A stretch of DNA of 64,000 bases from Nocardioides aromaticivorans (GTDB taxonomy: Bacteria; Actinomycetota; Actinomycetes; Propionibacteriales; Nocardioidaceae): positions 1,426,001-1,490,000 of the forward strand of contig NZ_JACBZM010000001.1 in NCBI RefSeq assembly GCF_013408525.1. Reading direction: 5' to 3'. The translations under genes were made by a program, and so were the position numbers. Positions 1 through 64,000 of the stretch are shown here, piece by piece (position 1 is the stretch's first letter; the number at the start of each line of letters is the position of its first letter). The notes beneath the pieces were generated by a model. That model did no database searches. It saw only the letters and a list, made by a program, of their open reading frames with translations, and had not been told where the DNA came from.

Positions 1-1455
1 GGTCGCACGGTGACGGGCGTGCAGTGGAGGTCGGCGAAGGCGGACTGCACCTTCACGGCCCCGACCGCGCTGCAGACCGAGGTGGCCTGCAACGCCACCA
101 CCAGCACCGCGACGACCGTCACCGCGACGATCACCGACTCGACCGGTGCCACGAAGTCGGTGACCAGCCCGCTGACCTTCGCGACGGGCACCGCCCGGCC
201 GGTGACGATCGCGCTCGGCGCGGCGGGCCAGTCCCCCGCCGACGGCGGCACCGCCGCCGTGTGCACCGGCGCTGCGTTCCCGCTCACCGCCACGGTCGTC
301 GACACCGCGAGCGGCCGGCCGGTCAAGGGCCTGGCGACCTCGCTGACCAAGCAGACCGCGACGATGACGGCGCCGGCCAGCGCGGGCGCCCCTGTCACCG
401 CGACGACCGGCATCGCGACCCAGCCCCAGACGGCCACCGTCAGCACGACCTACCGCGGCCGCACCACCGCCGGCACCGTGTACGCCGCCGCCGGGCCGGC
501 GACCCTCGTCGCGTCCCCGGCCCGGTGCACCACCTCGGCGACGGCGGAGCTGGCCGAGGACAGCGTCTGGTACGGCGACCCGGTCACCCTCTCCGGCACC
601 CTCACCGCCACGGCGGGCGGCGCCACCGTGGTGCCGTCGGGCGTGAGCCTGGCGGCGCGGCTCACCACGCCGGCCGGCAAGGTGCTCTCCCTCGGCACCG
701 CGAAGACCACCACGGACGGGACGTTCTCGCTCGCCGTGAAGCCCACCGCGACCGGCACCGTGAGCGTGTCGCTGCCCGCGGGGACGTCGTACACGGGGGC
801 GACGGCGGACGCCGGGACGATCACCGTGGAGGTGCCGGCGACGCTGGTCACCGGCGCGGTCGACAAGACCGACGTCGGCTACGGCCAGTCGGTCGTGGTG
901 ACCGGGACGCTGCGCCGCGACGCCGGCGGCACGGAGACACCGCTGGCGAGCAAGTCGGTCAGCGTCCTCGTCACGCCTCCGGGCGGCACCGCGGTGCGGG
1001 TCGGCTCGGGGACGACGAAGGCCGACGGCACCTTCACCGCGACGGTCGCGCTCAAGGTGAGCGGCGCCCTGTCCGTGTCGTTCGCGGGCACCACCGGCCA
1101 GCCGGCGGCCAGCGCCTCCGTCGGGACGGTCACCGCCGGGACCTGGGCCACGGCGGTCACCGCCAGCGCCTCGGCCTCCTCCGTCGCGGCGGGCGGGTCG
1201 GTGACGATCTCGGGCAGCGTCGCCCGGACCTACGCCGGCGCCACGTCGCCGGCGTCCGGCGTGCGCGTGAAGGTGACCTTCAAGGCGACCGGGAGCAGCA
1301 CGACCACGCTGGTGTCGTCGGTGACGACGACGGCGACCGGGACCTTCACCGCACGGGTGTTCCCCAAGGCGAGCGGGACCTGGACGGTCACGCTCTCGGA
1401 CGTGCCGGGCTACGCCAACGACAGCAGCGACCCGTTGACGGTGTCGGTCAGCTGA
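1..1455 (+). CDS. Secreted/surface Ig-like repeat protein, C-terminal part (5' end outside window)
   Basis: The frame is open from base 1 and ends at TGA 1453-1455, so at least 484 C-terminal residues of a longer protein are present. The sequence is Thr/Ala/Ser/Val-rich and low in charge. The last ~300 residues form about three bacterial Ig-like modules of ~100 residues, each with a recurring strand pattern (YGDPVTLSGTL, YGQSVVVTGTL, AGGSVTISGSV) followed by a TTxDGTF / TKADGTF / TTATGTF turn. Such modules act as spacers or adhesive stalks outside the cell. No LPXTG or transmembrane anchor is visible at the C-terminus, so it is probably released or held by an N-terminal element outside the window. 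The binding partner cannot be predicted. The shorter secreted protein at 51630-52373 has a comparable all-beta composition. Confidence 0.8.
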   Translation, partial: GRTVTGVQWRSAKADCTFTAPTALQTEVACNATTSTATTVTATITDSTGATKSVTSPLTFATGTARPVTIALGAAGQSPADGGTAAVCTGAAFPLTATVVDTASGRPVKGLATSLTKQTATMTAPASAGAPVTATTGIATQPQTATVSTTYRGRTTAGTVYAAAGPATLVASPARCTTSATAELAEDSVWYGDPVTLSGTLTATAGGATVVPSGVSLAARLTTPAGKVLSLGTAKTTTDGTFSLAVKPTATGTVSVSLPAGTSYTGATADAGTITVEVPATLVTGAVDKTDVGYGQSVVVTGTLRRDAGGTETPLASKSVSVLVTPPGGTAVRVGSGTTKADGTFTATVALKVSGALSVSFAGTTGQPAASASVGTVTAGTWATAVTASASASSVAAGGSVTISGSVARTYAGATSPASGVRVKVTFKATGSSTTTLVSSVTTTATGTFTARVFPKASGTWTVTLSDVPGYANDSSDPLTVSVS

Positions 1456-1479
1456 GCGCCGGCGCCGGGCCGAGGCCGG

Positions 1480-2160
1480 TCAGGCGACGTCGTCGAGCTG
1501 CTTGCCGAGCTTCTTCTTGAGCTTGCGGCGCTTGCGGTCGAGCTCCTCGAGCCGGACCTCGAGCGAGGCGTTGCGGCGGGCGAGCCGCTCGAGCTCGCGC
1601 CGGGCGTCCGGCAGGGACTGCACGACCGGCGTGGCGTTGGGGACCGCGTCGAGCCGGAGCGACGTCGTACCGAAGCCGACGAGCCTGCCGAACGCCTTCC
1701 AGACGTCGGCCGGCTCCATGCCGTCGGTCTCGACCACGTGGAGGCGCTCCGGCTTCCGGACGGCGGCGGACCAGCGGCCGACGGTGGCGGCCTCGTCGTC
1801 GTTGCCGGTCGTCACCACGACGTGCACCTGGTGGCCGGCGAGCGCGTCGACGAGGAGCGCGACCTGCTCGGTCGTCGCGGAGGCCAGCAGGGCCTGGCTG
1901 AAGACGAGGTCGGCCCTCGTCCTCTGCGCGCGCCGGACGAGCCGGGTCCACTGGCCCTCGACGTCGGCGCGCTTGAGGCCCCAGGCCTTGTGGGAGCGGG
2001 TCATCTCGACGCCGGCGCGGAAGCTCTCCGCGGGCGTGCGGGCGACGGAGGCGACACCGAGCTCGACGAGCGCCTCGTGGTGGTGGGCGAGCGCGGGCTC
2101 GATCACGTCGCCGGCGCCCGGCATGCCGACGTGGATCCACGCCTTGAGCTTCTTGGCCAT
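1480..2160 (-). CDS. Sulfotransferase-like hypothetical protein with C-terminal coiled coil
   Basis: This is a 226-aa protein starting MAKKLKAWIHVGMPGAGD. The frame runs further upstream, but the ATG at 2158-2160 precedes the first protein-like sequence, so that start is used. Residues ~8-16 (IHVGMPGAG) resemble the beta-strand/P-loop start of sulfotransferase-like proteins (HIGxxKTGT), with the Lys/Thr positions changed, so PAPS binding is doubtful. Residues ~180-222 are rich in Arg/Lys/Glu/Leu heptads and form a likely coiled coil followed by a very basic tail. It is convergent with the Ig-repeat gene, 24 bp away. No close functional partner is visible. Treat it as a conserved hypothetical protein with a degenerate sulfotransferase-like fold. 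Confidence 0.7.
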   Translation of the reverse strand: MAKKLKAWIHVGMPGAGDVIEPALAHHHEALVELGVASVARTPAESFRAGVEMTRSHKAWGLKRADVEGQWTRLVRRAQRTRADLVFSQALLASATTEQVALLVDALAGHQVHVVVTTGNDDEAATVGRWSAAVRKPERLHVVETDGMEPADVWKAFGRLVGFGTTSLRLDAVPNATPVVQSLPDARRELERLARRNASLEVRLEELDRKRRKLKKKLGKQLDDVA

Positions 2161-2250
2161 GCCAGCACGGTGGCACCGGTCGATGAGCGGACCGTGAACC
2201 GTCGGTGACGGGACGGCATGGGGCTCGGTGACAACCGTCACCCCGAGAGG

Positions 2251-2264
2251 TAGAACCTGTTCTA
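2251..2264. promoter_or_regulatory. KstR-type operator upstream of SnoaL-like gene
   Basis: TAGAACCTGTTCTA fits the mycobacterial KstR consensus TnnAACnnGTTnnA at every fixed position and is a near-perfect palindrome. It ends 13 bp before the ATG at 2278. KstR is a TetR-family repressor released by cholesterol-derived CoA thioesters. The downstream gene has a ketosteroid-isomerase-like fold, which fits, although no kstR gene lies in this window. Confidence 0.7.
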
Positions 2265-2277
2265 GATTGGGCCTACG

Positions 2278-2742
2278 ATGGCCCGCATGATCACCTCCGA
2301 CGCGATCGTCTGGAATGCCCCGAACGACCCGCACCCGGCGCGCGCGGCCTCGCAGCGCTCCTACTCCGCCGTGGCCAAGGGCGACCTCGCCGAGTGGCTG
2401 ACGGTGTACGCCGAGGACGCGGTCCTCGAGGACCCGGTCGGCCCGTCGATGTTCGACCCCGAGGGCAAGGGCCACCACGGCCACGCCGGGATCTCGGCGT
2501 TCTGGGAGAAGGCGATCGCGCCGATCGCGACCTTCGAGTTCCAGATCAACGACTCGTTCGCCAACCCGGGCAGCAACACCTGCGCCAACATCGGGCGGAT
2601 CCGGACGTCCTTCGCCGACGGCTCGCACACGACGACCGACCTGATCATGGTCTACGTCGTCGACGACGACGGCCGGGTGAAGTCGATGAAGGCGTTCTGG
2701 GAGCCCGACCGGACGATGGCCAGCTTCACCGCCGCGGGCTGA
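2278..2742 (+). CDS. SnoaL/NTF2-like (ketosteroid isomerase-fold) protein
   Basis: A 154-aa single-domain protein. The N-terminal helix (QRSYSAVAKGDLAEWLTVYAED), the 'AVLEDPVG' turn, a central GHHGHAGISAFWEKAI segment and alternating C-terminal strands (FEFQINDSFA, CANIGRIRTSF, TTTDLIMVYVV, VKSMKAFWEP) are the alpha+beta cone of SnoaL/NTF2 proteins, a family that includes delta5-3-ketosteroid isomerases. ATG 2278 is chosen; ATG 2287 is possible. A KstR-type box sits 13 bp upstream, pointing to steroid or sterol side-chain catabolism. The alpha/beta hydrolase gene 35 bp downstream is probably cotranscribed. The actual reaction is unknown, and isomerase activity is an inference from fold plus operator. 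Confidence 0.8.
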   Translation: MARMITSDAIVWNAPNDPHPARAASQRSYSAVAKGDLAEWLTVYAEDAVLEDPVGPSMFDPEGKGHHGHAGISAFWEKAIAPIATFEFQINDSFANPGSNTCANIGRIRTSFADGSHTTTDLIMVYVVDDDGRVKSMKAFWEPDRTMASFTAAG

Positions 2743-2777
2743 GGTCCGCTGCGGTCGGGGTCGGGCATGCTGGCCCG

Positions 2778-3590
2778 GTGACCGACCTCGTCGAGCAGCA
2801 CGTCCCGACCCCGCTCGGCCGCCTGCGCGTGCAGGTCGGCGGCGAGGGCCCGGTCATGCTCTTCTGGCCGAGCCTGCTGATGACCGGCGACCTCTGGCTC
2901 GGCCAGGCAGCGCACTTCTCCGCGACCCACCGGGTGGTCCTCGTCGATCCGCCCGGCCACGGCGGCAGCGAGCCGCTCACCGCGCCCTTCACCTTCGCGG
3001 CCTGCGCCGACACCATCGCCGCCGTCCTCGACGCCCTCGGGGCGGAGTCCGCGGACGTCGTCGGGAACTCGTGGGGCGGGATGGTCGGCGCGACCTTCGC
3101 CGCCACCCACCCCGACCGCGTCCGGCACGCCGTCCTGATGAATGCGACCGCCTCGCCGGCGGGCCGGCGGCAGCGGCTGGAGTTCGGCCTGATGCTCCGG
3201 GTGGCGCGCCTCCTCGGCGGCATCCGCCCGCCGCTCACGTCCCGCGCCCTCGCCGCCTTCCTGGGACCGACCACGATGCGCGAGCGCCCCACCGTGGTCG
3301 CGGCCGTACGCCGCAGCATCGAGTCGGTCGACATCACCTCGGGCGCGTGGGCGGTGCGCAGCGTCGTACCGGACCGGCCGGACCAGCGGGCCCTGCTGGC
3401 CTCGATCACCGCGCCCACCCTGGTGGTCGCCGGACGGGACGACGCGACCTTCCCGGTCGCGGAGACCCGGGCGATGGCGCAGGCCATCCCGGGCGCACGG
3501 TTCGAGGTGCTGGACGGCGTCGCCCACCTCGCCGCACTGGAGGACCCGGCGCGGGTCAACGCGCTCGTCGACCAATTCGTCCGCGACTGA
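2778..3590 (+). CDS. Alpha/beta hydrolase
   Basis: A 270-aa alpha/beta-hydrolase-fold protein starting at GTG 2778, the only reasonable start in frame. It shows the nucleophile elbow GNSWGG (Ser98), the upstream DPPGHGGSE oxyanion/loop region (residues 57-65), an acid candidate in VVAGRDDATFP and the catalytic His in GVAHLAALE near the C-terminus. Length and motif order match small esterases, enol-lactonases and C-C hydrolases. Substrate cannot be assigned. Its position 35 bp behind the SnoaL-like gene suggests a shared KstR-controlled transcript, so a role in steroid ring or side-chain breakdown is possible but unproven. Confidence 0.85.
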   Translation: MTDLVEQHVPTPLGRLRVQVGGEGPVMLFWPSLLMTGDLWLGQAAHFSATHRVVLVDPPGHGGSEPLTAPFTFAACADTIAAVLDALGAESADVVGNSWGGMVGATFAATHPDRVRHAVLMNATASPAGRRQRLEFGLMLRVARLLGGIRPPLTSRALAAFLGPTTMRERPTVVAAVRRSIESVDITSGAWAVRSVVPDRPDQRALLASITAPTLVVAGRDDATFPVAETRAMAQAIPGARFEVLDGVAHLAALEDPARVNALVDQFVRD

Positions 3591-3629
3591 GAAGGGTTGG
3601 CACGACCAGCCGCAGGACAGGATGCGCCC

Positions 3630-4568
3630 ATGCGCCGCACCTTCCTCCGCACCGCTCCCGCCCTCCTGCTGCTCGTGCCGCTCGCGGCCTGCGGCGACGA
3701 CGACCCGGCCGCCCCCGACGCCGCTCCGCTGGGCGACGGCATCGCCTGGCGGGACGGGGCGACGGTCCACTTCCCGGGAGGCGAGGAGGTCGACAGCGGC
3801 CAGGAGGACGGCCAGGCGTGGCGGACCAGCGACGGCGTCGTCATCACCTCCTGGGACGGAGGCACGGTCTACGTCACCCCGGACGGCTCGGTCTCCGACC
3901 TCGACATCCCCGAGGAAGCCCAGGTCGCTGCGGACCCCACGCAGTCGGTGGTCGCGTGGGCGAAGGTCCAGCCCGGTGACGGTGTCGTGCACGTGCTGGA
4001 CCCCGCGACAGGCAAGGAGCGGGCAGCGATCAGCACCGACTACGACGACGCCACCGAGCTCTCGATCGAGGGCGACCGGATCTGGCTCCACAGCAGCGAG
4101 CTCGCGAGCACTCTCGAGATCGACTGGCCCAGCGGCAAGGTCACCCGGTCGCCGCTGAAGTACGTCCGCAGCATCGGCAGCCGCTACGCCGTGGTCGAGG
4201 GCGGCAACGAGAACTACGTCGAGGCCGGTGCCGCGAAGCCGGGCGTCATCGACCTCGAGACCCGCAGGATGGTGCTCCGCGGCTGGGACTGGGGCCTCAG
4301 TCCCCGGAACACCTACGCCACCAGGGAGCTGAGCGACGGCGATGCGAGCACCGCCGACACCAGGATCGGCGTGCTCGACCTCGCGACCGGGAAGTACGTC
4401 GCCCGGCTCGCCGCCCGTCCCGACGACTCCAACTGGCTCAACTGGGCGTGGACGCTCGACGAGAAGACGATCTACTGGTTCGAGGGCAACGAGCTCGTGC
4501 AGTGCGCGAGCGCGACGTTCACGTGCACCAGGAGCAAGGTCGACGCGACGTTCCCGTCGGTGCTGTAG
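3630..4568 (+). CDS. Predicted lipoprotein, beta-propeller-like
   Basis: A 312-aa protein with a type II signal peptide: MRRTFLRTAPALLLLVPLAAC, lipobox LAAC, mature Cys at 21, then an Asp/Pro-rich linker. The ATG at 3630 directly precedes the signal peptide and follows an AGGACAGG purine stretch, so it is preferred to the upstream GTG. The mature part carries repeated short strands with DxxTGK / DLATGK turns (VLDPATGKERA, IDLETRRMV, VLDLATGKYVA) as in WD/PQQ-like propellers. It is expected on the outer face of the membrane. No catalytic residues are recognised. It lies between unrelated genes and is probably monocistronic. Confidence 0.75.
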   Translation: MRRTFLRTAPALLLLVPLAACGDDDPAAPDAAPLGDGIAWRDGATVHFPGGEEVDSGQEDGQAWRTSDGVVITSWDGGTVYVTPDGSVSDLDIPEEAQVAADPTQSVVAWAKVQPGDGVVHVLDPATGKERAAISTDYDDATELSIEGDRIWLHSSELASTLEIDWPSGKVTRSPLKYVRSIGSRYAVVEGGNENYVEAGAAKPGVIDLETRRMVLRGWDWGLSPRNTYATRELSDGDASTADTRIGVLDLATGKYVARLAARPDDSNWLNWAWTLDEKTIYWFEGNELVQCASATFTCTRSKVDATFPSVL

Positions 4569-4634
4569 CCGGGCACCCGTCGTTCGCCGCGGGCGGCGGA
4601 AAACGGGTGGCGCCGTTCCTTAGGGTGGATCGAC

Positions 4635-5123
4635 GTGAGCCCCCTGACCGAGCAACAGATCCGCGCCTCCTTCGTGAACTGCTCGAAGGGCGAGGCGAAG
4701 CGGCTCAACGTGCCGCGCCAGCTGACCGACCTGCCGTGGGACGACCTGGACTTCCTCGGCTGGCGCGACCCGCAGTCGCGGACGCGCGCCTACCTCGTCG
4801 CGGAGCGGGCCGGCTCGTTGACCGGCGTGGTGCTGCGGGCGTCCGACGGGAGCGGCGGCGTACCGCGGAAGAACCTGTGCACGATCTGCCTCACGCCGCA
4901 CTCCGCCGGCGGCGTGGTGCTGCTGGTCGCGCCGCGGGCCGGGAAGGCCGGCCAGAACGGCGACTCCGTCGGCACCTACATCTGCGCCGACCTGCAGTGC
5001 TCGCTGTACGTGCGCGGCAAGCGGGTGACCGACCAGGGCAAGCTCCCCGAGTCGCTGACGCCGGAGCAGAAGGTCGCCCGACTCAACGAGAACCTCGACG
5101 CATTCCTGCGTCGCGTCGGGTGA
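4635..5123 (+). CDS. FBP domain protein (EF-G-binding, FusB-like zinc-binding fold)
   Basis: A 162-aa protein starting at GTG 4635 after an AGGGTGGATCG leader. The opening SPLTEQQIRASFVNCSKGEAKRL is typical of actinobacterial FBP-domain proteins. Two Cys pairs, in NLCTICLTP (around residues 82-85) and YICADLQCSLYVRGK (around 116-122), form the treble-clef zinc site. The family resembles the C-terminal domain of FusB/FusC, which binds elongation factor G and helps release it from the ribosome. A role in translation recovery or basal fusidic-acid tolerance is inferred from the family only. It stands alone and is convergent with the DUF2461 gene 9 bp away. Confidence 0.85.
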   Translation: MSPLTEQQIRASFVNCSKGEAKRLNVPRQLTDLPWDDLDFLGWRDPQSRTRAYLVAERAGSLTGVVLRASDGSGGVPRKNLCTICLTPHSAGGVVLLVAPRAGKAGQNGDSVGTYICADLQCSLYVRGKRVTDQGKLPESLTPEQKVARLNENLDAFLRRVG

Positions 5124-5132
5124 TCGACGGCG

Positions 5133-5762
5133 TCAGCTGGTCGCGGCCTCGATCCAGTTGACCAGCGGGCGCAGCCGGCGCCAGTCGTCGCGCACCCGGT
5201 CGAGCAGCTCGGCGGTGTGCACGAACGGCTCGAAGCCGTAGGAGCGCATGCCGAGCACGGTCTTCATCTTCAGCAGCTCGATGCGGGGGTGCTCCTTGTC
5301 GTAGCCCCGGGGCACGGTCTTGAGCCGCTCCCCCGCGACCTCGAAGCCGCCCTTCTCGAGGTCGCGCAGGATCCGCTGCAGCGCCTTGCCGGTCTTGTCG
5401 TCGGCCATCGCCTCGCGCAGCGCCGCCAGCCGCTCGCCGCCGGCCTCGTAGATGCCACCACCGACCCGTACGCCGGGGGCCGCGACCTCGACGTACCAAC
5501 CGGTGGCCTGGGCGACGCCGACGAAGGCACCCTGGTGCGTCTTGTAGGGCGTCTTGTCCTTCGCGAAGCGCACGTCACGGTAGGGGCGGAACACCTTCGC
5601 CGGCCCGAACTCCTGGGCCAGCGCGTCGGTCAGCGCGACCATCGGCGCCTTCACCTGCTCGGTGTAGACGTCCTTGTGCGCCTCCCAGAACGACTTCGTG
5701 TTGTCGACCTCGAGGTCGTCGTAGAAGTCGAGGGCGGCGACGGGGAAACCGGTGAAGGCCAT
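5133..5762 (-). CDS. DUF2461 domain-containing protein
   Basis: A 209-aa protein of about the usual size for the DUF2461 (TIGR02453) family. Recognisable family blocks are FTGFPVAALDFYDDLEVDNTKSFWEAHK at the N-terminus, PAKVFRPYRDVRFAKDKTPYKTHQGA in the middle and the acidic/basic C-terminal helix region. These proteins are cytosolic, widespread in actinobacteria and without an established reaction. The start is the ATG rc 5760-5762. No operon partner is visible: the neighbours are the convergent FBP gene and a divergent small secreted-protein gene. Confidence 0.85.
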   Translation of the reverse strand: MAFTGFPVAALDFYDDLEVDNTKSFWEAHKDVYTEQVKAPMVALTDALAQEFGPAKVFRPYRDVRFAKDKTPYKTHQGAFVGVAQATGWYVEVAAPGVRVGGGIYEAGGERLAALREAMADDKTGKALQRILRDLEKGGFEVAGERLKTVPRGYDKEHPRIELLKMKTVLGMRSYGFEPFVHTAELLDRVRDDWRRLRPLVNWIEAATS

Positions 5763-5889
5763 GCCCGAAGCCTAGGAGACTGCACGGATCCGATAGCCCT
5801 GGTGGGCCGGACAAGTCGGCCGGACGCGCCTAGCCTGAGGACCGGAGGGCTTGGCCCCCAAGCCCGGCACCAGAGAGGGCAAACGCGTC

Positions 5890-6219
5890 ATGAAGAGACT
5901 GTTGGTGAGCTTCGCCGCCGCCGCTGGGCTGGCGATCGGCGTGTCGGGCACCGCGTACGCCGGCGAGGTCAACGGCAACGGCGAGGACATCCCGGCCCCA
6001 ACGCACGCGGCATCCGAGTGCGTCTTCTCGGGACAGGACACCCCCGATGCCGTCGAGGGCAACCCCGAGGGCTTCGACGACGACGTCCTCGCCGTCCGCG
6101 GCAACCAGAGTCCCGGCGGCAAGGACCGCTACCACGGCGTCCAGAGCTACGGCTCCTTCGTCCGGGCGCACCTGAAGGCCTTCGTCCCGTCACCCGGCCA
6201 GGCCTGCAACCCCAGCTGA
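5890..6219 (+). CDS. Small secreted protein, hypothetical
   Basis: A 109-aa protein with a clear Sec signal peptide (MKRLLVSFAAAAGLAIGVSGTAYA, cleavage after AYA near residue 24). ATG 5890 is chosen because a GAGAGGGC purine run precedes it and the signal peptide begins there; the open frame starts earlier at 5851. The mature ~85 residues contain two Cys (ECVF..., QACNPS) that could form one disulfide, and several Gly/Asn/Asp turns. The pattern EDIPAPTHAASECVFSGQ is typical of small exported actinobacterial proteins of unknown function. Confidence 0.75.
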   Translation: MKRLLVSFAAAAGLAIGVSGTAYAGEVNGNGEDIPAPTHAASECVFSGQDTPDAVEGNPEGFDDDVLAVRGNQSPGGKDRYHGVQSYGSFVRAHLKAFVPSPGQACNPS

Positions 6220-6246
6220 GACCCGGCCCTTCGTCGGCGCCCGTCG

Positions 6247-7020
6247 TCAGGAAGGGACGGCGGGCGGCCGATCCACGACGCGCGGGAACGGGACGTTCCA
6301 CCGCAGCGCGTGCTGGATCGCGACGACCATCGCCTCGTCGTCCATCGGGTCGTCGGCGTCGTACCAGACCGTCGTGCGCTGGCCGTCCAGCAGGATGCCG
6401 TGTTGCGGGACGGTCATCCGCCGGTGCAGGCGGTAGGTGTGGTCGCCGATGACGAAGCCGAACGTCACCGTCGTGATGACGTTCGAGGCCTCCTCGACGT
6501 CATGGGGATCGAGGCCCGAGTCGAGCACGGTGGCCGGGACCGCCGCACCGCGGGCGATCAGGTCCAGCTCGCGGCGGTAGCGGCGACGGCGCCGTCGTGC
6601 ACGCGCGGAGGCGAGGACCATCGCGACGGCACCGGCCGCGGCGAGGCCGGCCGCGCCGACGACGTACCCGCCGGCGACACCGAGCTCCCGGGCCGCGAGG
6701 AGGAGGCCGATCGCCGAGGCCGGGAGGGCGGTCCCCCACGCGTGCAGCTGCCCGACGGAGAGCGGGTGGCTGTCGGCCATGAACGACCACATCACCCAGC
6801 CGACGACAGCGACCACGAGGCCGCCGATGGTGATCATCCCGATGTCGTCGCCGGCGACATAGGCCGCGGGCGCGTCCTCGTTGGCGTCGATCACCGTGCA
6901 GCCGATCCCGTAGCCGGCGAGCACGCCACCGACCAGCAGGAGGGCCTGGGCGAGCGTCAGCCCCACCCCGTGCGAGGGGCGCGGGGTGAACGTGAACGGT
7001 GGCGGCTCCGAGATGGCCAT
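6247..7020 (-). CDS. Integral membrane protein, hypothetical
   Basis: A 257-aa protein with about four hydrophobic segments in the first half: LAQALLLVGGVLAGYGIG, IGMITIGGLVVAVVGWVMW, ALPASAIGLLLAARELGV and VVGAAGLAAAGAVAMVLA. A basic cluster RARRRRRRYRRELD follows, then a soluble ~95-residue beta-rich domain (PATVLDSGLDPHDVEEASNVITTVTFGFVIGDHTYRLHRRM) ending RVVDRPPAVPS. The ATG at 7018-7020 is chosen. A GTG at 7063-7065 would extend it by 15 residues that do not look conserved. No function is recognised; the C-terminal part resembles cytoplasmic DUF3592-like domains, an uncertain impression. Confidence 0.7.
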   Translation of the reverse strand: MAISEPPPFTFTPRPSHGVGLTLAQALLLVGGVLAGYGIGCTVIDANEDAPAAYVAGDDIGMITIGGLVVAVVGWVMWSFMADSHPLSVGQLHAWGTALPASAIGLLLAARELGVAGGYVVGAAGLAAAGAVAMVLASARARRRRRRYRRELDLIARGAAVPATVLDSGLDPHDVEEASNVITTVTFGFVIGDHTYRLHRRMTVPQHGILLDGQRTTVWYDADDPMDDEAMVVAIQHALRWNVPFPRVVDRPPAVPS

Positions 7021-7088
7021 GCGCCATGAGACCGCCTCGGCACGCCTTTCGGCAAGGGGTCTCACCAGTGACCTCCGATACTGGGGCC

Positions 7089-7316
7089 ATGGCGAAGCGA
7101 TGGAGTGACCTCGACCCCCGCGCCCGCAAGGCGATCCTCGTCGTCGGCGCGATCGACGGCGCCCTGAAGACAGTCGCGCTCATCGACCTCAAGCGCCGGA
7201 CGGCCGAGGAGGTACGCGGCTCCCGCAAGGCCTGGGCCGCGGCCCTGACCTTCGTGAACTCCGCGGGCGTGCTGCCGGTCGTGTACTTCGTCCGCGGTCG
7301 TCGTACGACGGGCTGA
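7089..7316 (+). CDS. Small membrane protein (DUF5652/PLDc_N-like)
   Basis: A 75-aa protein starting MAKRWSDLDPRARKAI at ATG 7089. Two hydrophobic segments (AILVVGAIDGALKTVALIDL and AAALTFVNSAGVLPVVYFVRG) flank a basic cytoplasmic loop RRTAEEVRGSRKAWA. The pattern of first helix, DLKRR, conserved Trp, second helix and FVRGRR matches the short two-helix proteins called DUF5652 or phospholipase-D N-terminal-like. Function is unknown. Its TGA overlaps the first base of the 21-bp tandem repeat that follows. Confidence 0.75.
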   Translation: MAKRWSDLDPRARKAILVVGAIDGALKTVALIDLKRRTAEEVRGSRKAWAAALTFVNSAGVLPVVYFVRGRRTTG

Positions 7317-7441
7317 AACGGCCAACTCGACGGGCCAAACCGCCAACTCGACGGGCCAAACCGCCAACTCGACGGGCCAAACGGCCAACTCGACGGACGA
7401 AACGGCCAACTCGACGGGCCAAACGGCCAACTCGACCGGCG
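7316..7441. repeat. 21-bp tandem repeat, six copies
   Basis: Six consecutive 21-bp units of the form AAACSGCCAACTCGACGGGCC, starting at 7316, 7337, 7358, 7379, 7400 and 7421. They differ by 0-3 bases. The array begins at the last base of the preceding stop codon. Because 21 is a multiple of three, the minus strand reads as a repeated WPVELAV heptapeptide, but that frame has no start or homologous context and runs into the tRNA. Confidence 0.95.
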
Positions 7442-7532
7442 GCGCGCTCGCGCCCGGTGGGCTGCAGTGTCGGCTTGCCGCCAGACCAACCCAGCCATCC
7501 GCCGGAGACAACCGCGGCGCGGCAGCGCGGCG

Positions 7533-7574
7533 GGAGCGAAGCTCCGGCAGCTTGCTGCCCCCGCCTTCGCGAAG
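7533..7574 (-). terminator. Cluster of three small stem-loops downstream of tRNA-Gly
   Basis: Three consecutive hairpins: GGAGC-gaa-GCTCC (7533-7545), GGCAGC-tt-GCTGCC (7546-7559) and the palindrome CTTCGCGAAG (7565-7574). They lie 22-64 bp past the 3' end of the tRNA on its strand and may act together as terminator and processing stop. There is no U tract. The rest of 7442-7596 shows nothing else. Confidence 0.5.
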
Positions 7575-7596
7575 ACGCGCTCGCGCCATCAAACAG

Positions 7597-7669
<73 letters not shown>

Positions 7670-7699
7670 ATGCCCCGCCTTCGCGGAGCGTGGAGGATG

Positions 7700-8473
7700 C
7701 TACCCGATGGGTGCGAGGGAGGGACGCTTCGGCTCCACCCCGTCGCCGGAGGAGCGCCCGGTGACGCGGCGCTGGACCCACGGCGCGAGGTGCGTCCGGG
7801 CCCAGGCCAGGTCGGCGGCACGCTGCTCGCGCGCGCTGAGGACGGGTACGACGGCGGGCGCGATCGGCTGGAGGTCGTGGGCGACGCCCAGGGCGTCCAG
7901 GGCGGCGATCGCGATCTTCTGGTGGCCGACGGCGTTGAGGTGGAGGCGGTCGTCGTCCATGACCTCGGCGACGGTCCAGTCCCTCATCCGCCACATGTCG
8001 ACGATGCTCGCGCCGTGCTTCTCGGCGATCTCGCGGACCCACTCGTTGAAGATGGCGGTGCGGCCGCGGATCACCTTGATGACGCCGTTGAGGCCGGGGT
8101 CGGCGATCGTGAACATCAGGACGTGGGCACCGGCGGCGCTCATCCGGCCGATCGCGTCGTCGTAGGTGGCGGCGAGGGCGTCGATGTCCACCTTGGGCCG
8201 CAGCACGTCGTTGCCGCCGCCGTGGATGGAGACCAGGTCGGGGCCGAGGGCGAGCGCGGCGTCGACCTGCTCGTCGATGATCGCGGGCAGCTTGCGGCCG
8301 CGGATGGCGAGGTTGGCGTAGCCGAAGTCCTTGCCGGCGGCGGATGCGGCGGCGGCCAGGCCCTCGGCCGTGCGGTCGGCCCAGCCGCGCAGGCCGTTCG
8401 GGCGGGCCGGGTCGGGGTCGCCGACGCCTTCGGTGAACGAGTCGCCCAGTGCGACGTACTTGCTGAAGGTCAC
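7700..8473 (-). CDS. SGNH/GDSL-family hydrolase (esterase/lipase-like)
   Basis: A 257-aa protein without signal peptide, so probably cytosolic. SGNH blocks are all present: block [10 protein letters not shown] with nucleophile Ser12, block II around [10 protein letters not shown], block III GGGND (Asn) and block [11 protein letters not shown] with the catalytic Asp/His. This matches bacterial GDSL acylhydrolases of ~210-260 aa. The last 50 residues are a basic, Ala-rich extension ([22 protein letters not shown]) seen in actinobacterial homologues. Substrate is unknown. It is divergent from dcd, with 64 bp between starts. Confidence 0.88.
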
Positions 8474-8537
8474 CTCAGCATTCTGCGCCCGTGATCAGGG
8501 CCACTCGCAACCGGCACCGGCAGGTAGGGTGCGGTCC

Positions 8538-9113
8538 GTGCTGCTCAGCGACCGTGACATCACCGCCGAGATCGACTCCGGCCGGATCGGCCTGGAGCCC
8601 TACGACCCGGGGCTGATGCAGCCGTCGTCGGTCGACTTCCGGCTGGACCGGTTCTTCCGGGTCTTCGACAACCACAAGTACCCCTCGATCGACCCGGCGG
8701 CGGACCAGTCCGACCTGACCCGCGTTGTCGAGCCGGAGGGTGACGAGCCGTTCATCCTGCACCCGGGCGAGTTCGTCCTGGGTTCGACGTACGAGGTCGT
8801 CACGCTGCCCGACGACATCGCCGCGCGCGTCGAGGGCAAGTCGTCGCTGGGCCGGCTGGGCCTGCTGACCCACGCGACCGCGGGCTTCGTGGACCCGGGC
8901 TTCTCGGGCCACGTCACGCTCGAGCTCGCCAATGTCGCGACGCTGCCGATCAAGCTCTACCCGGGCATGAAGATCGGGCAGTTCTGCTTCTTCCGGCTGT
9001 CCTCGCCGAGCGAGCACCCGTACGGCTCGGAGAAGTACGGCTCGCGCTACCAGGGCCAGCGCGGCCCGACGCCGTCGCGCTCGTTCCAGAACTTCCACCG
9101 CACCTCGATCTGA
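8538..9113 (+). CDS. dcd: dCTP deaminase, probably bifunctional with dUTPase activity
   Basis: A 191-aa protein from GTG 8538 (reading [13 protein letters not shown]), the standard family start and length. It supplies dUMP for thymidylate synthesis from dCTP. Signature regions visible are [51 protein letters not shown] (active-site Ser/Arg and catalytic Glu) and the C-terminal [17 protein letters not shown], which closes over the nucleotide. The THATAG...HVTLE form is that of the bifunctional dCTP deaminase/dUTPase known from Mycobacterium. It is a single gene; the next gene begins 32 bp later behind an iron box and is independently regulated. Confidence 0.95.
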
Positions 9114-9127
9114 GGCGGTCACCGAGG

Positions 9128-9146
9128 TTAGGTTAGCCTGACCTCA
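9128..9146 (+). promoter_or_regulatory. IdeR/DtxR iron box
   Basis: TTAGGTTAGCCTGACCTCA matches the IdeR/DtxR consensus TTAGGTTAGGCTAACCTAA at 16 of 19 positions. It ends on the A of the start codon at 9146, so bound repressor would block both transcript start and ribosome site. Iron-dependent repression of the siderophore-interacting protein is expected. Confidence 0.85.
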
Positions 9147-10129
9147 TGACCGTGGAGAACACGTACGTCGCCAGCCTGCCGATGCTGCTCACCGAGCTCG
9201 AGGTGGTGCGGGCCGAGCGTGTCTCGCCGTCCTTCGTGCGGATCGAGCTCGGCGGCCCCGAGCTGGCCGAGTTCGGCACCCCGGGCCCGGTCCTCGACCA
9301 GCGGATCAAGATCGTCTTCCCGAACGCGGCCGGCACGCTGCCGTCGTTCGCCGATGCCGACGAGTCCTGGTGGACCACGTGGATGGAGATCCCCGAGGAC
9401 GAGCGCGGCTCGATGCGGACCTACACGATCCGCGACGTCGTCGGCGAGGGCGCCGACACCCGGTTCGTGGTCGACATCGTGGTGCACGAGGCCAGCGGCC
9501 ACGACGACCCGCTCGACGGTGCGGGCAACCGGTGGGCCCTGCAGGCCGCGGCCGGGCAGCGGCTCGTCGTCATGGCACCGCGGCGCGGCCACGAGTTCGG
9601 CGGCATCGAGTGGTCGCCGGGCGCGGCCGACCGGCTGCTGCTGGTGGGCGACGAGACCGCCGCGCCCGCGATCCGCGGCATCCTGCGCGACCTGCCGGCG
9701 GACGCGAGCGGCGCGGCCTTCCTGGAGGTGCCCGTCGACGGCGACGTGCTCGACGACGTCGTCGCGCCCCCGGGCGTCGAGGTGACCTGGCTCCCCCGCA
9801 ACGGCGGCGCGCGCGGCGAGGAGCTGCACGCCGCCGTCCTCGCCCACCTGACCGGCAGTGCGCCGGCCGAGGCGATCACCGTGGGCGACGACGAGATCGA
9901 CCCCGACCTCTGGGAGACCCCCGTCTACTCGTCCTCCGGCGAGCAGGTGGCCGACGCGACTGCCGTACCCACGGACGGGTCGCCGTTCGCGGGCCTCTAC
10001 GCCTGGATCGCCGGCGAGTCCAAGGTCGTCACCGGCCTGCGCCGCAAGCTGGTCAACGACCTCGGCCTCGACCGCAAGCAGGTGGCGTTCATGGGCTACT
10101 GGCGCGAGGGCGTCTCGATGCGCTCGTGA
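9146..10129 (+). CDS. Siderophore-interacting protein (flavin-dependent ferric-siderophore reductase)
   Basis: A 327-aa cytosolic flavoprotein of the ViuB/SIP family that reduces imported ferric siderophores to free iron. The N-terminal FAD-binding barrel (residues ~15-150) contains the FAD motif MRTYTIRDV. The C-terminal SIP domain (~155-327) has GDETAAPAIRGIL for the nicotinamide cofactor and the family-typical end YAWIAGESKVVTGLRRKLV...AFMGYWREG. The start ATG 9146 overlaps an IdeR box, giving direct iron control. No siderophore biosynthesis or ABC importer genes are adjacent, so it is a stand-alone iron-regulated gene serving siderophores taken up elsewhere. Confidence 0.93.
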   Translation: MTVENTYVASLPMLLTELEVVRAERVSPSFVRIELGGPELAEFGTPGPVLDQRIKIVFPNAAGTLPSFADADESWWTTWMEIPEDERGSMRTYTIRDVVGEGADTRFVVDIVVHEASGHDDPLDGAGNRWALQAAAGQRLVVMAPRRGHEFGGIEWSPGAADRLLLVGDETAAPAIRGILRDLPADASGAAFLEVPVDGDVLDDVVAPPGVEVTWLPRNGGARGEELHAAVLAHLTGSAPAEAITVGDDEIDPDLWETPVYSSSGEQVADATAVPTDGSPFAGLYAWIAGESKVVTGLRRKLVNDLGLDRKQVAFMGYWREGVSMRS

Positions 10130-10142
10130 CCACCCGGGGCGG

Positions 10143-12056
10143 TCAGGGGCGCACCGGCAGCGTCACCGAGGACGGGTACGACGGACCGGTGTGCACCGTC
10201 AGCGGCACGAGCTGACCCAGCAGACTGGTCAGCGGCGAGAGCAGGTGCGGGACGTCGAACGCCTGCACGGCGACCCGGAGCCGGTGGCCGGGCTGGACGA
10301 CCGCACCGGTCGGGAAGACCTCGACGTCGACCGGCGCGACCTGGCCGGAGGCGAGGTTCTTCTGGGTCGCCTTGGTGAACGGGTGCCACGGCTGGATCAG
10401 CTTGCCGTCGAGGTAGCGCGACCTGGTCGTGTCGAGCGTGCGGTGCGAGACGACCTGCCAACCGCCGGTGATCCGGCTGACCGAACCGTCGGGCGCGACG
10501 TCCTCGACCGCGACCGACAGCATCCCGTCACCGGTCGGCGTGGAGACGTAGAGGCGCGCGTTGATCGGCCCCTGGAAGCGGACCGGCGTCGACACCGGCG
10601 CGGTGTCGAAGGTGAGGCCGCCCAGGTCGTTGAACCGGTTGTTGGTGAAGCACGGGAAGTCCTTCAGCAGCAGGCTCGGCACGCCCGCGGTCCACTGGTT
10701 GGCCGAGCGCGTGCACAGCCCGGTGACCGGGACCGGCGGGACGATCGAGGTGCCGGCGGCCGGCGTACCGGTGGCGAGGCGGCCGGAGGTGCCACCGACG
10801 CTGGACGTCCCGGACAGCTTGTACTGGCGGGCCGACAGGTCGGAGGCGATCCACCTGTCGCGCTTCACCCAGCGGCCGGAGCCCTGCTCGTAGTAGGTCA
10901 GCGGGGCGATCTTGTCGAGCTGCCCGTCGCGGCCCTTGATGTAGTGGTCGAACCACCGCAGCTGCAGCTCGGCGAGCGTGCCGTAGCCGGCCTTGGGGAC
11001 CTCGGCGCCGGAGGAGCCCTGCAGGTGGTCCCACGGGCCGAGGATGAGCTTCACCGGGACCCCGTTGCGCTGCAGCCGCTCGAAGTCGAGCGGGGTGCCG
11101 CGCTGGAAGAGGTCGTGCTCGCCGCCGACGAGGAAGGTCGGCACCTTCACCTTGTCGATGACCGAGATCGGCGAGCGCTCGCGGTAGAACGGCCCGTCGT
11201 ACGCCGGGTCGCCGCCGAGCAGCGCCTGGACCGCGAGCGGCAGGGTGAACCCGAGGCCACCCATCAGGTGGTCGGTGGCCATCTTGAAGCCGGCCTCCGG
11301 CTCCTGCAGTCCGTACGCCGGCGGGAAGACGCCGGTCGCGGTCACGAGGCCGAGCCACAGCGGGATGAACCCGACGTCGATCTGGCCGCCCGAGGCGACG
11401 ACGTCGCGGTAGACGTCGGCCGCGGGCACCTGCGGGAAGATCGCCTTGAGGCCCCGCGGCTGGCGGGCGGCGGCGAAGAGCTGCGAGATGCCCATGTACG
11501 ACGCACCGGTCATCCCGACCTTGCCGTTGCTCCACGACCGGGTGGCGGCCCACTCGACGATGGCGCCGGCGTCCTTGCCCTCGCGGGCACTGAAAGCCGC
11601 CCACTGGCCCTGCGAGGAGCCGGTGCCGCGGGCGTCGACGGTGAGCTGGGCGTAGCCGCGCTTGACCAGGTAGGCCGGGTCGGCGCCGGACAGCACCGCG
11701 CCGCCGCCGGCGGAGAGCAGGGTCTTGTTGTAGGCGGTGATCGTCACGATCACCGGGAGGCGGGCGGCGACCGGCTTGCCGTCGGCCGTGGCCGGGCGGG
11801 TCAGGTCGCCGCGGAGGATGACGCCGTCGTCCATCCGGATCGCGAGGTCACGCGTGGTGACCGTCTTCGCGTACTGCTCGGGACGGGGCGTCCAGCCCGT
11901 CGCGGCGGCCTGCGTCGCCATCGGCGCCGTCGGCGTCGCGGCGGCCGGCGCCGCATCCGGTACGGCGAGCGCCGGGCTGCTCGCGGGGACGGCGACCGCG
12001 GCGGCGAGCACCGCGGTGACCAGGGCTGCGGCAGGGCGCGGCAGGCGGACGTTCAT
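10143..12056 (-). CDS. Secreted CocE/NonD-family hydrolase (X-Pro dipeptidyl-peptidase S15-like)
   Basis: A 637-aa exported serine hydrolase. Residues 1-~30 (MNVRLPRPAAALVTAVLAAAVAVPASSPALA) are a Sec signal peptide, followed by an Ala/Pro/Thr linker. The hydrolase domain has IVTITAYNKT and AQLTVDARGTGSSQGQW, the nucleophile motif GASYMGIS, and the acid/His region VGGEHDLFQRGTP / ILGPWDHLQG. The C-terminal ~220 residues form the jelly-roll X-Pro_dipepC domain (PVRFQGPINARLYVSTPTGDGMLSVAVEDV). It probably cleaves acyl-ester or peptide bonds outside the cell; the substrate is unknown. The RBS GGAGGGAGA lies partly in a hairpin at 12067-12096. Confidence 0.9.
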   Translation of the reverse strand: MNVRLPRPAAALVTAVLAAAVAVPASSPALAVPDAAPAAATPTAPMATQAAATGWTPRPEQYAKTVTTRDLAIRMDDGVILRGDLTRPATADGKPVAARLPVIVTITAYNKTLLSAGGGAVLSGADPAYLVKRGYAQLTVDARGTGSSQGQWAAFSAREGKDAGAIVEWAATRSWSNGKVGMTGASYMGISQLFAAARQPRGLKAIFPQVPAADVYRDVVASGGQIDVGFIPLWLGLVTATGVFPPAYGLQEPEAGFKMATDHLMGGLGFTLPLAVQALLGGDPAYDGPFYRERSPISVIDKVKVPTFLVGGEHDLFQRGTPLDFERLQRNGVPVKLILGPWDHLQGSSGAEVPKAGYGTLAELQLRWFDHYIKGRDGQLDKIAPLTYYEQGSGRWVKRDRWIASDLSARQYKLSGTSSVGGTSGRLATGTPAAGTSIVPPVPVTGLCTRSANQWTAGVPSLLLKDFPCFTNNRFNDLGGLTFDTAPVSTPVRFQGPINARLYVSTPTGDGMLSVAVEDVAPDGSVSRITGGWQVVSHRTLDTTRSRYLDGKLIQPWHPFTKATQKNLASGQVAPVDVEVFPTGAVVQPGHRLRVAVQAFDVPHLLSPLTSLLGQLVPLTVHTGPSYPSSVTLPVRP

Positions 12057-12066
12057 CGGGATCTCC

Positions 12067-12096
12067 CTCCTCCGGGCCCTTGCGGACCCGGAGGAG
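12067..12096 (-). terminator. Inverted repeat between the 42-aa gene and the CocE-like gene
   Basis: Arms CTCCTCCGGG (12067-12076) and CCCGGAGGAG (12087-12096) with a 10-nt loop. On the minus strand the hairpin is past the stop of the 42-aa gene and overlaps the purine-rich ribosome site of the CocE-like gene. It may stop read-through, mask that RBS, or both. No U tract is present. Confidence 0.45.
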
Positions 12097-12151
12097 CAAC
12101 GAGGGAGGTGCGACGGGCGTCACGTCGTGCCCGACCGGTTCCGGCAACGCC

Positions 12152-12280
12152 TCAGAAGGCGCTGGTGGTCCGGCGGGACCGGGCCGCCTTGGCCCGGGCG
12201 ACCAGGCGCTGGCGGCTGGCGCGGCGGACCCGGTCGTCGATGTCCTGGCGGACACGCTGCTCGTGGAGCATCTCGAACAT
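12152..12280 (-). CDS. 42-aa basic small protein
   Basis: Reading frame of 43 codons on the minus strand, with ATG at 12278-12280 and TGA at 12152-12154. The strong ribosome site AGAGGAGAG lies 4 nt ahead of the start. The peptide begins MFEMLHEQRVRQDIDDRVRR and ends AARSRRTTSAF. It is highly basic (12 Arg, 1 Lys) with amphipathic helix character and no hydrophobic segment. It lies 39 bp downstream of the DUF4097 gene in the same orientation and is probably the third gene of that operon. Function is unknown; DNA, RNA or membrane-surface binding would fit the charge. Confidence 0.7.
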   Translation of the reverse strand: MFEMLHEQRVRQDIDDRVRRASRQRLVARAKAARSRRTTSAF

Positions 12281-12319
12281 CGTTCTCTCCTCTGACGGGA
12301 TCGGACTGGATCGGGCGGG

Positions 12320-13159
12320 TCAGGCGGGGACGAGGGCGACGTCACCGGACACGGTCGTCGCGCGGATCTCGACGTGGTCGGCGCCCGGCTCGGGCTGGCC
12401 CGCGGACGGCAGGGTCGAGCTGACCCGGCCGGTGATCGTGGTGATGTCGGTCCACACCGGCGTCCCGACCGGGACGCCGACGAGGATGTCGCCGGACGCA
12501 CCCTTGGCGCTGATCCGTCCGCGGCGGGCGTTGCGCACGGTGAGGCGGCCCGATCCCGTCGTACTGGCGATGTCGTCCTCGGACTCCAGGACCTCCAGGT
12601 CGCCGGACCCGGTCTTGACGACGACCGAGCGCGAGGCGTGGCCGATCCGGACGTCACCGGACCCGGTGGAGATCGAGGCGACCCCGTCGGCGGCGTCGAG
12701 CACGATGTCGCCCGAGCCGCTGCGGATCCGGACGTCGCCGGCGACGGCCGCGATCGCGACGTCACCCGAGCCGGTGTCGATGACCGCGCTGTCGGAGATG
12801 CGGTCGAGGCGGACGCCGGCCGAGCCGGCCTTGATCCGGGTCGCCGCGACCTCGCCGGTCACGTCGATGTCGGCGCTCCCGCTCTTCACGACGAGCTGGC
12901 TGCCGGTCGGGACCTCGACCTCGATGTCGAGGGACTGGTCGCCGCGGAACAGGCCGCCGGCACGCCACTTCGGCGCCAGGACGCTGACCTTGCCGCGGTC
13001 GTGGGTGATCGTCGCCTCCTCGGCCCGGACGCCCGCGACGCGGACGTGGGTGGTGGAGGTGGCGGTGGCGACCACGACGACGCGGCCGGAGCCGTTCTCG
13101 ACGTACAGGTGGACGGGGTCGGGGGTCTCGAAGGTACGGACGAGGGGTTCGCCGTTCAT
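12320..13159 (-). CDS. DUF4097 beta-strand repeat protein (putative adhesin-like)
   Basis: A 279-aa protein beginning MNGEPLVRTFETPDPVHL with ribosome site AAGGAG 6 nt upstream. From residue ~85 the sequence is a parallel right-handed beta-helix in which each turn ends with (S/T)GSGD: KSGSADIDV, KAGSAGVRL, DTGSGDVAI, RSGSGDIVL, STGSGDVRI, KTGSGDLEV, TTGSGRLTV, KGASGDILV. This is the DUF4097/DUF4098 fold. There is no signal peptide or transmembrane helix, so despite the 'adhesin' label it is likely cytoplasmic. It is the second gene of a three-gene operon behind an RHH-type DNA-binding protein. Confidence 0.85.
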   Translation of the reverse strand: MNGEPLVRTFETPDPVHLYVENGSGRVVVVATATSTTHVRVAGVRAEEATITHDRGKVSVLAPKWRAGGLFRGDQSLDIEVEVPTGSQLVVKSGSADIDVTGEVAATRIKAGSAGVRLDRISDSAVIDTGSGDVAIAAVAGDVRIRSGSGDIVLDAADGVASISTGSGDVRIGHASRSVVVKTGSGDLEVLESEDDIASTTGSGRLTVRNARRGRISAKGASGDILVGVPVGTPVWTDITTITGRVSSTLPSAGQPEPGADHVEIRATTVSGDVALVPA

Positions 13160-13187
13160 GTCGTGCTCCTTGGGATCTGGGGGATGG

Positions 13188-13730
13188 TCAGAGCCAGCCG
13201 GTCATCCGGCGGTTGCCCGGCTTGCTGGAGAAGGGGAAGTCGCCGCCGAACGGCACGCTCGACAGGTCGACGTCGACGTGGATCGCCCGCTCGCTGGTGG
13301 CGCCGCGGATCAGGTTGACCAGCCAGGTGTTGAGCGACTGGCCGGCCTGGGCGGCGAAGTCGTCGGCGCGGTTCTTGAGCGACTCGGGAAGCCGCAGGCT
13401 GACCCGGGCCAGGCCCTCGTCCTCGCCCGCGGGCGGCACCGGCGGCACGGGCGCCGCCGGCGGGGCCGGCGTCGGAGGCGTGGCCGGCAGACCGGCGTCG
13501 ACGACGAAGTCGAGGTCGCGCCCGTCGAGGCGGACGTCGACGCTGCCGTCGGCCATCGCCGCGGTGATCTCGGCGGCAGCGTGGCTGATCGCCTCCATCA
13601 CCGCGAGCCGGACCGCGGGGTCGAGCGCGTAGCCGAGCCGCTCGGCGATCTCCCGCGCCTCGGGGCCGGCGCTCTCGGCGGCGGCCTGGAGGTCGCGGCG
13701 GAGGCTGTCGACGTACGGCGTGATGTCCAT
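13188..13730 (-). CDS. RHH (Arc/HicB-like) DNA-binding protein, probable autoregulator
   Basis: A 180-aa protein. The N-terminal ~75 residues (MDITPYVDSLRRDLQAAAES...AVRLAVMEAISHAAAEITAAM) are helical, a Pro/Ala linker covers ~85-105, and residues ~110-145 (ARVSLRLPESLKNRADDFAAQAGQSLNTWLVNLI) have the RLPESLK...SLNTWLV signature of ribbon-helix-helix HicB-type domains. ATG 13730 is chosen because a promoter at 13738-13766 would place the transcript start at about that base (leaderless mRNA) and homologues begin MDI; ATG 13736 and GTG 13739 are alternatives. Four TGRCGTCA-like sites overlap the promoter, as expected for self-repression. It is commonly annotated as an antitoxin, but no toxin is evident here. 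Confidence 0.78.
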   Translation of the reverse strand: MDITPYVDSLRRDLQAAAESAGPEAREIAERLGYALDPAVRLAVMEAISHAAAEITAAMADGSVDVRLDGRDLDFVVDAGLPATPPTPAPPAAPVPPVPPAGEDEGLARVSLRLPESLKNRADDFAAQAGQSLNTWLVNLIRGATSERAIHVDVDLSSVPFGGDFPFSSKPGNRRMTGWL

Positions 13731-13737
13731 GTGCATC

Positions 13738-13766
13738 ACTATGACGTCACAATGACGTCAAGTCAA
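13738..13766 (-). promoter_or_regulatory. Promoter of the RHH-DUF4097-42aa operon
   Basis: On the minus strand TTGACT (13766-13761) is separated by 17 nt from CATAGT (13743-13738), a -35/-10 pair close to the housekeeping consensus. The predicted start of transcription falls near 13730, at the ATG, which implies a leaderless message. Confidence 0.55.
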
Positions 13767-13792
13767 GGGCATTGTGGCGTCACATGACGCCA
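13741..13792. promoter_or_regulatory. TGACGTCA operator cluster
   Basis: Two copies of the palindrome TGACGTCA (13742-13749 and 13753-13760) are 11 bp apart, centre to centre. A further inverted pair, TGGCGTCA-CA-TGACGCCA, lies at 13775-13792. The first two fill the promoter spacer and touch the -10. Helical-turn spacing suits cooperative binding by the ribbon-helix-helix protein encoded downstream (inference). Confidence 0.65.
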
Positions 13793-14466
13793 TAGATGGC
13801 GCCACCCTCGTCGATCCAGAGCAGGACGTACCAGCCGTCGCAGGCCGTGCCGGGCCCGGAGACGCGCACCACGTCGCTCGTCGCCGCGCGGTACGCCGGG
13901 GGCAGGGTGTCGTCGTGCCCGCAGCCCGGGAGGCCGGCCTCCACCTGGAGCTCGCCCTTCGTGTGGAAGATGCGCGCGACCGGATCGATGCCGCAGTCGG
14001 GGAAGCCGAGCCCCGAGCACCCGGACCACCGGGCGCGGTCCGTCGGCTCGTCGACCCACGGCGGGGAGAAGCCGCCCGTCATCCGGCGGACGCGGTCGGC
14101 GAACCTCGGTGGGCTCTGACCGTTGCGCGCCCACCGGATGAACCGGTCCGTCGCCGCGGAGCGGGCAGGCGACGGCTCCCGTCGCACCGCCGGGTCCTCG
14201 CTCCGTCGCTCTCCGATGCTCGGCCGCTGCGCCGGCTCCGGCGGCACCTGCCTCCCGTCACCCAGCTGCCGCGCCACGACCCACGCGGCGCCGGCGACCA
14301 GCACGACGCAGGCCGCCACCGCGACCAGCGCCGACCAGCGTCGGTGGCGGCGCGCCTCGGGCAGCCCGGTCAGGGTCAACGGCGCCGGGCCGTCGACCTC
14401 GATGGTCGCGGCCGCGGCGCCGAGCAGCCGGCGGGCCTCGCTCTCGGTCACGGCGTCCTCGCTCAT
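13780..14466 (-). CDS. Single-pass membrane protein, probable partner (anti-sigma-like) of SigE-family sigma factor
   Basis: A 228-aa protein whose ATG overlaps the sigma-factor stop (ATGA, 14463-14466), so the two are translationally coupled. An N-terminal cytosolic segment (MSEDAVTESEARRLLGAAAATIEVDGP, ~42 aa) is followed by one transmembrane helix (WSALVAVAACVVLVAGAAWVVA, ~44-65) and an external domain of ~160 residues with four or five Cys (CSGLGFPDCG, GCGHDD, TACDGWYVLLWIDEG). The layout fits an anti-sigma or signal-sensing partner, but no zinc-binding ZAS motif (HxxxCxxC) is present, so that role rests on gene position alone. Confidence 0.7.
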   Translation of the reverse strand: MSEDAVTESEARRLLGAAAATIEVDGPAPLTLTGLPEARRHRRWSALVAVAACVVLVAGAAWVVARQLGDGRQVPPEPAQRPSIGERRSEDPAVRREPSPARSAATDRFIRWARNGQSPPRFADRVRRMTGGFSPPWVDEPTDRARWSGCSGLGFPDCGIDPVARIFHTKGELQVEAGLPGCGHDDTLPPAYRAATSDVVRVSGPGTACDGWYVLLWIDEGGAIYGVM

Positions 14467-14936
14467 GGCGTCTCCTCGGTGGCGACGAGCGGGGCGAGCG
14501 CCCGGAGCGCGCGGGCGGTCCGTGACTTCACGGTTCCGGGGGCGACGCCCAGCGCGCGGGCGGTGTCCCGCTCGGACAGGTCGGCGAAGTAGCGGAGCAC
14601 GAGCACCTCGCGGTGCTCGGGACTCATCGCGGCGAGCGCCCGCCGCACGGCCACGCCCTCGGCCCAGGCCGGGTCGGCGCCGGGCCGGTCGGGCAGGTCG
14701 GCGCTCGGCAGCTCACCGTTCCAGCGGCGCTGCCGGGCGTCGTACAGGGTGGTGACGAGGACCCGGTGGACGTAGGCGTCGGGGTGGTCGGCGGCCGCGA
14801 CCCGCGGCCACGACCGGTAGCACTTCAGCAGCGCGGCCTGGACCACGTCCTCCGCGTCGGCCGGTGGGCAGCCGAGGAGCACGACGGTCCGCACCAGTCG
14901 CGGGCGTCGCTGTGCGACGTACGCACTGAAGTCCAT
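14463..14936 (-). CDS. SigE-family ECF RNA polymerase sigma factor
   Basis: A 157-aa sigma factor of the short actinobacterial SigE family. Region 2 is visible as FSAYVAQRRPRLVRTVVLLGCPPADAEDVVQAALLKCYRSWPRV, and region 4 as ALAAMSPEHREVLVLRYFADLSERDTARALGVAPGTVKSRTARALRAL with the recognition helix GVAPGTVKSR. ATG 14936 has ribosome site GAGGAGG. An ECF-like promoter just upstream (GGAACC, 16 nt, CGGTCA) suggests autoactivation. The next gene, overlapping by 4 bp, encodes a membrane protein likely to control it. Target genes are unknown. Confidence 0.92.
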   Translation of the reverse strand: MDFSAYVAQRRPRLVRTVVLLGCPPADAEDVVQAALLKCYRSWPRVAAADHPDAYVHRVLVTTLYDARQRRWNGELPSADLPDRPGADPAWAEGVAVRRALAAMSPEHREVLVLRYFADLSERDTARALGVAPGTVKSRTARALRALAPLVATEETP

Positions 14937-14964
14937 GCCGGGCGCCTCCTCGGGTCACCCAGTG

Positions 14965-14992
14965 TGACCGGCGAGGGGGGCCGGTTGGTTCC
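14965..14992 (-). promoter_or_regulatory. ECF-type promoter in front of the sigma gene
   Basis: GGAACC (14992-14987) and CGGTCA (14970-14965) are 16 nt apart on the minus strand, matching the GGAAC / GTC pattern typical of ECF promoters. The -10 lies inside a GGTCAC-N5-GTGACC inverted repeat (14953-14969). This suggests autoregulation of the sigma operon. Confidence 0.5.
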
Positions 14993-15062
14993 GAACGAGG
15001 GAGTTCTCCACACCCCCAAGTGCGCAGGCGTGGCGCCGCTCCGCGCCGGGCAGGGCCACGGC

Positions 15063-16073
15063 ATGCGCCCCATCGAGAGGATCCTGGCCGATCAGGACGG
15101 CGTCGTCAGCAGGCGGCAGGCGCTCGCCGCCGGGCTCAGCGCGAACGACGTACGCCGGCGGCTCCGGCGGCGGGAATGGGCGGTGATCCATGACGGCGTG
15201 TACGTCGACCACACCGGCCCGCTCACGTGGCGCCAGCGGGCGTGGGCGGCCGTGCTCGCCTGCTGGCCGGCCGCTCTCGCCGATGCGTCCGCCCGCCGAG
15301 CCCACGAGGGGCCGGGTCGACACGGCGTCGACGGCCGCGCCGAGATCCAGATCGTGGTCGACCACCGACGCAAGGTCAGGCAGCCACCGGGTGTGGACGT
15401 CCGCCGGATCCGCAGGTTCGAGCAGGTCGTGCAGTGGAACCTCGGACCGCTCCGCATGCGGTACGACGACGCGATCCTCTCGATCGCCGACAACGCGGCC
15501 ACCGACCTCGCCGCGATCGCGGTCCTCGCGGACGCGTGCGGCGGCCGCCGCACGACGGCGGATCGCCTGATCGTCGCGCTCAGGGGGACGGCACGCCTGC
15601 ACCGTCGCGAGTGGCTGGCGCAGGTGCTGAACGACGTCGCGGAGGGAACCTGCTCGGTGCTCGAGCACGGCTACCTGACGCGGGTCGAGCGGCCGCACGG
15701 CCTACCGCGCGGGCTGCGCCAGGTCGAGGCGCGCGACAGCGCGGGGCGACGGCTGTTCCGCGACGTGCGCTACGGCGGCGAGCGACCGCGGTGGCGCCAG
15801 ATCGTCGAGCTCGACGGGCGCCTCGACCACTCCTCGGTGGCCGACCGGGACCGTGATCTCGATCGCGACCTCGATGCCGCCGTCGACAGGGAGCACACGG
15901 TGCGGCTCGGATACGGGCAGGTGTTCGAGCGGGCTTGCCGCACGGCGTCGCGGCTCGATCTTCTCCTTCACCGCCATGGGTGGCGTGGCTGCGCCCACGC
16001 CTGCCCGGATTGCCCTGCGGAGATTGCCTGGCGTGGCCAGCCTCGCCCGAACGACGAAGTGGGGAACTTCTGA
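15063..16073 (+). CDS. AbiEi-like winged-helix N-terminus with DUF559-like C-terminus
   Basis: A 336-aa protein from ATG 15063. Residues 1-~60 (RILADQDGVVSRRQALAAGLSANDVRRRLRRREWAVIHDGVYV) form the winged-helix domain found at the N-terminus of AbiEi-type antitoxins. Residues ~240-310 (RRLFRDVRYGGERPRWRQIVELDGRLDHSSVADRDRDLDRDLDAAV) resemble the DUF559/Vsr-like nuclease core, with ELDG as the acidic motif. This architecture is common in Nocardioides and usually occurs without an AbiEii toxin, as here. Cytosolic; function unproven. The stop codon lies inside a long inverted repeat (16058-16102). Confidence 0.75.
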   Translation: MRPIERILADQDGVVSRRQALAAGLSANDVRRRLRRREWAVIHDGVYVDHTGPLTWRQRAWAAVLACWPAALADASARRAHEGPGRHGVDGRAEIQIVVDHRRKVRQPPGVDVRRIRRFEQVVQWNLGPLRMRYDDAILSIADNAATDLAAIAVLADACGGRRTTADRLIVALRGTARLHRREWLAQVLNDVAEGTCSVLEHGYLTRVERPHGLPRGLRQVEARDSAGRRLFRDVRYGGERPRWRQIVELDGRLDHSSVADRDRDLDRDLDAAVDREHTVRLGYGQVFERACRTASRLDLLLHRHGWRGCAHACPDCPAEIAWRGQPRPNDEVGNF

Positions 16074-16102
16074 GTCACACCGTGACTCAGAACTTCCCCA
16101 CT
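16058..16102. terminator. Bidirectional terminator-like inverted repeat containing a stop codon
   Basis: The 21-nt arms 16058-16078 and 16082-16102 begin AGTGGGGAACTTC and end CAGAACTTCCCCACT, with a 3-nt loop and one mismatch. It lies between convergent genes and contains the TGA (16071-16073) of the upstream gene. The AbiEi-like protein's last codons are part of the stem. Confidence 0.75.
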
Positions 16103-16113
16103 CCAGCCAGTGC

Positions 16114-17742
<1,629 letters not shown>

Positions 17743-17805
17743 GGGTCCATGGTGCCGTGTGGGTGAGCGCGGTCACACCCCTCGAAGGTGGGTGGGGCGG
17801 TCCGC

Positions 17806-17839
17806 TGCATGAATCCCCGGTCGACCGGGGATTCATGCA
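17806..17839. repeat. Perfect 34-bp palindrome
   Basis: Left arm TGCATGAATCCCCGG, centre TCGA, right arm CCGGGGATTCATGCA; every base pairs. It lies in the region between the starts of the acyl-CoA synthetase gene and the terminator of the Fe-S gene. Its last three bases are shared with the next inverted repeat (17837-17870). Confidence 0.9.
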
Positions 17840-17870
17840 CTTGTCGGGGGTTGCAACGCCCGACAAGTGC
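17837..17870. repeat. Second inverted repeat, overlapping the first
   Basis: Arms GCACTTGTCGGG (17837-17848) and CCCGACAAGTGC (17859-17870). The 10-nt loop itself contains the palindrome GTTGCAAC. It sits between the 34-bp palindrome and a terminator, so three hairpins follow one another within 98 bp. Confidence 0.9.
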
Positions 17871-17875
17871 AGGAA

Positions 17876-17903
17876 AGCCCCACCCGGTGTGACGGGTGGG
17901 GCT
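17876..17903 (-). terminator. Rho-independent-like terminator of the Fe-S oxidoreductase gene
   Basis: On the minus strand AGCCCCACCCG, a 6-nt loop and CGGGTGGGGCT are followed by TTTCC, 19 nt after the TGA at 17922-17924. It is a GC-rich 11-bp stem with a short T run. Confidence 0.8.
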
Positions 17904-17921
17904 CCTGCGATCGCTCGCGAC

Positions 17922-20900
17922 TCAGAGGTCGAAGAGGGACTCCGCGGCGTTGATGTCGACGTCGGTGCGGGGCTGGTGCGCCTCGCCCGAGTACGACGCC
18001 GGGGCGGCCGACTGGGCCGGGGCCTCCGGCGCGGGGGCGGCCGGGGCGGGCTCCTCCTCCGCAGCGGGCTCCTCCGCAGCGGGCTCCTCGACAGCGGGCT
18101 CCTCCGCGGCCGGCTCGGCCACCTCGGCCTCGGGCTCCGCAGCCACTGCCTCGGGCTCCGCAGCCGCAGCCTCGGGCTCCGCAGCCGCAGCCTCGGGCTC
18201 CGCGGCCGCAGCCTCGGGCTCCGCCGCCGCACCCTCGGGCTCCGCAGCAGGCGCCTCCGGCTCAGCCGCCGGAGCAGGGGCCGCGGCGGCAGGACGCTCG
18301 ACAGCAGCGGCCTCGGGGGCCTCGATGTCGAAGAGCGAGCCCATCGCGTTGATGTCGACGTCGGTCTTCGGCGCGCTCGCGGCACCGCCGGACGCAGCCG
18401 GGGCAGCGGCAGCAGGGGCACTGGCAGCAGGGGCAGCAGGCGCGGCCGGCTCGGCAGCGGGCGCCTCGGCGACGGCCTCGGCCTCCTCGTCGCGGGCCTC
18501 GGCCTCGACCGGCTCGGCCTCGGGGGTCGGCGCCGGAGCAGGAGCAGCCGCCGCCGGGGCAGCGGGAGCGGCCGGGGCCTCGATGTCGAACAACGAGCCA
18601 CCGGCGTTGAGGTCGACCGACGGGGTCGGCGGAGCGGCGGCGACGCCGCCCTCGACCTCGGCCTGGACGACCTTCTCCTCGGTCGGCACGGGCGCCGACT
18701 CCATCTCGGCGGCGGGCGTCGCCTCCGCCTTCGGAGCCTCCGCCTTCGGAGCCTCCGCCTTCGGAGCCTCCGCCTTCGGAGCCTCCGTCTTCGGTGCCTC
18801 CGCCTTCGGAGCCTCCTCGGCCGGCGCGATGTCGAACAGCGAGCCGCCGGCACCCAGGTCGGCGGCCGGCGTGGCCTCGGCCGCGGGCGCGGGCTTCTCC
18901 TCGGCGGCCGGGGCCGCCTTCTGCTCGGCCGGCGGGGCGGCGTCGAAGAGCGAGCCGCCCTCGTCGAACAGCGAGCCACCGCCGGCCGGAGCCGCCTTCT
19001 CCTCGGCCTTCTCCGCCGGCGCTGCCGGTGCAGCAGACGCAGCCGGTGCCGCCTCGGCGGGAGCGGAGTCGAACAGCGAGCTCGAGTCGTCGAACAGCGA
19101 TCCGCCACCGGCCGGGGCCGCGGGCTTCTCCTCCGCCGGCGCCGCCGGAGCAGCGGCCGGGGTGTCGAACATCGAGCCCGGGTCGTCGAACATCGACGAG
19201 CCGCCGGACGCCTTGGCCGCGGGGCCGACGTCCTCGGTCGCGGCGACCGTGTCGTCCGTGAGCGTGACGTCGCCGGCCTCCGGCTCGGCCTTGGTCTCGA
19301 CCGACTGCTTCGCCTCGGCCGGAGCGGCTGCGGCGGCCGCGGCCTTCGGCTGCAGCGGCGCACCCTCGCCCGGCTTGAGCTTGGTGGCCTGCTCCCCCTT
19401 GACCGACGCGAGCAGCATCTGCGCGACGTCGAGGACCTCGACCTCCTCGCGCGCCTCGCCGTCGGCCTGCAGCTTGGTCAGGCCGTCGGAGATCATCACG
19501 CGGCAGAAGGGACAGCCCACGGCGACCTGGTCGGCGCCCGTACCGACGGCCTCCGCCGTGCGGTTGAGGTTGATCCGCTCGCCGATGTTCTCCTCCATCC
19601 ACATGCGGGCGCCACCGGCGCCGCAGCAGAAGGACCGCTCGGAGTTGCGCTCCATCTCGGCGAACTCGGCGCCGGGGAGGATCTGGAGCAGGTCGCGCGG
19701 GGGCGTGTAGACCTGGTTGTGGCGACCCAGGAAGCAGGGGTCGTGGTAGGTGATCTTGCGGTTGTGCGCGCCGGCGCCCGTGGCGACCGGCGTCAGCTTG
19801 CCCTCCCGCACGAGCCGGTTGAGCAGCTGCGTGTGGTGGATGACCTCGAGCTCGATGCCGAGCTCGCGGTACTCGTTCTTGAGGGTGTTCATGCAGTGCG
19901 GGCAGGTGGAGACGACCTTCTTGGCCTTCGCCTCGGTCAGCACCTCGATGTTCTGCTGGGCCAGGCCCTGGAACACGAACTCGTTGCCGGCGCGGCGGGC
20001 GGAGTCACCGGTGCACGTCTCACCGTTGCCGAGTACGCCGAACGAGACGCCCGCCAGGTCGAGGAGTTCCGCGACGGCGCGGGTCGTCTTCTTGGCCCGG
20101 TCCTCGTAGGCGCCGGCGCAGCCGACCCAGAACAGCCAGTCGACGGACTCGAGGTCCTCGATCTGGTCACCGACGACCTTCACCTCGAAGGGCAGGTCCT
20201 TCGCCCAGTCGAGGCGGGCCGTGGCGGACATGTTCCACGGGTTGCCCTTGTTCTCGAGGCCCTTGAAGAGGCCGTTGAGCTCGGAGGGGAAGTTCGACTC
20301 GACGAGCACCTGGTAGCGGCGCATGTCGACGAAGTGGTCGACGTGCTCGATGTCGACCGGGCACTGCTGCACGCAGGCACCACAGTTGGTGCAGGCCCAC
20401 AGGGCGTCCTCGTCGACGACGAAGTCGCCGCCCTCGGGGTTGTAGAACCAGTCGTCGACGCCGTCGGACTGCTCGTGCTCGGTCTTGCCGACGAGCGCAC
20501 GCGGCTCGGCGCCGCCGGCGACGGCGTACGCCTCCTCGCGCATCGCCATCATCATCAGCTTCGGCGAGAGCGGCTTCTCGGTGTTCCACGCGGGGCACTG
20601 CGACTGGCAGCGACCGCACTCGGTGCAGGTGGTGAAGTCGAGGATGTCCTTCCAGGAGAAGTCCCAGATGGAGCCGACGCCGAGGGTGGCGTCCTCGTCG
20701 AGGTCGTCGACGTCGTCGAGCGTGATCGGCTTGCCGCCGGAGGTCAGCGGCTTGACCGCGCCGAGGGCCGTGCGGCCGCTCTCCTCACGCTTGAACCAGA
20801 TGTTGAACCAGGCGGTGAAGCGGTGCCAGGCCACACCCATCGTCAGGTTGCTGGAGATGACGATCAGCCAGATCATCGCGGAGGTGATCTTGACCATCGC

Positions 20901-21560
20901 GATGAAGTAGATGATGTTCTCGAGCGTCCCGATCGACTCGTGGCCGGTCGGGTAGAGGTTGCCGAAGAACTGCGAGATCGGGAAGTGGAAGCCGTCGGCG
21001 TGCTCGGCGGCCTCGCCGCCGTGGGCCTTGGCGAGGTTGTACTCGGCGCCGCGGATGAAGAGGATCGCGGAGCTCTCCAGGAGCACCATCGCCTCGACGA
21101 AGTAGGCCTGCCACATGGTGGAGCCGAAGAAGCGGCTCTGGCGCCCGATCTGCGAGGGGCGGTGGGTGAGCCGGTAGATGATCAGCGGGATGATCGCCAG
21201 CGAGCCGAGCAGGCCGAGGATCTCGGCGACCCACTCGTAGAGGAAGAACTTGCCGAGGACGGGGATCGTCCACTCGGGGTCGAACAGCTGCGGGAACGCG
21301 GCGGCGACGGCGGTGGAGAGCGCGATGAACGCCGCGAAGGCGAACCAGTGCAGGATGCCGACCCACGTCCACTGCAGCATGCGCGTGTGGAGGACGGTCT
21401 CCTTGAGCATGGTCACGGTCCGGCCGACCGGGTTGCCGGTGCGGCCCGGCGCCGGCTGGCCCTTGCGGATCACGCCGAGCATCGCGGAGACGGCCCGGGC
21501 CGTCAGGGCGATGGCGACCACCGAGATGGCCAGCGAAATCACGATCGCAACGGTCTGCAT
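17922..21560 (-). CDS. Membrane (Fe-S) CCG-domain oxidoreductase with long repetitive SLFD tail
   Basis: A 1212-aa protein from ATG 21560 (GGAGA upstream). The first ~270 residues hold about five transmembrane helices like the cytochrome b subunit of nitrate/heterodisulfide reductases. Two [4Fe-4S] motifs follow (CTECGRCQSQCP from Cys312, CTNCGACVQQCP from Cys390). Then come two Cys-rich CCG modules (WVGCAGAYEDRA, CPHCMNT, HDPCFLGRHN, CCGAGGARMWMEE), making a typical ~720-aa quinone-linked Fe-S oxidoreductase. From ~residue 740 a ~470-residue Ala/Pro/Glu tail carries ten S(L/M)FD motifs, an EAPKA tandem and an AAAEPEA tandem. The tail is unusual for the family. Electron donor and acceptor are unknown; homologues sit near beta-oxidation genes. 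A terminator follows. Confidence 0.88.
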   Translation of the reverse strand: MQTVAIVISLAISVVAIALTARAVSAMLGVIRKGQPAPGRTGNPVGRTVTMLKETVLHTRMLQWTWVGILHWFAFAAFIALSTAVAAAFPQLFDPEWTIPVLGKFFLYEWVAEILGLLGSLAIIPLIIYRLTHRPSQIGRQSRFFGSTMWQAYFVEAMVLLESSAILFIRGAEYNLAKAHGGEAAEHADGFHFPISQFFGNLYPTGHESIGTLENIIYFIAMVKITSAMIWLIVISSNLTMGVAWHRFTAWFNIWFKREESGRTALGAVKPLTSGGKPITLDDVDDLDEDATLGVGSIWDFSWKDILDFTTCTECGRCQSQCPAWNTEKPLSPKLMMMAMREEAYAVAGGAEPRALVGKTEHEQSDGVDDWFYNPEGGDFVVDEDALWACTNCGACVQQCPVDIEHVDHFVDMRRYQVLVESNFPSELNGLFKGLENKGNPWNMSATARLDWAKDLPFEVKVVGDQIEDLESVDWLFWVGCAGAYEDRAKKTTRAVAELLDLAGVSFGVLGNGETCTGDSARRAGNEFVFQGLAQQNIEVLTEAKAKKVVSTCPHCMNTLKNEYRELGIELEVIHHTQLLNRLVREGKLTPVATGAGAHNRKITYHDPCFLGRHNQVYTPPRDLLQILPGAEFAEMERNSERSFCCGAGGARMWMEENIGERINLNRTAEAVGTGADQVAVGCPFCRVMISDGLTKLQADGEAREEVEVLDVAQMLLASVKGEQATKLKPGEGAPLQPKAAAAAAAPAEAKQSVETKAEPEAGDVTLTDDTVAATEDVGPAAKASGGSSMFDDPGSMFDTPAAAPAAPAEEKPAAPAGGGSLFDDSSSLFDSAPAEAAPAASAAPAAPAEKAEEKAAPAGGGSLFDEGGSLFDAAPPAEQKAAPAAEEKPAPAAEATPAADLGAGGSLFDIAPAEEAPKAEAPKTEAPKAEAPKAEAPKAEAPKAEATPAAEMESAPVPTEEKVVQAEVEGGVAAAPPTPSVDLNAGGSLFDIEAPAAPAAPAAAAPAPAPTPEAEPVEAEARDEEAEAVAEAPAAEPAAPAAPAASAPAAAAPAASGGAASAPKTDVDINAMGSLFDIEAPEAAAVERPAAAAPAPAAEPEAPAAEPEGAAAEPEAAAAEPEAAAAEPEAAAAEPEAVAAEPEAEVAEPAAEEPAVEEPAAEEPAAEEEPAPAAPAPEAPAQSAAPASYSGEAHQPRTDVDINAAESLFDL

Positions 21561-21743
21561 GGGCGAATCTCCACTCGTCTGCAGGTTCAGGACACGCACG
21601 GGTGCGCGGGCCGAGCCTATTGCCACCATCGGAGATCGCGAACCGAAGGCAAGCCTTACCAATGGGTGGGGCGACAGGGCCGACGACCGGATCCTACCGG
21701 CAGGTAACTTCCGGTGGGGCGTGACGAATGCCTCAGGTATGCC

Positions 21744-24266
21744 TCAGGAGAAGCTGAGCCCGGTCACCCGGCCCGCCTTCGAGAAGGTCACCTTCACGGG
21801 CACCTTCGCCCGGGTCGAGGTCTTCGCACAGAAGGAGTACGACGTCCCGAGCCGCTGGTAGGGCTGGCCCACCGCGCGCAGCACGGCCTCGGTGGTCATG
21901 CCGATCGTCACCCGGCTCCGGACGGTGGAGACGCCCAGGCGCTGGTCGGCGTTGCGGCACGAGTCGGGCTTCACGCCGTACGCGCGCTCCCACATCTGCA
22001 GATAGGCCTCGGCCCCGCGGGCCATGTCGTCGACGATCTTCTCGCCGTCGCCGGCGTGCTGCGCCTCCGCGACCTGGCGTAGGTCCTCCACCCAGTCGGG
22101 GTAGAGGCCGTACTGCGCCACGCCGTCGACGTTGATGTCCCAGGTCCGCTCGCCGGCCTGCTGCCGGTCGACCTGGACGCCGCCGAGTCCGGTGAAGGGG
22201 TAGCTGACCGGGTTGGGGACGTCAGCACCGCGGGGGTTGCCCTGCGCGCCGAGGCCGTTGATGTCGGCACCGAAGCCGAACCCGAAGTAGTAGCGCGGGT
22301 CGGCCCAGCCGAGGTGGCGGCGCCACTTCGCGACGAAGCCGGTGGAGTCGCCTGCGTACGGGGTGATGAAGCCGCCCGCCTTGTAGATCCGGGGGTAGGT
22401 GTCGGGCGTCGACCACGAGTGGCTGGAGATCACGCCCGGGTAGGCGAGGTCGTCGATGACGTCCATCGAGGAGGAGCGGGCCTTGACCGAGAGGTGGTCG
22501 GGGTCGAAGACCATGCCGCGCTTCGCGAGGCCCTCGATCGTGTGCACGCCGAGCTCGGTGAGGCCGCGCTTGTTGCAATGGGCCGGCGGTCCGTAGAGCG
22601 GGGTCGCCGGGAGCAGTCCCAGGACCTTCCCGATCGCACCGAAGAGCGCGTCCTGCTGCCCGGCACTGAGGTCCGGCAGGACGCCGATCTGCGGGTTGTC
22701 CGCGGACTCGCCGTCCGCCGGCTCGCAGTGCTCCATCGCCCAGAACGAGCCGGTCTCGAGGAAGTTGGCGGTGTTGACGAGCGGCCCGATGGCACCCGCG
22801 TCGCCGGCGACCCCGGCGAGCGCGTTGTCGAACTTGTTGACGAGCTCCATCTGTCGTACGCCGAGGGCGTGCATCTCGTCGAGGTTGGCGTCGATCTCGG
22901 CCTTGGTGCAGGCCGGGAAGTCCTTGCCCAGGACCTTCTTGTACGTGCAGCCGAACGGGATGGACGTCTCGATGCCCATCACCACGGCCATCTTGCCGCT
23001 GTTGATGACCCGCCGCGCCTCGAAGGGGTCCTTCACGATCCGGTAGAAGCCCTTGCCCGGGCCGCCGAACTGGGCGTCGATGTAGTCCTGCATCTTCAGC
23101 ATGTCGCTGGCCTGCAGGCGGATCGAGTCCATGTCGTCGCAGGAGTTCTTCTTCATCGGGTAGAGCTGGCAGAGCTTGTTGTTCTCGACCAGCAGGTTGA
23201 CGAAGAGCCGCTGCCCGCCGCGCCACGCGCGCTCGAGCCACCGGTAGTAGGTGCCCTCGTGGGTGAGCGACTCGGGCGCCGGCCAGTCCTTGAAGGTCGG
23301 CCAGCCGACGGGATCGTGCGACGGTTCGCCGGAGAGCACCGACTCGAGCAGCGCACCCTTGCCCTGGGTGAGCGTGTGGTCCTGGCAGTCGACAAGGGCG
23401 TACGGCGCGCCGTAGGTGTGCCACGGACGGCCGCAGTGCACCTTGCCGCCGAGGAACTCGAACGCCATGCCGTGGGTGTGCGCGTCGACGAAGCCGCGCA
23501 CCTCCTGGTAGGTGGTCTCGCCCGCGAAGGGGTCGCCGGTGACGTTGATCGCCGCCTCCGGGTACGACGGGCAGCCGCTCGCCGTGCGCAGCGCGAAGGT
23601 CGTGCCGGCGCCCGGCACGAGCTTGCCGCCGGCGACGGTGAGCGCCTTCCCGGCGCCGACGTCGAACCGGTAGCCGGTCCCGGCCTTCGTCGCCGTCCAG
23701 TCGGCCGCCGGGCTCGCCTTGGCAGCGACCTTCACCGCCCCGTTGACCACCGCGAGCTCGCCACCCGTCGTGTGCAGCAGGTAGCCGCCGAGGCGGGTGG
23801 CCTTGAAGTAGTAGGGGCCGAACCTCGCCAGACCGGCGGTCAGGGTGTAGCAGCCGCCGGCCATCGCGTAGCGGTCGGCCGGCACGGCCGTGCGGGCGGG
23901 GTAGGCGGCGACGCCGACGAGCTCGGGGTCCGGCAGTGCGCGCTCGGCCTCGACGTACTCCTCCGCGGCGGCGCGCTCCTCGGCGGTCGTCGGGTCGACC
24001 GCCTCGGCCTCCTCACCGACGGCGAGGCCGCGGGAGACGTCGTTCTTGGTCGCCGGGTCGTTGTGGTCGTGCGGGGCCAGCATCGCGTCGTCGTGCGGGA
24101 TCCCGCGGTCCGACTTCTGCTGCTCGGCCGCGGCCGCGAGGCTCGTCGTGCTCCCGGGGCCGGCGCCGGCCACGGGGACGACGGCCGCCACGCCGATGAC
24201 CCCCAGGGCCGCCGTGACGGCCAGTCCGACCCGTCGCGACGCTGCCGAATCGCGCAATCCGTCCAT
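21744..24266 (-). CDS. Secreted metal-dependent hydrolase-like protein (amidohydrolase/M19-like)
   Basis: An 840-aa exported protein. ATG 24266 is chosen because GGGAGG lies 5 nt upstream and a signal peptide (SRRVGLAVTAALGVIGVAAVVPVAGA) begins soon after; the frame extends to 24314. After a ~240-residue beta-rich N-terminal part comes a hydrolase-like domain with VDAHTHGMAF (metal-binding HxH), VVMGIETS, LGVRQMELVNKFDN, GMVFDPDHLSVKA and VISSHSWSTPD. This order resembles renal dipeptidase/TIM-barrel amidohydrolases. The C-terminus (RVTIGMTTEAVLRAVGQP) is a small separate module. Substrate is unknown. Divergent from the M1 peptidase gene. Confidence 0.75.
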   Translation of the reverse strand: MDGLRDSAASRRVGLAVTAALGVIGVAAVVPVAGAGPGSTTSLAAAAEQQKSDRGIPHDDAMLAPHDHNDPATKNDVSRGLAVGEEAEAVDPTTAEERAAAEEYVEAERALPDPELVGVAAYPARTAVPADRYAMAGGCYTLTAGLARFGPYYFKATRLGGYLLHTTGGELAVVNGAVKVAAKASPAADWTATKAGTGYRFDVGAGKALTVAGGKLVPGAGTTFALRTASGCPSYPEAAINVTGDPFAGETTYQEVRGFVDAHTHGMAFEFLGGKVHCGRPWHTYGAPYALVDCQDHTLTQGKGALLESVLSGEPSHDPVGWPTFKDWPAPESLTHEGTYYRWLERAWRGGQRLFVNLLVENNKLCQLYPMKKNSCDDMDSIRLQASDMLKMQDYIDAQFGGPGKGFYRIVKDPFEARRVINSGKMAVVMGIETSIPFGCTYKKVLGKDFPACTKAEIDANLDEMHALGVRQMELVNKFDNALAGVAGDAGAIGPLVNTANFLETGSFWAMEHCEPADGESADNPQIGVLPDLSAGQQDALFGAIGKVLGLLPATPLYGPPAHCNKRGLTELGVHTIEGLAKRGMVFDPDHLSVKARSSSMDVIDDLAYPGVISSHSWSTPDTYPRIYKAGGFITPYAGDSTGFVAKWRRHLGWADPRYYFGFGFGADINGLGAQGNPRGADVPNPVSYPFTGLGGVQVDRQQAGERTWDINVDGVAQYGLYPDWVEDLRQVAEAQHAGDGEKIVDDMARGAEAYLQMWERAYGVKPDSCRNADQRLGVSTVRSRVTIGMTTEAVLRAVGQPYQRLGTSYSFCAKTSTRAKVPVKVTFSKAGRVTGLSFS

Positions 24267-24294
24267 GCCGACCTCCCTGACCGTCCCCATGTCC

Positions 24295-24312
24295 GAGTGA
24301 CACCGATCACTC
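24295..24312. promoter_or_regulatory. Inverted repeat in divergent promoter region
   Basis: GAGTGA-N6-TCACTC, about 30-46 bp upstream of the 24266 start and 110 bp upstream of the M1 peptidase start. It could be an operator serving either divergent gene. The binding protein is unknown. Confidence 0.4.
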
Positions 24313-24421
24313 AACGACCGAGCACGGGGAGGGTAACACCAAAACGTGACACTTGTTCAGGTTCGTCTCGCGTGAGGGGCCGCCGGGCATGATGTGCGCA
24401 CCGACGGGAGAAGGAACACCC

Positions 24422-25906
24422 ATGACCCGCATGCGCGCCGCCTCGCTGGCCCTCGCCCTCACCGCCGCCCTGGCGCTCGCCGCGTGCGGCTCCGACGACG
24501 AGCCGGAGTCCGACGGCGACCCGACGACCAGCGCGACGCCCACGAGCAGCGCTCCCACGACGAGCACGACGACGCCCTCCGCCGGCGGGAAGTACGCCGC
24601 CGCGGTCAGCGAGACCCGCGAGGACTCCGTCTACCCCGACATCGGCGACCCGCTCGTCGACGCGCTCCACTACGACCTCGGGCTGGCCTGGGACCCGGCG
24701 AAGGACCGGCTCACCGCGCACCAGACGCTCACCTTCCGGGCCACCGGCGACTCCCCCACCATCCCGCTCGACTTCAACGAGCAGCTCGGGATCTCCGAGC
24801 TGACCGTCGACGGCGAGCCGGCCGACCACGAGGTCGACGGCACCCACCTCACGATCGACCACCCGATCGAGGCCGACCAGCGCTACGAGCTCGCCCTCAC
24901 CTACGCCGGCACCCCGGAGCCGGCCCCGGCCCCGAGCACCCGCCAGGACTTCACCCAGGGCGTCGGCTGGAGCATCACCGACGAGCACGAGACGTGGACG
25001 CTGCAGGAGCCCTACGGGGCGTTCACCTGGTACGCCGTCAACGACCAGCCCGCCGACAAGGCCTTCTACGACTTCACCCTCACCAGCCCGGCGCCGATGT
25101 CGGGCGTGGCCAACGGGCAGCTGACGAAGTCCACCGAGGAGGGCGGGACGTCGACGAACACCTGGCACCTCGCGGAGCCCGCGTCGTCGTACCTCGTCAC
25201 GGTGGCGTTCGGCGACTTCCAGCACACGGACCTGACGTCGTCGAGCGGCGTCCCGATCCAGGTCTGGACCGACGCCGACGGCGACCCGTTGCCCGGCGGC
25301 ACCGACACCGCGCCGGCGGCCGTCGACTGGCTCGAGAAGATCCTGGGCCCCTATCCCTTCGACTCGCTGGGCATCCTCGTCGTCGACAACGACAGCGGCA
25401 TGGAGACCCAGACCATGATCACGCTCGGCGACAGCGACTACAGCCTGTCCCCCGCCGTGGTCGTCCACGAGGCCGCGCACCACTGGTACGGCGACACGGT
25501 CACCCCCGCGGACTGGTCCGACGTGTGGATGAACGAGGGGATGGCGATGTACCTGCAGGGCATGTGGGAGGCCGAGCAGGAGGGCGTCACCATCGCCCAG
25601 AAGATGGACGAGTGGGCCGGCTTCGAGGTCCAGCTCCGCGAGGGCGCCGGACCGCCCGCCGCCTTCGACCCGAAGCAGTTCGGCGACGGCAACATCTACT
25701 ACGGACCGGCGCTGATGTGGCAGGAGCTGCGGGAGAGGATCGGGGACGACAAGTTCTTCGCGATGCTCCGCGAGTGGCCGGCCTCGCAGGAGAACGGCAA
25801 CGCCGACCGCCAGGAGTACTGGGACTGGATCGAGAGGACGACCGGCGAGGAGCTGTCCGACTTCTTCGACGACTGGCTGCTGGGCGAGGAGACGCCTCCG
25901 CGCTGA
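24422..25906 (+). CDS. M1-family zinc metallopeptidase, lipoprotein
   Basis: A 494-aa protein with a lipoprotein signal (MTRMRAASLALALTAALALAAC, lipobox LAAC) and a ~35-residue Ser/Thr/Pro/Asp linker. The N-terminal M1 saddle domain (LHYDLGLAWDPAKDRLTAHQTLTFRATG) is followed by the catalytic domain with HEAAH (His349, Glu350, His353) and zinc-ligand Glu372 in NEGMA. The usual exopeptidase GxMEN appears as SGMETQ, so substrate N-terminus recognition may differ from classical aminopeptidase N. It lacks the long helical C-terminal domain and is therefore a compact M1 enzyme. It acts outside the membrane. RBS GGGAGAAGG. Confidence 0.9.
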   Translation: MTRMRAASLALALTAALALAACGSDDEPESDGDPTTSATPTSSAPTTSTTTPSAGGKYAAAVSETREDSVYPDIGDPLVDALHYDLGLAWDPAKDRLTAHQTLTFRATGDSPTIPLDFNEQLGISELTVDGEPADHEVDGTHLTIDHPIEADQRYELALTYAGTPEPAPAPSTRQDFTQGVGWSITDEHETWTLQEPYGAFTWYAVNDQPADKAFYDFTLTSPAPMSGVANGQLTKSTEEGGTSTNTWHLAEPASSYLVTVAFGDFQHTDLTSSSGVPIQVWTDADGDPLPGGTDTAPAAVDWLEKILGPYPFDSLGILVVDNDSGMETQTMITLGDSDYSLSPAVVVHEAAHHWYGDTVTPADWSDVWMNEGMAMYLQGMWEAEQEGVTIAQKMDEWAGFEVQLREGAGPPAAFDPKQFGDGNIYYGPALMWQELRERIGDDKFFAMLREWPASQENGNADRQEYWDWIERTTGEELSDFFDDWLLGEETPPR

Positions 25907-25926
25907 CCGCGCCCTTCCCACGAGAC

Positions 25927-25940
25927 TGGAACACGTTCTA
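25927..25940. promoter_or_regulatory. KstR-type operator upstream of secreted propeller-like gene
   Basis: TGGAACACGTTCTA matches TnnAACnnGTTnnA at all fixed positions. It ends 10 bp before ATG 25951. It is the second such site in the window and suggests that this gene belongs to a KstR-like regulon. Confidence 0.7.
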
Positions 25941-25950
25941 CTCTCCCGGG

Positions 25951-27513
25951 ATGCGCCTCCGCTCCCTGGCCGCGACCGCTGCTGCCGGCGTCCTCGCCCT
26001 GACCCTCGCGTCCGCCCCGTCCGCCACCGGGTCGGTCCGCACCGACGGCACCCTCGACGCCGACGGCTTCGCCCTGCCCGGGCTGCCCGCGCTGCCGACC
26101 ATCCCCGGCCTGCCGATCCCGCCGCTGCCGACCGACCTGCTGGTCCCCCGCTTCACCGGCGCCGCCGTCACCGCACAGCCGCTCGACGCGCCGCCGGTGC
26201 CGCAGAACCCCTGGCTGGCCCCGAACGGTCGCAGCAGCATGCACAACGACGCCTACAGCACCGACGCGTACGCCGTGTCGGGGCCGACCGGCCGGGCGCT
26301 GACGATGCGGACGGCGTCGTACGGGATCCGGGAGTGCGCGACGATGGCCTTCGACTCGCACGACCGCATCGTCGGTCTCTGCGGCGGGCTCGAGGGCTTC
26401 ACCATGATGGTGATCGACCCGGTCACGCTGCGCCCGGTCTCCCAGCTGCAGCTCTCGGCGCGCGACCTCGGCAAGGCCGCCAACCCGTTCACCGACCTGT
26501 GCGGCGGCACCTACTTCTTCCTCGACGGCCAGGACCGCGCCTACGCGACGACGACCCGGTCCGCCATCGCCGAGGTGCAGGTCGGCGCCGACGGCGGGCT
26601 CAGCAAGGGGCGCACGTGGCCGCTGACGTCGTACCTCGGCGCCGACGACTGCCTCGTGGCCACGGGCGTCGACTGGTCCGGTCGGGTCTGGTGGTTCAGC
26701 CAGCAGGGCACGGTCGGGACCCTCGACCGCGCGACCGGCGCGGTGAAGGCGCTCGAGCTGCCGGACGGCGAGGGCATCTACAACTCGGTCTCCAGCGACG
26801 AGACCGGCGGCGTCTACTTCGTCTCGACGCACCGGTCCTACCGACTCGACGCGGCCGCCGACGGCACGCCGGAGATCACCTGGGCGATCCCCTACGACCG
26901 CGGCTCGGCGAAGAAGCCGGGCATGCTCTCCCAGGGCTCGGGCACCTCGCCCACCCTCATCGGCGAGCGGTGGATCGCGATCGCCGACAACGCCGACCCG
27001 CAGAGCCACGTCATCGTCTACGACCGCCGACGCGGCGTACCGGACGGCGAGCGGGAGCACTGCTCCGTGCCGGTCCTGCAGGGTGGGGCGAGCACGACCG
27101 AGAACAGCCTCGTGGCAGCGGGCAATTCGCTGATCATCGAGAACAACTACGGGTACGCCGGTGTGCAGTCCACGCTGCTCGGGAAGTCCACGACGCCCGG
27201 CGTCTCGCGGGTGATGATCGACGACGAGGGCTGCCACGTCGCGTGGACCAACCCGACCGTCGCCCCCACGTCGGTGCCGAAGGCGTCGCTGGGCAACGGG
27301 CTCGTCTACGTGTACTCGAAGCCGCCCCGCAAGGACCTCCTCGACGCCTGGTACGTCACCGCGATCGACATCCGGACCGGTGAGACCCGCTGGAGCCGGC
27401 TCACCGGCACCGGCATCCAGTGGAACAACCACTACGCGGCGATCTACCTCGGCCCGGACGGGGCGTTGTACGTCGCCACGATCGTCGGCCTGATCCGCCT
27501 GGCGGACGGCTGA
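25951..27513 (+). CDS. Secreted beta-propeller-like (PQQ/WD-type) protein
   Basis: A 520-aa protein with signal peptide MRLRSLAATAAAGVLALTLASAPSATG at ATG 25951. A Pro/Leu-rich segment (LPGLPALPTIPGLPIPPLP) precedes a large all-beta domain with repeated turns such as FDSHDRIVGLCGG, GVDWSGRVWWFSQ, LDRATGAVKALELPDG, TAIDIRTGETRWSRL and YLGPDGALYVATIVGLIRL, as in PQQ-like beta-propellers. No covalent-catalysis residues are recognised. Its start is 10 bp from a KstR-type box, so it may be an exported or periplasm-like binding or sensor protein used with steroids or lipids (inference). 5' leader of at most a few bases is likely. Confidence 0.78.
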   Translation: MRLRSLAATAAAGVLALTLASAPSATGSVRTDGTLDADGFALPGLPALPTIPGLPIPPLPTDLLVPRFTGAAVTAQPLDAPPVPQNPWLAPNGRSSMHNDAYSTDAYAVSGPTGRALTMRTASYGIRECATMAFDSHDRIVGLCGGLEGFTMMVIDPVTLRPVSQLQLSARDLGKAANPFTDLCGGTYFFLDGQDRAYATTTRSAIAEVQVGADGGLSKGRTWPLTSYLGADDCLVATGVDWSGRVWWFSQQGTVGTLDRATGAVKALELPDGEGIYNSVSSDETGGVYFVSTHRSYRLDAAADGTPEITWAIPYDRGSAKKPGMLSQGSGTSPTLIGERWIAIADNADPQSHVIVYDRRRGVPDGEREHCSVPVLQGGASTTENSLVAAGNSLIIENNYGYAGVQSTLLGKSTTPGVSRVMIDDEGCHVAWTNPTVAPTSVPKASLGNGLVYVYSKPPRKDLLDAWYVTAIDIRTGETRWSRLTGTGIQWNNHYAAIYLGPDGALYVATIVGLIRLADG

Positions 27514-27562
27514 GTCCCCTTCGACCGTTCAGGCCGGCGCGCGACCTGCCGATCTGGCGGGC

Positions 27563-28528
27563 ATGTCCGAGGCCGTGGAGGGTGCCCTGTCGGCGGAGCC
27601 CGTGCTCCCCGCGACGGGGGCGGACGCCTTCGCGGCGTCGGCACGCAGCGTGGTCGAGTACCTGAGCCGTCGTACGCCGCTCGCCGACTGGTCGGTCTCC
27701 CGCGTCGCCGGCGGCGAGCAGGTGCACGTGCACGTCCACCACGACGCACTCATCGCCACGGGCGACCGGGTGCCGTGGGACGACACCTTCTGCCGCCAGA
27801 TGACCGACGGCGCCGCCCACGTCGTGCACGACGCGGTCCGCGACCCCGACTACGCCTGGCTCCCCGACGCCGGTCCCATCCGGGCCTATGTCGGCTTCCC
27901 GATCACCGACGACGGCGACCTGTTCGGGATCCTCTGCGGGGTCGGCAGCTCACCGCTCGCCGACCTCCCGCCGTTCGACGCCGACCTCGTCGAGCTGCTC
28001 AGCTCGTTGCTCTCCTCGCAGGTGGGCATCGCGCGGGCGGCCGACCGCGAGCGCCGCCGGGCGACGATCGCGGTCGCGCTCGCCGCGACCGACGAGCTCA
28101 CCGGACTCGTCAACCGGCGCGGCTGGGACACCCTGGTCGCCGACGCCCAGCAGCGGATCGAAGCGTTCGGCGACCCGGTCGCCGTGGCGGTGGTCGACGT
28201 CGACGGGCTCAAGACGACCAACGACACCTTCGGCCACGCCGCGGGCGACGACCTGCTCCGGCGGACCGCCGCGGCCCTGCTGGCCGCCGGGACCGACCAG
28301 GACCGGGTCGCCCGCTACGGCGGCGACGAGTTCACGGTCCTCACCAACAACGTGGCGGTCGCCGACCTGGCCGACCACTACGCCCGCTTCGAGCGGTCCC
28401 TCGCCGAGCACGACGTGCAGGCCTCGCTCGGCCACGCCTGGACCGGGCCGGGCGACCGCACGGTCCTCGAGGCGTTCCGCCTCGCCGATGCCTCGATGTA
28501 CGACGCCAAGCGGTCCCGGCGTCGCTGA
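27563..28528 (+). CDS. GAF-GGDEF diguanylate cyclase
   Basis: A 321-aa cytosolic signalling protein. The GAF domain (~25-160) includes WDDTFCRQMTDGAAHVVHDAVRDPDYAW and IRAYVGFPITDDGDLFGILCGV. The GGDEF domain (~175-321) has DELTGLVNRRGWD, the metal-binding VVDVDGLKTTND, GHAAGDDLLRR, the intact active site RYGGDEF and ADASMYDAKRSRRR at the C-terminus. All residues for making c-di-GMP from two GTP are present. No RxxD inhibitory site is seen immediately before the GGDEF. The GAF part presumably senses a small ligand. It is convergent with the kinase gene. Confidence 0.92.
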   Translation: MSEAVEGALSAEPVLPATGADAFAASARSVVEYLSRRTPLADWSVSRVAGGEQVHVHVHHDALIATGDRVPWDDTFCRQMTDGAAHVVHDAVRDPDYAWLPDAGPIRAYVGFPITDDGDLFGILCGVGSSPLADLPPFDADLVELLSSLLSSQVGIARAADRERRRATIAVALAATDELTGLVNRRGWDTLVADAQQRIEAFGDPVAVAVVDVDGLKTTNDTFGHAAGDDLLRRTAAALLAAGTDQDRVARYGGDEFTVLTNNVAVADLADHYARFERSLAEHDVQASLGHAWTGPGDRTVLEAFRLADASMYDAKRSRRR

Positions 28529-28544
28529 CGCCGCGGGCGTCGGG

Positions 28545-29507
28545 TCACCACAGGCAGCCGGAGGCGGCCTCGAGGGCGTCGTCGACGACGGCCGGGTCGG
28601 GCCGCGCCCCCCGCTCGACCGCGGCCAGGGCCGTGGCGCCGTGCTCGTCGACCAGCGCGCGGGCCGCGCACGCGGCGCTCCGCGCATCCAGACCCGCCTC
28701 GTCCTCCAGCACGTGCGCGATCCGCGCGACTGCGTCGCGGCCTTGCTCCTCGGGCCGGTCCCGGGCAGCCACTGCTGCCACCACTGCCACCGTCGCCACC
28801 GTCGCGCCGGTGGCGAGGGCGAGCGCCGCGGCCGCCACCGGCCACCCGCGCCGCCGGTCGCGGGCCGGCCGCCGCAGCAGGTCGCGGACCTCGGCCGCGG
28901 AGCGGGCGTCCCGCAGCGCTCGTGCGACCGGTCCCGCGGCAGCCTCGCCCAGGCAGGCCTCGAGCAGGCGGCGGAGCCCGGCGAGGTCGCCGCGGACCCC
29001 CGCTCCTCCCGCGGGTGCCGCGATCCCGAAGTCCGCCAGGTAGGCGACGGTGTCGGTGCCCCGGTGGCGCAGCAGCACGTTCGACGGCTTGATGTCGCGG
29101 TGCACGAGGCCGACGCGGTGCGCCTCGGCGAGGCCGTCGGCGACCTGCGCGACGATCGCCGCGGCCTGGCCCGGCGGCAGCGGGCCGTGCCGGAGCAGGT
29201 ACCGGCCGAGGTCGCCGTCGGGCACCAGCTGGGTCGCGATGAAGAGCTGCCCGTCGAGCTCGCCGTGCGCGAAGACCTGCACGACGTGCGGCGAGTCCAG
29301 CGACGCCTGGGCCCGGGCCTCGCGGACGAAGCGGGTGCGGAACTCCGGGTCGCCGGCGAGTCCGGGCACGATCACCTTGAGCGCGACGTGGCGGTCGAGG
29401 GCGGTGTCGAGGGCGTCGTACACGGTGCCCATGCCGCCCTGCCCGAGCCGCCGCACGATCCGGTACGGGCCGAGCTGGTCAGGTGGTCCGAGTCGCGCGG
29501 GCGGCAC
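28545..29507 (-). CDS. Compact membrane Ser/Thr protein kinase, C-lobe shortened
   Basis: A 320-aa protein from GTG 29507. The Hanks kinase N-lobe and catalytic loop are present: GQGGMGTVYDA (Gly loop), HVALKVI (Lys), HRDIKPSNVLL (catalytic Asp) and LADFG (DFG). After DFGIAAPAGGAGVRGDLAGL the usual activation segment, APE motif and most C-lobe helices are missing; a short helical stretch (LLEACLGEAAAGPVARALRDARSAAEVRDLL) leads to one transmembrane helix (WPVAAAALALATGATVATVAVVAAVAA) and a small external domain with two Cys. It may be a reduced-activity kinase or pseudokinase. Transcribed downstream of a structured region. Confidence 0.8.
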   Translation of the reverse strand: MPPARLGPPDQLGPYRIVRRLGQGGMGTVYDALDTALDRHVALKVIVPGLAGDPEFRTRFVREARAQASLDSPHVVQVFAHGELDGQLFIATQLVPDGDLGRYLLRHGPLPPGQAAAIVAQVADGLAEAHRVGLVHRDIKPSNVLLRHRGTDTVAYLADFGIAAPAGGAGVRGDLAGLRRLLEACLGEAAAGPVARALRDARSAAEVRDLLRRPARDRRRGWPVAAAALALATGATVATVAVVAAVAARDRPEEQGRDAVARIAHVLEDEAGLDARSAACAARALVDEHGATALAAVERGARPDPAVVDDALEAASGCLW

Positions 29508-29563
29508 CGGTCCGTTCTACCCGCTCCCGACATCTGGTGCGTCCGCCCATCCCCAGCCCCTCC

Positions 29564-29697
29564 GCCGACTTGTCACATCGAGCCGCCGACTTGCCACTTT
29601 GGCGGGTCGAGCTGCCACTTCCGTCCGGCGCCGACGAGGAAAGTGGCAACTCACTCGGTGAATGTGGCAAGTCGGCGCGACAAAGTGGCAAGTCGGC
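29564..29697. repeat. Array of a 15-16-nt word in direct and inverted copies
   Basis: Forward copies of GCCGACTTGCCACTTT or close variants start at 29564, 29585 and 29606. Inverted copies start at about 29640, 29662 and 29682. The pair 29585-29600 / 29682-29697 is an exact inverted repeat of 16 nt. The array lies between the kinase start and the E2 stop (29719), and can fold as a long branched hairpin. Confidence 0.85.
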
Positions 29698-29718
29698 GGT
29701 CGGAACGCCCAGGCCGGG

Positions 29719-31068
29719 TCAGAAGAGGAGGGCGGTGCCGGGGTCGCTGATGATGCCGGCGACGTCGGCGAGGAACTGGGTGCCGGTGGCGCCGTCGACG
29801 TGGCGGTGGTCGAAGGACAGCGACAGCGTCATCACCTGGCGGGGGACGACCTGGTCGCCGACCACCCACGGCTGCGGCTTGATCGCGCCGAGGCAGAGGA
29901 TGGCGGACTCGCCGGGGTTGATGATCGGCGTACCGCCGTCGACGCCGAAGACGCCGATGTTGCTGATCGTGAAGGACCCGCCGGCGAGGTCGGCCGGCTG
30001 GGTGCGTCCCTCGCGGGCCGTCGACGTGAGGTCCTCGAGGGCCCGGGCCAGCTCGACGAGCGAGAGGGCGTCGGCGTCCTTGACGTTCGGGACGACCAGG
30101 CCGCGCGGCGTGGCGGCGGCGATGCCGAGGTTGACGTAGCGCTTGACCACGACCTCCTGCGCTGCCTCGTCCCAGGTCGAGTTCACCAGCGGTGTACGAC
30201 GAAGGGCGAGCAGGCACGCGCGGGCGGCCACGAGCAGCGGGCTGACCTTCACCTCCGCGAACTCGCGGCGCTCCCGCAGCCGGTCGACCAGCTCCACGGT
30301 GGCCGTGGCGTCGATGGTGACCCAGGTCGTCGCGTGGGGCGCGGAGAAGGCGGAGGAGACCATCGCCGCGGCCATCTGCTTGCGCACGCCCTTGACCGGC
30401 TCGCGGGTCTCGCGCGCACCGGCCGCTGCGGTGCTGGTCGCGGATCGGCCGGCGGCAGCGAGCACGTCGTCCTTGCTGACGGTTCCCCCGGGGCCGGTCG
30501 CGGGGACAGCGGTCAGGTCGACGCCGAGGTCGCGGGCGAGCCGGCGGACCAGGGGCTTGGCGAGGGCGCGGACGGCACCGGGGTCTCGTGACGGTCGCTG
30601 CGCGACCTCCTCGACCACCGGGGCGTCGACCACCGGGGCGGCGACCACCGGGGGCTCCACGACCGGGGCCGCAGGCACCGCGTCGCCCTTGCGCGCCCGG
30701 CGCCGGAGCGTGCGCTGCTTCGGCCCGTAGCCGACGAGCGTGGCCTGGCCGGCGGGCGGGACGTTGGTGTCGATGACCTCCGGACCGCGGGCGGGAGCGG
30801 GCGCGGGGGCGGCGGCGCCCTCCTCGCCGATCCGGATGATCGGCGTACCGACCTGGACGGTCTCGCCCTCGGCCGCCAGCAGCGCGAGCACGGTGCCGGC
30901 GAAGGGCGAGGGCAACTCGACGACGGACTTGGCGGTCTCGATCTCGACGATGACGTCGTTGACGGCGACGACGTCGCCCTCCTTGACCCGCCACGCCACG
31001 ATCTCGGCCTCGGTGAGGCCCTCACCGACGTCGGGGAGCTTGTACTCGCCGGCAGTCTGGGTGCTCAT
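29719..31068 (-). CDS. bkdC: Dihydrolipoamide acyltransferase (E2) of 2-oxoacid dehydrogenase complex
   Basis: A 449-aa E2 from ATG 31068 (RBS GGAGGA). Domains: lipoyl domain ~1-85 with VEIETAKSVVELPSP (lipoylated Lys), a linker ~86-165, the peripheral-subunit-binding domain (~170-205, VRRLARDLGVDLTAVPATGPGGTVSKDDVL) and the catalytic acyltransferase domain ~220-449 ending with SLSFDHRHVDGATGTQF (catalytic His). It transfers the acyl group formed by E1 to CoA. It is the third gene of an E1alpha-E1beta-E2 operon. A 40-bp dispersed repeat is inserted in frame in the linker, giving VVEEVAQRPSRDP at residues ~150-163. Branched-chain 2-oxoacids are the likely substrates; E3 is not encoded here. 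Confidence 0.92.
   Translation of the reverse strand: MSTQTAGEYKLPDVGEGLTEAEIVAWRVKEGDVVAVNDVIVEIETAKSVVELPSPFAGTVLALLAAEGETVQVGTPIIRIGEEGAAAPAPAPARGPEVIDTNVPPAGQATLVGYGPKQRTLRRRARKGDAVPAAPVVEPPVVAAPVVDAPVVEEVAQRPSRDPGAVRALAKPLVRRLARDLGVDLTAVPATGPGGTVSKDDVLAAAGRSATSTAAAGARETREPVKGVRKQMAAAMVSSAFSAPHATTWVTIDATATVELVDRLRERREFAEVKVSPLLVAARACLLALRRTPLVNSTWDEAAQEVVVKRYVNLGIAAATPRGLVVPNVKDADALSLVELARALEDLTSTAREGRTQPADLAGGSFTISNIGVFGVDGGTPIINPGESAILCLGAIKPQPWVVGDQVVPRQVMTLSLSFDHRHVDGATGTQFLADVAGIISDPGTALLF
30582..30621 (+). repeat. 40-bp dispersed repeat, copy A (inside E2 gene)
   Basis: Starts GGTCTCGTGACGGTC and ends CTCCTCGACCACCGG. The element includes the hairpin GGTCGC-TGC-GCGACC shape and near-inverted ends (GGTC..TCGA / TCGACC). 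It is embedded in frame in the E2 linker. Confidence 0.9.
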
Positions 31069-31079
31069 CGCGGTCCTCC

Positions 31080-32057
31080 TCAGTAGCCGAACGTGCGGTC
31101 GACGGCGTCGAGCACCCGGTCGAGGTCGGGCAGGAACATGTCCTCGATCCTCGCGGCGGGGTACGGCGTGTCGTAGCCACCCACGCGCAGCACGGGCGCC
31201 TCGAGCGAGTGGAAGCACTCCTCGGTGACCCGGGCGGCGACCTCGGCGCCCAGGCCGAGGGTCACGTGCGCCTCGTGGACGACGACGAGCCGGCCGGTGC
31301 GGCGTACGGACTCGTACACCGGCGCGAGGTCGAGCGGCGAGAGCGTGCGCAGGTCGATGACCTCGACCGAGCGGCCCTCCTCGCCCGCGACGGTCGCGAC
31401 GTCGAGGCAGGTCGACACGGTCGGGCCGTAGCCGACGAGCGTGACGTCGGTGCCAGGACGGACCACGCGCGACTCCCACAGCGGTGCGGCGGGCGCGCTC
31501 TCGTCGACGTCGGCCTTCGCCGAGTGGTAGAGCCGCTTGGGCTCCAGGAAGATCACCGGGTCGTCGCACGCGATGGCCTGCTGGATCATCGTGTAGGCGT
31601 CGGCGGGGTTGGAGCAGGTCACGACCTTGAGGCCCGGCGTGTGGACGAACTGGGCCTCCGGCGACTCGCTGTGGTGCTCGACCGCGCCGATGCCGCCGCC
31701 GTAGGGCACCCGGATCACCATCGGCACCTTCACCCGGCCCTGGCTGCGGAAGTGGAAGCGCGCCACCTGGCACACGATCTGGTCGTAGGCGGGGTAGACG
31801 AAGCCGTCGAACTGGATCTCCACCACCGGCCGGTAGCCGCGCAGCGCGAGTCCGACGGCCGTGCCGACGATGCCCGACTCGGCGAGCGGGGTGTCGATGA
31901 CCCGGTCGTCGCCGAAGTCCTTCTGCAGCCCGTCGGTGATCCGGAAGACGCCGCCGAGGGTGCCGACGTCCTCGCCCATCACGAGCACCTTGTCGTCGCC
32001 CTCGAGGGCCTTGCGCAGGCCGGCGTTGAGCGCCTTGGCCACGGTCATCGTCACCAT
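31080..32057 (-). CDS. bkdB: 2-oxoacid dehydrogenase E1 beta subunit
   Basis: A 325-aa transketolase-like subunit. Family features: TVAKALNAGLRKALEGDDKVLVMGEDVGTLGGVFRIT at the N-terminus, TPLAESGIVGTAVGLALRGYRPVVEIQFDGFVYPAYDQI, and the C-terminal RRTGRLVVVHEAHVTLGLGAEVAARV. With E1alpha it decarboxylates 2-oxoacids using thiamine diphosphate and acylates the lipoyl group of E2. Its ATG follows the E1alpha stop by one base, and an ATG three codons inside is an alternative start. The gene is 11 bp upstream of E2. Operon order and sequence favour the branched-chain complex over pyruvate dehydrogenase. Confidence 0.92.
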   Translation of the reverse strand: MVTMTVAKALNAGLRKALEGDDKVLVMGEDVGTLGGVFRITDGLQKDFGDDRVIDTPLAESGIVGTAVGLALRGYRPVVEIQFDGFVYPAYDQIVCQVARFHFRSQGRVKVPMVIRVPYGGGIGAVEHHSESPEAQFVHTPGLKVVTCSNPADAYTMIQQAIACDDPVIFLEPKRLYHSAKADVDESAPAAPLWESRVVRPGTDVTLVGYGPTVSTCLDVATVAGEEGRSVEVIDLRTLSPLDLAPVYESVRRTGRLVVVHEAHVTLGLGAEVAARVTEECFHSLEAPVLRVGGYDTPYPAARIEDMFLPDLDRVLDAVDRTFGY

Positions 32058-32058
32058 C

Positions 32059-33186
32059 TCAGAGCACCTCCGCGAAGGACGCGACGTGGGCGTCGTACGC
32101 CGCCTGCTGCGCCGCGAGGTCGGGGGTCGTCTCGACGTGGACCAGGTCGAAGATGTCGCGAGCCACCGGCTCCGGCAGCTCGTGGCAGACGCGGCGCATC
32201 CGTACGCCGAGCTCGTCGGCCTCGTCCGCGATCCCCGCGACGTAGGCGTCGTCGGCCAGGCCCTCGGCCCGCAGGTACGCCTCGAGGCGCGCGATCGGGT
32301 CCTTGGCCTTCCACTGGTCGACGTCGGCGCTGCGCCGGTAGCGGGTGGGGTCGTCGGTGGTCGTGTGCGCGCCCATCCGGTAGGTGTACGCCTCGACGAA
32401 GGTCGGTCCCTGGCCGTCGCGGGCCCGCTGCAGCGCCGCCTGCACGACGGCGTGGGTGGCGAGGACGTCGTTGCCGTCGACGCGGACCCCGGGGAAGCCG
32501 AAGCCGTGCGCCCGCCGGTAGAGCGGGATCCGGGACTGCCGCTCCAACGGCTCCGAGATCGCCCACTGGTTGTTCTGGCAGAAGAACACCACCGGCGCGT
32601 TGTACGACGCCGCGAACACCAGCGACTCGTTGACGTCGCCCTGCGAGGTCGCCCCGTCGCCGAAGCAGGCCATCACGGCGGTGTCGCGCTCGGGGTCGCC
32701 GGTGCCGACGGCGCCGTCGCGCTGGACACCCATCGCGTAGCCGGTCGCGTGCAGCGAGTGCGCCCCGACCACGATCGAGTAGAGCGCGAAGTTGTGGTCC
32801 TTCGGGTCCCAGCCACCCTGGTCGGTGCCGCGGAACAGGCCGAGCAGGCGGACCGGGTCGATGCCGCGGCACCAGGCGACGCCGTGCTCGCGGTAGGTCG
32901 GGAAGGCGAAGTCCTGCGGGCGCATCGCACGCCCCGCACCGATCTGGGCGGCCTCCTGGCCGAGGAGCTGCGGCCACAGGCCGAGCTCGCCGTGGCGCTG
33001 CAGGGCGGTGGCCTCGATGTCGAGGCGGCGGACCAGCACCATGTCGCGGTAGAAGCCGCGCAGCTGGTCGGCGGAGAAGTCGAGGTCGAAGACCGGATGG
33101 TGGACCCGCTCGCCCTCCGGCGTCAGCAGCTGGACCAGCTCGGGCTCGTCTTCATCGGGAGCAGGTCCGAAGACGGGGTCGGTCAT
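32059..33186 (-). CDS. bkdA: 2-oxoacid dehydrogenase E1 alpha subunit (thiamine diphosphate-binding)
   Basis: A 375-aa subunit from ATG 33186 with AGGAG 8 nt upstream; the open frame extends further but without protein-like sequence. The ThDP motif is complete: GDGATSQGDVNESLVFAASYNAPVVFFCQNN (GDG...NN). YTYRMGAHTTTDDPTRYR is the phosphorylation-loop region of branched-chain E1alpha. It is the first gene of the bkd-type operon. The upstream 172-bp region contains the CTGTGG-N6-CCACAG inverted repeat at 33277-33294, a possible operator for an Lrp- or TetR-type regulator. Confidence 0.92.
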   Translation of the reverse strand: MTDPVFGPAPDEDEPELVQLLTPEGERVHHPVFDLDFSADQLRGFYRDMVLVRRLDIEATALQRHGELGLWPQLLGQEAAQIGAGRAMRPQDFAFPTYREHGVAWCRGIDPVRLLGLFRGTDQGGWDPKDHNFALYSIVVGAHSLHATGYAMGVQRDGAVGTGDPERDTAVMACFGDGATSQGDVNESLVFAASYNAPVVFFCQNNQWAISEPLERQSRIPLYRRAHGFGFPGVRVDGNDVLATHAVVQAALQRARDGQGPTFVEAYTYRMGAHTTTDDPTRYRRSADVDQWKAKDPIARLEAYLRAEGLADDAYVAGIADEADELGVRMRRVCHELPEPVARDIFDLVHVETTPDLAAQQAAYDAHVASFAEVL

Positions 33187-33276
33187 TGCACCACTCCTGG
33201 GGGCCGTCGCCGTCGGGGTCACCGGGGCGGGGTGGGGGTACTTCGGCGGCCCGACTCTAGCCACAAGGGTGGGTGG

Positions 33277-33294
33277 CTGTGGGCCGGACCACAG
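33277..33294. promoter_or_regulatory. Inverted repeat upstream of the bkd operon
   Basis: CTGTGG-N6-CCACAG, about 91 bp upstream of the E1alpha start. It is a candidate operator; no regulator gene is adjacent. Confidence 0.35.
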
Positions 33295-33358
33295 ATTCAC
33301 CTTCCACGATACTCGCGGCCCCGCCCGAGCGGTCGTCATCTACTGGCGGGTAGCCCCG

Positions 33359-34279
33359 TCAGGCGTACTCGCGCGACGGCTCGTGGCCGCCGTCGTACCC
33401 CTCGTGGCCGTCGTAGCCGTCGTAGCGGTCGTCGCGGCGACGGCGCGGCCACAGCGAGCCGGCGACCAGCACGAGGCCGACCGGGGCGGCGAGCAGGAAG
33501 GTCCTCGCGTACGGCGTCAGGGAGCCCAGCACCGCGTCGAGCATGATCCGCACCATCGCCTGGCTGCCGACGTCGGCGCGGTCGACGGCGAGGTCGGTCA
33601 GGGGCTCCACCGCCAGCATCACGAGCCCGGCGCCGAGCGCGCCGCCGAGCAGCGCGAAGCCGGCCGTCCGGGCGCGCCCCCGCCACCCGGTGGCGACGAG
33701 CACCGCGAGGCCGACGAGGGCCGCCCACGCGAAGGGCAGCCAGCCGGCGGCGCTGTGCGTGGTCCGGTAGGCCGGTCCGCCCTCCGCCACCTTCGCCCGC
33801 TCGACGACGGGCACCTGCAACGGGACCGTGGGCAGCAACCCGACCGGGATGCCCCGGTCCTCGAGCACCAGCAGCACCTGCGCGACCACCGGGCCGGCGT
33901 CGACGGTCAGCGAGCCGCTCGTGTCGGCATCCGGGTCCTCCAGCAGGTCGATCACCTGGCCGTGGAGGTCGCGGTTGGCGTCGCGCCAGATCTTCGGGAA
34001 CTCCCTGCTCTCGACGACCTCGTTCGCCGCCGCCTGCGCCCAGGTGTCGACGGCGCCGGGCAGCCCCACCGGCACGTGCTGCTGCAGGGCGGCGACGGCC
34101 GCCGCCGCGGCGGCGTCGGCCATCACCCGGCGCACGGCAGGGTCGTCGGCGAGCGGGGCCACCGTGTCGAGGTACTCCTGGCGGTCGTCGACGCGTTCGG
34201 TGACCCAGGTGGTGGCGATCGCCAGCGGCGCGACGAGCGTCGCGAGGACGACGAGGAGGAAGGCGGCGAAGGACCTCAC
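33359..34279 (-). CDS. Membrane protein with Tyr/Asp-rich C-terminal tail, hypothetical
   Basis: A 306-aa protein from GTG 34279. It has an N-terminal transmembrane segment (FAAFLLVVLATLVAPLAIATTWV), a ~150-residue external domain (DDPAVRRVMADAAAAAAVAALQQHVP...), then three membrane segments (PFAWAALVGLAVLVATGW, AGFALLGGALGAGLVMLAV, FLLAAPVGLVLVAGSLW). The cytosolic tail RRRRDDRYDGYDGHEGYDGGHEPSREYA has six or so Tyr/Gly/Asp repeats. The layout matches actinobacterial membrane proteins of unknown role. It lies 13 bp downstream of the DUF2510 gene and may be cotranscribed. Confidence 0.72.
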   Translation of the reverse strand: MRSFAAFLLVVLATLVAPLAIATTWVTERVDDRQEYLDTVAPLADDPAVRRVMADAAAAAAVAALQQHVPVGLPGAVDTWAQAAANEVVESREFPKIWRDANRDLHGQVIDLLEDPDADTSGSLTVDAGPVVAQVLLVLEDRGIPVGLLPTVPLQVPVVERAKVAEGGPAYRTTHSAAGWLPFAWAALVGLAVLVATGWRGRARTAGFALLGGALGAGLVMLAVEPLTDLAVDRADVGSQAMVRIMLDAVLGSLTPYARTFLLAAPVGLVLVAGSLWPRRRRDDRYDGYDGHEGYDGGHEPSREYA

Positions 34280-34292
34280 GGCGCCGGGTGCG

Positions 34293-35249
34293 TCAGCACT
34301 CGTCCTCGTCGTCGGCGTGGTCGTCCTTGACCTTCCAGTCACCGTCCTCCTTGCAGAGGAGAGCGGTGCCCTCGTCGTCGTCGGTCTTCTCGCCGCCGAA
34401 GGCCTCGACGGCCTTGTCGTTGTCGCCCTTGTACTCGCCCTTGGACGTCCAGTCGACACGTGCGGTGTCGCCGTCCTCCTCGGCGTCCTTGATGTCGTAG
34501 GTGTACTCCCAGTCGTCGAGGATGTCCTCGAAGGACTCGCCCGCGGCGTCCTCGAACTCCTTGAAGGACTTGTCCAGGTCCTCCTGGGCGGCGTCGACGT
34601 AGTCGTCGCAGTTGTCGACGTCGTACTCCTCGAACTCGTCGTCCTGCGCGTCCTTCGTCGACAGCTCGCACAGCGTCTTCACGTCGGCCTCGGACTGGGC
34701 CTTGAGGTAGTCCTCGGTGACGCTCTTGGGGTCGCTGCCGCCCACCACCTTCACCAGGACGAAGACCGCCACGATCGCGAGGACGAGCAGCGCCACGAGC
34801 CCGCCGATGATCGCGAACAGCTTGCCCTTGCCCTTGCCGCCACCGCCGCCGGTCGGCTGGCCGTAGCCCGGGCCGCCGTAGCCCTGCTGGCCGTACGGCT
34901 GCTGCTGGCCGGGCTGGCCCCAGCCCGGCTGCCCGCCCGGCTGCCCGCCTGCCTGGCCCGGCTGGCCGTACGCCGGCTGGCCCGGCTGCTGCCCGTAGGG
35001 CTGCTGCTGCGCGGGCTGGCCGTAGCCCGGCTGCGCGCCACCCTGGTTGAAGTCGGCAGCGCGGTTGGGGGCGACCACGGTCGCCTGGTCGGTGGGACCG
35101 GGCGTCGGAGGGGTCGCGGGGGCGCCGGACGCGCCGCCCTCGGGAGGCTGGGTGTGCTCGGTCCACTGGGTGCCGTCCCACCAGCGCTGGCCGCCCTGGC
35201 CGTCGGGGTACCACCCCGGAGGGGTCGAGGGCTGGTTCGGGTCAGACAT
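34293..35249 (-). CDS. DUF2510 membrane-anchored protein with NTF2-like external domain
   Basis: A 318-aa protein from ATG 35249 (AAGGAG upstream). Order: DUF2510 motif PGWYPDGQGGQRWWDGTQWTEHT (~10-32), a long Gly/Gln/Pro/Tyr-rich linker with GYGQP / PYGQQ repeats (~60-140), basic GGGKGKGKL, one transmembrane helix (FAIIGGLVALLVLAIVAVFVLV) and an acidic external domain (DPKSVTEDYLKAQSEADVKTLCELSTKDAQ...WKVKDDHADDEDEC) of the DUF4878/lumazine-binding, NTF2-like type. It shares the MSDPNQP start with the gene at 46044-47060. Function is unknown; the proline-rich cytosolic part may scaffold proteins. Confidence 0.8.
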   Translation of the reverse strand: MSDPNQPSTPPGWYPDGQGGQRWWDGTQWTEHTQPPEGGASGAPATPPTPGPTDQATVVAPNRAADFNQGGAQPGYGQPAQQQPYGQQPGQPAYGQPGQAGGQPGGQPGWGQPGQQQPYGQQGYGGPGYGQPTGGGGGKGKGKLFAIIGGLVALLVLAIVAVFVLVKVVGGSDPKSVTEDYLKAQSEADVKTLCELSTKDAQDDEFEEYDVDNCDDYVDAAQEDLDKSFKEFEDAAGESFEDILDDWEYTYDIKDAEEDGDTARVDWTSKGEYKGDNDKAVEAFGGEKTDDDEGTALLCKEDGDWKVKDDHADDEDEC

Positions 35250-35352
35250 CGGCAACTCCTTGTGGAGGCGGGCGGGACCGGCCGCGCGGGCCGTGGAACG
35301 GTCGGGCGGTCATCATGTCATTGCTGCCCGCTCGCGCGGGGCTCAACCGGCC

Positions 35353-35853
35353 TCAACCCGCGTCGACGCCGGCCACCCGCCAGTCGCCGTCGACCTCGAC
35401 CAGCTCGACGGTCCCGCGGTCGTAGGCGCCGCCGCCCTGCCACAGCTCGTCGAAACCGGACTGGTCCTCGCCGTGGTAGCGGAGCTCGACGACGTACTCG
35501 ACGCGCGCCCGGCCGTCCTCCTCGTTGAGCGCCTGCACCGTGACCTCGACATCGGTGTCGTCGGCGTACGGCAGGAACGGGTTGTCGGTGCTGGCCTCCT
35601 TCGCCGCGTCGGCGTAGGCGGCGCAGTCGGCGAAAGGGTGGCCGCCGTAGAGCTCGGCGTCGCGCCACTCGAGCGTCGCGAGATCGCACTCGGCGCGCCA
35701 GTCGCCGCTCCACTGCGCCCGCAGGTAGTCCTCGGCCACCGCCTCGGGACCGGAGCCGCGCAGCGCCAGGACGAGCGCCACGACCCCGCCGGCGAGGGCG
35801 AGCACGACGAGCGCCACGACCCCGAGGACGGTACGACGCCCGGGTCGCCTCAT
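35353..35853 (-). CDS. Membrane-anchored NTF2-like protein
   Basis: A 166-aa protein: basic start MRRPGRRTV, one transmembrane helix (LGVVALVVLALAGGVVALVLAL), then an external domain starting GPEAVAEDYLRAQWSGDWRAECDLATLEWRDAELYGG and ending VELVEVDGDWRVAGVDAG. The xxAVxxYLxAxxxxDxxxxCxL pattern parallels the external domains encoded at 34293 and 46044. Its ATG overlaps the metallopeptidase stop (ATGA, 35850-35853), so it is translationally coupled to that gene. Function is unknown. Confidence 0.75.
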   Translation of the reverse strand: MRRPGRRTVLGVVALVVLALAGGVVALVLALRGSGPEAVAEDYLRAQWSGDWRAECDLATLEWRDAELYGGHPFADCAAYADAAKEASTDNPFLPYADDTDVEVTVQALNEEDGRARVEYVVELRYHGEDQSGFDELWQGGGAYDRGTVELVEVDGDWRVAGVDAG

Positions 35854-36812
35854 CGCGCCAGACCGGCCACGAAGTCGAGCTTGTCCAGCACCGGGTCGGG
35901 GATCACGAACGGGTAGACGTCGTCCTTGCCCATCGAGCGGTTGATCTGGTTGAGGGCGACCGACAGCGGGATCCACACGGCCCGCACCAGGTCGTGGAAG
36001 ACGCTGAACGCGGTCACGTCGACGGTCGCCAGCCCGTGCGCCGCGGCGGTCTCGCAGGTGTCGCTGATGTGCAGGTAGTGCGCGAAGGTCTCGGCGAAGT
36101 CCTCGAACGGGTGCATCGTCGCGTAGGTCGTGATGTACGACGACTCCCACCCCGCCGGCGGGCCGTCGGCGTAGTGGCGGTCGATCGCCGCCTGGTAGTC
36201 AGTGGTCTCGTCGCCGAAGAGCTCGCGGCAGCGGGCCAGCCGCTCGGGGTCCGCATCGGTGACCAGCCGCCACTGGACGAAGTGCCCGACCTCGTGGCGC
36301 AGGTGGCCGAGCAGCGTGCGGTAGGGCTCGTCGAGCTCCTGCCGGATCCGCTCGCGGCGGGCGTCGTCGGACTCGGCGAGGTCGATGGTGATCACGCCGT
36401 CGGCATGCCCGATCACGACGTTCTCGTCGACGCTGGACAGCATGTCGAAGACCAGCCCCGTGGTGTCGAAGCCGAGGTGGTCGAGCTCGACGAGGAGGTG
36501 CCGCTTCGCGGCCTCTGCCGCCGGGAACTGGGCCATGCCCTCGGCGTCGGTCTCCGCGGGTCGGGTCCGGGTCAGGTCGCAGGCGGAGCACTGGCCGCCC
36601 TCGAGCGGCGCGAGCCAAGTGCAGCCGGAGAGGTTGAGGTTGGCGCACACGTGCCAGACCAGGCCGGTCGGGTCGACGTACCGGCCCTCGGCGTCGAGCG
36701 GCACGATGTCGCGCTCCTCACGGGAGAAGCCGAGCGGGGTGCCGCAGGAGACGCAGACGGAGTTCTCGAAGAAGAGCGGGTTGCCGCACGTGCGGCAGCT
36801 GAAGGAACGCAC
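35850..36812 (-). CDS. Zinc-ribbon putative metallopeptidase (Peptidase_Mx family)
   Basis: A 320-aa cytosolic protein. Residues 1-~85 hold a Cys4-type zinc ribbon and a second Cys set (CRTCGNPLFFENSVCVSCGTPLG, CANLNLSGCTW, CSACDLTR). The catalytic domain has LRHEVGHFVQW (HEVGH zinc site), then GWESSYITTYATMHPFEDFAETFAHYLHISDTCETA (third ligand region) and a C-terminal NQINRSMGKDDVYPFVIPDPVLDKLDFV. This is the usual ~320-350 aa of proteins annotated 'putative zinc-binding metallopeptidase'. Protease activity is expected from the motif but not established. It is coupled to a downstream membrane protein. Confidence 0.85.
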   Translation of the reverse strand: MRSFSCRTCGNPLFFENSVCVSCGTPLGFSREERDIVPLDAEGRYVDPTGLVWHVCANLNLSGCTWLAPLEGGQCSACDLTRTRPAETDAEGMAQFPAAEAAKRHLLVELDHLGFDTTGLVFDMLSSVDENVVIGHADGVITIDLAESDDARRERIRQELDEPYRTLLGHLRHEVGHFVQWRLVTDADPERLARCRELFGDETTDYQAAIDRHYADGPPAGWESSYITTYATMHPFEDFAETFAHYLHISDTCETAAAHGLATVDVTAFSVFHDLVRAVWIPLSVALNQINRSMGKDDVYPFVIPDPVLDKLDFVAGLAR

Positions 36813-36830
36813 GACCCGGTGCGCCCGCCC

Positions 36831-37109
36831 TCAGTTGTTGGCCGTGATCAGCCAGACGACCACCACGCACGCGATCAGCGCGAGGGCCGTGATCAGGCCC
36901 ATCACGAAGCCGATCGTGCGCTTCGCGCTGGCGGGCGGCGGCGGCAGGCCGGGGCCGCCGTAGCCGGCGGGCGGGCCACCGTAGGCCGGCGGCTGGCCCG
37001 GCACCGGGCCGGGCGCTCCCCCGCCGAGATAGGCGGGCGGCGGCGGGGCTCCCGGCGCTCCCTGCGGGGGACCGGGCTGAGGCGGGACACCGTACGGCGG
37101 CTGGCTCAT
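36831..37109 (-). CDS. Small proline-rich membrane protein
   Basis: A 92-aa protein: the first ~62 residues are Pro/Gly/Tyr/Ala-rich (PPYGVPPQPGPPQ, PAYGGPPAGYGGPG), followed by SAKRTIGFV and one transmembrane helix (MGLITALALIACVVVVWLI) close to the C-terminus. This is a C-tail-anchored-like layout common in actinobacteria. It lies 18 bp upstream of the metallopeptidase gene and is likely cotranscribed. Function is unknown. Confidence 0.7.
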   Translation of the reverse strand: MSQPPYGVPPQPGPPQGAPGAPPPPAYLGGGAPGPVPGQPPAYGGPPAGYGGPGLPPPPASAKRTIGFVMGLITALALIACVVVVWLITANN

Positions 37110-37121
37110 GGCACCACCCTA

Positions 37122-37283
37122 GTGCCGCGTCCGGGTAGTTGTGGAACGTTTGGCGTGCGCACGGTGCGTGCATCGCAAGGCGCCGGCGCGCAGCCATACC
37201 GGGTCGTCTCGCAAGCGTCGGCAACGCCGCGAGGTGCGTGCTGTGGGTGCGCGAAGCGCTTCAGAACTTTCCGGACGCGGCAC
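37122..37283. repeat. 162-bp element with 13-bp perfect terminal inverted repeats (MITE-like)
   Basis: Ends GTGCCGCGTCCGG (37122-37134) and CCGGACGCGGCAC (37271-37283) are exact inverted repeats, and similarity continues imperfectly inward for ~25 more bases (AGTTGTGGAACG vs the complement of the other side). The interior has no coding sign and no clear target-site duplication is seen. It fills half of the 335-bp gap 37110-37444. Confidence 0.6.
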
Positions 37284-37340
37284 CAGGAGGGCCGGGCGCC
37301 TGACTCCACCTCTTCCGGGCGATTCGGCCGGGCGGGGCAG

Positions 37341-37448
37341 GTAACACGCTGTTCGCTCGACTACCCGGCGGTTGTCGGCACGTTTCCGCGCGTTTCACCG
37401 CGTGTCGGTGCCGAGAAGTGCCGGGTAGTGCGGCGAACAGCGTGTTAC
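37341..37448. repeat. Inverted repeat with 41-nt arms, containing a stop codon
   Basis: Arm 37341-37381 begins GTAACACGCTGTTCGC and arm 37408-37448 ends GCGAACAGCGTGTTAC. Three uninterrupted blocks (16, 10 and 7 bp) are separated by two short mismatch patches; the loop is 26 nt. The TAA (37445-37447) of the transglutaminase gene is part of the right arm. It probably works as a terminator for that operon. Confidence 0.85.
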
Positions 37449-38335
37449 AGCACGGCCGGGCCGAGCGGCGCGACGTCCACCGACACCGTCAGCCGCGACG
37501 TCTTCGCCTCGGTGAAGATCACGCCCTTCAACGGGGGTACGTCGCCGTAGTCGCGCCCCCACGCGAGCGTGACGTAGCGGTCGTTCTGCCACTGGTCGTT
37601 GGTCGGGTCGAGGGCGAGCCACTCGTCGCCGCCGAGCCAGACCGCGACCCACGCGTGCGAGGCGTCGGCGCCGACGACCCGCTCCTTGCCGGGCGGCGGC
37701 TCGGTGGCGAGGTAGCCGCTGACGTAGCGGGCGGCCAGGCCGTGGGCGCGCAGGGCGGAGAGCGTGAAGTGGGCGAAGTCCTGGCAGACGCCCGCGCGCT
37801 TGGCGAGGATCTCGGACACGGTCGAGGTGACGGTGGTGGCGGCCGGGTCGTAGTCGAAGTCCGCATGGATGCGGTGCATCAGGTCGGTGACGGCCTCGCC
37901 CACCGCACGCCCGGGCAGCAGGGAGTCGGCGGCGTAGTCGCGGGCACCCGCGTGGACCGGCACCGCCGCGCTGGGCAGCGCGAAGTCGGTCGCCTGCCAG
38001 GCGCCCGGCGCGGACGGCGCGACCAGCGGCCGCACCGACTCCCACGGCCGGGCGGCGGCGTCCTCGTCGACGGCCGGCGGGACCACCTCGACCTCGCCGC
38101 TGCCGACGACGACCAGCTCGTCGTGCGGCGTGGTGACCTGGAAGTAGGTCACGGTGTTGCCGTAGTAGTCCGCGTCGCGGCTGAGGTCGCCGGGCTCCGG
38201 GGTCACCACGACGTCGTACCCGCGCACCTGCTGCCACGGCAGCTCCCGCGGGACGAGGTGACCGATGCCGAGGCTGTCGGTGACGTCGTCGTCATAGGTG
38301 TACGTCGTGCGGTGCTCCACCCGGTAGCGCGTCAT
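37445..38335 (-). CDS. Transglutaminase-family cysteine peptidase-like protein
   Basis: A 296-aa protein. The N-terminal bacterial transglutaminase-like N domain (MTRYRVEHRTTYTYDDDVTDSLGIGHLVPRE, ~1-100) precedes the catalytic core with Cys184 (KRAGVCQDFAHF), His227 (DASHAWVAVWL) and Asp243 (LALDPTND), a complete triad. Proteins of this type hydrolyse or form amide bonds. Its ATG overlaps the stop of the ATP-grasp/alpha-E gene (ATGA), so it is the last of three coupled genes. Comparative genomics links such triads to predicted peptide-ligation or tagging systems; the true substrate is unknown. Confidence 0.9.
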   Translation of the reverse strand: MTRYRVEHRTTYTYDDDVTDSLGIGHLVPRELPWQQVRGYDVVVTPEPGDLSRDADYYGNTVTYFQVTTPHDELVVVGSGEVEVVPPAVDEDAAARPWESVRPLVAPSAPGAWQATDFALPSAAVPVHAGARDYAADSLLPGRAVGEAVTDLMHRIHADFDYDPAATTVTSTVSEILAKRAGVCQDFAHFTLSALRAHGLAARYVSGYLATEPPPGKERVVGADASHAWVAVWLGGDEWLALDPTNDQWQNDRYVTLAWGRDYGDVPPLKGVIFTEAKTSRLTVSVDVAPLGPAVL

Positions 38336-40821
38336 GTCGTCGCCTCCGTGAGCGTCGGGAGCACGCCGAAGCTGCGCGGGCGCGGGCCGGTGGCGAAGTG
38401 CAGGTCCCGCACGGCCTCGGCGATCCGCTCGAGCTGCCCGGTGACGTCGTCGAGGAAGGCGACCAGGTGCGGCCGCTGCACGCCGCCGATCGCGACGAGC
38501 GCCGAGACGTCGGTGCCCTCGACCTCGGCGATGAGGTCGTCGAGGAGCCGCTCGGGACGGGTCGAGCCGGTGGAGGCGACCTGACCGGCCACGTGCTCCT
38601 TGAGCCGGTGGAGGGCGAAGACGAGGGAGCGGGGGTTCTCGGGGTCCATCAGGAGCAGGTCGAGGACCCCGGCGGGGCGGACGTAGTCGCGGTAGCGGCG
38701 CCGGTGCGTCACGGAGCTCTCCGCGGCGGTGAGGACCGTCGCGAGCACCTCGCGGTCGACGTCGAGGCCGCGCCGCTCGGTGGTCAGCCGGAGCAGGTGG
38801 CACAGCTGGAGGCCGCGCTCGAGGTAGCGCCCGGCGGCGGCCATGTGCCAGCCGGCGTCGCGGATCATGCTGGCCGTCACCCCTTGCAGGGCGAGGACCG
38901 CGGTCAGCATCCGTCCGGCGGACTCGGCGACCTGGTGGCTGTGGTGCGAGCCCTCCAGCACCGTCCGCGCGCGGTCGACCGAGCCCATCGCCCGCCAGGC
39001 GTCGGCGGACATCTGGTCGCGCACCCCGGTCAGCGCGTCTCGCAGGCCGGCCAGCGAGTGCGCGGCCGACCCCGGTCGTTCCTCGTCGAGCAGCACGGAG
39101 CGCAGGTCGGCCTCGTCGTCGTCCTCGACGCGCCCGGTGAGCCGGTGGACCGCCGACATCGTCACCTCGAGGCTCATTCCGCCGGTGGTCCGGGGGCGGG
39201 TGCGGTAGTCGGCGACCAGCACGTGCGCGGCGAGCACCAGCCGCAGCATGTCCTCCGACCGCTCGGCGTAGCGGCCGAACCAGAACATGTCGTCGAGGAC
39301 GCGCGGCACCGTCGCCGGCAGCGAGCGCACCGCGGTCATCGGGAGGACGTCGGTGAGGCCCTGGTCCGGCTGCGTCGTCTCGTCCTTGAGAACCCACACG
39401 TCCTTGCTGGCGACGGTCCGGTCGCCGTCGCGCGCGGTCGCGAGGCCACCGAGCAGCGGACGGTACGCCGACCCGTAGCGCAGCGTGAACGCGCGCAGCA
39501 GGACGTCGGCCGGCTGCGCGGTGCGCCCGCGCCAGGTCGGCGACTGCGAGAGCTGGAGCCGCTGCTGGCCCACGAAGGCGTGCGGCCGGGCCCGCACGGT
39601 CACCCGGATCCGCTCCGGCGAGGCACCGGCGAGGGTCAGGTCGGAGCCGTCGATGCTGCGCACCACGAGCTCGTCGAGGTGGTCGAGCACGTGGTCGAGG
39701 CCGTCGGGGTCGCCGCACCACCAGGTCGGCACCGACTCCAGCCGCAGCGGCTCGCCGAGCAGGTGCTCGCAGGCGGCGGGCAGGAAGGGCAGCAGGCCGG
39801 GGTTCTCGAGCACCCCCGAGCCGAGCCCGTTGACCACCCGGACCCGCCCCCGTCGTACGGCCTCGGCGAGGCCGGCGACGCCGAGCTGGGAGTCGCCGCG
39901 CAGCTCGAGGGGGTCGCTCCACGCGGCGTCGACCCGGCGCAGGATCACGTCGACCCGCTCGAGGCGCTGCGGCGTCTTCATCAGCACCCAGCCGTCGCGG
40001 ACGGTGAGGTCACTGCCCTGGACGAGCGGGAAGCCGAGGTTGGAGGCGATCGCCGCCTGGTCGTAGTAGGTCTCGGAGTGCAGCCCCGGACTGAGTACGA
40101 CGACGCGCGGGTCCGGCAGGTCACCGGTGGCCGACTGCAGCAGCGCCGAGCGGAGGGCCCACAGGTAGGGCGCCATCCGGTGCAGGTCGGCCTCACGATA
40201 GAGCTCCGGCATGACCCGGCTCAGCACGCGCCGGTTCTCGAGGGCGTAGCCGAGGCCCGAGGGCGCCTGGGTGCGGTCGCCGAGCACCCGCCACGCGCCG
40301 TCGCCGTCACGGCCGAGGTCGGTCGCCGAGAGCACCAGCGGGCGCGGGTCGCGCATCGAGGGCCGCGCCATGATCCGGGTGAATCCGCGGTGGCCGAGCA
40401 CGACCGCCGGCGGCACGATCCCCTCCGCCAGCAGGGTCTGGTCGCCGTACAGGTCGGCCAGCACGGCGTTGAGCAGCTCCGCCCGCTGGGCGAGGCCGAC
40501 CTCGAGCTGCTTCCACGACGAGGCGTCGACGATGAGCGGGACCGGGTCGAGCCGCCAGCGGGTGGGGCGCTCGCCCGGGCGGGAGTAGGTGACGCCGTCG
40601 TCCTCGAGGAAGCGGGCGATCTCCTCGGCGACCCGGCGCATGTCGTCGCCGTCGATCTGCGTGGCGACCTCGGCCAGGCGCTTCCAGGGAGCGCGCAGCG
40701 AACCGTCCGGCCCGACGACCTCGTCGTACCGGCTCGTGACCTCGTTGTCACCGCCGTCGTCACCGGGCCCCGCCAGGGTCGGCTGGGTCAGTCCCGCGGC
40801 GTAGTCCCGCAGAACCGTCAC
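38332..40821 (-). CDS. Circularly permuted ATP-grasp + alpha-E domain protein
   Basis: An 829-aa protein from GTG 40821, overlapping the previous gene by GTGA. The first ~480 residues are a circularly permuted type 2 ATP-grasp ligase (AVVLGHRGFTRIMARPSMRDPRPLVLSATDLGRDGDGAWRVLGDRTQAPSGLGYALENR; VVLSPGLHSETYYDQA; VDVILRRVDAAWSDPLELRGDSQLGVAGLAEAVRRGRVRVVNGLGSG). The remaining ~310 residues (VPRVLDDMFWFGRYAERSEDMLRLVLAAHVLVADYR...) are the helical alpha-E domain. The two are often separate genes and are fused here. Predicted to form amide bonds with ATP; substrate unknown. Confidence 0.9.
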   Translation of the reverse strand: MTVLRDYAAGLTQPTLAGPGDDGGDNEVTSRYDEVVGPDGSLRAPWKRLAEVATQIDGDDMRRVAEEIARFLEDDGVTYSRPGERPTRWRLDPVPLIVDASSWKQLEVGLAQRAELLNAVLADLYGDQTLLAEGIVPPAVVLGHRGFTRIMARPSMRDPRPLVLSATDLGRDGDGAWRVLGDRTQAPSGLGYALENRRVLSRVMPELYREADLHRMAPYLWALRSALLQSATGDLPDPRVVVLSPGLHSETYYDQAAIASNLGFPLVQGSDLTVRDGWVLMKTPQRLERVDVILRRVDAAWSDPLELRGDSQLGVAGLAEAVRRGRVRVVNGLGSGVLENPGLLPFLPAACEHLLGEPLRLESVPTWWCGDPDGLDHVLDHLDELVVRSIDGSDLTLAGASPERIRVTVRARPHAFVGQQRLQLSQSPTWRGRTAQPADVLLRAFTLRYGSAYRPLLGGLATARDGDRTVASKDVWVLKDETTQPDQGLTDVLPMTAVRSLPATVPRVLDDMFWFGRYAERSEDMLRLVLAAHVLVADYRTRPRTTGGMSLEVTMSAVHRLTGRVEDDDEADLRSVLLDEERPGSAAHSLAGLRDALTGVRDQMSADAWRAMGSVDRARTVLEGSHHSHQVAESAGRMLTAVLALQGVTASMIRDAGWHMAAAGRYLERGLQLCHLLRLTTERRGLDVDREVLATVLTAAESSVTHRRRYRDYVRPAGVLDLLLMDPENPRSLVFALHRLKEHVAGQVASTGSTRPERLLDDLIAEVEGTDVSALVAIGGVQRPHLVAFLDDVTGQLERIAEAVRDLHFATGPRPRSFGVLPTLTEATT

Positions 40822-43800
40822 GGGCGACCCCGGGCGGTCCGCGAGGCGACCCGGCGCAGGTCGAGGGTGTGCGGGTACTCGGCCGAGGCGACCTCGCGCT
40901 GCAGGCGCCGGAGCGCGGCGACGTCGAGCTTGCCGGCGGTGTGGCGGCGCGGCTCGAAGCGGGCCGCGCGGCGGGCCTCCGCCTCCTGCGCGTTGACCGG
41001 CGGGTGGTCGTAGTTGCGCCCGCCCGGGTGGACCACGTGGTAGGTCGCGCCGCCCAGGCTGACGCCGGCGTCGACGTCGACCACGTCGAAGGTCAGCGGG
41101 GAGTCGACCGGGATCGACGGGTGCAGCGCCGACCAGGGCGCCCAGGCCTTGTAGCGCACGCCGCCGTAGTGACCCGTGGGCGCGGGTCCGGGGTCGACGG
41201 CGGTGAGCGGCACGGGAACACCCTGACACGTCACCAGGTGGCGCTCGGGGTCCATTCCACGCACCGTCACCTGGATCCGCTCGACCGACGAGTCGACGTA
41301 GCGTGCCGTCCCGCTGCCGGTCGCCTCCTCGCCGAGCACGTGCCACGGCTCGACGCCCTGGCGCAGCTCCATCGAGATCCCGCCGGCGACATCGGCGAAG
41401 CCGATCCGCGGGAAGCGGAACTCGGTGAAGGGCGCCAGCCACGCGGGGTCGAAGTCGATCCCGGCCGCGGCGAGGTCGGCGACCACCTCGTGGATGTCGG
41501 CGATCGCGCCCTGCGGCAGCAGGAAGTCCTCGTGCAGCCGGGTGCCCCAGCGCACCAGGGGCGCGGTCGACGGGTCGATCGGGCTCTCCCAGAACATCGC
41601 GACCAGGCTGCGCACGAGCAGCGCCTGGACCAGCGCCATCTCCGGGTGCGGCGGCATCTCGAAGCCGCGCAGCTCCAGCAGGCCCAGCCGGCCGCGCGTG
41701 GAGTCGGGGCTGTAGAGCTTGTCGATGCAGAACTCCGCGCGGTGCGTGTTGCCGGTGAGGTCGGTCAACAGGTGGCGCAGGGCCCGGTCGACCAGCCACG
41801 GCCGCGGCCCGGCGTCGCCGTCGGCGGCCTCCGCGACCAGCCGGGCCACCTCCGCGCAGGCGATCTCCATCTCGTAGACCGCCTCCGGCCGACCCTCGTC
41901 GAAGCGCGGCGCCTGGCTGGTGGGTCCGATGAAGCGGCCCGAGAAGACGTACGACAGCGAGGGATGCCGCTGCCAGTAGGTGATCAGGCTGACCAGGAGG
42001 TCCGGGCGCCGCAGGAGCGGGCTGTCGACCGGCTGGTGCCCGCCGAGGGTGAGGTGGTTGCCGCCGCCGGTGCCCGTGTGGAGCCCGTCGAGGTCGAACT
42101 TCTCCGTCGACAGCTTCGCCAGCCGGGCCTCGGAGTAGAGCGTCGTGGTGAGGTCGCTCAGCTCGGCCCAGCTGCGGCTGGGCTGGACGTTGACCTCGAT
42201 GACACCGGGGTCGGGCGTGACCGACAGCTGCACCAGCCGCGGGTCGGGGGGCGGCTGGTAGCCCTCGATGACGACCGGCGTCGCGGTCGCCCGAGCCGCC
42301 GCCTCGACGACGTGCAGCAGGTCGGCGTAGTCCTCGAGCCGCGTCGTCGGCAGCAGGAAGACGTGGACGTGCCCGTCGCGCTCCTCGAAGGCCAGCGCCG
42401 TGCGGTCGGCACCCTCCGGGTCCGCGAGCACGACGGCCGGCACGCCCGCGACGAGCGGCTCCCCGGCCTCGAGGTACGACGGCTGGGCCGGCGCCTCGGG
42501 GTCGACCCAGGCGATCGCGTCCAGCGGCAGCCGGAGCCCGACAGCGCTCGTGCCCGGGGTGAGCACGAGCCGCCCGCGGCGGAAGCGCCACACCGGGCTG
42601 GTCCAGCCGGTCTCCGCGGTGGCCAGCGGGAGCACCCAGCCGGTGGGCTCGGTGACGTCGGCGTCGAGCCGGGCGACCAGCTCCGCGTCGGGGTCGTCCG
42701 TGTCGTCGGTGGCCGGCCGGTCGCCGTACGGCTGGGCGACGTGGGTGGCGAGCGCGGTGAAGGGGTCCTCGTAGGCGGGGCGCAGCTGGTCCTCCGGCAG
42801 CCCCAGCAGCCGGGTCACCTCGGCGCCGAAGGCGTGGGCCCGGGGGTCTCGCGACGATCGCTGCGCGACCTCCTCGACCACCGGGGTCGCCCACGGGTCG
42901 GCCAGCAGCGCCGGGTCGCCCCACAGCGGCTCGCCGTCGCTGCGCCACTGCAGCGAGATCGCCCAGCGCGGCAGCGGCTCACCCGGGTACCACTTGCCCT
43001 GCCCCCGGTGCACGACCCCGCCGTCGGCGTACAGCTTCTGGAGCCGGGCGGCCAGGTCGACGGCCAGCCGGCGCTTCGCGGGCCCGTCCGCGTCGGTGTT
43101 CCACTCGGGCATCGAGGAGTCCTCGAGCGAGACGAAGGTCGGCTCGCCACCCATCGTCAGCCGGACGTCACCGGCCTCGAGCCGCTTGTCGACGGCCGCG
43201 CCCAGCTCGTCGATGCGCGCCCACTGGGCCGGTGTGTACGGCGCCGTCACCCGCGGGTCCTCGTGCACCCGGGTCACGGTGTTGCTGAAGGAGAAGGTCA
43301 CCTCGACCGGGTCGGTGGCGCCCTCGATCGGCGCGGCCGAGCTCGGGTGCGGCGTCGCCGACAGCGGGATGTGGCCCTCGCCGGCGAAGAGCGCGCTCGT
43401 GGGATCCATCCCCACCCAGCCCGCGCCCGGCAGGAAGACCTCCGCCCACGCGTGCAGGTCGGTGAAGTCCTCGGTCGGACCGGTCGGCCCCTCGATCCCC
43501 TCGGTCGCGAACGCGTCGGGCGCCAGCTGGACGAGGTAGCCGGACACGAAGCGCGCCGCCAGGCCGTACTGCCGCAGCAGGCTCACCAGCAGCCACGCCG
43601 AGTCGCGGCACGACCCGATCCCGCTCGCCAGCGTGTGGTCCGGCGTCTGCACGCCGGGCTCCATCCGCACCGAGTAGGCGACGTCGCGGTGCACGGCACT
43701 GTTGAGGTCGGCGAGGAACTGCACCGTCGGTACGCCGTCCGCGGGCAGCTCCGGCAGGCCGCGGCGCCACTCGTCGGCCGCCTCCGCGTCGGTCACCGGC

Positions 43801-44156
43801 CGCAGGTAGGGCGTGAGGTCGGCGGCGAGCTGCTCGTCGTACGCGAAGGGGAAGCGCTCGGCGTACTCCTCGATGAAGAAGTCGAACGGGTTGATCACCA
43901 TCAGGTCCGCGACCAGCCCGACCGTGATGTCGAGCGTCTTGACCTTCTCGGGGAAGACCAGCCGCGCCAGCCAGTTGCCGAACGGGTCCTGCTGCCAGTT
44001 CACGAAGTGGCCCGCGGGCTCGACCGTCAGCGAGTACGCCTCGATCGGCGTGCGGCAGTGCGGCGCAGGCCGGAGTCGTACGACGTGCGGCGCCACCGCG
44101 ACCGGCTCCGCGAAGTCATACGTCGTGCGGTGCTCCAGCGCGACCTTGATCGACAT
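40818..44156 (-). CDS. Transglutaminase-DUF2126 protein (predicted amidoligase-associated)
   Basis: A 1112-aa protein. Residues ~1-300: transglutaminase N domain ([32 protein letters not shown]) and core with Cys183 ([10 protein letters not shown]), His235 (DLHAWAEVF) and Asp251 (GMDPTSAL). Residues ~320-1112: DUF2126, predicted COOH-NH2-ligase-like, with [79 protein letters not shown] and [17 protein letters not shown]. First gene of a three-gene coupled operon. A 40-bp dispersed repeat is inserted in frame at residues ~425-438 ([13 protein letters not shown]). The biological product is unknown. Confidence 0.9.
   Translation of the reverse strand: [1112 protein letters not shown]
42845..42884 (+). 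repeat. 40-bp dispersed repeat, copy B (inside DUF2126 gene)
   Basis: Starts GGTCTCGCGACGATC and ends CTCCTCGACCACCGG. It differs from copies D/E at three positions, is in frame, and encodes [13 protein letters not shown] in the host protein. Confidence 0.9.
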
Positions 44157-44235
44157 GGAGCCAGCCTAGGGACACCCGGGCTGCCGCGGGTTTCGGCGAT
44201 GTCACGGACGCCGGGGTAGAGCGGGCGTGCCAATG

Positions 44236-44257
44236 GCCCCGCCGACTCCGGCGGGGC
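44236..44257 (-). terminator. Terminator-like hairpin of the HNH gene
   Basis: GCCCCGCCG-ACTC-CGGCGGGGC, 9-bp arms and 4-nt loop, 14 bp past the HNH-gene stop (44272) on the minus strand. There is no T run. Confidence 0.65.
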
Positions 44258-44271
44258 GTGGGGCGTGGTGG

Positions 44272-45615
44272 TCAGTGGCCGTCGAGCGGTGTCGTGCCGG
44301 CGGGGCCGACGTGGAAGTGGTGGCCGTGGGGGCTGGTCCACAGGTAGTGGCCGGGGCTGGTGACCTGGTAGCGCCAAGTGCTGTGGGTCTTGGCGCGGTG
44401 GTGCCGTCGGCAGAGTGGGACGAGGTTGCAGGGGCAGGTCTTGCCGCCCGCGGCGTGGGGTGGGGCGTGGTCGAGGTCGCAGCGGACCGCTTGTTGGGGG
44501 CAGTTGGGGAACCGGCAGGTGTGGTCGCGGAGGCGGACGCGTCGTTGGTGGCGGTCGGGGATCTCGTACGAGTCGACCGGAACGCAGTCGGCCAGGTCGA
44601 TGACCGGTGGGACGATGACGGTGGAGCCCGGGACCTGGAGCCATTCCCGGATCTGTGCGGTGGTGACCGGGCAGCGGCCCTCGTCCCAGCGACCGACGGT
44701 GTTGGTGGTCGAGGAGGTCGCGCAGCGACCGTCACGAGACCCCTGTGCCTGTGCTGTCAGGGCGGTGTCGGTGATGTGGACGTTCAGCTCCACCCGACGA
44801 CCGGGGGCTTGGGCGAGGACCTCACCGGTGGTCTCGTCGGCGATCAGCAGGTCGAGGGCCAGGTCGCGGCGGGCGATCGCACCGACCGCCTTCGCCCGAC
44901 GCACGTCGAGGCTGGACTCGTCGCCGAGCTGGCCGCGCAGGTGCGCCTCCCGGGCGACGGCCTGGTTGAAGTCGTGGCCGTCGGCGGCATCGAGGTAGGC
45001 GTCGAGGTGCACGCCGCCGTGTGCGTCGACCTCGTCCATGTGGACGTCGCAGTGGCGGCGGTCGTTCGCGGCTTGGCGTTCAGCTTCTGCACGTTCGGGG
45101 TCGAACCGGAGGATCGCCTCGGTCACGAGGCGTTCGAGCTGCGCCCACCCGACGCCGCCGACGGCGGCGTTGAGGTGCCGGTCCACGAACCCCGCCGCCT
45201 GCTCGGGGAGGGAACGGGTGAGGTCGGCGATCCTCTGAGCCCGCCACGGCGCGACCCGGCCGTCCACCACGGCGGCGTACAGCAGCGGGAGGCGCCAGGC
45301 GCACTCGACGACCTGACCGACATACGACCGCCCACCCTCAGGGGTCCGGCCGAGCACCGCGATGAGCTCCATCAGCTGGAACTCGCTCACGAGCGGTGCA
45401 CCCGGGCCGGCGATCGGGACACCGGTGTCGAGGTAGCCCTCCGTCAGGGTCGCGGCACCCTCAGCACCATCGACGATATTGGCGCCGGCCCAGGCGACGA
45501 TGTTCATCCACTCCCGGACCAGGAGATGGTCACGGACCTCGGCGTCGTCAGCGATCCACGACAGCAACGACGCTGTCGAGACAGTTGTCGCGGTGCCGCT
45601 GGTTCCGAGATCCAT
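44272..45615 (-). CDS. DUF222/13E12-type HNH endonuclease family protein
   Basis: A 447-aa protein. ATG 45615 is chosen (GGGAGA 8 nt upstream); the open frame extends to 45696 with unlikely sequence. The N-terminal ~290 residues are the helical DUF222 domain (WRAQRIADLTRSLPEQAAGFVDRHL, RRAKAVGAIARRDLALDLLIAD). The C-terminal HNH domain has RDHTCRFPNCPQQAVRCDLDHAPPHAAGGKTCPCNLVPLCRRHHRAKTH with metal-binding Cys and catalytic His. Such genes occur in many copies in actinobacteria and may be selfish DNA; nuclease activity is inferred. A 40-bp dispersed repeat lies in frame between the domains (residues ~292-305, GSRDGRCATSSTTN). Confidence 0.88.
   Translation of the reverse strand: MDLGTSGTATTVSTASLLSWIADDAEVRDHLLVREWMNIVAWAGANIVDGAEGAATLTEGYLDTGVPIAGPGAPLVSEFQLMELIAVLGRTPEGGRSYVGQVVECAWRLPLLYAAVVDGRVAPWRAQRIADLTRSLPEQAAGFVDRHLNAAVGGVGWAQLERLVTEAILRFDPERAEAERQAANDRRHCDVHMDEVDAHGGVHLDAYLDAADGHDFNQAVAREAHLRGQLGDESSLDVRRAKAVGAIARRDLALDLLIADETTGEVLAQAPGRRVELNVHITDTALTAQAQGSRDGRCATSSTTNTVGRWDEGRCPVTTAQIREWLQVPGSTVIVPPVIDLADCVPVDSYEIPDRHQRRVRLRDHTCRFPNCPQQAVRCDLDHAPPHAAGGKTCPCNLVPLCRRHHRAKTHSTWRYQVTSPGHYLWTSPHGHHFHVGPAGTTPLDGH
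44702..44741 (-). repeat. 40-bp dispersed repeat, copy C (inside HNH gene, opposite orientation)
   Basis: Reverse complement of the family consensus: reads TTGGTGGTCGAGGAGG to CGTCACGAGACC on the + strand. Because it is inverted relative to copies A and B with respect to the host gene, it is translated in another frame (GSRDGRCATSSTTN) and still keeps the host gene open. Confidence 0.88.
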
Positions 45616-45847
45616 GACTGGATTCTCCCATCGACCTCCGACACAACGAAGCGACGGAAACCCGCCTGTGGACAGGGGAAAATCCATCCGGCGCATGTGA
45701 AGAACTAGTCGTGCGACGAGTGATCACGAGGCCGCCGGACCGCACCCGACCGCGGGACCCAGCCCCGCACCCAGCCTCCTCGTCGCTGCGTTTGAAGACC
45801 CGACCACGCACCCAACCGAAGGGCACAGCAGGTGCACCGGAGCAAGG

Positions 45848-45887
45848 GGTCTCGAGACGGTCGCTGCGCGACCTCCTCGACCACCGG
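45848..45887 (+). repeat. 40-bp dispersed repeat, copy D
   Basis: Starts GGTCTCGAGACGGTC and ends CTCCTCGACCACCGG; identical to copy E. The TCTCGAGA palindrome is intact here. Confidence 0.92.
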
Positions 45888-46000
45888 GCGGACGGCACCC
45901 GACCGCCGAACTCAGCCCCGTACCCAGCCTCCTCGTCGCTGCGCTTGAAGACCCGACCACGCACCCAACCGAAGGGCACAGCGGGTGCGCCGGAGCCAGG

Positions 46001-46040
46001 GGTCTCGAGACGGTCGCTGCGCGACCTCCTCGACCACCGG
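46001..46040 (+). repeat. 40-bp dispersed repeat, copy E
   Basis: Same 40 bases as copy D. Lies 3 bp beyond the TGA of the membrane-protein gene at 46044-47060. Confidence 0.92.
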
Positions 46041-46043
46041 CGG

Positions 46044-47060
46044 TCACTCGGCGGTGTCGTCCGACCCGTTGATCCGCCACACGCCGTCGACCTTGACCAG
46101 CGTGAAGGTGCCACGGTCGGCCTCGCCGGCGATGGTGATGTCGACGGGGACGGAGGCCTTGCCGGCCGCCTCGTCGACGTCGGCCTTGCCGACGGTGTAC
46201 TTCAGCTGGCTGGAGAAGGGCGTGATCTCCGACGGGTCGCAGCTGCCCTCGTCCTTGATGTAGGCCTCGGTGACGAGGTCCTCCGCCGTGGCGCAGTCGC
46301 CGTTGACGAAGGCCGTCATGAAGGCCTCGACGACGGACATCGGGTCGTTGGCGACCGCGTCGGCGGTGCTGGTGCCGCCGGGGGTGGTGGCCGTGTCGGT
46401 CGGGTCGCCGGTCGGGTCGTCGGTCGAGGAGGTGCTGTCGGTCGGGTCGTCGCCGCCGCTGTCGATGGCGTACGACGCCACGAGCCACGTCCCGTCGACC
46501 TGCTCGAGGTTGAAGACGTAGTCCTCCGTGCTGCCCTCGTTGTCGAAGCTCACGGGCACGGTGGCCTCGTCGCCGTCGATGACCGGGTCGCCGACCTCGG
46601 AATCGACGTCGGAGGTCGAGAGCAGCCGGAACTCCGCGGCGTTGCACGGGTCGGCGGCCTGCGCGGTCTCGGTGAGGAAGGTCTTGGCCTTGTCGCAGTC
46701 GGCATCCCCGGCCGCGGCGATCAGGCCCTCGACGACCTTGTCGGGAGCCGCGCCCGTCGACGCCGTCGTGTCGTCGTCACCCTTCTCGTCGCCGTCGTCG
46801 TCGCTGTTCGTCAGCAGCACGACCAGCGCGACGACCACGCCGACGAGGAGCAGCGCACCGATCACGCCGAGCGCGACCAGCAGGCCCTTGCCCTTGCCTC
46901 CCGAGGCAGGCGGTGGCGGGCCCCACGGACCTCCGGGCGGCGGGCCGGACGGGCCACCGCCCGGGGGCGGGAAGCCCGGCGGCGGGCCCTGCGGCGGGCC
47001 GGACGGCGGCGGGAAGCTGGTGGGCGGGACGGCGCCGTACGGCTGGTTCGGGTCGCTCAT
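46044..47060 (-). CDS. Proline-rich membrane-anchored protein with two NTF2-like external domains
   Basis: A 338-aa protein beginning MSDPNQPYGAVPP, like the gene at 34293. Order: Pro/Gly-rich cytosolic segment (~1-53), basic GGKGKGL, one transmembrane helix (LVALGVIGALLLVGVVVALVVLL), an Asp/Thr-rich linker and two tandem external domains with the same plan. The first is APDKVVEGLIAAAGDADCDKAKTFLTE...YVFNLEQVDGTWLVASY; the second is DPMSVVEAFMTAFVNGDCATAEDLVTE...GTFTLVKVDGVWRINGS. Each has one conserved Cys pair position (DC...). DUF4878-type, function unknown. 4 bp downstream of the next gene, so cotranscribed. Confidence 0.78.
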   Translation of the reverse strand: MSDPNQPYGAVPPTSFPPPSGPPQGPPPGFPPPGGGPSGPPPGGPWGPPPPASGGKGKGLLVALGVIGALLLVGVVVALVVLLTNSDDDGDEKGDDDTTASTGAAPDKVVEGLIAAAGDADCDKAKTFLTETAQAADPCNAAEFRLLSTSDVDSEVGDPVIDGDEATVPVSFDNEGSTEDYVFNLEQVDGTWLVASYAIDSGGDDPTDSTSSTDDPTGDPTDTATTPGGTSTADAVANDPMSVVEAFMTAFVNGDCATAEDLVTEAYIKDEGSCDPSEITPFSSQLKYTVGKADVDEAAGKASVPVDITIAGEADRGTFTLVKVDGVWRINGSDDTAE

Positions 47061-47064
47061 CGGA

Positions 47065-47652
47065 TCACGGCTCCAGGAAGTCGGAGGCCCAGGACTCGAA
47101 GCCCTCGGGGTCGGTCGGGAAGTCGGACAGGAAGTCGCTGGGGAACTCGGTCGGCAGGTTGCTCGGCAGCTCGGGCAGGGGCGGCGCCTCGGAGGTCGGC
47201 TCCTCGCTCGGGAAGTCCGAGGGCTGGATCGTCGGGGTGTCGAGGGACGACGACGGTGCGTCCGGCGTCGTCTCGGTCACCGACGGGCTGGTCGCGTCGT
47301 CGGTTCCCTTGTCCTTGTCGTCGTCGTCGCGTCCGAGGAGCAGCAGCACGCCGACGACCACGACGGCGACCAGCACCAGCGCGCCGAGCACGCCGATCGC
47401 GATGCGCAGGCCCTTGCCGCCCCCGACCTGCAGCTGCTGGAGCTGCGCGGTCGCCGGTGGCGGTCCGGGCCGCGCCGCCGCTGGTACGACGACCGTCGAG
47501 TCCCCCGCGATCGGCGCGGTGTCGGGGCCGACCTGCTCCCCCGCCCCGGCCTCACCGCGGACGTGGTCGGTCCAGCCGTTGCCGTCGAACCAGCGCTCGC
47601 GGCCGCTGCCGTCGTCGTACCAGCCCGGCTGGCTGGGCGTGGGTCCGGGCAC
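47065..47652 (-). CDS. DUF2510 membrane protein
   Basis: A 195-aa protein from GTG 47652 (AGGAG upstream). DUF2510 motif QPGWYDDGSGRERWFDGNGWTDHV at ~8-31, a linker, one transmembrane helix (LRIAIGVLGALVLVAVVVVGVLLLL, ~80-105) and an acidic, Ser/Pro/Thr-rich external tail (SDFPSEEPTSEAPPLPELPSNLPTEFPSDFLSDFPTDPEGFESW) with an FPSDF/FPTD repeat. It forms a two-gene unit with the downstream NTF2-like protein gene. Function is unknown. Confidence 0.78.
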   Translation of the reverse strand: MPGPTPSQPGWYDDGSGRERWFDGNGWTDHVRGEAGAGEQVGPDTAPIAGDSTVVVPAAARPGPPPATAQLQQLQVGGGKGLRIAIGVLGALVLVAVVVVGVLLLLGRDDDDKDKGTDDATSPSVTETTPDAPSSSLDTPTIQPSDFPSEEPTSEAPPLPELPSNLPTEFPSDFLSDFPTDPEGFESWASDFLEP

Positions 47653-47755
47653 CGGAGCTCCTGGGGGGTGGGTGGACTGCAGTGGTGGACACCGTATCCA
47701 CCCGGAGACCCGCTCAACCGCGGGACCGGGAAGGCGGGACCGGGAAGGCGGGAAC

Positions 47756-48676
47756 CTAGGCCGCGGCCGTTCCCGGGTCGACGACCTGCCCGCCCGTGAC
47801 CAGCTCGAGGTCGCGGCCGAGGGTGATGTCGAGCGGGTTGGTCAGGCAGCGGACCGAGCCGCCGCCGAGGTGGAACTCCGAGACGTCGACGAGGGCGACG
47901 TCGAAGCCCAGCGTGTCGAGCCAGTTGCGCACCCGGCGGGGGCACTCCGGCATCACGACGGTCCGGTCGACGACCACGGAGTTGGCGCACCAGCTGCCGA
48001 TCGCCTCCTCCTCGCTGAGGATCACCGGCTGCGGGACGAGGTCGAGCAGCGCCGCGGCCGACTCCTCGTCGAAGGCCGACGGGCAGACCAGCGCGTGGTC
48101 GTCGTCGAGCGGGCAGAAGGCCAGGTCGAGGTGGTACATCCCGGGGTGCGTGATCCGCACGCCGCGCACCTGCACCCCGAGGTCGTGGGCGAGCTGCTTG
48201 AGCGCGAGCTCGTCGGTGCGGGGGCCGTGGCCGACGACCAGGTCGCCGCGGAACGGGAAGGCGTCGCCGGCCTCGAAGTGTGCACCGATCCCCTCGCGAC
48301 CGATGTACGACGGCGCGAAGCCCTGCGACTCGAACCATGCCCGTGCCGCCGGGGTCTCGACCCGCCGCTGCGGGTAGCGCATGTGCGACAGCACGACGGA
48401 GCGGCGGCCGGGGCCGGTCCAGTCGGGGCGCAGCGCGACGAGGCCGAGGTTCATCGCGTAGACCATGTCGGGCGCCTGCGGCAGCGCCGGGACCTCCTCG
48501 ACGGTGGCGCCGAGCGAGCGCAGGGTGCCCGCGAGCGCCTGCCACTGGTCCCGGGCGCGGACCGGGTCGGGCTGGACGGCCGGGTCCATGTACGGGTTGA
48601 TGGCGTAGTCGATCCGGTACGACGACGGGTCCACCATCGCGTAGTGCCGTCCCCACTCCAGCGTCGCCGAGCTCAT
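47756..48676 (-). CDS. Dimethylarginine dimethylaminohydrolase (DDAH)-like amidinohydrolase
   Basis: A 306-aa enzyme of the guanidino-group-modifying superfamily. ATG 48676 is chosen for its GGAGGAGG ribosome site. Motifs: MVDPSSYRIDYAINPYMDP (substrate-lid start), the catalytic His in THPGMYHLDLAFCPLD and the nucleophile Cys277 in GGGSVRCLTNPL. It likely hydrolyses methylated arginine or a related guanidine to citrulline plus amine. The divergently transcribed GntR/FCD regulator and a shared operator indicate substrate-controlled expression. Arginine deiminase-like or amidinotransferase activity is less likely given length and context. Confidence 0.85.
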   Translation of the reverse strand: MSSATLEWGRHYAMVDPSSYRIDYAINPYMDPAVQPDPVRARDQWQALAGTLRSLGATVEEVPALPQAPDMVYAMNLGLVALRPDWTGPGRRSVVLSHMRYPQRRVETPAARAWFESQGFAPSYIGREGIGAHFEAGDAFPFRGDLVVGHGPRTDELALKQLAHDLGVQVRGVRITHPGMYHLDLAFCPLDDDHALVCPSAFDEESAAALLDLVPQPVILSEEEAIGSWCANSVVVDRTVVMPECPRRVRNWLDTLGFDVALVDVSEFHLGGGSVRCLTNPLDITLGRDLELVTGGQVVDPGTAAA

Positions 48677-48726
48677 CGCCCCTCCTCCAGCAGTCCCTGT
48701 GGTGCCCATCGGCACGCCCACCCCGA

Positions 48727-48746
48727 ATTGTCAGACAATCTGACAA
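48727..48746. promoter_or_regulatory. GntR/FCD-type operator between DDAH and regulator genes
   Basis: ATTGTC-A-GACAAT (48727-48739) contains TTGTCAGACAA, a good match to the TnGTnnnACnA core of FadR-subfamily regulators. A further TCTGACAA extends it to a second inverted pair (TTGTCAGA-CAA-TCTGACAA, 48728-48746). It is 51 bp upstream of the DDAH start. Confidence 0.7.
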
Positions 48747-48826
48747 GAAGGACAGGATAGCGTCCGCACCGCGGGACCGGGAAGCGAACCCCCGCCTGCG
48801 TGTCCCGAGGCGGCAGAATGGAGCCC

Positions 48827-49528
48827 ATGCCTGCCGCTCCCGCCACCCGGAAGGCGTTCACCACGCTCAGCGTCGAGCACGCCTCGACCGTCTCGCGGGT
48901 CGCCGCCGAGCTGCGCCGAGCGGTCTTCGAGGGCGAGCTCGAGAGCGGCACGCCGCTGCGCGAGATCGCCCTGGCCGAGTCGCTCGGGGTCTCCCGCCCG
49001 ACCGTGCGCGAGGCGCTCACCGTGCTCGTCGCCGAGGGCCTCGCCACCCGTGAGCCCAACCGCGGCGTCAGCGTGGCGACTCCCCGCGCCGAGTCGGTGC
49101 GCGACGTGTGCCGCGCCCGCTGGGTGCTCGAGGGGGCAGGCGTGCAGGCGTGGGAGTCCGCCGACGCCGTACGACGCCAGCGGGTCCGCGACACCCTGGA
49201 CTCCTACACCGCGGCGGTCCGCGGCGGCGAGGCGTCGTACGAGGAGCTCAACGAGCGCCACCTGTCCTTCCACGTCTCCCTCGTCGAGCTCACCGGCAGC
49301 CCGCGCCTGGTCCAGATGGCCGAGGCGCTGATGGACGAGCTGAAGCTGGCGCTCGCCCAGGTCGACCGGCTCAACCGCAACGCCCACGACGAGGCCGAGT
49401 CGCACGAGGGCCTGGTCGAGCTGCTGGAGGCCGGCCGGCTCGAGGGGCCCGACGGCGCCCACGAGTTCCTCCGCAAGCACATCGAGGACGCCGAGGTCGA
49501 GATCATCGAGGCCCTGCGGTTGGAGTAG
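48827..49528 (+). CDS. GntR-family (FCD) transcriptional regulator
   Basis: A 233-aa regulator; ATG 48827 is used and ATG 48818 (three residues longer) is nearly as good. The N-terminal winged helix has RVAAELRRAVFEGELESGTPLREIALAESLGVSRPTVREALTVLVAEGLATREPNRGVSV. The C-terminal FCD domain (~95-225) is all-helical with the metal/ligand-type residues in NERHLSFHVSLVEL, ESHEGLVELL and RKHIEDAE. It is divergent from the DDAH-like gene and almost certainly controls it through the operator at 48727-48746. The ligand is probably a guanidino compound or its product (inference). Confidence 0.92.
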   Translation: MPAAPATRKAFTTLSVEHASTVSRVAAELRRAVFEGELESGTPLREIALAESLGVSRPTVREALTVLVAEGLATREPNRGVSVATPRAESVRDVCRARWVLEGAGVQAWESADAVRRQRVRDTLDSYTAAVRGGEASYEELNERHLSFHVSLVELTGSPRLVQMAEALMDELKLALAQVDRLNRNAHDEAESHEGLVELLEAGRLEGPDGAHEFLRKHIEDAEVEIIEALRLE

Positions 49529-49583
49529 GCGGAGGCCGTCGCGCAGGCGATCCGGCCGGCACAGAAGCTGCACCGGGGCCGGG

Positions 49584-49741
49584 CGTCTCGTGACGGTCGC
49601 TGCGCGACCTCCTCGACGAGCGGCGGGGCTGCGCGACCTCCTCGACGAGCGGCGGGGCTGCGCGACCTCCTCGACGAACGGCGGGCTGCGCGACCGCCTC
49701 GACGAACGGCGGGCTGCGCGACCGCCTCGACCGACCCGGCA
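49584..49741 (+). repeat. 40-bp dispersed repeat, copy F, expanded into a 28-29-bp array
   Basis: Copy F (49584-49623) starts CGTCTCGTGACGGTC. The internal CTGCGCGACCTCCTCGACGA segment is then repeated with CTGCGCGAC at 49600, 49629, 49658, 49686 and 49714 (spacings 29, 29, 28, 28). The array ends ~10 bp before the ATG at 49752, so it supplies the 5' region of that gene. No variable spacers, so not a CRISPR. Confidence 0.9.
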
Positions 49742-49751
49742 GACTGGGCGC

Positions 49752-50147
49752 ATGATCGCGTTCCTGTCGCGCTGGGCCATCACCACCGCCGCCCTCGCGC
49801 TCGCCGCTCAGCTCATCGACGGCATCTGGTTCGAGGGAGCGACCCGCGGCAGCGCGGAGGTCGAGGACAAGATCGTCGACCTCGTGATCGTGGCGCTCAT
49901 CTCCTGCGCGATCACCGCGTTCGTGAAGCCGGTGCTGACGATCCTGTCGATCCCGTTCATCCTCGTGACGCTCGGGCTGTTCCTCATCGTGATCAACGCG
50001 CTGCTGCTGCGCTTCACGGCCTGGCTGGCCGACGGCGTGGGCCTCGGCTTCCACGTCGACGGGTTCTGGCCGGCGGTCTGGGGCTCGATCATCATCAGCG
50101 TCACGACCTGGTTCCTCGACGCGATGGTCGGGGTCGAGGACGAGTGA
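49752..50147 (+). CDS. Phage holin family / 4-TM membrane protein (DUF360-like)
   Basis: A 131-aa membrane protein with about four hydrophobic segments: FLSRWAITTAALALAAQLI, IVDLVIVALISCAITAFV, LTILSIPFILVTLGLFLIVINALLL and FWPAVWGSIIISVTTWFLD. The block KPVLTILSIPFILVTLGLFLIVINALLL is the signature of the mycobacterial-type four-helix PF04020 family. Although named after holins, these are chromosomal housekeeping proteins of unknown role. It overlaps the phosphatase gene by GTGA. Its leader is the repeat array at 49584-49741. Confidence 0.88.
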   Translation: MIAFLSRWAITTAALALAAQLIDGIWFEGATRGSAEVEDKIVDLVIVALISCAITAFVKPVLTILSIPFILVTLGLFLIVINALLLRFTAWLADGVGLGFHVDGFWPAVWGSIIISVTTWFLDAMVGVEDE

Positions 50148-50656
50148 CGGCCACCCTCCCGGCACCGCGTACCCCGGGCCGCTACCGCATCTCCGTCGTC
50201 TGCCTCGGCAACATCTGCCGCTCCCCCATGGCCGACGTCGTCCTCAACGCGCGCGTCGCCGACGCCGGCCTCGACGACCGGGTCACCGTCGTGAGCGCGG
50301 GCACGGGCGACTGGCACGTGGGCGACGCCATGGACCACCGCGCCGCGGCCCTCCTCACCGACCGGGGGTACGACGCCAGCAGGCACCGCGCGCAGCAGGT
50401 GCTCGCGCACTGGCTCGACGAGCACGACCTCGTGCTCGCGATGGACGCCGCCAACCTGGCGGACCTGCGCGCCCTCGCCAGCGGCGTGGTCGACGGGGAG
50501 CGGCTGCGCGCGTTCCGCGACTTCGACCCGGAGGGGGCGGGCGACGTACCGGACCCCTACTACGGCGGCGACGCCGGGTTCCGCACGGTGCTCGCGATGG
50601 TCGAGCGGACCGCCGACGAGATCGTCGCCGGCCTGGAGCGCGTCGTCACCGGCTGA
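50144..50656 (+). CDS. Low-molecular-weight protein-tyrosine phosphatase
   Basis: A 170-aa phosphatase from GTG 50144, translationally coupled to the membrane-protein gene. The P-loop VVCLGNICRSPMAD gives nucleophile Cys20 and Arg26 (CX5R). The general acid is Asp in VPDPYYGGD near the C-terminal third. A ~13-residue N-terminal extension precedes the core; otherwise the length matches family members of ~155-165 aa. It dephosphorylates protein tyrosines in the cytosol, and the coupling suggests a membrane-associated context. Confidence 0.93.
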   Translation: MTATLPAPRTPGRYRISVVCLGNICRSPMADVVLNARVADAGLDDRVTVVSAGTGDWHVGDAMDHRAAALLTDRGYDASRHRAQQVLAHWLDEHDLVLAMDAANLADLRALASGVVDGERLRAFRDFDPEGAGDVPDPYYGGDAGFRTVLAMVERTADEIVAGLERVVTG

Positions 50657-50720
50657 CAAAGGGAGCACCCGTTCTTTGTGGGGTATCCCCTCGTCGCCCG
50701 CCGAGGGGCGGCGTAGATTG

Positions 50721-50734
50721 CTAGGACGTCCTAG
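50721..50734. promoter_or_regulatory. Perfect palindromic operator upstream of 3-hydroxyacyl-CoA dehydrogenase
   Basis: CTAGGACGTCCTAG is a perfect 14-bp palindrome, and the flanking TTG/TAA bases extend it with one mismatch (50718-50737). It ends 24 bp before ATG 50759. Architecture is TetR-like; the regulator is not in this window. Confidence 0.65.
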
Positions 50735-50758
50735 TAATGCGAGCGAACGGAGCGGGGA

Positions 50759-51610
50759 ATGACGGACATCCAGCGGGTAGGCGTCGTCGGTGGTGGCCTG
50801 ATGGGCTCGGGCATCGCCGAGGTCAGCGCCCGGGCCGGCAAGGACGTCATCGTCGTCGAGTCGTCCGCCGCCGCGGTCGACGCCGCGCGCAACCGCCTGG
50901 AGGCCTCGCTCAAGCGGGCCGAGAGCCGCGGCAAGATCGAGTCCGCGGACGCTGTGCTCGCCAACATCCGCGTCGTCGACGACCTCACCGAGCTCGCCGA
51001 CCGCGACATGGTGATCGAGGCGATCATCGAGGACGAGCAGGCCAAGACCGACCTGTTCCGCCGCCTCGACGAGATCGTCACCAGCCCCGAGGCGATCCTG
51101 GCCTCCAACACCTCCTCGATCCCGATCATGAAGCTCGCGGTCGCCACGAAGCGCCCGACCCACGTGCTCGGCGTCCACTTCTTCAACCCGGTGCCGGTGC
51201 TCAAGCTGGTCGAGCTGGTCCCGTCGCTGATGACCGCCGAGGCGACCACCGAGCGGGCCCGCGGCTTCGTCCAGGACGACCTCGGCAAGAACGCCATCGA
51301 CTGCCAGGACCGCGCCGGCTTCGTCGTCAACGCGCTGCTGATCCCGTTCATCCTCTCGGCGATCCGGATGCTCGAGTCGGGCTTCGCCACGGCCGAGGAC
51401 ATCGACCAGGGCTTCGTGCTGGGCGCCGCGCACCCGCAGGGCCCGCTCGCGCTCGCCGACCTGATCGGCCTCGACACCACGCGCGCGATCGCGGAGTCGC
51501 TCTACGAGGAGTTCAAGGAGCCGCTCTACACCGCGCCGCCGCTGCTCAACCGCATGGTCGAGGCCGGCCTGCTGGGCCGCAAGACCGGGCGCGGCTTCTA
51601 CACCTACTGA
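50759..51610 (+). CDS. 3-hydroxybutyryl-CoA (3-hydroxyacyl-CoA) dehydrogenase
   Basis: A 283-aa NAD(P)-dependent enzyme that oxidises or reduces 3-hydroxyacyl-CoA / acetoacetyl-CoA. The Rossmann motif VGVVGGGLMGSGIAEVSARAGKDVIVVES starts at residue 6. The catalytic His/Glu region is HVLGVHFFNPVPVLKLVELVPS, and the C-terminal domain has DRAGFVVNALLIPFILSAIRMLESGFATAEDID with the helical dimer interface. Length is the usual ~282 aa. Ribosome site GGAGCGGGGA. It is isolated but stands behind a strong palindromic operator, indicating inducible fatty-acid, butyrate or phenylacetate metabolism. Confidence 0.93.
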   Translation: MTDIQRVGVVGGGLMGSGIAEVSARAGKDVIVVESSAAAVDAARNRLEASLKRAESRGKIESADAVLANIRVVDDLTELADRDMVIEAIIEDEQAKTDLFRRLDEIVTSPEAILASNTSSIPIMKLAVATKRPTHVLGVHFFNPVPVLKLVELVPSLMTAEATTERARGFVQDDLGKNAIDCQDRAGFVVNALLIPFILSAIRMLESGFATAEDIDQGFVLGAAHPQGPLALADLIGLDTTRAIAESLYEEFKEPLYTAPPLLNRMVEAGLLGRKTGRGFYTY

Positions 51611-51629
51611 CGCGCGCCGACCGGCCCGC

Positions 51630-52373
51630 TCAGGAGAGCTTGCCGACCGCGCTCGCAGGGACGCTGAGCTCGTTGCCGGCATAGGTGACGGTGTAGCCGT
51701 TCGTCGACAGCGCGGTCGCGAGCCCGATCGTCGCCTTGCACGTCGCGATCGCCGTCGACTCGAAGGGCCCCGGCCCCTCGTGCTCCACGGTGACGCCGGA
51801 GCACATCACCTTGCCCGCGACCGAGAAGGTCAGCGTCTGGCCCGGGTACCCGGTCGTCAGGTAGCCGGGACCGAACGGCACCTGGTGCAGCAGCTCCGCG
51901 CGGAAGGTCGTCGGGACCAGCCCGAGGAGGCCCTTGGCGACCTTGGGCGCCGTCAGCTGCACCGGCTCCCGCAGCACGTCGAAGGTCTGCGTCTGCCGCG
52001 GCGCGGGCTGGAACTCCTCGTCGCCGGCCTGGTCGGCGTGCACGATGCAGGTGCCCGGCGCCGTGACCCAGACGGTGATCCGGCCCGGGGTCTCGATGTC
52101 CCCGAAGACGCCGGGGGTCGCGTGGCAGGCGGTGCTGGCCGGGTCGACGGAGAACTCCACGAGGAGGCCGGACGTCGCGGAGGCGTAGGGGACGTAGTCG
52201 CCGAAGTCGTTGGTGTGCACCCAGTCCTGGCCCACCGGCGCCGTCGTCTGGAAGGTGATCGACTGCTCCTGCCGCGGGTCGTCCGGCACGGGGTCGGCGG
52301 CGGCCGCCCCGACGCTCGCGGGGACCGCGAGGGCGACGAGCACGGCAGGGACGAGCGCGCGGGCGATCTTCAC
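51630..52373 (-). CDS. Secreted beta-rich protein, hypothetical
   Basis: A 247-aa protein from GTG 52373 (GGAGG upstream) with signal peptide MKIARALVPAVLVALAVPASVGAAAA. The mature part alternates short strands and turns (QSITFQTTAPVGQDWVHTNDFGDYVPYASATSGLLVEFSVD, GRITVWVTAPGTCIVHADQAGDEEFQPAPRQTQTFDVLREP, PGYPGQTLTFSVAGKVMCSGVTVEH, NGYTVTYAGNE) and has four Cys that could form two disulfides. The DQAGDEEFQPAPRQTQTFDV block is like bacterial Ig-like (Big) modules. Role unknown. Confidence 0.72.
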   Translation of the reverse strand: MKIARALVPAVLVALAVPASVGAAAADPVPDDPRQEQSITFQTTAPVGQDWVHTNDFGDYVPYASATSGLLVEFSVDPASTACHATPGVFGDIETPGRITVWVTAPGTCIVHADQAGDEEFQPAPRQTQTFDVLREPVQLTAPKVAKGLLGLVPTTFRAELLHQVPFGPGYLTTGYPGQTLTFSVAGKVMCSGVTVEHEGPGPFESTAIATCKATIGLATALSTNGYTVTYAGNELSVPASAVGKLS

Positions 52374-52481
52374 GAGGACCTCCTGGAGCAGGCCGGACGT
52401 CGGCCGGAGACCCGCTCAGGCTAGTCCCGGACGGAGCCCGGCGCCCATGGATCCGAAGGCAAAGAATCAGCAGCTGGTGAT

Positions 52482-52518
52482 CCCCGGGCCGGCCGACCGC
52501 ACGACCGCCGGCCCGGGG
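52482..52518 (-). terminator. Strong hairpin terminator of the ALDH gene
   Basis: Perfect 12-bp arms CCCCGGGCCGGC (52482-52493) and GCCGGCCCGGGG (52507-52518) with a 13-nt loop, 8 bp past the ALDH stop. No T run follows, as is usual in high-GC actinobacteria. Confidence 0.8.
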
Positions 52519-52525
52519 AAGTGCG

Positions 52526-54034
52526 TCACGCCAGCAGCGCGTTGACCGACTTCTGCTCGGTGTAGGCGTCGATCGCCGAGGCACCGAGCTCGCGACCCCA
52601 GCCCGACTGCTTGAAGCCGCCGAAGGGCATCGCCGCGTCGAAGGCGTTGTGGCAGTTGATCCAGACCGTGCCGGCCTTGATCTGCCGCGCCGTGCGGTGC
52701 GCCTTGGTGACGTCCCGGGTCCAGACCGAGGCCGCCAGGCCGTACGGCGTGTCGTTGGCCGCCGCCACGACGCCCTCCTCGGCGTTGAACGGCGTCGCGA
52801 CCACCACCGGCCCGAAGATCTCCTCGCGATAGACGCTGAAGGACGAGTCGACGTCGACCAGCACGGTCGGCTCGACGTAGTAGCCCTCGTCGCCGTGGCG
52901 CCGGCCGCCGGTCAGGGCCCGGGCACCGTCGCGGAGCCCCTGGTCGACGTACCCGAGGACGCGGTCGAGCTGGGTCTGGGAGACGAGCGGGCCGACCTCG
53001 CTGGTCGGGTCGAGGCCGGGCCCCAGCCTGCTCGCCGCGGCGACCTCGGCGACGCCCTGGGTGAACTCCTCGAAGATCTTGTCCTCGACGAGCAGCCGGG
53101 TGCCGCTGGTGCAGGTCTGGCCGTGGTTGAAGAGGAAGCCCGACGCCGTGCCCGGGATGGCGAGGTCGAGGTTGGCGTCGGCGTACACGACCTGCGGGCT
53201 CTTGCCGCCGAGCTCGAGGCTGACCTTCTTCAGGTTGCCCTTGGCGGCGTCGACGATCAGCTTGCCGACCTCGGTCGACCCGGTGAAGGCGATCTTGTCG
53301 ACGTCGTCGTGCGCGGCAAGGGCGGCGCCCGCGTCGCCGTACCCGGTCACGACGTTGAAGACGCCGTCCGGCAGGCCGCAGTCGGCCATGATCTCGGCGA
53401 GTCGCAGGGCGGTGAGCGGGGTGTCCTCGGCCGGCTTGAGCACGACCGTGTTGCCGCAGGTGAGGGCGACCGGGATCTTGAAGGCGGCCATCAGCAGCGG
53501 GAAGTTCCACGGCACGATCGCGCCGCACACGCCGACCGGCTCGCGCAGCGTGTAGGCGTGCCACTGGGTGCCGGGCGCCCACGGCACGGACACCGGGATG
53601 GTGCGGCCCTCGATCTTGGTGGCCCAGCCGGCGTAATACTGGAAGAGCTCCGCGACCCAGGTGACGTCGACGGCCTGCGCCACCGCGGCGGACTTGCCGT
53701 TGTCGAGGGCCTCGAGCTGGGCCAGCTCCTCGGCGTGCTCGTAGATCGCCTCGCCGATCCGGAAGAGCAGGCGCTGGCGCTGGGCCGGCGTCCACAGCGA
53801 CCACTCGCCCTCGAAGGCCTTGCGGGCGGCGCGCACGGCACGGTCGACGTCGACCGCCTCGCCGTGGGCCACCTCGGTGAGCACCTGGCCGGTCGCCGGG
53901 TCGCGCGTCTCGAAGGTGCGGCCGGAGGCGGCGTCGGTCCACGCCCCGCCGATGAACAGGCCCTTGGGCCGGGACAGCCACTCCCGCACCTGGGGCAGGA
54001 CGGCGGTGTCGGTGGGCACGAGCAGGTCGGTCAT
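52526..54034 (-). CDS. Aldehyde dehydrogenase (NAD-dependent)
   Basis: A 502-aa enzyme that oxidises an aldehyde to the acid. Motifs: NFPLLMAAFKIPVALTCGNTVVLKPAEDTP (cofactor binding), FTGSTEVGKLI, the general base in LELGGKSPQVV and the nucleophile Cys in NHGQTCTSGTRLLV; PFGGFKQSGWGRELG closes the fold. ATG 54034 has GGAGG. It is downstream of ADH-MoxR-VWA with a 94-bp gap that contains its own TGTTCAG-N3-CTGGACA operator, so it can be transcribed alone or by read-through. Expected to remove the aldehyde made by the neighbouring amine oxidase or alcohol dehydrogenase. Confidence 0.93.
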   Translation of the reverse strand: MTDLLVPTDTAVLPQVREWLSRPKGLFIGGAWTDAASGRTFETRDPATGQVLTEVAHGEAVDVDRAVRAARKAFEGEWSLWTPAQRQRLLFRIGEAIYEHAEELAQLEALDNGKSAAVAQAVDVTWVAELFQYYAGWATKIEGRTIPVSVPWAPGTQWHAYTLREPVGVCGAIVPWNFPLLMAAFKIPVALTCGNTVVLKPAEDTPLTALRLAEIMADCGLPDGVFNVVTGYGDAGAALAAHDDVDKIAFTGSTEVGKLIVDAAKGNLKKVSLELGGKSPQVVYADANLDLAIPGTASGFLFNHGQTCTSGTRLLVEDKIFEEFTQGVAEVAAASRLGPGLDPTSEVGPLVSQTQLDRVLGYVDQGLRDGARALTGGRRHGDEGYYVEPTVLVDVDSSFSVYREEIFGPVVVATPFNAEEGVVAAANDTPYGLAASVWTRDVTKAHRTARQIKAGTVWINCHNAFDAAMPFGGFKQSGWGRELGASAIDAYTEQKSVNALLA

Positions 54035-54100
54035 TTTTCCTCCGTTGGCGTTCGACTCGATCCGTGTGGACCGAGCGTCGTCCGCCAGCGGGGACGGGGG

Positions 54101-54117
54101 TGTTCAGGTTCTGGACA
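54101..54117. promoter_or_regulatory. 17-bp inverted-repeat operator upstream of ALDH (site 1)
   Basis: TGTTCAG-GTT-CTGGACA: 7-bp half sites with one mismatch and a 3-bp spacer. It lies 67 bp upstream of the ALDH start. The same motif occurs at 57185 and 62975. Confidence 0.75.
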
Positions 54118-54128
54118 TTCGTCCGGCG

Positions 54129-54947
54129 TCAGCCCAGCAGCCGGTCGAGTACGACGGGCAGGTCGGCCAGCGCGGCCAGCGACTCGACCCGCGCGCCGGC
54201 GCGACGGGCGAAGCCCCGGGCCTCGTCGTCGTCGCTCGCGGGCGCGATCACCAGCAGCTCGTCGAGGGCGCGGGCGGCCGCCGTCGGGTCGACGTCGTCG
54301 GTGACCCGGCAGTCCGAGAGCAGCACGGTGATCCGGCGGCGGGCGCGCGCCGGGGCGAGCTGCTCGCGGGCGGCGCGCAGCGCGGCGTCGAGCGAGGTCA
54401 TGCCGTGCCCACGCAGGCCGAGGACGCGCTCGACGGTACGGCGGGGCTCGGCGGGCGAGGCCAGGCCCACGACGACCTCGGCCCGGCGGTCGAAGGCGAT
54501 CACGGACAGCTCGCCGCCGGACTCGGCAACCCGCAGGGCGCACGCGGCTGCGGCCATCCCGGCCGTGGCCAGGCGCTCGCCGTCCATCGACCCGGAGCGG
54601 TCCACGAGCAGGCACACCGCGGTCGACGGCCGCTGCCACACGAGCGAGGTGAGCTCGTCGAGGGCCGCCGGCCGGCCCTCGGCCCGGGCGACGGCGACGG
54701 CCTCCAGCGACGCGTCGAGGTCGAGGTCGCCGCCCCGGTCGGCGCGGGTCGGGCGCAGCCGGCCCGCGCCGATCCGGCCGCTCGGTCCGCTGCGGGCGCG
54801 CTCGACGACCAGCCGCGGCACCAGCGCCTGCACCTTCGCGCGCAGGACCGGGTCGGTGGCCCGGCTCATCAGGGCGAGCAGCGGGAGCACCCCGTCGGGG
54901 TCCTCGGCGACGGCGGCCTCCACCGCCTCCACGTCGAGCTCGCCCAC
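54129..54947 (-). CDS. VWA-domain protein (CoxE/MoxR-partner type)
   Basis: At least 272 aa from GTG 54947. Residues ~110-270 are a von Willebrand A domain with a complete MIDAS: DRSGSMDG, the Thr in HGMTSLDA and SDCR. The first ~100 residues are helical (DVEAVEAAVAEDPDGVLPLLALMSRATD). The reading frame stays coding-like for 50 codons upstream to 55097 (…RNQRFAELSPEVGELD), where a CTG overlaps the MoxR stop as CTGA; the true N-terminus may therefore be there. MoxR/VWA pairs act as chaperones that activate or insert metal in client enzymes, here plausibly the linked dehydrogenases. Confidence 0.82.
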   Translation of the reverse strand: MGELDVEAVEAAVAEDPDGVLPLLALMSRATDPVLRAKVQALVPRLVVERARSGPSGRIGAGRLRPTRADRGGDLDLDASLEAVAVARAEGRPAALDELTSLVWQRPSTAVCLLVDRSGSMDGERLATAGMAAAACALRVAESGGELSVIAFDRRAEVVVGLASPAEPRRTVERVLGLRGHGMTSLDAALRAAREQLAPARARRRITVLLSDCRVTDDVDPTAAARALDELLVIAPASDDDEARGFARRAGARVESLAALADLPVVLDRLLG

Positions 54948-55093
54948 CTCCGGGGAGAGCTCGGCGAAGCGCTGGTTGCGCGCGAGCTCGTCCCGCCCGT
55001 GGGTGCGGTCGGGGCGGCCCCGGCGCGACGCCTGCGGCTGGTCGGCCGGCGCCCCGGCCGGCTGGGGAGCGCCCGCCTCCGGAGGAGACGGGC

Positions 55094-55990
55094 TCAGGCT
55101 TCCCCCGGGTCGGCTCCGTCGTCGCCGGGCCGCGGTCCGAAGACGGCGGCGTACAGCTCCTCGATGACGTCCTCCGGCCTCCGGGTCGACGACTCGTCGA
55201 CCCGGATCCGGCCGCTGAGCGCCACCAGTGCGGCGTCGAGGCCGACCTGCCAGTCGTCCTCCGCGACACCGCGCGAGCGGGCGAGCTGGTGGTTGATCCC
55301 GGCGAGGTCGATCGCGCCGCGCACCGACGAGCCCACCCGCAGCTCCCGGTGGCTGCGGGTCGCGCGCACCAGCGCCACGGCCCGGTCCCGCCAGGCGTCG
55401 GAGGGGAAGGGCGCCCGCAGCGCGACGATCCGCGACTCCGCCTCGGCCGACTGGTAGCCCATCGCGATCCGGCAGGTCCGGTCGTGGACGGCGCTGGACA
55501 CCCGGGCCGTGCCCACGGCGTCGTACGGGTTCATCGCGGCGACCACCCCGAAGCCCGGAGCCGCGCGCACCAGCCCGAGCCGGGGTACGACGATCTCCCG
55601 CTCCGACATGACGGCGAGCAGCGTGTTGAGGGTCTCCTCCGGCACCCGGTTGAGCTCCTCGACGTACAGCAGGCCGCCCGCACGCATCGCGGTGAGCAGC
55701 GGCCCGTCGACGAACACCTCGGGCTGGTAGCCACGGCTGAGGACCAGCGCGGGGTCGAAGTGGCCGACCAGGCGCGCCGGGGTGAGCTCGGCGTTGCCCT
55801 CCACCAGCGCGAAGGAGCTCGCCCGGGACGCCGCGACCCGGCGGAGCAGGGTCGTCTTGCCGGTCCCGGGCGGCCCCTCGAGGACGACATTGGCACCGCT
55901 GGCCAACGCCGCCTCGAGCAGCTCGGTCTCCCGCTCCCGGTCGACGACCCCGCTCCCGGTGACCCCGCTGTCCTCGGTCAGGGTGGTCAC
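55094..55990 (-). CDS. MoxR-family AAA+ ATPase
   Basis: A 298-aa AAA+ protein from GTG 55990, coupled to the ADH gene by GTGA. Walker A is GPPGTGKTTLL (~37-47) and Walker B LLYVEELNRVP; MNPYDAVGTARVSSAVHDRTCRIAMGY includes sensor 1 and the Arg finger region. RVGSSVRGAIDLAGINHQLA is the MoxR lid signature (SxRG). MoxR ATPases work with VWA proteins in maturation of metal- or cofactor-dependent enzymes. Gene order ADH-MoxR-VWA-ALDH suggests the client is one of these dehydrogenases (inference). Confidence 0.92.
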   Translation of the reverse strand: MTTLTEDSGVTGSGVVDRERETELLEAALASGANVVLEGPPGTGKTTLLRRVAASRASSFALVEGNAELTPARLVGHFDPALVLSRGYQPEVFVDGPLLTAMRAGGLLYVEELNRVPEETLNTLLAVMSEREIVVPRLGLVRAAPGFGVVAAMNPYDAVGTARVSSAVHDRTCRIAMGYQSAEAESRIVALRAPFPSDAWRDRAVALVRATRSHRELRVGSSVRGAIDLAGINHQLARSRGVAEDDWQVGLDAALVALSGRIRVDESSTRRPEDVIEELYAAVFGPRPGDDGADPGEA

Positions 55991-57102
55991 GAGTGGTCGT
56001 GGACGACGACGCCCCGGACGTTCTTGCCGTTGAGCAGGTCGTCGTAGCCCTCGTTGACCTGCTCGAGCGTGTAGGTCCTGGTGAGGATCTCGTCGAGCTT
56101 GAGGTCGCCGGACTGGTAGAGCCCGAGGATGCGCGGGATGTCGACGGTGGGGTTGCAGTCGCCGAAGAGGCTGCCGCGCAGCTGCTTGCGGTAGAGCGTG
56201 AGCACCGAGCCGGGCAGCTGGATGTTGGTCTCCTCCAACTTGTTCAGCCCGGTCAGCACGACCTTGCCGCCCTTGCCCACGGCGTTGAAGCCGTCGGCGA
56301 CGATCTCCGAGGTCATCAGGCCGGGGGTGAGGATGGCGGAGTCGGCCATCTGGCCGCGGGTGAGGTTGGTGATCGTCTCCATCGCCAGCTCGGCCGACTC
56401 GAAGGCGTGGGTCGCGCCGAGCTCCATCGCCTTCTCCCGCTTGTTGGGGAGCGGGTCGATGGCGATGACGTTCTTCGCGCCGGCCAGGGCGGCGCCCTGG
56501 ACGGCGTTGATGCCGATGCCACCGACGCCCATCACGATCACGGTCTCGCCGGGCTTCACCTCGGCGGTGTTGACGGCCGAGCCCCACCCGGTGGGGACGC
56601 CGCAGCCGACGAGGACGGCCTTCTCCAGCGGCAGGTCGTCGTCCACCTTGACGCAGGAGTTCTGGTGGATGACGCCGAACTGGCTGAACGTGCCCAGCAT
56701 GCACATGGCGCCGTACTGCCCGGCGGGGCCGGTGATCGGGAAGCGCTCGCCGGGCAGGTAGCCCTCGAGGATGGTGGCGCCCATGTCGCAGATCGACTGC
56801 TGGCCGTTGGCGCAGTAGCGGCAGGTGCCGCAGTTCGGGATGAACGAGCACACGACGTGGTCGCCGACCTTGACCCGGGTGACGCCGGGACCGACCTCCT
56901 CGATGATGCCGGCGCCCTCGTGGCCCAGGACCATCGGCAGGCGGGCCTCGAGGTCGCCGTGGGCGATGTGGACGTCGGAGTGGCAGAGGCCGGCGTGGGT
57001 GTAGCGGATCAGGACCTCGCCCTCGCGGGGCTTGTCGAGGGTGAGCTCCTCGATCTCGATGGGCTTGCCGGTCTGGTAGACGACTGCGGCCTTGGTCTTC
57101 AT
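55987..57102 (-). CDS. NDMA-dependent (nicotinoprotein) alcohol dehydrogenase
   Basis: A 371-aa zinc MDR alcohol dehydrogenase. Catalytic zinc ligands lie in HAGLCHSDVH and LGHEGAG; the structural zinc Cys4 is CGTCRYCANGQQSIC. The cofactor motif is VMGVGGIGINAVQGAALAGAKNVIAIDP. The sequence MKTKAAVVYQTGKPIEIEEL and YGAMCMLGTFSQFGVIHQNS matches the actinobacterial nicotinoprotein type, which keeps NAD(H) tightly bound and uses mycofactocin (NDMA artificially) as electron acceptor. First gene of the ADH-MoxR-VWA operon; AGGAG precedes ATG 57102. No mycofactocin genes are in the window. Confidence 0.92.
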   Translation of the reverse strand: MKTKAAVVYQTGKPIEIEELTLDKPREGEVLIRYTHAGLCHSDVHIAHGDLEARLPMVLGHEGAGIIEEVGPGVTRVKVGDHVVCSFIPNCGTCRYCANGQQSICDMGATILEGYLPGERFPITGPAGQYGAMCMLGTFSQFGVIHQNSCVKVDDDLPLEKAVLVGCGVPTGWGSAVNTAEVKPGETVIVMGVGGIGINAVQGAALAGAKNVIAIDPLPNKREKAMELGATHAFESAELAMETITNLTRGQMADSAILTPGLMTSEIVADGFNAVGKGGKVVLTGLNKLEETNIQLPGSVLTLYRKQLRGSLFGDCNPTVDIPRILGLYQSGDLKLDEILTRTYTLEQVNEGYDDLLNGKNVRGVVVHDHS

Positions 57103-57184
57103 GGAGTTCTCCTGGGTGGGGCGCCGGGGCGTCGGCGGATGGGACGTGACGCCGGCCACACTCGCAACGACGGGCGCCGGTGGA

Positions 57185-57201
57185 TGTTCAGAAACTGGAC
57201 A
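57185..57201. promoter_or_regulatory. 17-bp inverted-repeat operator between ADH operon and regulator (site 2)
   Basis: TGTTCAG-AAA-CTGGACA, 83 bp upstream of the ADH start and 67 bp upstream of the divergent regulator gene. Probably serves both, giving control of the operon and autoregulation. Confidence 0.8.
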
Positions 57202-57267
57202 ACCGGGTGCCAACCCCCTGCCGTTTACTGTGACCGCGGTCACGAGGCCGCAGCCGAGGAGGGACGC

Positions 57268-58878
57268 GTGACGACAGGAACGGACGAGCTCCGCGACCCG
57301 ATCGCGAAGTCGTGGCAGCGCGCCACGATGGCCGGGCTGACCCCGGGCAACGCGCTGGACCACCTGACCTACAGCGACGTGGACACGTCGGGCCCCCTGC
57401 TCTCGGCGGCGTCGGCGGTGCTCGACGAGCTCAACGACCAGCTGCAGGGGACGATGTTCTCGACCCTGCTCGTCGACCGCGAGGGCCGGATCGCGCAGCG
57501 CTGGTGCGGCGACCGCGGCGGTCGCCGGGCCTTCGACAACCTCGGCCTCGATGTCGGCGCCTCGCTCCTCGAGGAGGCGGTGGGCACCAACGCCCTCGGC
57601 ACCGTGCTGGAGACCCGCACGAGCATCGCCATCAACGGTGGTGAGCACTTCGCCGTGCCGCTGCGGCGGTTCAGCTGCTACGGCCACCCGATCTTCCACC
57701 CGACCACGCGCCGGATCGAGGGGGTCCTCGACATCACCGCGCTCATGGAGGAGGCCAGCCCGCTGCTGCCGCCGCTCGTGGCCCGCGCCGTCGCGGACAT
57801 CGAGCAGCGCCTGCTCGACCGCAGCCGGGTCTCCGACAAGCAGCTCCTCGCCGCCTTCCAGGCCGCCGGCACCCGGCGCCGCGCCGTGGTCGCGATCGGG
57901 CAGGACCTGTTCATGTCCAACCAGGCCGCCTCCGACCTGCTCGGCTCGACCGACGTCGCGCTGCTGCGGATGCTGGTCGGCGACCTGCACGACAACGCCG
58001 ACGTGGACCTGACCCTTGAGTCCGGGCTGGAGGTCCGGGTCGAGGCCAGCCGGGTCGGTGGCGCGCGCGGCGGCGCCCTGCTGCACGTCGAGCCCCGCCG
58101 CGAGCTGCGCGTCGCTCCGCGGGCGGTCCGTCCGGACCTCGCCCACGCGCCGGTGCTGGTCTCCGGCCCGCCGGGCTCCGGCCGGTCGACCGAGGCGCGA
58201 CGCAGCAGCGAGGTCCAGCCGGTCACCGTCCTCACCGCCGCCTCGGCCCTGCTCGACGGCGCCGAGGCCTGGGCCCGCAACTTCGGCGCGCTCGTACGCG
58301 CCGGCCAGGGGACCGTCTGCGTCGACGGCATCGACCTGCTGCCCGACGACCTGATCGACCTCGTCGCGACCCACCTCGCCGAGCGGAAGGCGCCCCGGCT
58401 CGTGCTGGTGTGCGGTCCGGTCGAAGGCCTCTCGGGGCGAGCCGCAGCGCTCGCCGGGGAGTGCACCGAGCGCCGCGTCCTCGCGCCCCTGGCGAGCCGG
58501 CCGCACGAGCTTCCCGAGCTGGTACGACGGATGCTGGCCGACCTCGGCGCCGGCTCCTCGCTGCACTTCACGCCGGGCGCGCTCCGTGCCCTCTCGGCCC
58601 AGCCCTGGCCCGGCAACCTGCGCGAGCTGCGGGCCGTCGTCGACCACGTCGTACGCCACCAGCGCACCGGCGCCGTCGTCCTCGACCAGCTGCCGGAGGC
58701 CTACCGGGCCCAGGAGCCGACGAAGAAGCTGGCGCCGATCGAGCATGCAGAGCGCGCCGTCATCGTCGAGGCCCTGCGCGAGCACGACGGCAACAAGGTG
58801 AAGGCCGCGCAGTCGCTGGGCATCTCGCGCACCACCCTCTACGCGAAGATGCGGGCGCTGCGGATCACGGTCTACTGA
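57268..58878 (+). CDS. AcoR/MimR-like regulator (GAF, degenerate AAA+, Fis-type HTH)
   Basis: A 536-aa regulator from GTG 57268 (GAGGAGGGA). The N-terminus DPIAKSWQRATMAGLTPG is typical of AcoR-type activators. A GAF domain follows (~50-190: LLVDREGRIAQRWCGD...LLEEAVGTNALGTVLETRTSIAINGGEHFA). A reduced AAA+ part has a Walker A-like GPPGSGRST and VCVDGIDLLPDD, but no GAFTGA loop, so it should not contact sigma-54. The C-terminal Fis-type HTH is ALREHDGNKVKAAQSLGISRTTLYAKMRALRI. Divergent from the ADH operon, it most likely binds the TGTTCAG-N3-CTGGACA sites and activates amine/alcohol oxidation genes. Confidence 0.88.
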   Translation: MTTGTDELRDPIAKSWQRATMAGLTPGNALDHLTYSDVDTSGPLLSAASAVLDELNDQLQGTMFSTLLVDREGRIAQRWCGDRGGRRAFDNLGLDVGASLLEEAVGTNALGTVLETRTSIAINGGEHFAVPLRRFSCYGHPIFHPTTRRIEGVLDITALMEEASPLLPPLVARAVADIEQRLLDRSRVSDKQLLAAFQAAGTRRRAVVAIGQDLFMSNQAASDLLGSTDVALLRMLVGDLHDNADVDLTLESGLEVRVEASRVGGARGGALLHVEPRRELRVAPRAVRPDLAHAPVLVSGPPGSGRSTEARRSSEVQPVTVLTAASALLDGAEAWARNFGALVRAGQGTVCVDGIDLLPDDLIDLVATHLAERKAPRLVLVCGPVEGLSGRAAALAGECTERRVLAPLASRPHELPELVRRMLADLGAGSSLHFTPGALRALSAQPWPGNLRELRAVVDHVVRHQRTGAVVLDQLPEAYRAQEPTKKLAPIEHAERAVIVEALREHDGNKVKAAQSLGISRTTLYAKMRALRITVY

Positions 58879-58900
58879 GACCGGATCCGCAGCGCCCGCA
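58850..58900. terminator. Bidirectional terminator formed partly by coding sequence and stop codon
   Basis: 17-bp arms 58850-58866 (TGCGGGCGCTGCGGATC) and 58884-58900 are exact inverted repeats. An inner 6-bp stem CGGTCT-ACTG-AGACCG (58868-58883) continues it with a single bulged A. The regulator's TGA (58876-58878) lies at the loop. It sits between convergent genes. Confidence 0.85.
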
Positions 58901-58913
58901 CCCGCGGAGGCCG

Positions 58914-59354
58914 TCAGCGCGCTGACGACACCTCCGCGGGCAGGTGGCGCCGGCGACCCGCCAGCCGTGCCACCAGGACCCCCACGGCGAGCACGACCTC
59001 GAGCCCGGCGACCAGGCTCGCGACGTGCATCAGGTCCCATCCCTCGCCGTGGAGGTGCGCCGCCACGTGGCCCGTCGCCGCGTGGGCCGCCCCGCCGTGC
59101 GCGGCGGGGCCTCCCGTCGTGCCCATCACCAGCAGGTGGAGGGCGACCATCGCGGCGGCGGTGCCGGCCGTCCACTCCCACGCCCGGGAGTCCGACGTCC
59201 GCCACAGTGCCGGCACGCAGCGCAGGCAGGCCAGCGCCGCAGCGAGCATGAGGAGCACGGCCAGCGGCGGCATCGCGCCGAGCGCCGCCACGTGCAGGCC
59301 GACCGAGACGACCGCCAGGCCGGCAGCGACCCGGCCGGCCACCAGGCCGGTCAC
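58914..59354 (-). CDS. His-rich small membrane protein coupled to copper amine oxidase
   Basis: A 146-aa protein from GTG 59354, overlapping the amine oxidase stop by GTGA. About four hydrophobic segments: VAAGLAVVSVGLHVAALGA, LAVLLMLAAALACLRCV, TAGTAAAMVALHLLVMG and VASLVAGLEVVLAVGVLVARL. The loop between helices 3 and 4 is His-rich (His86, 91, 96, 100, 102 and 110), with Cys43 and Cys46 in ACLRC. The His-rich loop and translational coupling suggest a part in copper handling or delivery to the oxidase (inference); it also resembles short DUF5134-like copper-related membrane proteins. Confidence 0.78.
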   Translation of the reverse strand: MTGLVAGRVAAGLAVVSVGLHVAALGAMPPLAVLLMLAAALACLRCVPALWRTSDSRAWEWTAGTAAAMVALHLLVMGTTGGPAAHGGAAHAATGHVAAHLHGEGWDLMHVASLVAGLEVVLAVGVLVARLAGRRRHLPAEVSSAR

Positions 59355-61315
59355 TTCATCCCCCGGCAGTGCGGGGTCGTCCCGGCCGGAACGTCGAGGG
59401 CCGGGTTCCGGTCGAAGAAGCCGACCGGCTTCAGCGTGAAGCCGGTGTAGTCGACCGGCATGACCGGCCAGTCCTCCGGGCGGGGGAAGTGCGTCAGGCC
59501 GAAGGTGTGCCAGAGGACGATGTCGGCGCCGTCGATGTCGCGGTCCTGCTCGACGTACCGCTCGAGGCCGTCGGTGCCGGGCGACTGGTTGACGATCTCG
59601 CCGGCCGGCCAGCGGTGGCCGTCGTCGTGCGCGCTGACCCACAGGTGGTGCGTCCCGAACGCGCCGCGCCTGGCGATGACCGAGGACGGGTCGGCGAGCA
59701 GGGTCGGCTGGCCCTCGGGGTGCAGCGCGTAGCCGACGGGCTGGCCGAGCCGGTTGGTCCGCTCCGGGTTGGTGACCAGCCAGGTCCGCGAGGCGAGGTT
59801 GTCCGCGTGCCGCCGCGCCTCGAGCTCGGTGCGCAGCCGGGTGTGCTGCTGGCGGAAGGCGTTGCCGTACGGGTTGACGTCGCTGACCGGCACCCGCACC
59901 GCGTCCACCTCGTCGACGGCGTTGGTGTGCCCGTCGACCGCCATGTCGAGGCGGGCGGAGAAGAGGTGCTGGTGGAAGGGAGCGCCCAGCCCGGGCGCCA
60001 TCTCGGTCGCGAACCCGTCCGGCCCCGTGTACGCCGACGTGAACACGATCCCCGTCGCCTTGGCCTCGAGCTCGATGGTGCCGTCGAGGTAGAGGTACCA
60101 GTAGAAGCCGTAGTCGTAGTTGCCGATCGTGAGGAAGAAGGAGATCACCAGGCGGCGCTGGCGCCGCGTCTCGGCCATGCCGTTGAACAGGTCGGTGTGC
60201 TTCCACAGCACGCCGTAGTCCTCCTCGTGCAGGCAGATCGCGTTCGTCAGGGTGCGTGGCTCGCCCTTCTCGTCGGCGATCACGGCGTCGACGTAGGTGA
60301 TCTCACCGAGGCAGTCGCAGCCGAGCTCGAGGGAGTTCGTGTAGCGACCGAAGATGTACTCGCCCTGGTCGAAGTAGTTGATCCAGTAGCGCGAGGGCGC
60401 CGGGTCGCCGTACGGCACGACCATCTCGGGGATCGAGGCCCGGTTGACGATGGGGCGCACCCCGCCCGGGGCGGCGTCGTCCTTCCACCCGAGCTGGTGG
60501 AGGACCAGGCCCTCGCGGACGTCGAAGGTGAACCGGAACTGCCAGTTCGCCCACTCGATGAGGTTGTCGGTGACGGTGAAGCTCGGGCCCTCGGGCTGGG
60601 TGATCTCGATCGGCTTGAGGTCGGTGCGGGTCGGCGACCCGTGCGGCTCGGCGTTCCACTCCCCCCGCTCCATCGGCACGTCCATCATCGCGTTGTCGGC
60701 GACGGCGAAGACCGCCCGCTCGGTCAGGTCGACGTAGGCGCAGACGCCGTCGATGGGGTGCGCCCACGGCAGGTCGGCCTCGTCGAGCTGCAGGAAGGCG
60801 AGCACCCGGCACATGCGGCGGCCCTGCTCGGCGGGGTCGCCGAAGTTGCCGGCCGACAGCGGCACCGCGCGGACCATCGCGGGGTCGATGCCCCGCTTCG
60901 CCATCGCGGCCAGCCAGTCGTCGCTGGCCAGCAGGATCTGCTCGATGTCCTCGAACTCCTCGTCGAGGATCGGGCCCTGGCCCTCCGCGAGGGCGTCGAT
61001 CGCGCGCGTCGACTCGACGGCACCCGCGCTCACGTCGACCACGACGCTCGTCGCGGCGCCGGAGGCGCGGTCCACGAGGATGCTGGCGACGGTACGACGG
61101 AACGGGTCGCCCTCGGCGTGGGCCAGCAGCTCGGCCTTGGGCGCCTCGAGCAGGCCGACGTAGACGAAGCGGGTGTCCGGCCCGAGCAGGCCCGCGGCGT
61201 CGACGACCTCACGGTTGGCGCTCACCTCCTCCGCGGTCAGCAGGGACAGGGGGTGCGCGGTGAGCGGCGCGGTGGGCGGCGCGGTGGCGGCCGGGCGGGT
61301 CGGGGTGGCGGTCAT
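59351..61315 (-). CDS. Copper amine oxidase (topaquinone-dependent primary-amine oxidase)
   Basis: A 654-aa enzyme, the usual length for bacterial cytosolic copper amine oxidases; no signal peptide. It converts a primary amine plus O2 to aldehyde, ammonia and H2O2. The cofactor site NYDY supplies Tyr400, which is self-processed to topaquinone. The catalytic base Asp lies in YFDQGEYIFG region, and copper ligands are HQHLFSARLD (two His) and the distal His in HTFGLTHFPRPEDWPVMP. RBS GGAG at ATG 61315. It lies 49 bp downstream of an APC permease in the same operon. Substrates such as tyramine, phenethylamine, histamine or an aliphatic amine are all possible. Confidence 0.95.
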   Translation of the reverse strand: MTATPTRPAATAPPTAPLTAHPLSLLTAEEVSANREVVDAAGLLGPDTRFVYVGLLEAPKAELLAHAEGDPFRRTVASILVDRASGAATSVVVDVSAGAVESTRAIDALAEGQGPILDEEFEDIEQILLASDDWLAAMAKRGIDPAMVRAVPLSAGNFGDPAEQGRRMCRVLAFLQLDEADLPWAHPIDGVCAYVDLTERAVFAVADNAMMDVPMERGEWNAEPHGSPTRTDLKPIEITQPEGPSFTVTDNLIEWANWQFRFTFDVREGLVLHQLGWKDDAAPGGVRPIVNRASIPEMVVPYGDPAPSRYWINYFDQGEYIFGRYTNSLELGCDCLGEITYVDAVIADEKGEPRTLTNAICLHEEDYGVLWKHTDLFNGMAETRRQRRLVISFFLTIGNYDYGFYWYLYLDGTIELEAKATGIVFTSAYTGPDGFATEMAPGLGAPFHQHLFSARLDMAVDGHTNAVDEVDAVRVPVSDVNPYGNAFRQQHTRLRTELEARRHADNLASRTWLVTNPERTNRLGQPVGYALHPEGQPTLLADPSSVIARRGAFGTHHLWVSAHDDGHRWPAGEIVNQSPGTDGLERYVEQDRDIDGADIVLWHTFGLTHFPRPEDWPVMPVDYTGFTLKPVGFFDRNPALDVPAGTTPHCRGMK

Positions 61316-61364
61316 GGTGGTCTCCTCGTGTCGGGATGGGTGGTGGAGGGCGGGGTCGGGCCGG

Positions 61365-62810
61365 TCAGGGCTGCGCGGGGGCAGGGACCGGGTCGGGGAC
61401 GGCCTGGCGTCGTACCGCCAGGGAGAGCAGGAGGCCGGCGGCGAAGGCGCCGATGAGGAGCGCCTTGAAGCAGGTGGCGACCGTCGCCGAGCCGCCGACG
61501 AGCAGGGCCAGGTTGTCGACCGTCATCCAGGCGAAGGCGGCGAGCCCGCAGATGGCGACGGCCGGGGCGATGACGGCCTGCCAGGGCGTGGCGAGACCCG
61601 GGTGGCGACGGAAGTAGGCCACCACCGCGACCGAGGTGAGCAGCATCAGCGCGATCAGGCCGACGACGGACACGGCCGCGAACCAGGTGAACACCTCGAG
61701 CACCGGGTCGAGCTGGAAGGCCAGGCAGAGCGCCAGCAGGACCGCACCGACGACCGACGTGGTCAGGGACGCGACGTGCGGCGAGCCGTGGTGCTCGTGG
61801 GCGCGGCCGAGCGCCGCCGGCAGCACCGCGACCTCGGAAGCGGGGTCGCCGAGCGTGTGGAGGTAGCGCGAGATGACGTTGTGGAAGGCGAGGATCGCCG
61901 CGAACACGCTGGTCACGAGCAGCACCTCGACGACGTCGCCGCCGAAGCCGCCGAGCACCGTCGTGGCGGTCTCGCCGAGCATCGTGCCCGGGTCGGCGAC
62001 CGCGCGGGCCACGGCGCCCTCGTCGCCCCACCACGAGACCAGCGCCCAGGCGGACAGGGCGTAGAAGCCGCCGATCAGCAGGAGCGCCGCGTACGTCGCC
62101 CGGGGGATCGTCCGGTCGGGGTCGCGCGCCTCGTTGCGGAAGATGGCGGTGGCCTCGAAGCCGATGTAGCCGGCGACGGCGAAGATCAGCGCGATCCCCG
62201 GGGCGCCGGAGGTGAATGCCGACGGGTCGAGGGCGGTGCTGGCCAGCCCCTCGTCGCCGCCGCCGCGGACGACCACCACGACGTTGAGGACCATCACGAC
62301 GGCGACCTCGGCGACGAGCAGCACGCCGAGGACCCGGCCCGAGAGCTCGATGTGGCGGTAGCCGAGCAGCGCGACGACGACCATCACCGCGACGCTCCAC
62401 ACCCCCCACGGCAGGTCCGGCCCTCCGTGGTCGGTGACCAGGACGTCGATGGCGCTGCCGATGAAGCCGTAGACGGCCAGCTGCACGGCGGCGTACGAGA
62501 CGAGCGCGAGGAAGGCGGAGCCGACCCCGGCCGGGCGGCCGAGCCCCCGGGCGACGTACGTCGAGAAGGCGCCGCCGGCGTCGACGTGCCGGGCCATGGT
62601 CGTGAAGCCGACCGCGAAGAAGAGCAGCACGACCGTGCAGACGACGTACGACGCGGGGAAGGCCGCACCGTTGCCCGCGGCGATGCCGATCGGGACGGTG
62701 CCGGCGACGACGGTCAGCGGGGCGGCTGCGGCGACGACCATGAAGACGATCGCGCCGACGCCGAGGCTGCCGGAGAGCCGGTGGTGACCGGCGGACGGGG
62801 TGGTGGACAT
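61365..62810 (-). CDS. APC-superfamily amino acid/amine permease
   Basis: A 481-aa transporter with about twelve membrane helices, from ATG 62810 (AAGGAG). Typical APC features: SGSLGVGAIVFMVVAAAAPLTVVAG at helix 1 with the unwound GAI/V turn, GFTTMARHVDAGGAFSTYVARGLGR (loop 2-3) and GYIGFEATAIFRNEARDPDRTIPRATYAALL (helix 6 and following). First gene of the operon with the copper amine oxidase, so it likely imports the amine. The TGTTCAG-N3-CTGGACA site lies 164 bp upstream. The intergenic region 62811-63166 (356 bp) also holds three TTCTCAYTCG repeats. Confidence 0.92.
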   Translation of the reverse strand: MSTTPSAGHHRLSGSLGVGAIVFMVVAAAAPLTVVAGTVPIGIAAGNGAAFPASYVVCTVVLLFFAVGFTTMARHVDAGGAFSTYVARGLGRPAGVGSAFLALVSYAAVQLAVYGFIGSAIDVLVTDHGGPDLPWGVWSVAVMVVVALLGYRHIELSGRVLGVLLVAEVAVVMVLNVVVVVRGGGDEGLASTALDPSAFTSGAPGIALIFAVAGYIGFEATAIFRNEARDPDRTIPRATYAALLLIGGFYALSAWALVSWWGDEGAVARAVADPGTMLGETATTVLGGFGGDVVEVLLVTSVFAAILAFHNVISRYLHTLGDPASEVAVLPAALGRAHEHHGSPHVASLTTSVVGAVLLALCLAFQLDPVLEVFTWFAAVSVVGLIALMLLTSVAVVAYFRRHPGLATPWQAVIAPAVAICGLAAFAWMTVDNLALLVGGSATVATCFKALLIGAFAAGLLLSLAVRRQAVPDPVPAPAQP

Positions 62811-62974
62811 CGGTGCTCCTTGTCGGGACGGGCCGGGATCGGCGCCTCCACGCTCGGCGGCGGACGTCTCCGTCCGGTCTCCGCCGGGTGAAGGTCTCCG
62901 CACCGCGGATGGGAACGGAGACGGGTCGTTCCGGGCGTGATGCAGCTCACTGTGCGCCGTCCCGGGGGCCGCGC

Positions 62975-62991
62975 TGTTCAGAAACTGGACA
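62975..62991. promoter_or_regulatory. 17-bp inverted-repeat operator upstream of permease-amine oxidase operon (site 3)
   Basis: TGTTCAG-AAA-CTGGACA, identical to site 2. It is 164 bp upstream of the permease start on the minus strand and 175 bp upstream of the divergent APC gene on the plus strand. Confidence 0.8.
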
Positions 62992-63025
62992 GCGTCGGGC
63001 GAACGGGATGACCGGGCGGACGGGC

Positions 63026-63101
63026 TTCTCACTCGGCCGCGCGGGACCCCCGCGGGTCGTTCTCATTCGACCCCGTCCGCGCGGTCGCGGATTCTCATTC
63101 G
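63026..63101 (+). repeat. Three TTCTCAYTCG direct repeats in a divergent intergenic region
   Basis: TTCTCACTCG (63026-63035), TTCTCATTCG (63060-63069) and TTCTCATTCG (63092-63101), spaced 34 and 32 bp, about three helical turns. They precede the APC permease at 63167 and may be regulatory sites or a decayed repeat. Confidence 0.6.
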
Positions 63102-63166
63102 GACCCCACACCGGGTTCACACCGACGTAGCGACGGGAGGCCCGTCAGGCGCTAGCGTCGGCCTCG

Positions 63167-64000
63167 ATGGACGGTGCGGACACCGGCTCCGGCCGGACTC
63201 TCGAGGGTGACCCGGTCGCGGCGCGGCTGCGGCCGTCCTCGCCTGTCGGCGGGCTCTCGCGCCGGACCCTCGCCTTCCCCCAGGTCCTGGCCCAGTCGGT
63301 CGCCGCGGTCGCACCGTCGGCGGTGATGGTGACGCTGCCCCTGCTCGCCCACCCGACCGCCGGCAGCCTGACGCCGGTCGTCTTCCTCGCCGTCGCGGCG
63401 CTCATGGTCGCGGTCGCCGGCTGCGTGAACTCCTTCGCGACGCGGATGGTCGCGCCCGGCGGGCTCTACAGCTACACCGTCAAGGGCCTCGGTCCGCGCG
63501 CCGGCCTGGTCGCCGGGCTCTCGCTGGTGATCGGGTACGCCGGCGCAGCGGCCGCCAGCGTCCTGGGCGCCACCGAGTTCCTGCTCGCCCTCCTCGACGA
63601 CCTCGGCATCGACCCGTCCGGATCCGGCGCGGCCCGTCCGCTGGCCTCGCTCGCGCTGGCCGCGGCCGCGGGCGCGGTGATGGTCCGTGGCGTGCGCCTG
63701 TCGGCCGGCGCGGTGCTCGTGGTCGAGGCGCTCGCGATCTCGACGGTGGTGGTCGTGCTCGGCGTCGCGGGCTGGACCGACCTGCGCATCGACGCCGGTC
63801 TCGGGAGCTCGGTCCCGGACGGCCACTGGGGCCTCGTGCTGCTCCTGGCGCTGGTCGCCTTCGTCGGGTTCGAGTCGGCGACGACCCTCAGCAGCGAGAC
63901 CCGCCGTCCGTTCAGCGCCGTACCCAGGGCGGTGCGGTGGACGCCCGTGGTCGCCGGCCTGCTCTTCGCCGGCGCCGCGCTGCTCGTGACCCGCGACGGC
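63167..64000 (+). CDS. APC-superfamily permease, N-terminal part (cut by window end)
   Basis: The frame is open from ATG 63167 to the last base (278 codons shown). It reads MDGADTGSGRTLEG, then a basic cytosolic stretch and at least seven hydrophobic segments. APC markers are LAFPQVLAQSVAAVAPSAVMVTLPLLA (helix 1), NSFATRMVAPGGLYSYTVKGLGPRAGLVAGLSLVIGYAGAA (loop 2-3 and helix 3) and LVAFVGFESATTLSSETRRPFSAVPRAVRWTPVVAGLLFAGAALL (helix 6 on). It is divergent from the first permease and may transport a related amine or amino acid. The stop lies outside the window. Ribosome site is weak and the start is therefore less certain. Confidence 0.85.
   Translation, partial: MDGADTGSGRTLEGDPVAARLRPSSPVGGLSRRTLAFPQVLAQSVAAVAPSAVMVTLPLLAHPTAGSLTPVVFLAVAALMVAVAGCVNSFATRMVAPGGLYSYTVKGLGPRAGLVAGLSLVIGYAGAAAASVLGATEFLLALLDDLGIDPSGSGAARPLASLALAAAAGAVMVRGVRLSAGAVLVVEALAISTVVVVLGVAGWTDLRIDAGLGSSVPDGHWGLVLLLALVAFVGFESATTLSSETRRPFSAVPRAVRWTPVVAGLLFAGAALLVTRDG

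Follow-up and report, generated by a model that had tools for sequence, protein, structure and literature searches.

Within the window, a stretch of 64,000 nucleotides of Nocardioides aromaticivorans DNA, a 40-bp element occurs at the six positions at which a previous, sequence-only reading had placed it, each copy having 0-3 mismatches to the consensus. Three copies lie inside protein genes, two (45848 and 46001) each terminate one copy of a 153-bp tandem duplication upstream of a DUF222-like HNH nuclease gene, and one is followed by partial units. The features of the region are as follows.

30582-30621, plus strand: complete copy in the linker region of the E2 acyltransferase gene (minus strand, 29719-31773), antisense to it and keeping its frame
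42845-42884, plus strand: complete copy in the DUF2126/transglutaminase gene (minus strand, 40818-44156), again antisense and keeping the frame
44207-46040, minus strand: whole unit of HNH gene and upstream elements, left limit approximate
44236-44257, minus strand: GC-rich hairpin that follows the HNH stop codon; family-1 homology runs out close to it
44272-45696, minus strand: DUF222-like HNH nuclease gene, putative partner of the element, 474 aa from the first ATG
44702-44741, minus strand: complete copy within the HNH gene, in sense orientation and keeping the frame, lacking at the same point in 4 of 7 paralogues
45736-46040, plus strand: 153-bp tandem duplication (copies 45736-45887 and 45889-46040), both copies ending in upstream elements
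45822-45847, plus strand: conserved flank of the GGGCACAGC.GGTGCACCGGAGC type, beside the element in both HNH families, with a second copy at 45975-46000
45848-45887, plus strand: complete copy on the upstream side of the HNH gene
46001-46040, plus strand: complete copy, likewise upstream of the HNH gene, at the outer junction, where it adjoins the gene at 46044 at its stop codon
49558-49583, plus strand: flank of the 49584 copy, 20 of 26 bases like the HNH-unit flank
49584-49740, plus strand: full element (49584-49623), then partial units of 28-29 bp

For the HNH gene, one homologue record (P0122) gives a start at 45615 and a length of 447 aa.

The element belongs to a genuine dispersed palindromic family that lies far above chance. 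The best random matches to its consensus in 20 order-2 Markov windows had 11-15 mismatches, its 23-base core was never matched in dinucleotide shuffles, and genome-wide there are 158 core matches (array units included) against 2 for a reversed-pattern control. Full-length matches in the N. aromaticivorans genome number 108, and the element is present in 85 of the 147 genomes searched in the genus. The earlier estimate of hundreds of copies per genome is therefore too high here, though the relative G119 reaches 222 matches. Our reading of individual copies covers 106 full ones, drawn from the matches listed (72 extracted stretches and the window), and at least two further full copies (3819175 and 3901943) lie outside this set. 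Strand-specific insertion was considered and dropped, as all 15 matches in G125 lie on one strand but those of N. aromaticivorans divide into 46 and 62.

The repeats are REP-like hairpins, a reading that covariation supports. Among 52 distinct sequences, 96.7% of cells are paired and there are 31 double changes; shuffles give 9.3, and not one among 500 reaches the observed number. The inner stem is of 6 bp with a loop of 3 bases, and the outer ends of the element also pair, with the four 5' bases matching bases 32-35 in 97.1% of cells. Palindromic, of high copy number and mainly extragenic, the element fits the general definition of a REP, for which a length of 20-40 bp is given. It shares with the GTAG-REP/RAYT system, as portrayed in PMC3733652, the form of short high-copy hairpins that are mostly extragenic, downstream of genes and sometimes inside them, as well as lineage-specific spellings and copies beside a proposed mobiliser gene. 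Unlike those repeats, it has no GTAG tag, its copies beginning with GGTC or CGTC with few exceptions, and the gene linked to it encodes a DUF222-like HNH protein. Moreover, a search for Y1 (RAYT-type) transposases (PF01797, E 0.001) gave no match in any of 18 genomes, of which 16 carry at least 30 copies of the element; the same search gives matches in 5 of 14 control genomes. Classical REPs moved in trans by a RAYT (a Y1 HUH transposase) are a further reading, since the elements resemble the REPs described in PMC3733652 in size and copy number as well as in being palindromic and placed outside genes, but given the missing transposase this already disfavoured reading is very improbable. A second class, the CGTC-tagged REPs, includes the rickettsial RPE-4 and RPE-6 and is reported in the same source to lack a dedicated transposase; these too are palindromic, and they frequently follow genes and in some species lie within them; the passages compared here name no Actinobacteria (PMC3733652). 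Their tag, however, is unpaired and their stems are 8-9 bp long, whereas the 5' GGTC or CGTC of the Nocardioides element pairs with GACC or GACG, which together with the shorter inner stem places it outside that class. What moves REP families without a RAYT is left open in that account (PMC3733652).

The three window copies inside genes occupy open coding frames in two orientations and two frames, just as the sequence-only reading had it. The copies antisense to the E2 and DUF2126/transglutaminase genes read PVVEEVAQR[PS]SRDP, and the sense copy in the HNH protein reads GSRDGRCATSSTT. Across the 106 full copies, only 14 lie in open coding frames and the remainder are extragenic, and three of the 14 are one insertion duplicated along with its gene; the purpose-made codon model behind this count requires an open frame across the whole element and would therefore overlook disrupted genes. 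In-frame placement inside protein genes is a likeness to the Rickettsia palindromic elements, which are longer than 40 bp. With so few coding copies, however, such placement is not the usual one for the Nocardioides element and coding invasion is a side effect. The comparison with Rickettsia drawn in the sequence-only reading thus holds for some copies, but it is not the main point, and it overlooks the strongest association of the element, which is with DUF222-like HNH genes. The expectation that orthologues lack the inserted peptide held for all 10 aligned DUF2126 orthologues and for the 4 HNH paralogues noted above, and was contradicted in part elsewhere: VVEEVAQ or EEVAQR is carried by 8 of the 120 best E2 homologues (the window's own included), in the same linker in the rows displayed, and the HNH-linker peptide by 8 of 120 HNH homologues, of which the N. 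aromaticivorans genome supplies two. Some insertions are accordingly old or recurrent. Copies in frame may be by-products that are tolerated in flexible linkers; the peptides that hairpins leave in metabolic enzymes matter for annotation.

The N. aromaticivorans genome has 15 of these HNH genes, in two diverged DUF222-like families that are ~30% identical. Members of family 2 hit PF02720 with E-values from 2e-5 to 2e-4, and some lie above the cut-off; the window protein itself falls below Pfam cut-offs, and many of its 60-69% identical homologues bear PF02720. The HNH residues are invariant in six aligned members. A PF02720 match together with the HNH motif is the mark of DUF222-HNH (13E12) proteins, with which these proteins agree. 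Database names for the family are mostly hypothetical or "HNH/DUF222 domain-containing". The REP13E12 repeats of mycobacteria are likewise multicopy DUF222-HNH genes at varying sites, although the passages of PMC10589994 on which the comparison is based mention no palindromic satellite. A search of the open-licence PMC literature found no published link between HNH or DUF222 genes and REP-like repeats.

The linkage between hairpins and these genes is one-sided and in one orientation in many genomes. In N. aromaticivorans, 14 of the 15 HNH genes have a hairpin of the superfamily upstream, in one orientation. Among 106 HNH loci of 35 other genomes, which were taken from the best HNH hits and are not a random sample, 41 have a hairpin within 500 bp upstream in that same orientation, against 7 in the opposite one, and downstream hairpins occur at 10 and 20 loci by orientation; a palindrome of the searched form, GGTYGAG...CGARACC being the only one that the pattern detects, is missing upstream at 65. 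The spacing between element and gene is constant within families and the flank is common to both, which indicates that the element was copied along with the HNH gene in the N. aromaticivorans genome. Moreover, 12 of 83 solo copies retain at least 16 of the 26 bases of the HNH-unit flank, where 0.45 would be expected. Linked and dispersed spellings also agree in G091, where the nucleases bear another hairpin spelling that is dispersed 44 times in that genome; it has 122 copies in G119 and 0-7 in 13 other genomes searched. By presence, the element is found in none of 10 genomes without an HNH hit, an absence judged from ~11 scored candidates per genome, and in 85 of 137 with one (Fisher p 1e-4, uncorrected for descent).

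A structured element upstream of an HNH gene also calls to mind IscB loci, in which case the palindrome would be a guide-RNA scaffold for the HNH protein. The HNH region does match the IscB model weakly (E 0.065, 12.3 bits against a cut-off of 175), but only over residues 391-442; many HNH genes have no adjoining element, the element itself is dispersed genome-wide, and an Rfam search of 42000-50500 gave no match, so that we hold this to be extremely unlikely.

Empty sites exist for both clusters. The whole HNH unit is missing at the matching place in G091, G093, G033, G099 and G042, and the 49584 cluster in G145. Our locus comparison placed 22 of 28 loci, and the result for G035 depends in part on interpolation; of its two automatic "element-like" flags, the one in G093 is real and the one in G051 looks spurious, and in G290 and G098 inspection by eye revealed a short palindrome that had escaped it. 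Terminal inverted repeats with a target-site duplication would mark a MITE of a DDE transposon; the outer ends of the element do pair, and no such duplication could be established in these comparisons, for which the empty sites came from diverged species.

The linkage might instead reflect target preference, the hairpins being moved by something else and the HNH genes inserting beside them, for which insertion sequences that target REPs are a known precedent; in a variant, the hairpins gather beside the HNH genes because these are dispensable DNA. In fact, linkage tracks the element content of a genome more than the HNH clade: in a quickly built, long-branched tree, the linked HNH proteins of G139 group with unlinked ones from G123 and G014, and 18 changes of the linkage label are required. 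G264, too, has 30 element copies and no HNH hit at 1e-15. Further observations speak against a partnership with the nuclease: G255 has 3 copies and none, upstream palindromes of the searched form are lacking in the HNH-rich genomes G014 (0 of 10 loci), G123 (0 of 10), G002 (0 of 6) and G085 (0 of 6) as they are at the 65 loci noted above, and 24 copies with a GGTTGC stem adjoin none of the HNH genes of N. aromaticivorans. Against target preference stand the predominance of one side and orientation, the constant spacing and shared flank, and the failure to find any other mobiliser, Y1 transposases being the sole kind sought. On balance, we consider it possible but doubtful.

The position of solo copies relative to genes bears on a further alternative, in which the hairpin is a terminator or RNA-stability element of gene 3' ends that was recruited upstream of HNH genes as an insulator, its copies having been dispersed by an extinct mobiliser. 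In 28 of 72 solo extragenic copies, a stop codon on the opposite strand lies no more than 15 bp from the element 3' end, as compared with 8 in which a stop on the same strand is that close to the 5' end, and the window unit adjoins the gene at 46044 at its stop codon. Direct reading, however, shows no T run behind the hairpin, and neither copy numbers in the hundreds nor lineage-specific spellings that match the HNH-linked one would be explained, which makes a regulatory origin improbable.

We therefore favour, at about even confidence, a mobile element that is REP-like, hairpin-forming and non-autonomous and has a DUF222-like HNH nuclease, not a RAYT, as its partner. The full unit would have three parts (HNH gene, short conserved flank, hairpin element), with solo 40-bp copies representing its hairpin end. 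The putative nuclease would recognise the hairpin beside its own gene and nick or cut there, after which copies would join new sites, in many cases immediately after a stop codon, with the 3' end of the element on the outside. We know of no HNH proteins that act as transposases; we infer that this one acts on the element and moves the hairpins, and its chemistry and the direction of spread are proposed on the same footing. More tentatively, and at somewhat less than even confidence, DUF222-HNH nucleases may mobilise a RAYT-independent class of REPs in several actinobacterial lineages with matched spellings, the HNH-recognised hairpin end driving insertion of full units and solo hairpins alike. 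A physical partner from another enzyme class would make the mover of RAYT-less REPs directly testable, and such a partnership would give the multicopy HNH family of actinobacteria a function.

The sequence-only reading had placed 40-bp copies of the element at 30582, 42845, 44702, 45848, 46001, and 49584, and all six were confirmed with 0–3 mismatches to the consensus GGTCTCGTGAC-GGTCGC-TGC-GCGACC-TCCTCGACCACCGG; the closest match in random windows has 11. In the 5.26-Mb source genome G000 (window C1:1426001–1490000, GC 72.7%), copies far exceed reversed-pattern matches, with the 23-base core found 158 times at ≤3 mismatches (reversed, 2) and a pattern for the 5′ part 113 times (reverse, 0), while a wider pattern gave 108 full-length copies. 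Moreover, this wider pattern matches 85 of the 147 genomes scanned within the genus, its reversed form none, and reaches 222 copies in G119 and 153 in G133. Across the order, 62 of 293 genomes carry the element, mostly from its own genus, with 83 copies in G196 (sister genus) and 30 in G264 (another family). All 15 matches in G125 lie on the reverse strand of seven contigs, perhaps owing to contig orientation.

From 72 fetched stretches and the window, we read 106 full copies. Here, bases 1 and 35 covary (G...C in 78, C...G in 25, other in 3), as do the two halves of the inner stem: with a TGC loop, these read GGTCGC/GCGACC in 67 copies, GGTTGC/GCAACC in 23 (24 when one CGC-loop copy is counted), and GCTTGC/GCAAGC in one. 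Among the 52 distinct sequences, pairing holds in 96.7% of cells, and both partners are changed in 31 cells vs 9.3 after shuffling, with none of 500 shuffles reaching that number, a test that kinship among sequences inflates; sliding the partner, a control without such inflation, lowers pairing to ≤57%. Many loci, 49584 included, consist of one full copy with partial units of ~25–40 bp trailing from its 3′ end, and those at locus 2431598 carry the stem change of their first copy, showing that arrays grow in place. Separately, the window holds an imperfect inverted repeat at 29562–29699 (64-nt arms, 75% complementary, 10 nt apart) and two further ones (37118–37176 with 37229–37287, and 37341–37381 with 37408–37448, 85% complementary).

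The element had been described as coding-invading, and in-frame copies do exist, but this is secondary, as open coding frames hold 14 of the 106 full copies. Eleven are antisense to the host gene, nine of them in a PVVEEVAQRPSRDP-like frame, and the three sense copies are a single insertion common to three HNH paralogues. Of extragenic copies, 72 are located away from any HNH gene; in 28 of these, a gene on the opposite strand has its stop codon ≤15 bp from the element 3′ end, vs eight with a same-strand stop ≤15 bp from the 5′ end (p 0.001). Extragenic placement is thus REP-like with a preferred orientation, and the repeat is a REP-like family.

Empty sites were found for both the HNH unit and the 49584 cluster. 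Matches to window positions 44206 and 46064 are only 30 bp apart in G091, the flanks of the HNH unit site are separated by 61 bp in G093 and 51 bp in G033, and about 240–250 bp replace ~2 kb of the window in G099 and G042; the 49584 cluster spans ~215 bp in the window vs 33 bp in G145. As for the host proteins, the inserted peptide proved absent from 10 of 10 aligned DUF2126 orthologues, and its absence was incomplete elsewhere: VVEEVAQ or EEVAQR occurs in 8 of the 120 best E2 homologues (own one counted), and the linker peptide in 8 of 120 HNH homologues, two belonging to G000. At or near the DUF2126 linker, G035 carries the element (placed by interpolation) and G093 a different palindrome. 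Together, such linker palindromes and homologue peptides seem to reflect the same flexible linkers being struck more than once, or old insertions being kept there. By eye, a short palindrome, GGTGGTCGAGCTTGTCGAGACC, with the element's outer ends and no inner stem, was also seen in G290 (L375) and G098 (L382) at this linker, which in the window holds a full copy. P0137, one of the eight HNH homologues with the linker peptide, shows in-frame expansion of this element-derived sequence into repeated GGCATSSTTE units, a coding counterpart of the tandem arrays.

Two of the window copies lie beside a DUF222-like nuclease gene:

44272–45696, minus strand: HNH gene, with copies 45848 and 46001 upstream

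Its product finds seven close family-1 members in G000, itself counted (80–100%), and eight of family 2, the families being about 30% identical. The element stands upstream on the opposite strand in 7/7 family-1 and 6/8 family-2 genes, at 151–235 bp and 420–424 bp from the match start, respectively; for a given gene, the chance of an element cluster ≤500 bp upstream is about 0.8%, paralogues being non-independent. Of the other family-2 members, 525865 carries, where the element would stand, another palindrome (GGTTGAGGTGCGAGG...CCTCGAAACC), and 4308449 has no palindrome upstream, nor was the element present in the 2.5 kb examined upstream of three more distant HNH genes. A GGGCACAGCGGGTGCACCGGAGC-type flank beside the element is common to both families, and 12 of 83 solo copies match this flank at ≥16 of 26 bases (0.45 expected). 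Family-1 homology begins at the element cluster and stops close to a hairpin located past the stop codon; that of family 2 stops at the gene's 3′ end. One family-1 paralogue (G000:C1:671905–673317) has a TGA inside its frame, so HNH copies are not all intact.

Scanning 106 HNH loci in 35 other genomes for GGTYGAG...CGARACC palindromes (upstream limit 500 bp), we found one upstream in the same orientation at 41, in 25 distinct spellings, and in the other orientation at seven; downstream, the counts were 10 (same) and 20 (opposite). The upstream palindrome occurs at 4/4 loci in G091, 4/4 in G139, 6/6 in G025, 5/6 in G119, 5/6 in G196, and 6/7 in G334, at some loci of mixed genomes (G033 2/4, G062 1/4, G287 1/3), and at none in G123 (0/10), G014 (0/10), G002 (0/6), G085 (0/6), G278 (0/5), and G340 (0/4). 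Some loci also have an opposite-orientation palindrome downstream (G119 4/6, G196 5/6, G334 2/7), which places the gene between inverted copies. The spelling linked to HNH genes in G091, GTTTCGAGGCTCGCTTCGCTCGCACCTCAACC, numbers 44 copies there, 122 in G119, seven in G139, three in G000, and 0–1 in each of the remaining eleven genomes (15 searched). Ten of the 147 scanned genomes of the genus lack an HNH match at 1e-15, and these have 0 element copies.

A tree built from 123 HNH proteins shows paralogues grouping mainly by genome, and the upstream-palindrome label requires 18 changes (at least 15 forced) vs 40 in shuffles; the trait is clustered, yet gained or lost many times. Constancy of side and orientation, together with the agreement in spelling, points to an HNH protein that uses the hairpin adjacent to its own gene. 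Two observations count against a strict, intrinsic partnership: linked G139 genes fall among unlinked G123 and G014 genes, and G264 (30 copies) and G255 (3 copies), of another family, gave no HNH match at 1e-15 and may have a divergent HNH or a different partner. That HNH genes land beside hairpins, or hairpins gather beside HNH genes, we consider rather unlikely. No Y1 transposase was found in 18 genomes, among them 16 with at least 30 element copies plus G091 with its 44 own-spelling copies. Were the hairpin used by the HNH protein, this protein would nick, and the element would then be copied and joined; its 3′ end, the outer junction of HNH units and the end closest to stop codons in solo copies, is taken as the leading end.

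The searchable literature yielded no description of a link between this repeat and DUF222-HNH genes. For Nocardioides dokdonensis, ten predicted CRISPR repeats and no Cas proteins are reported (PMC5526307); element-like tandem arrays could have caused these predictions.
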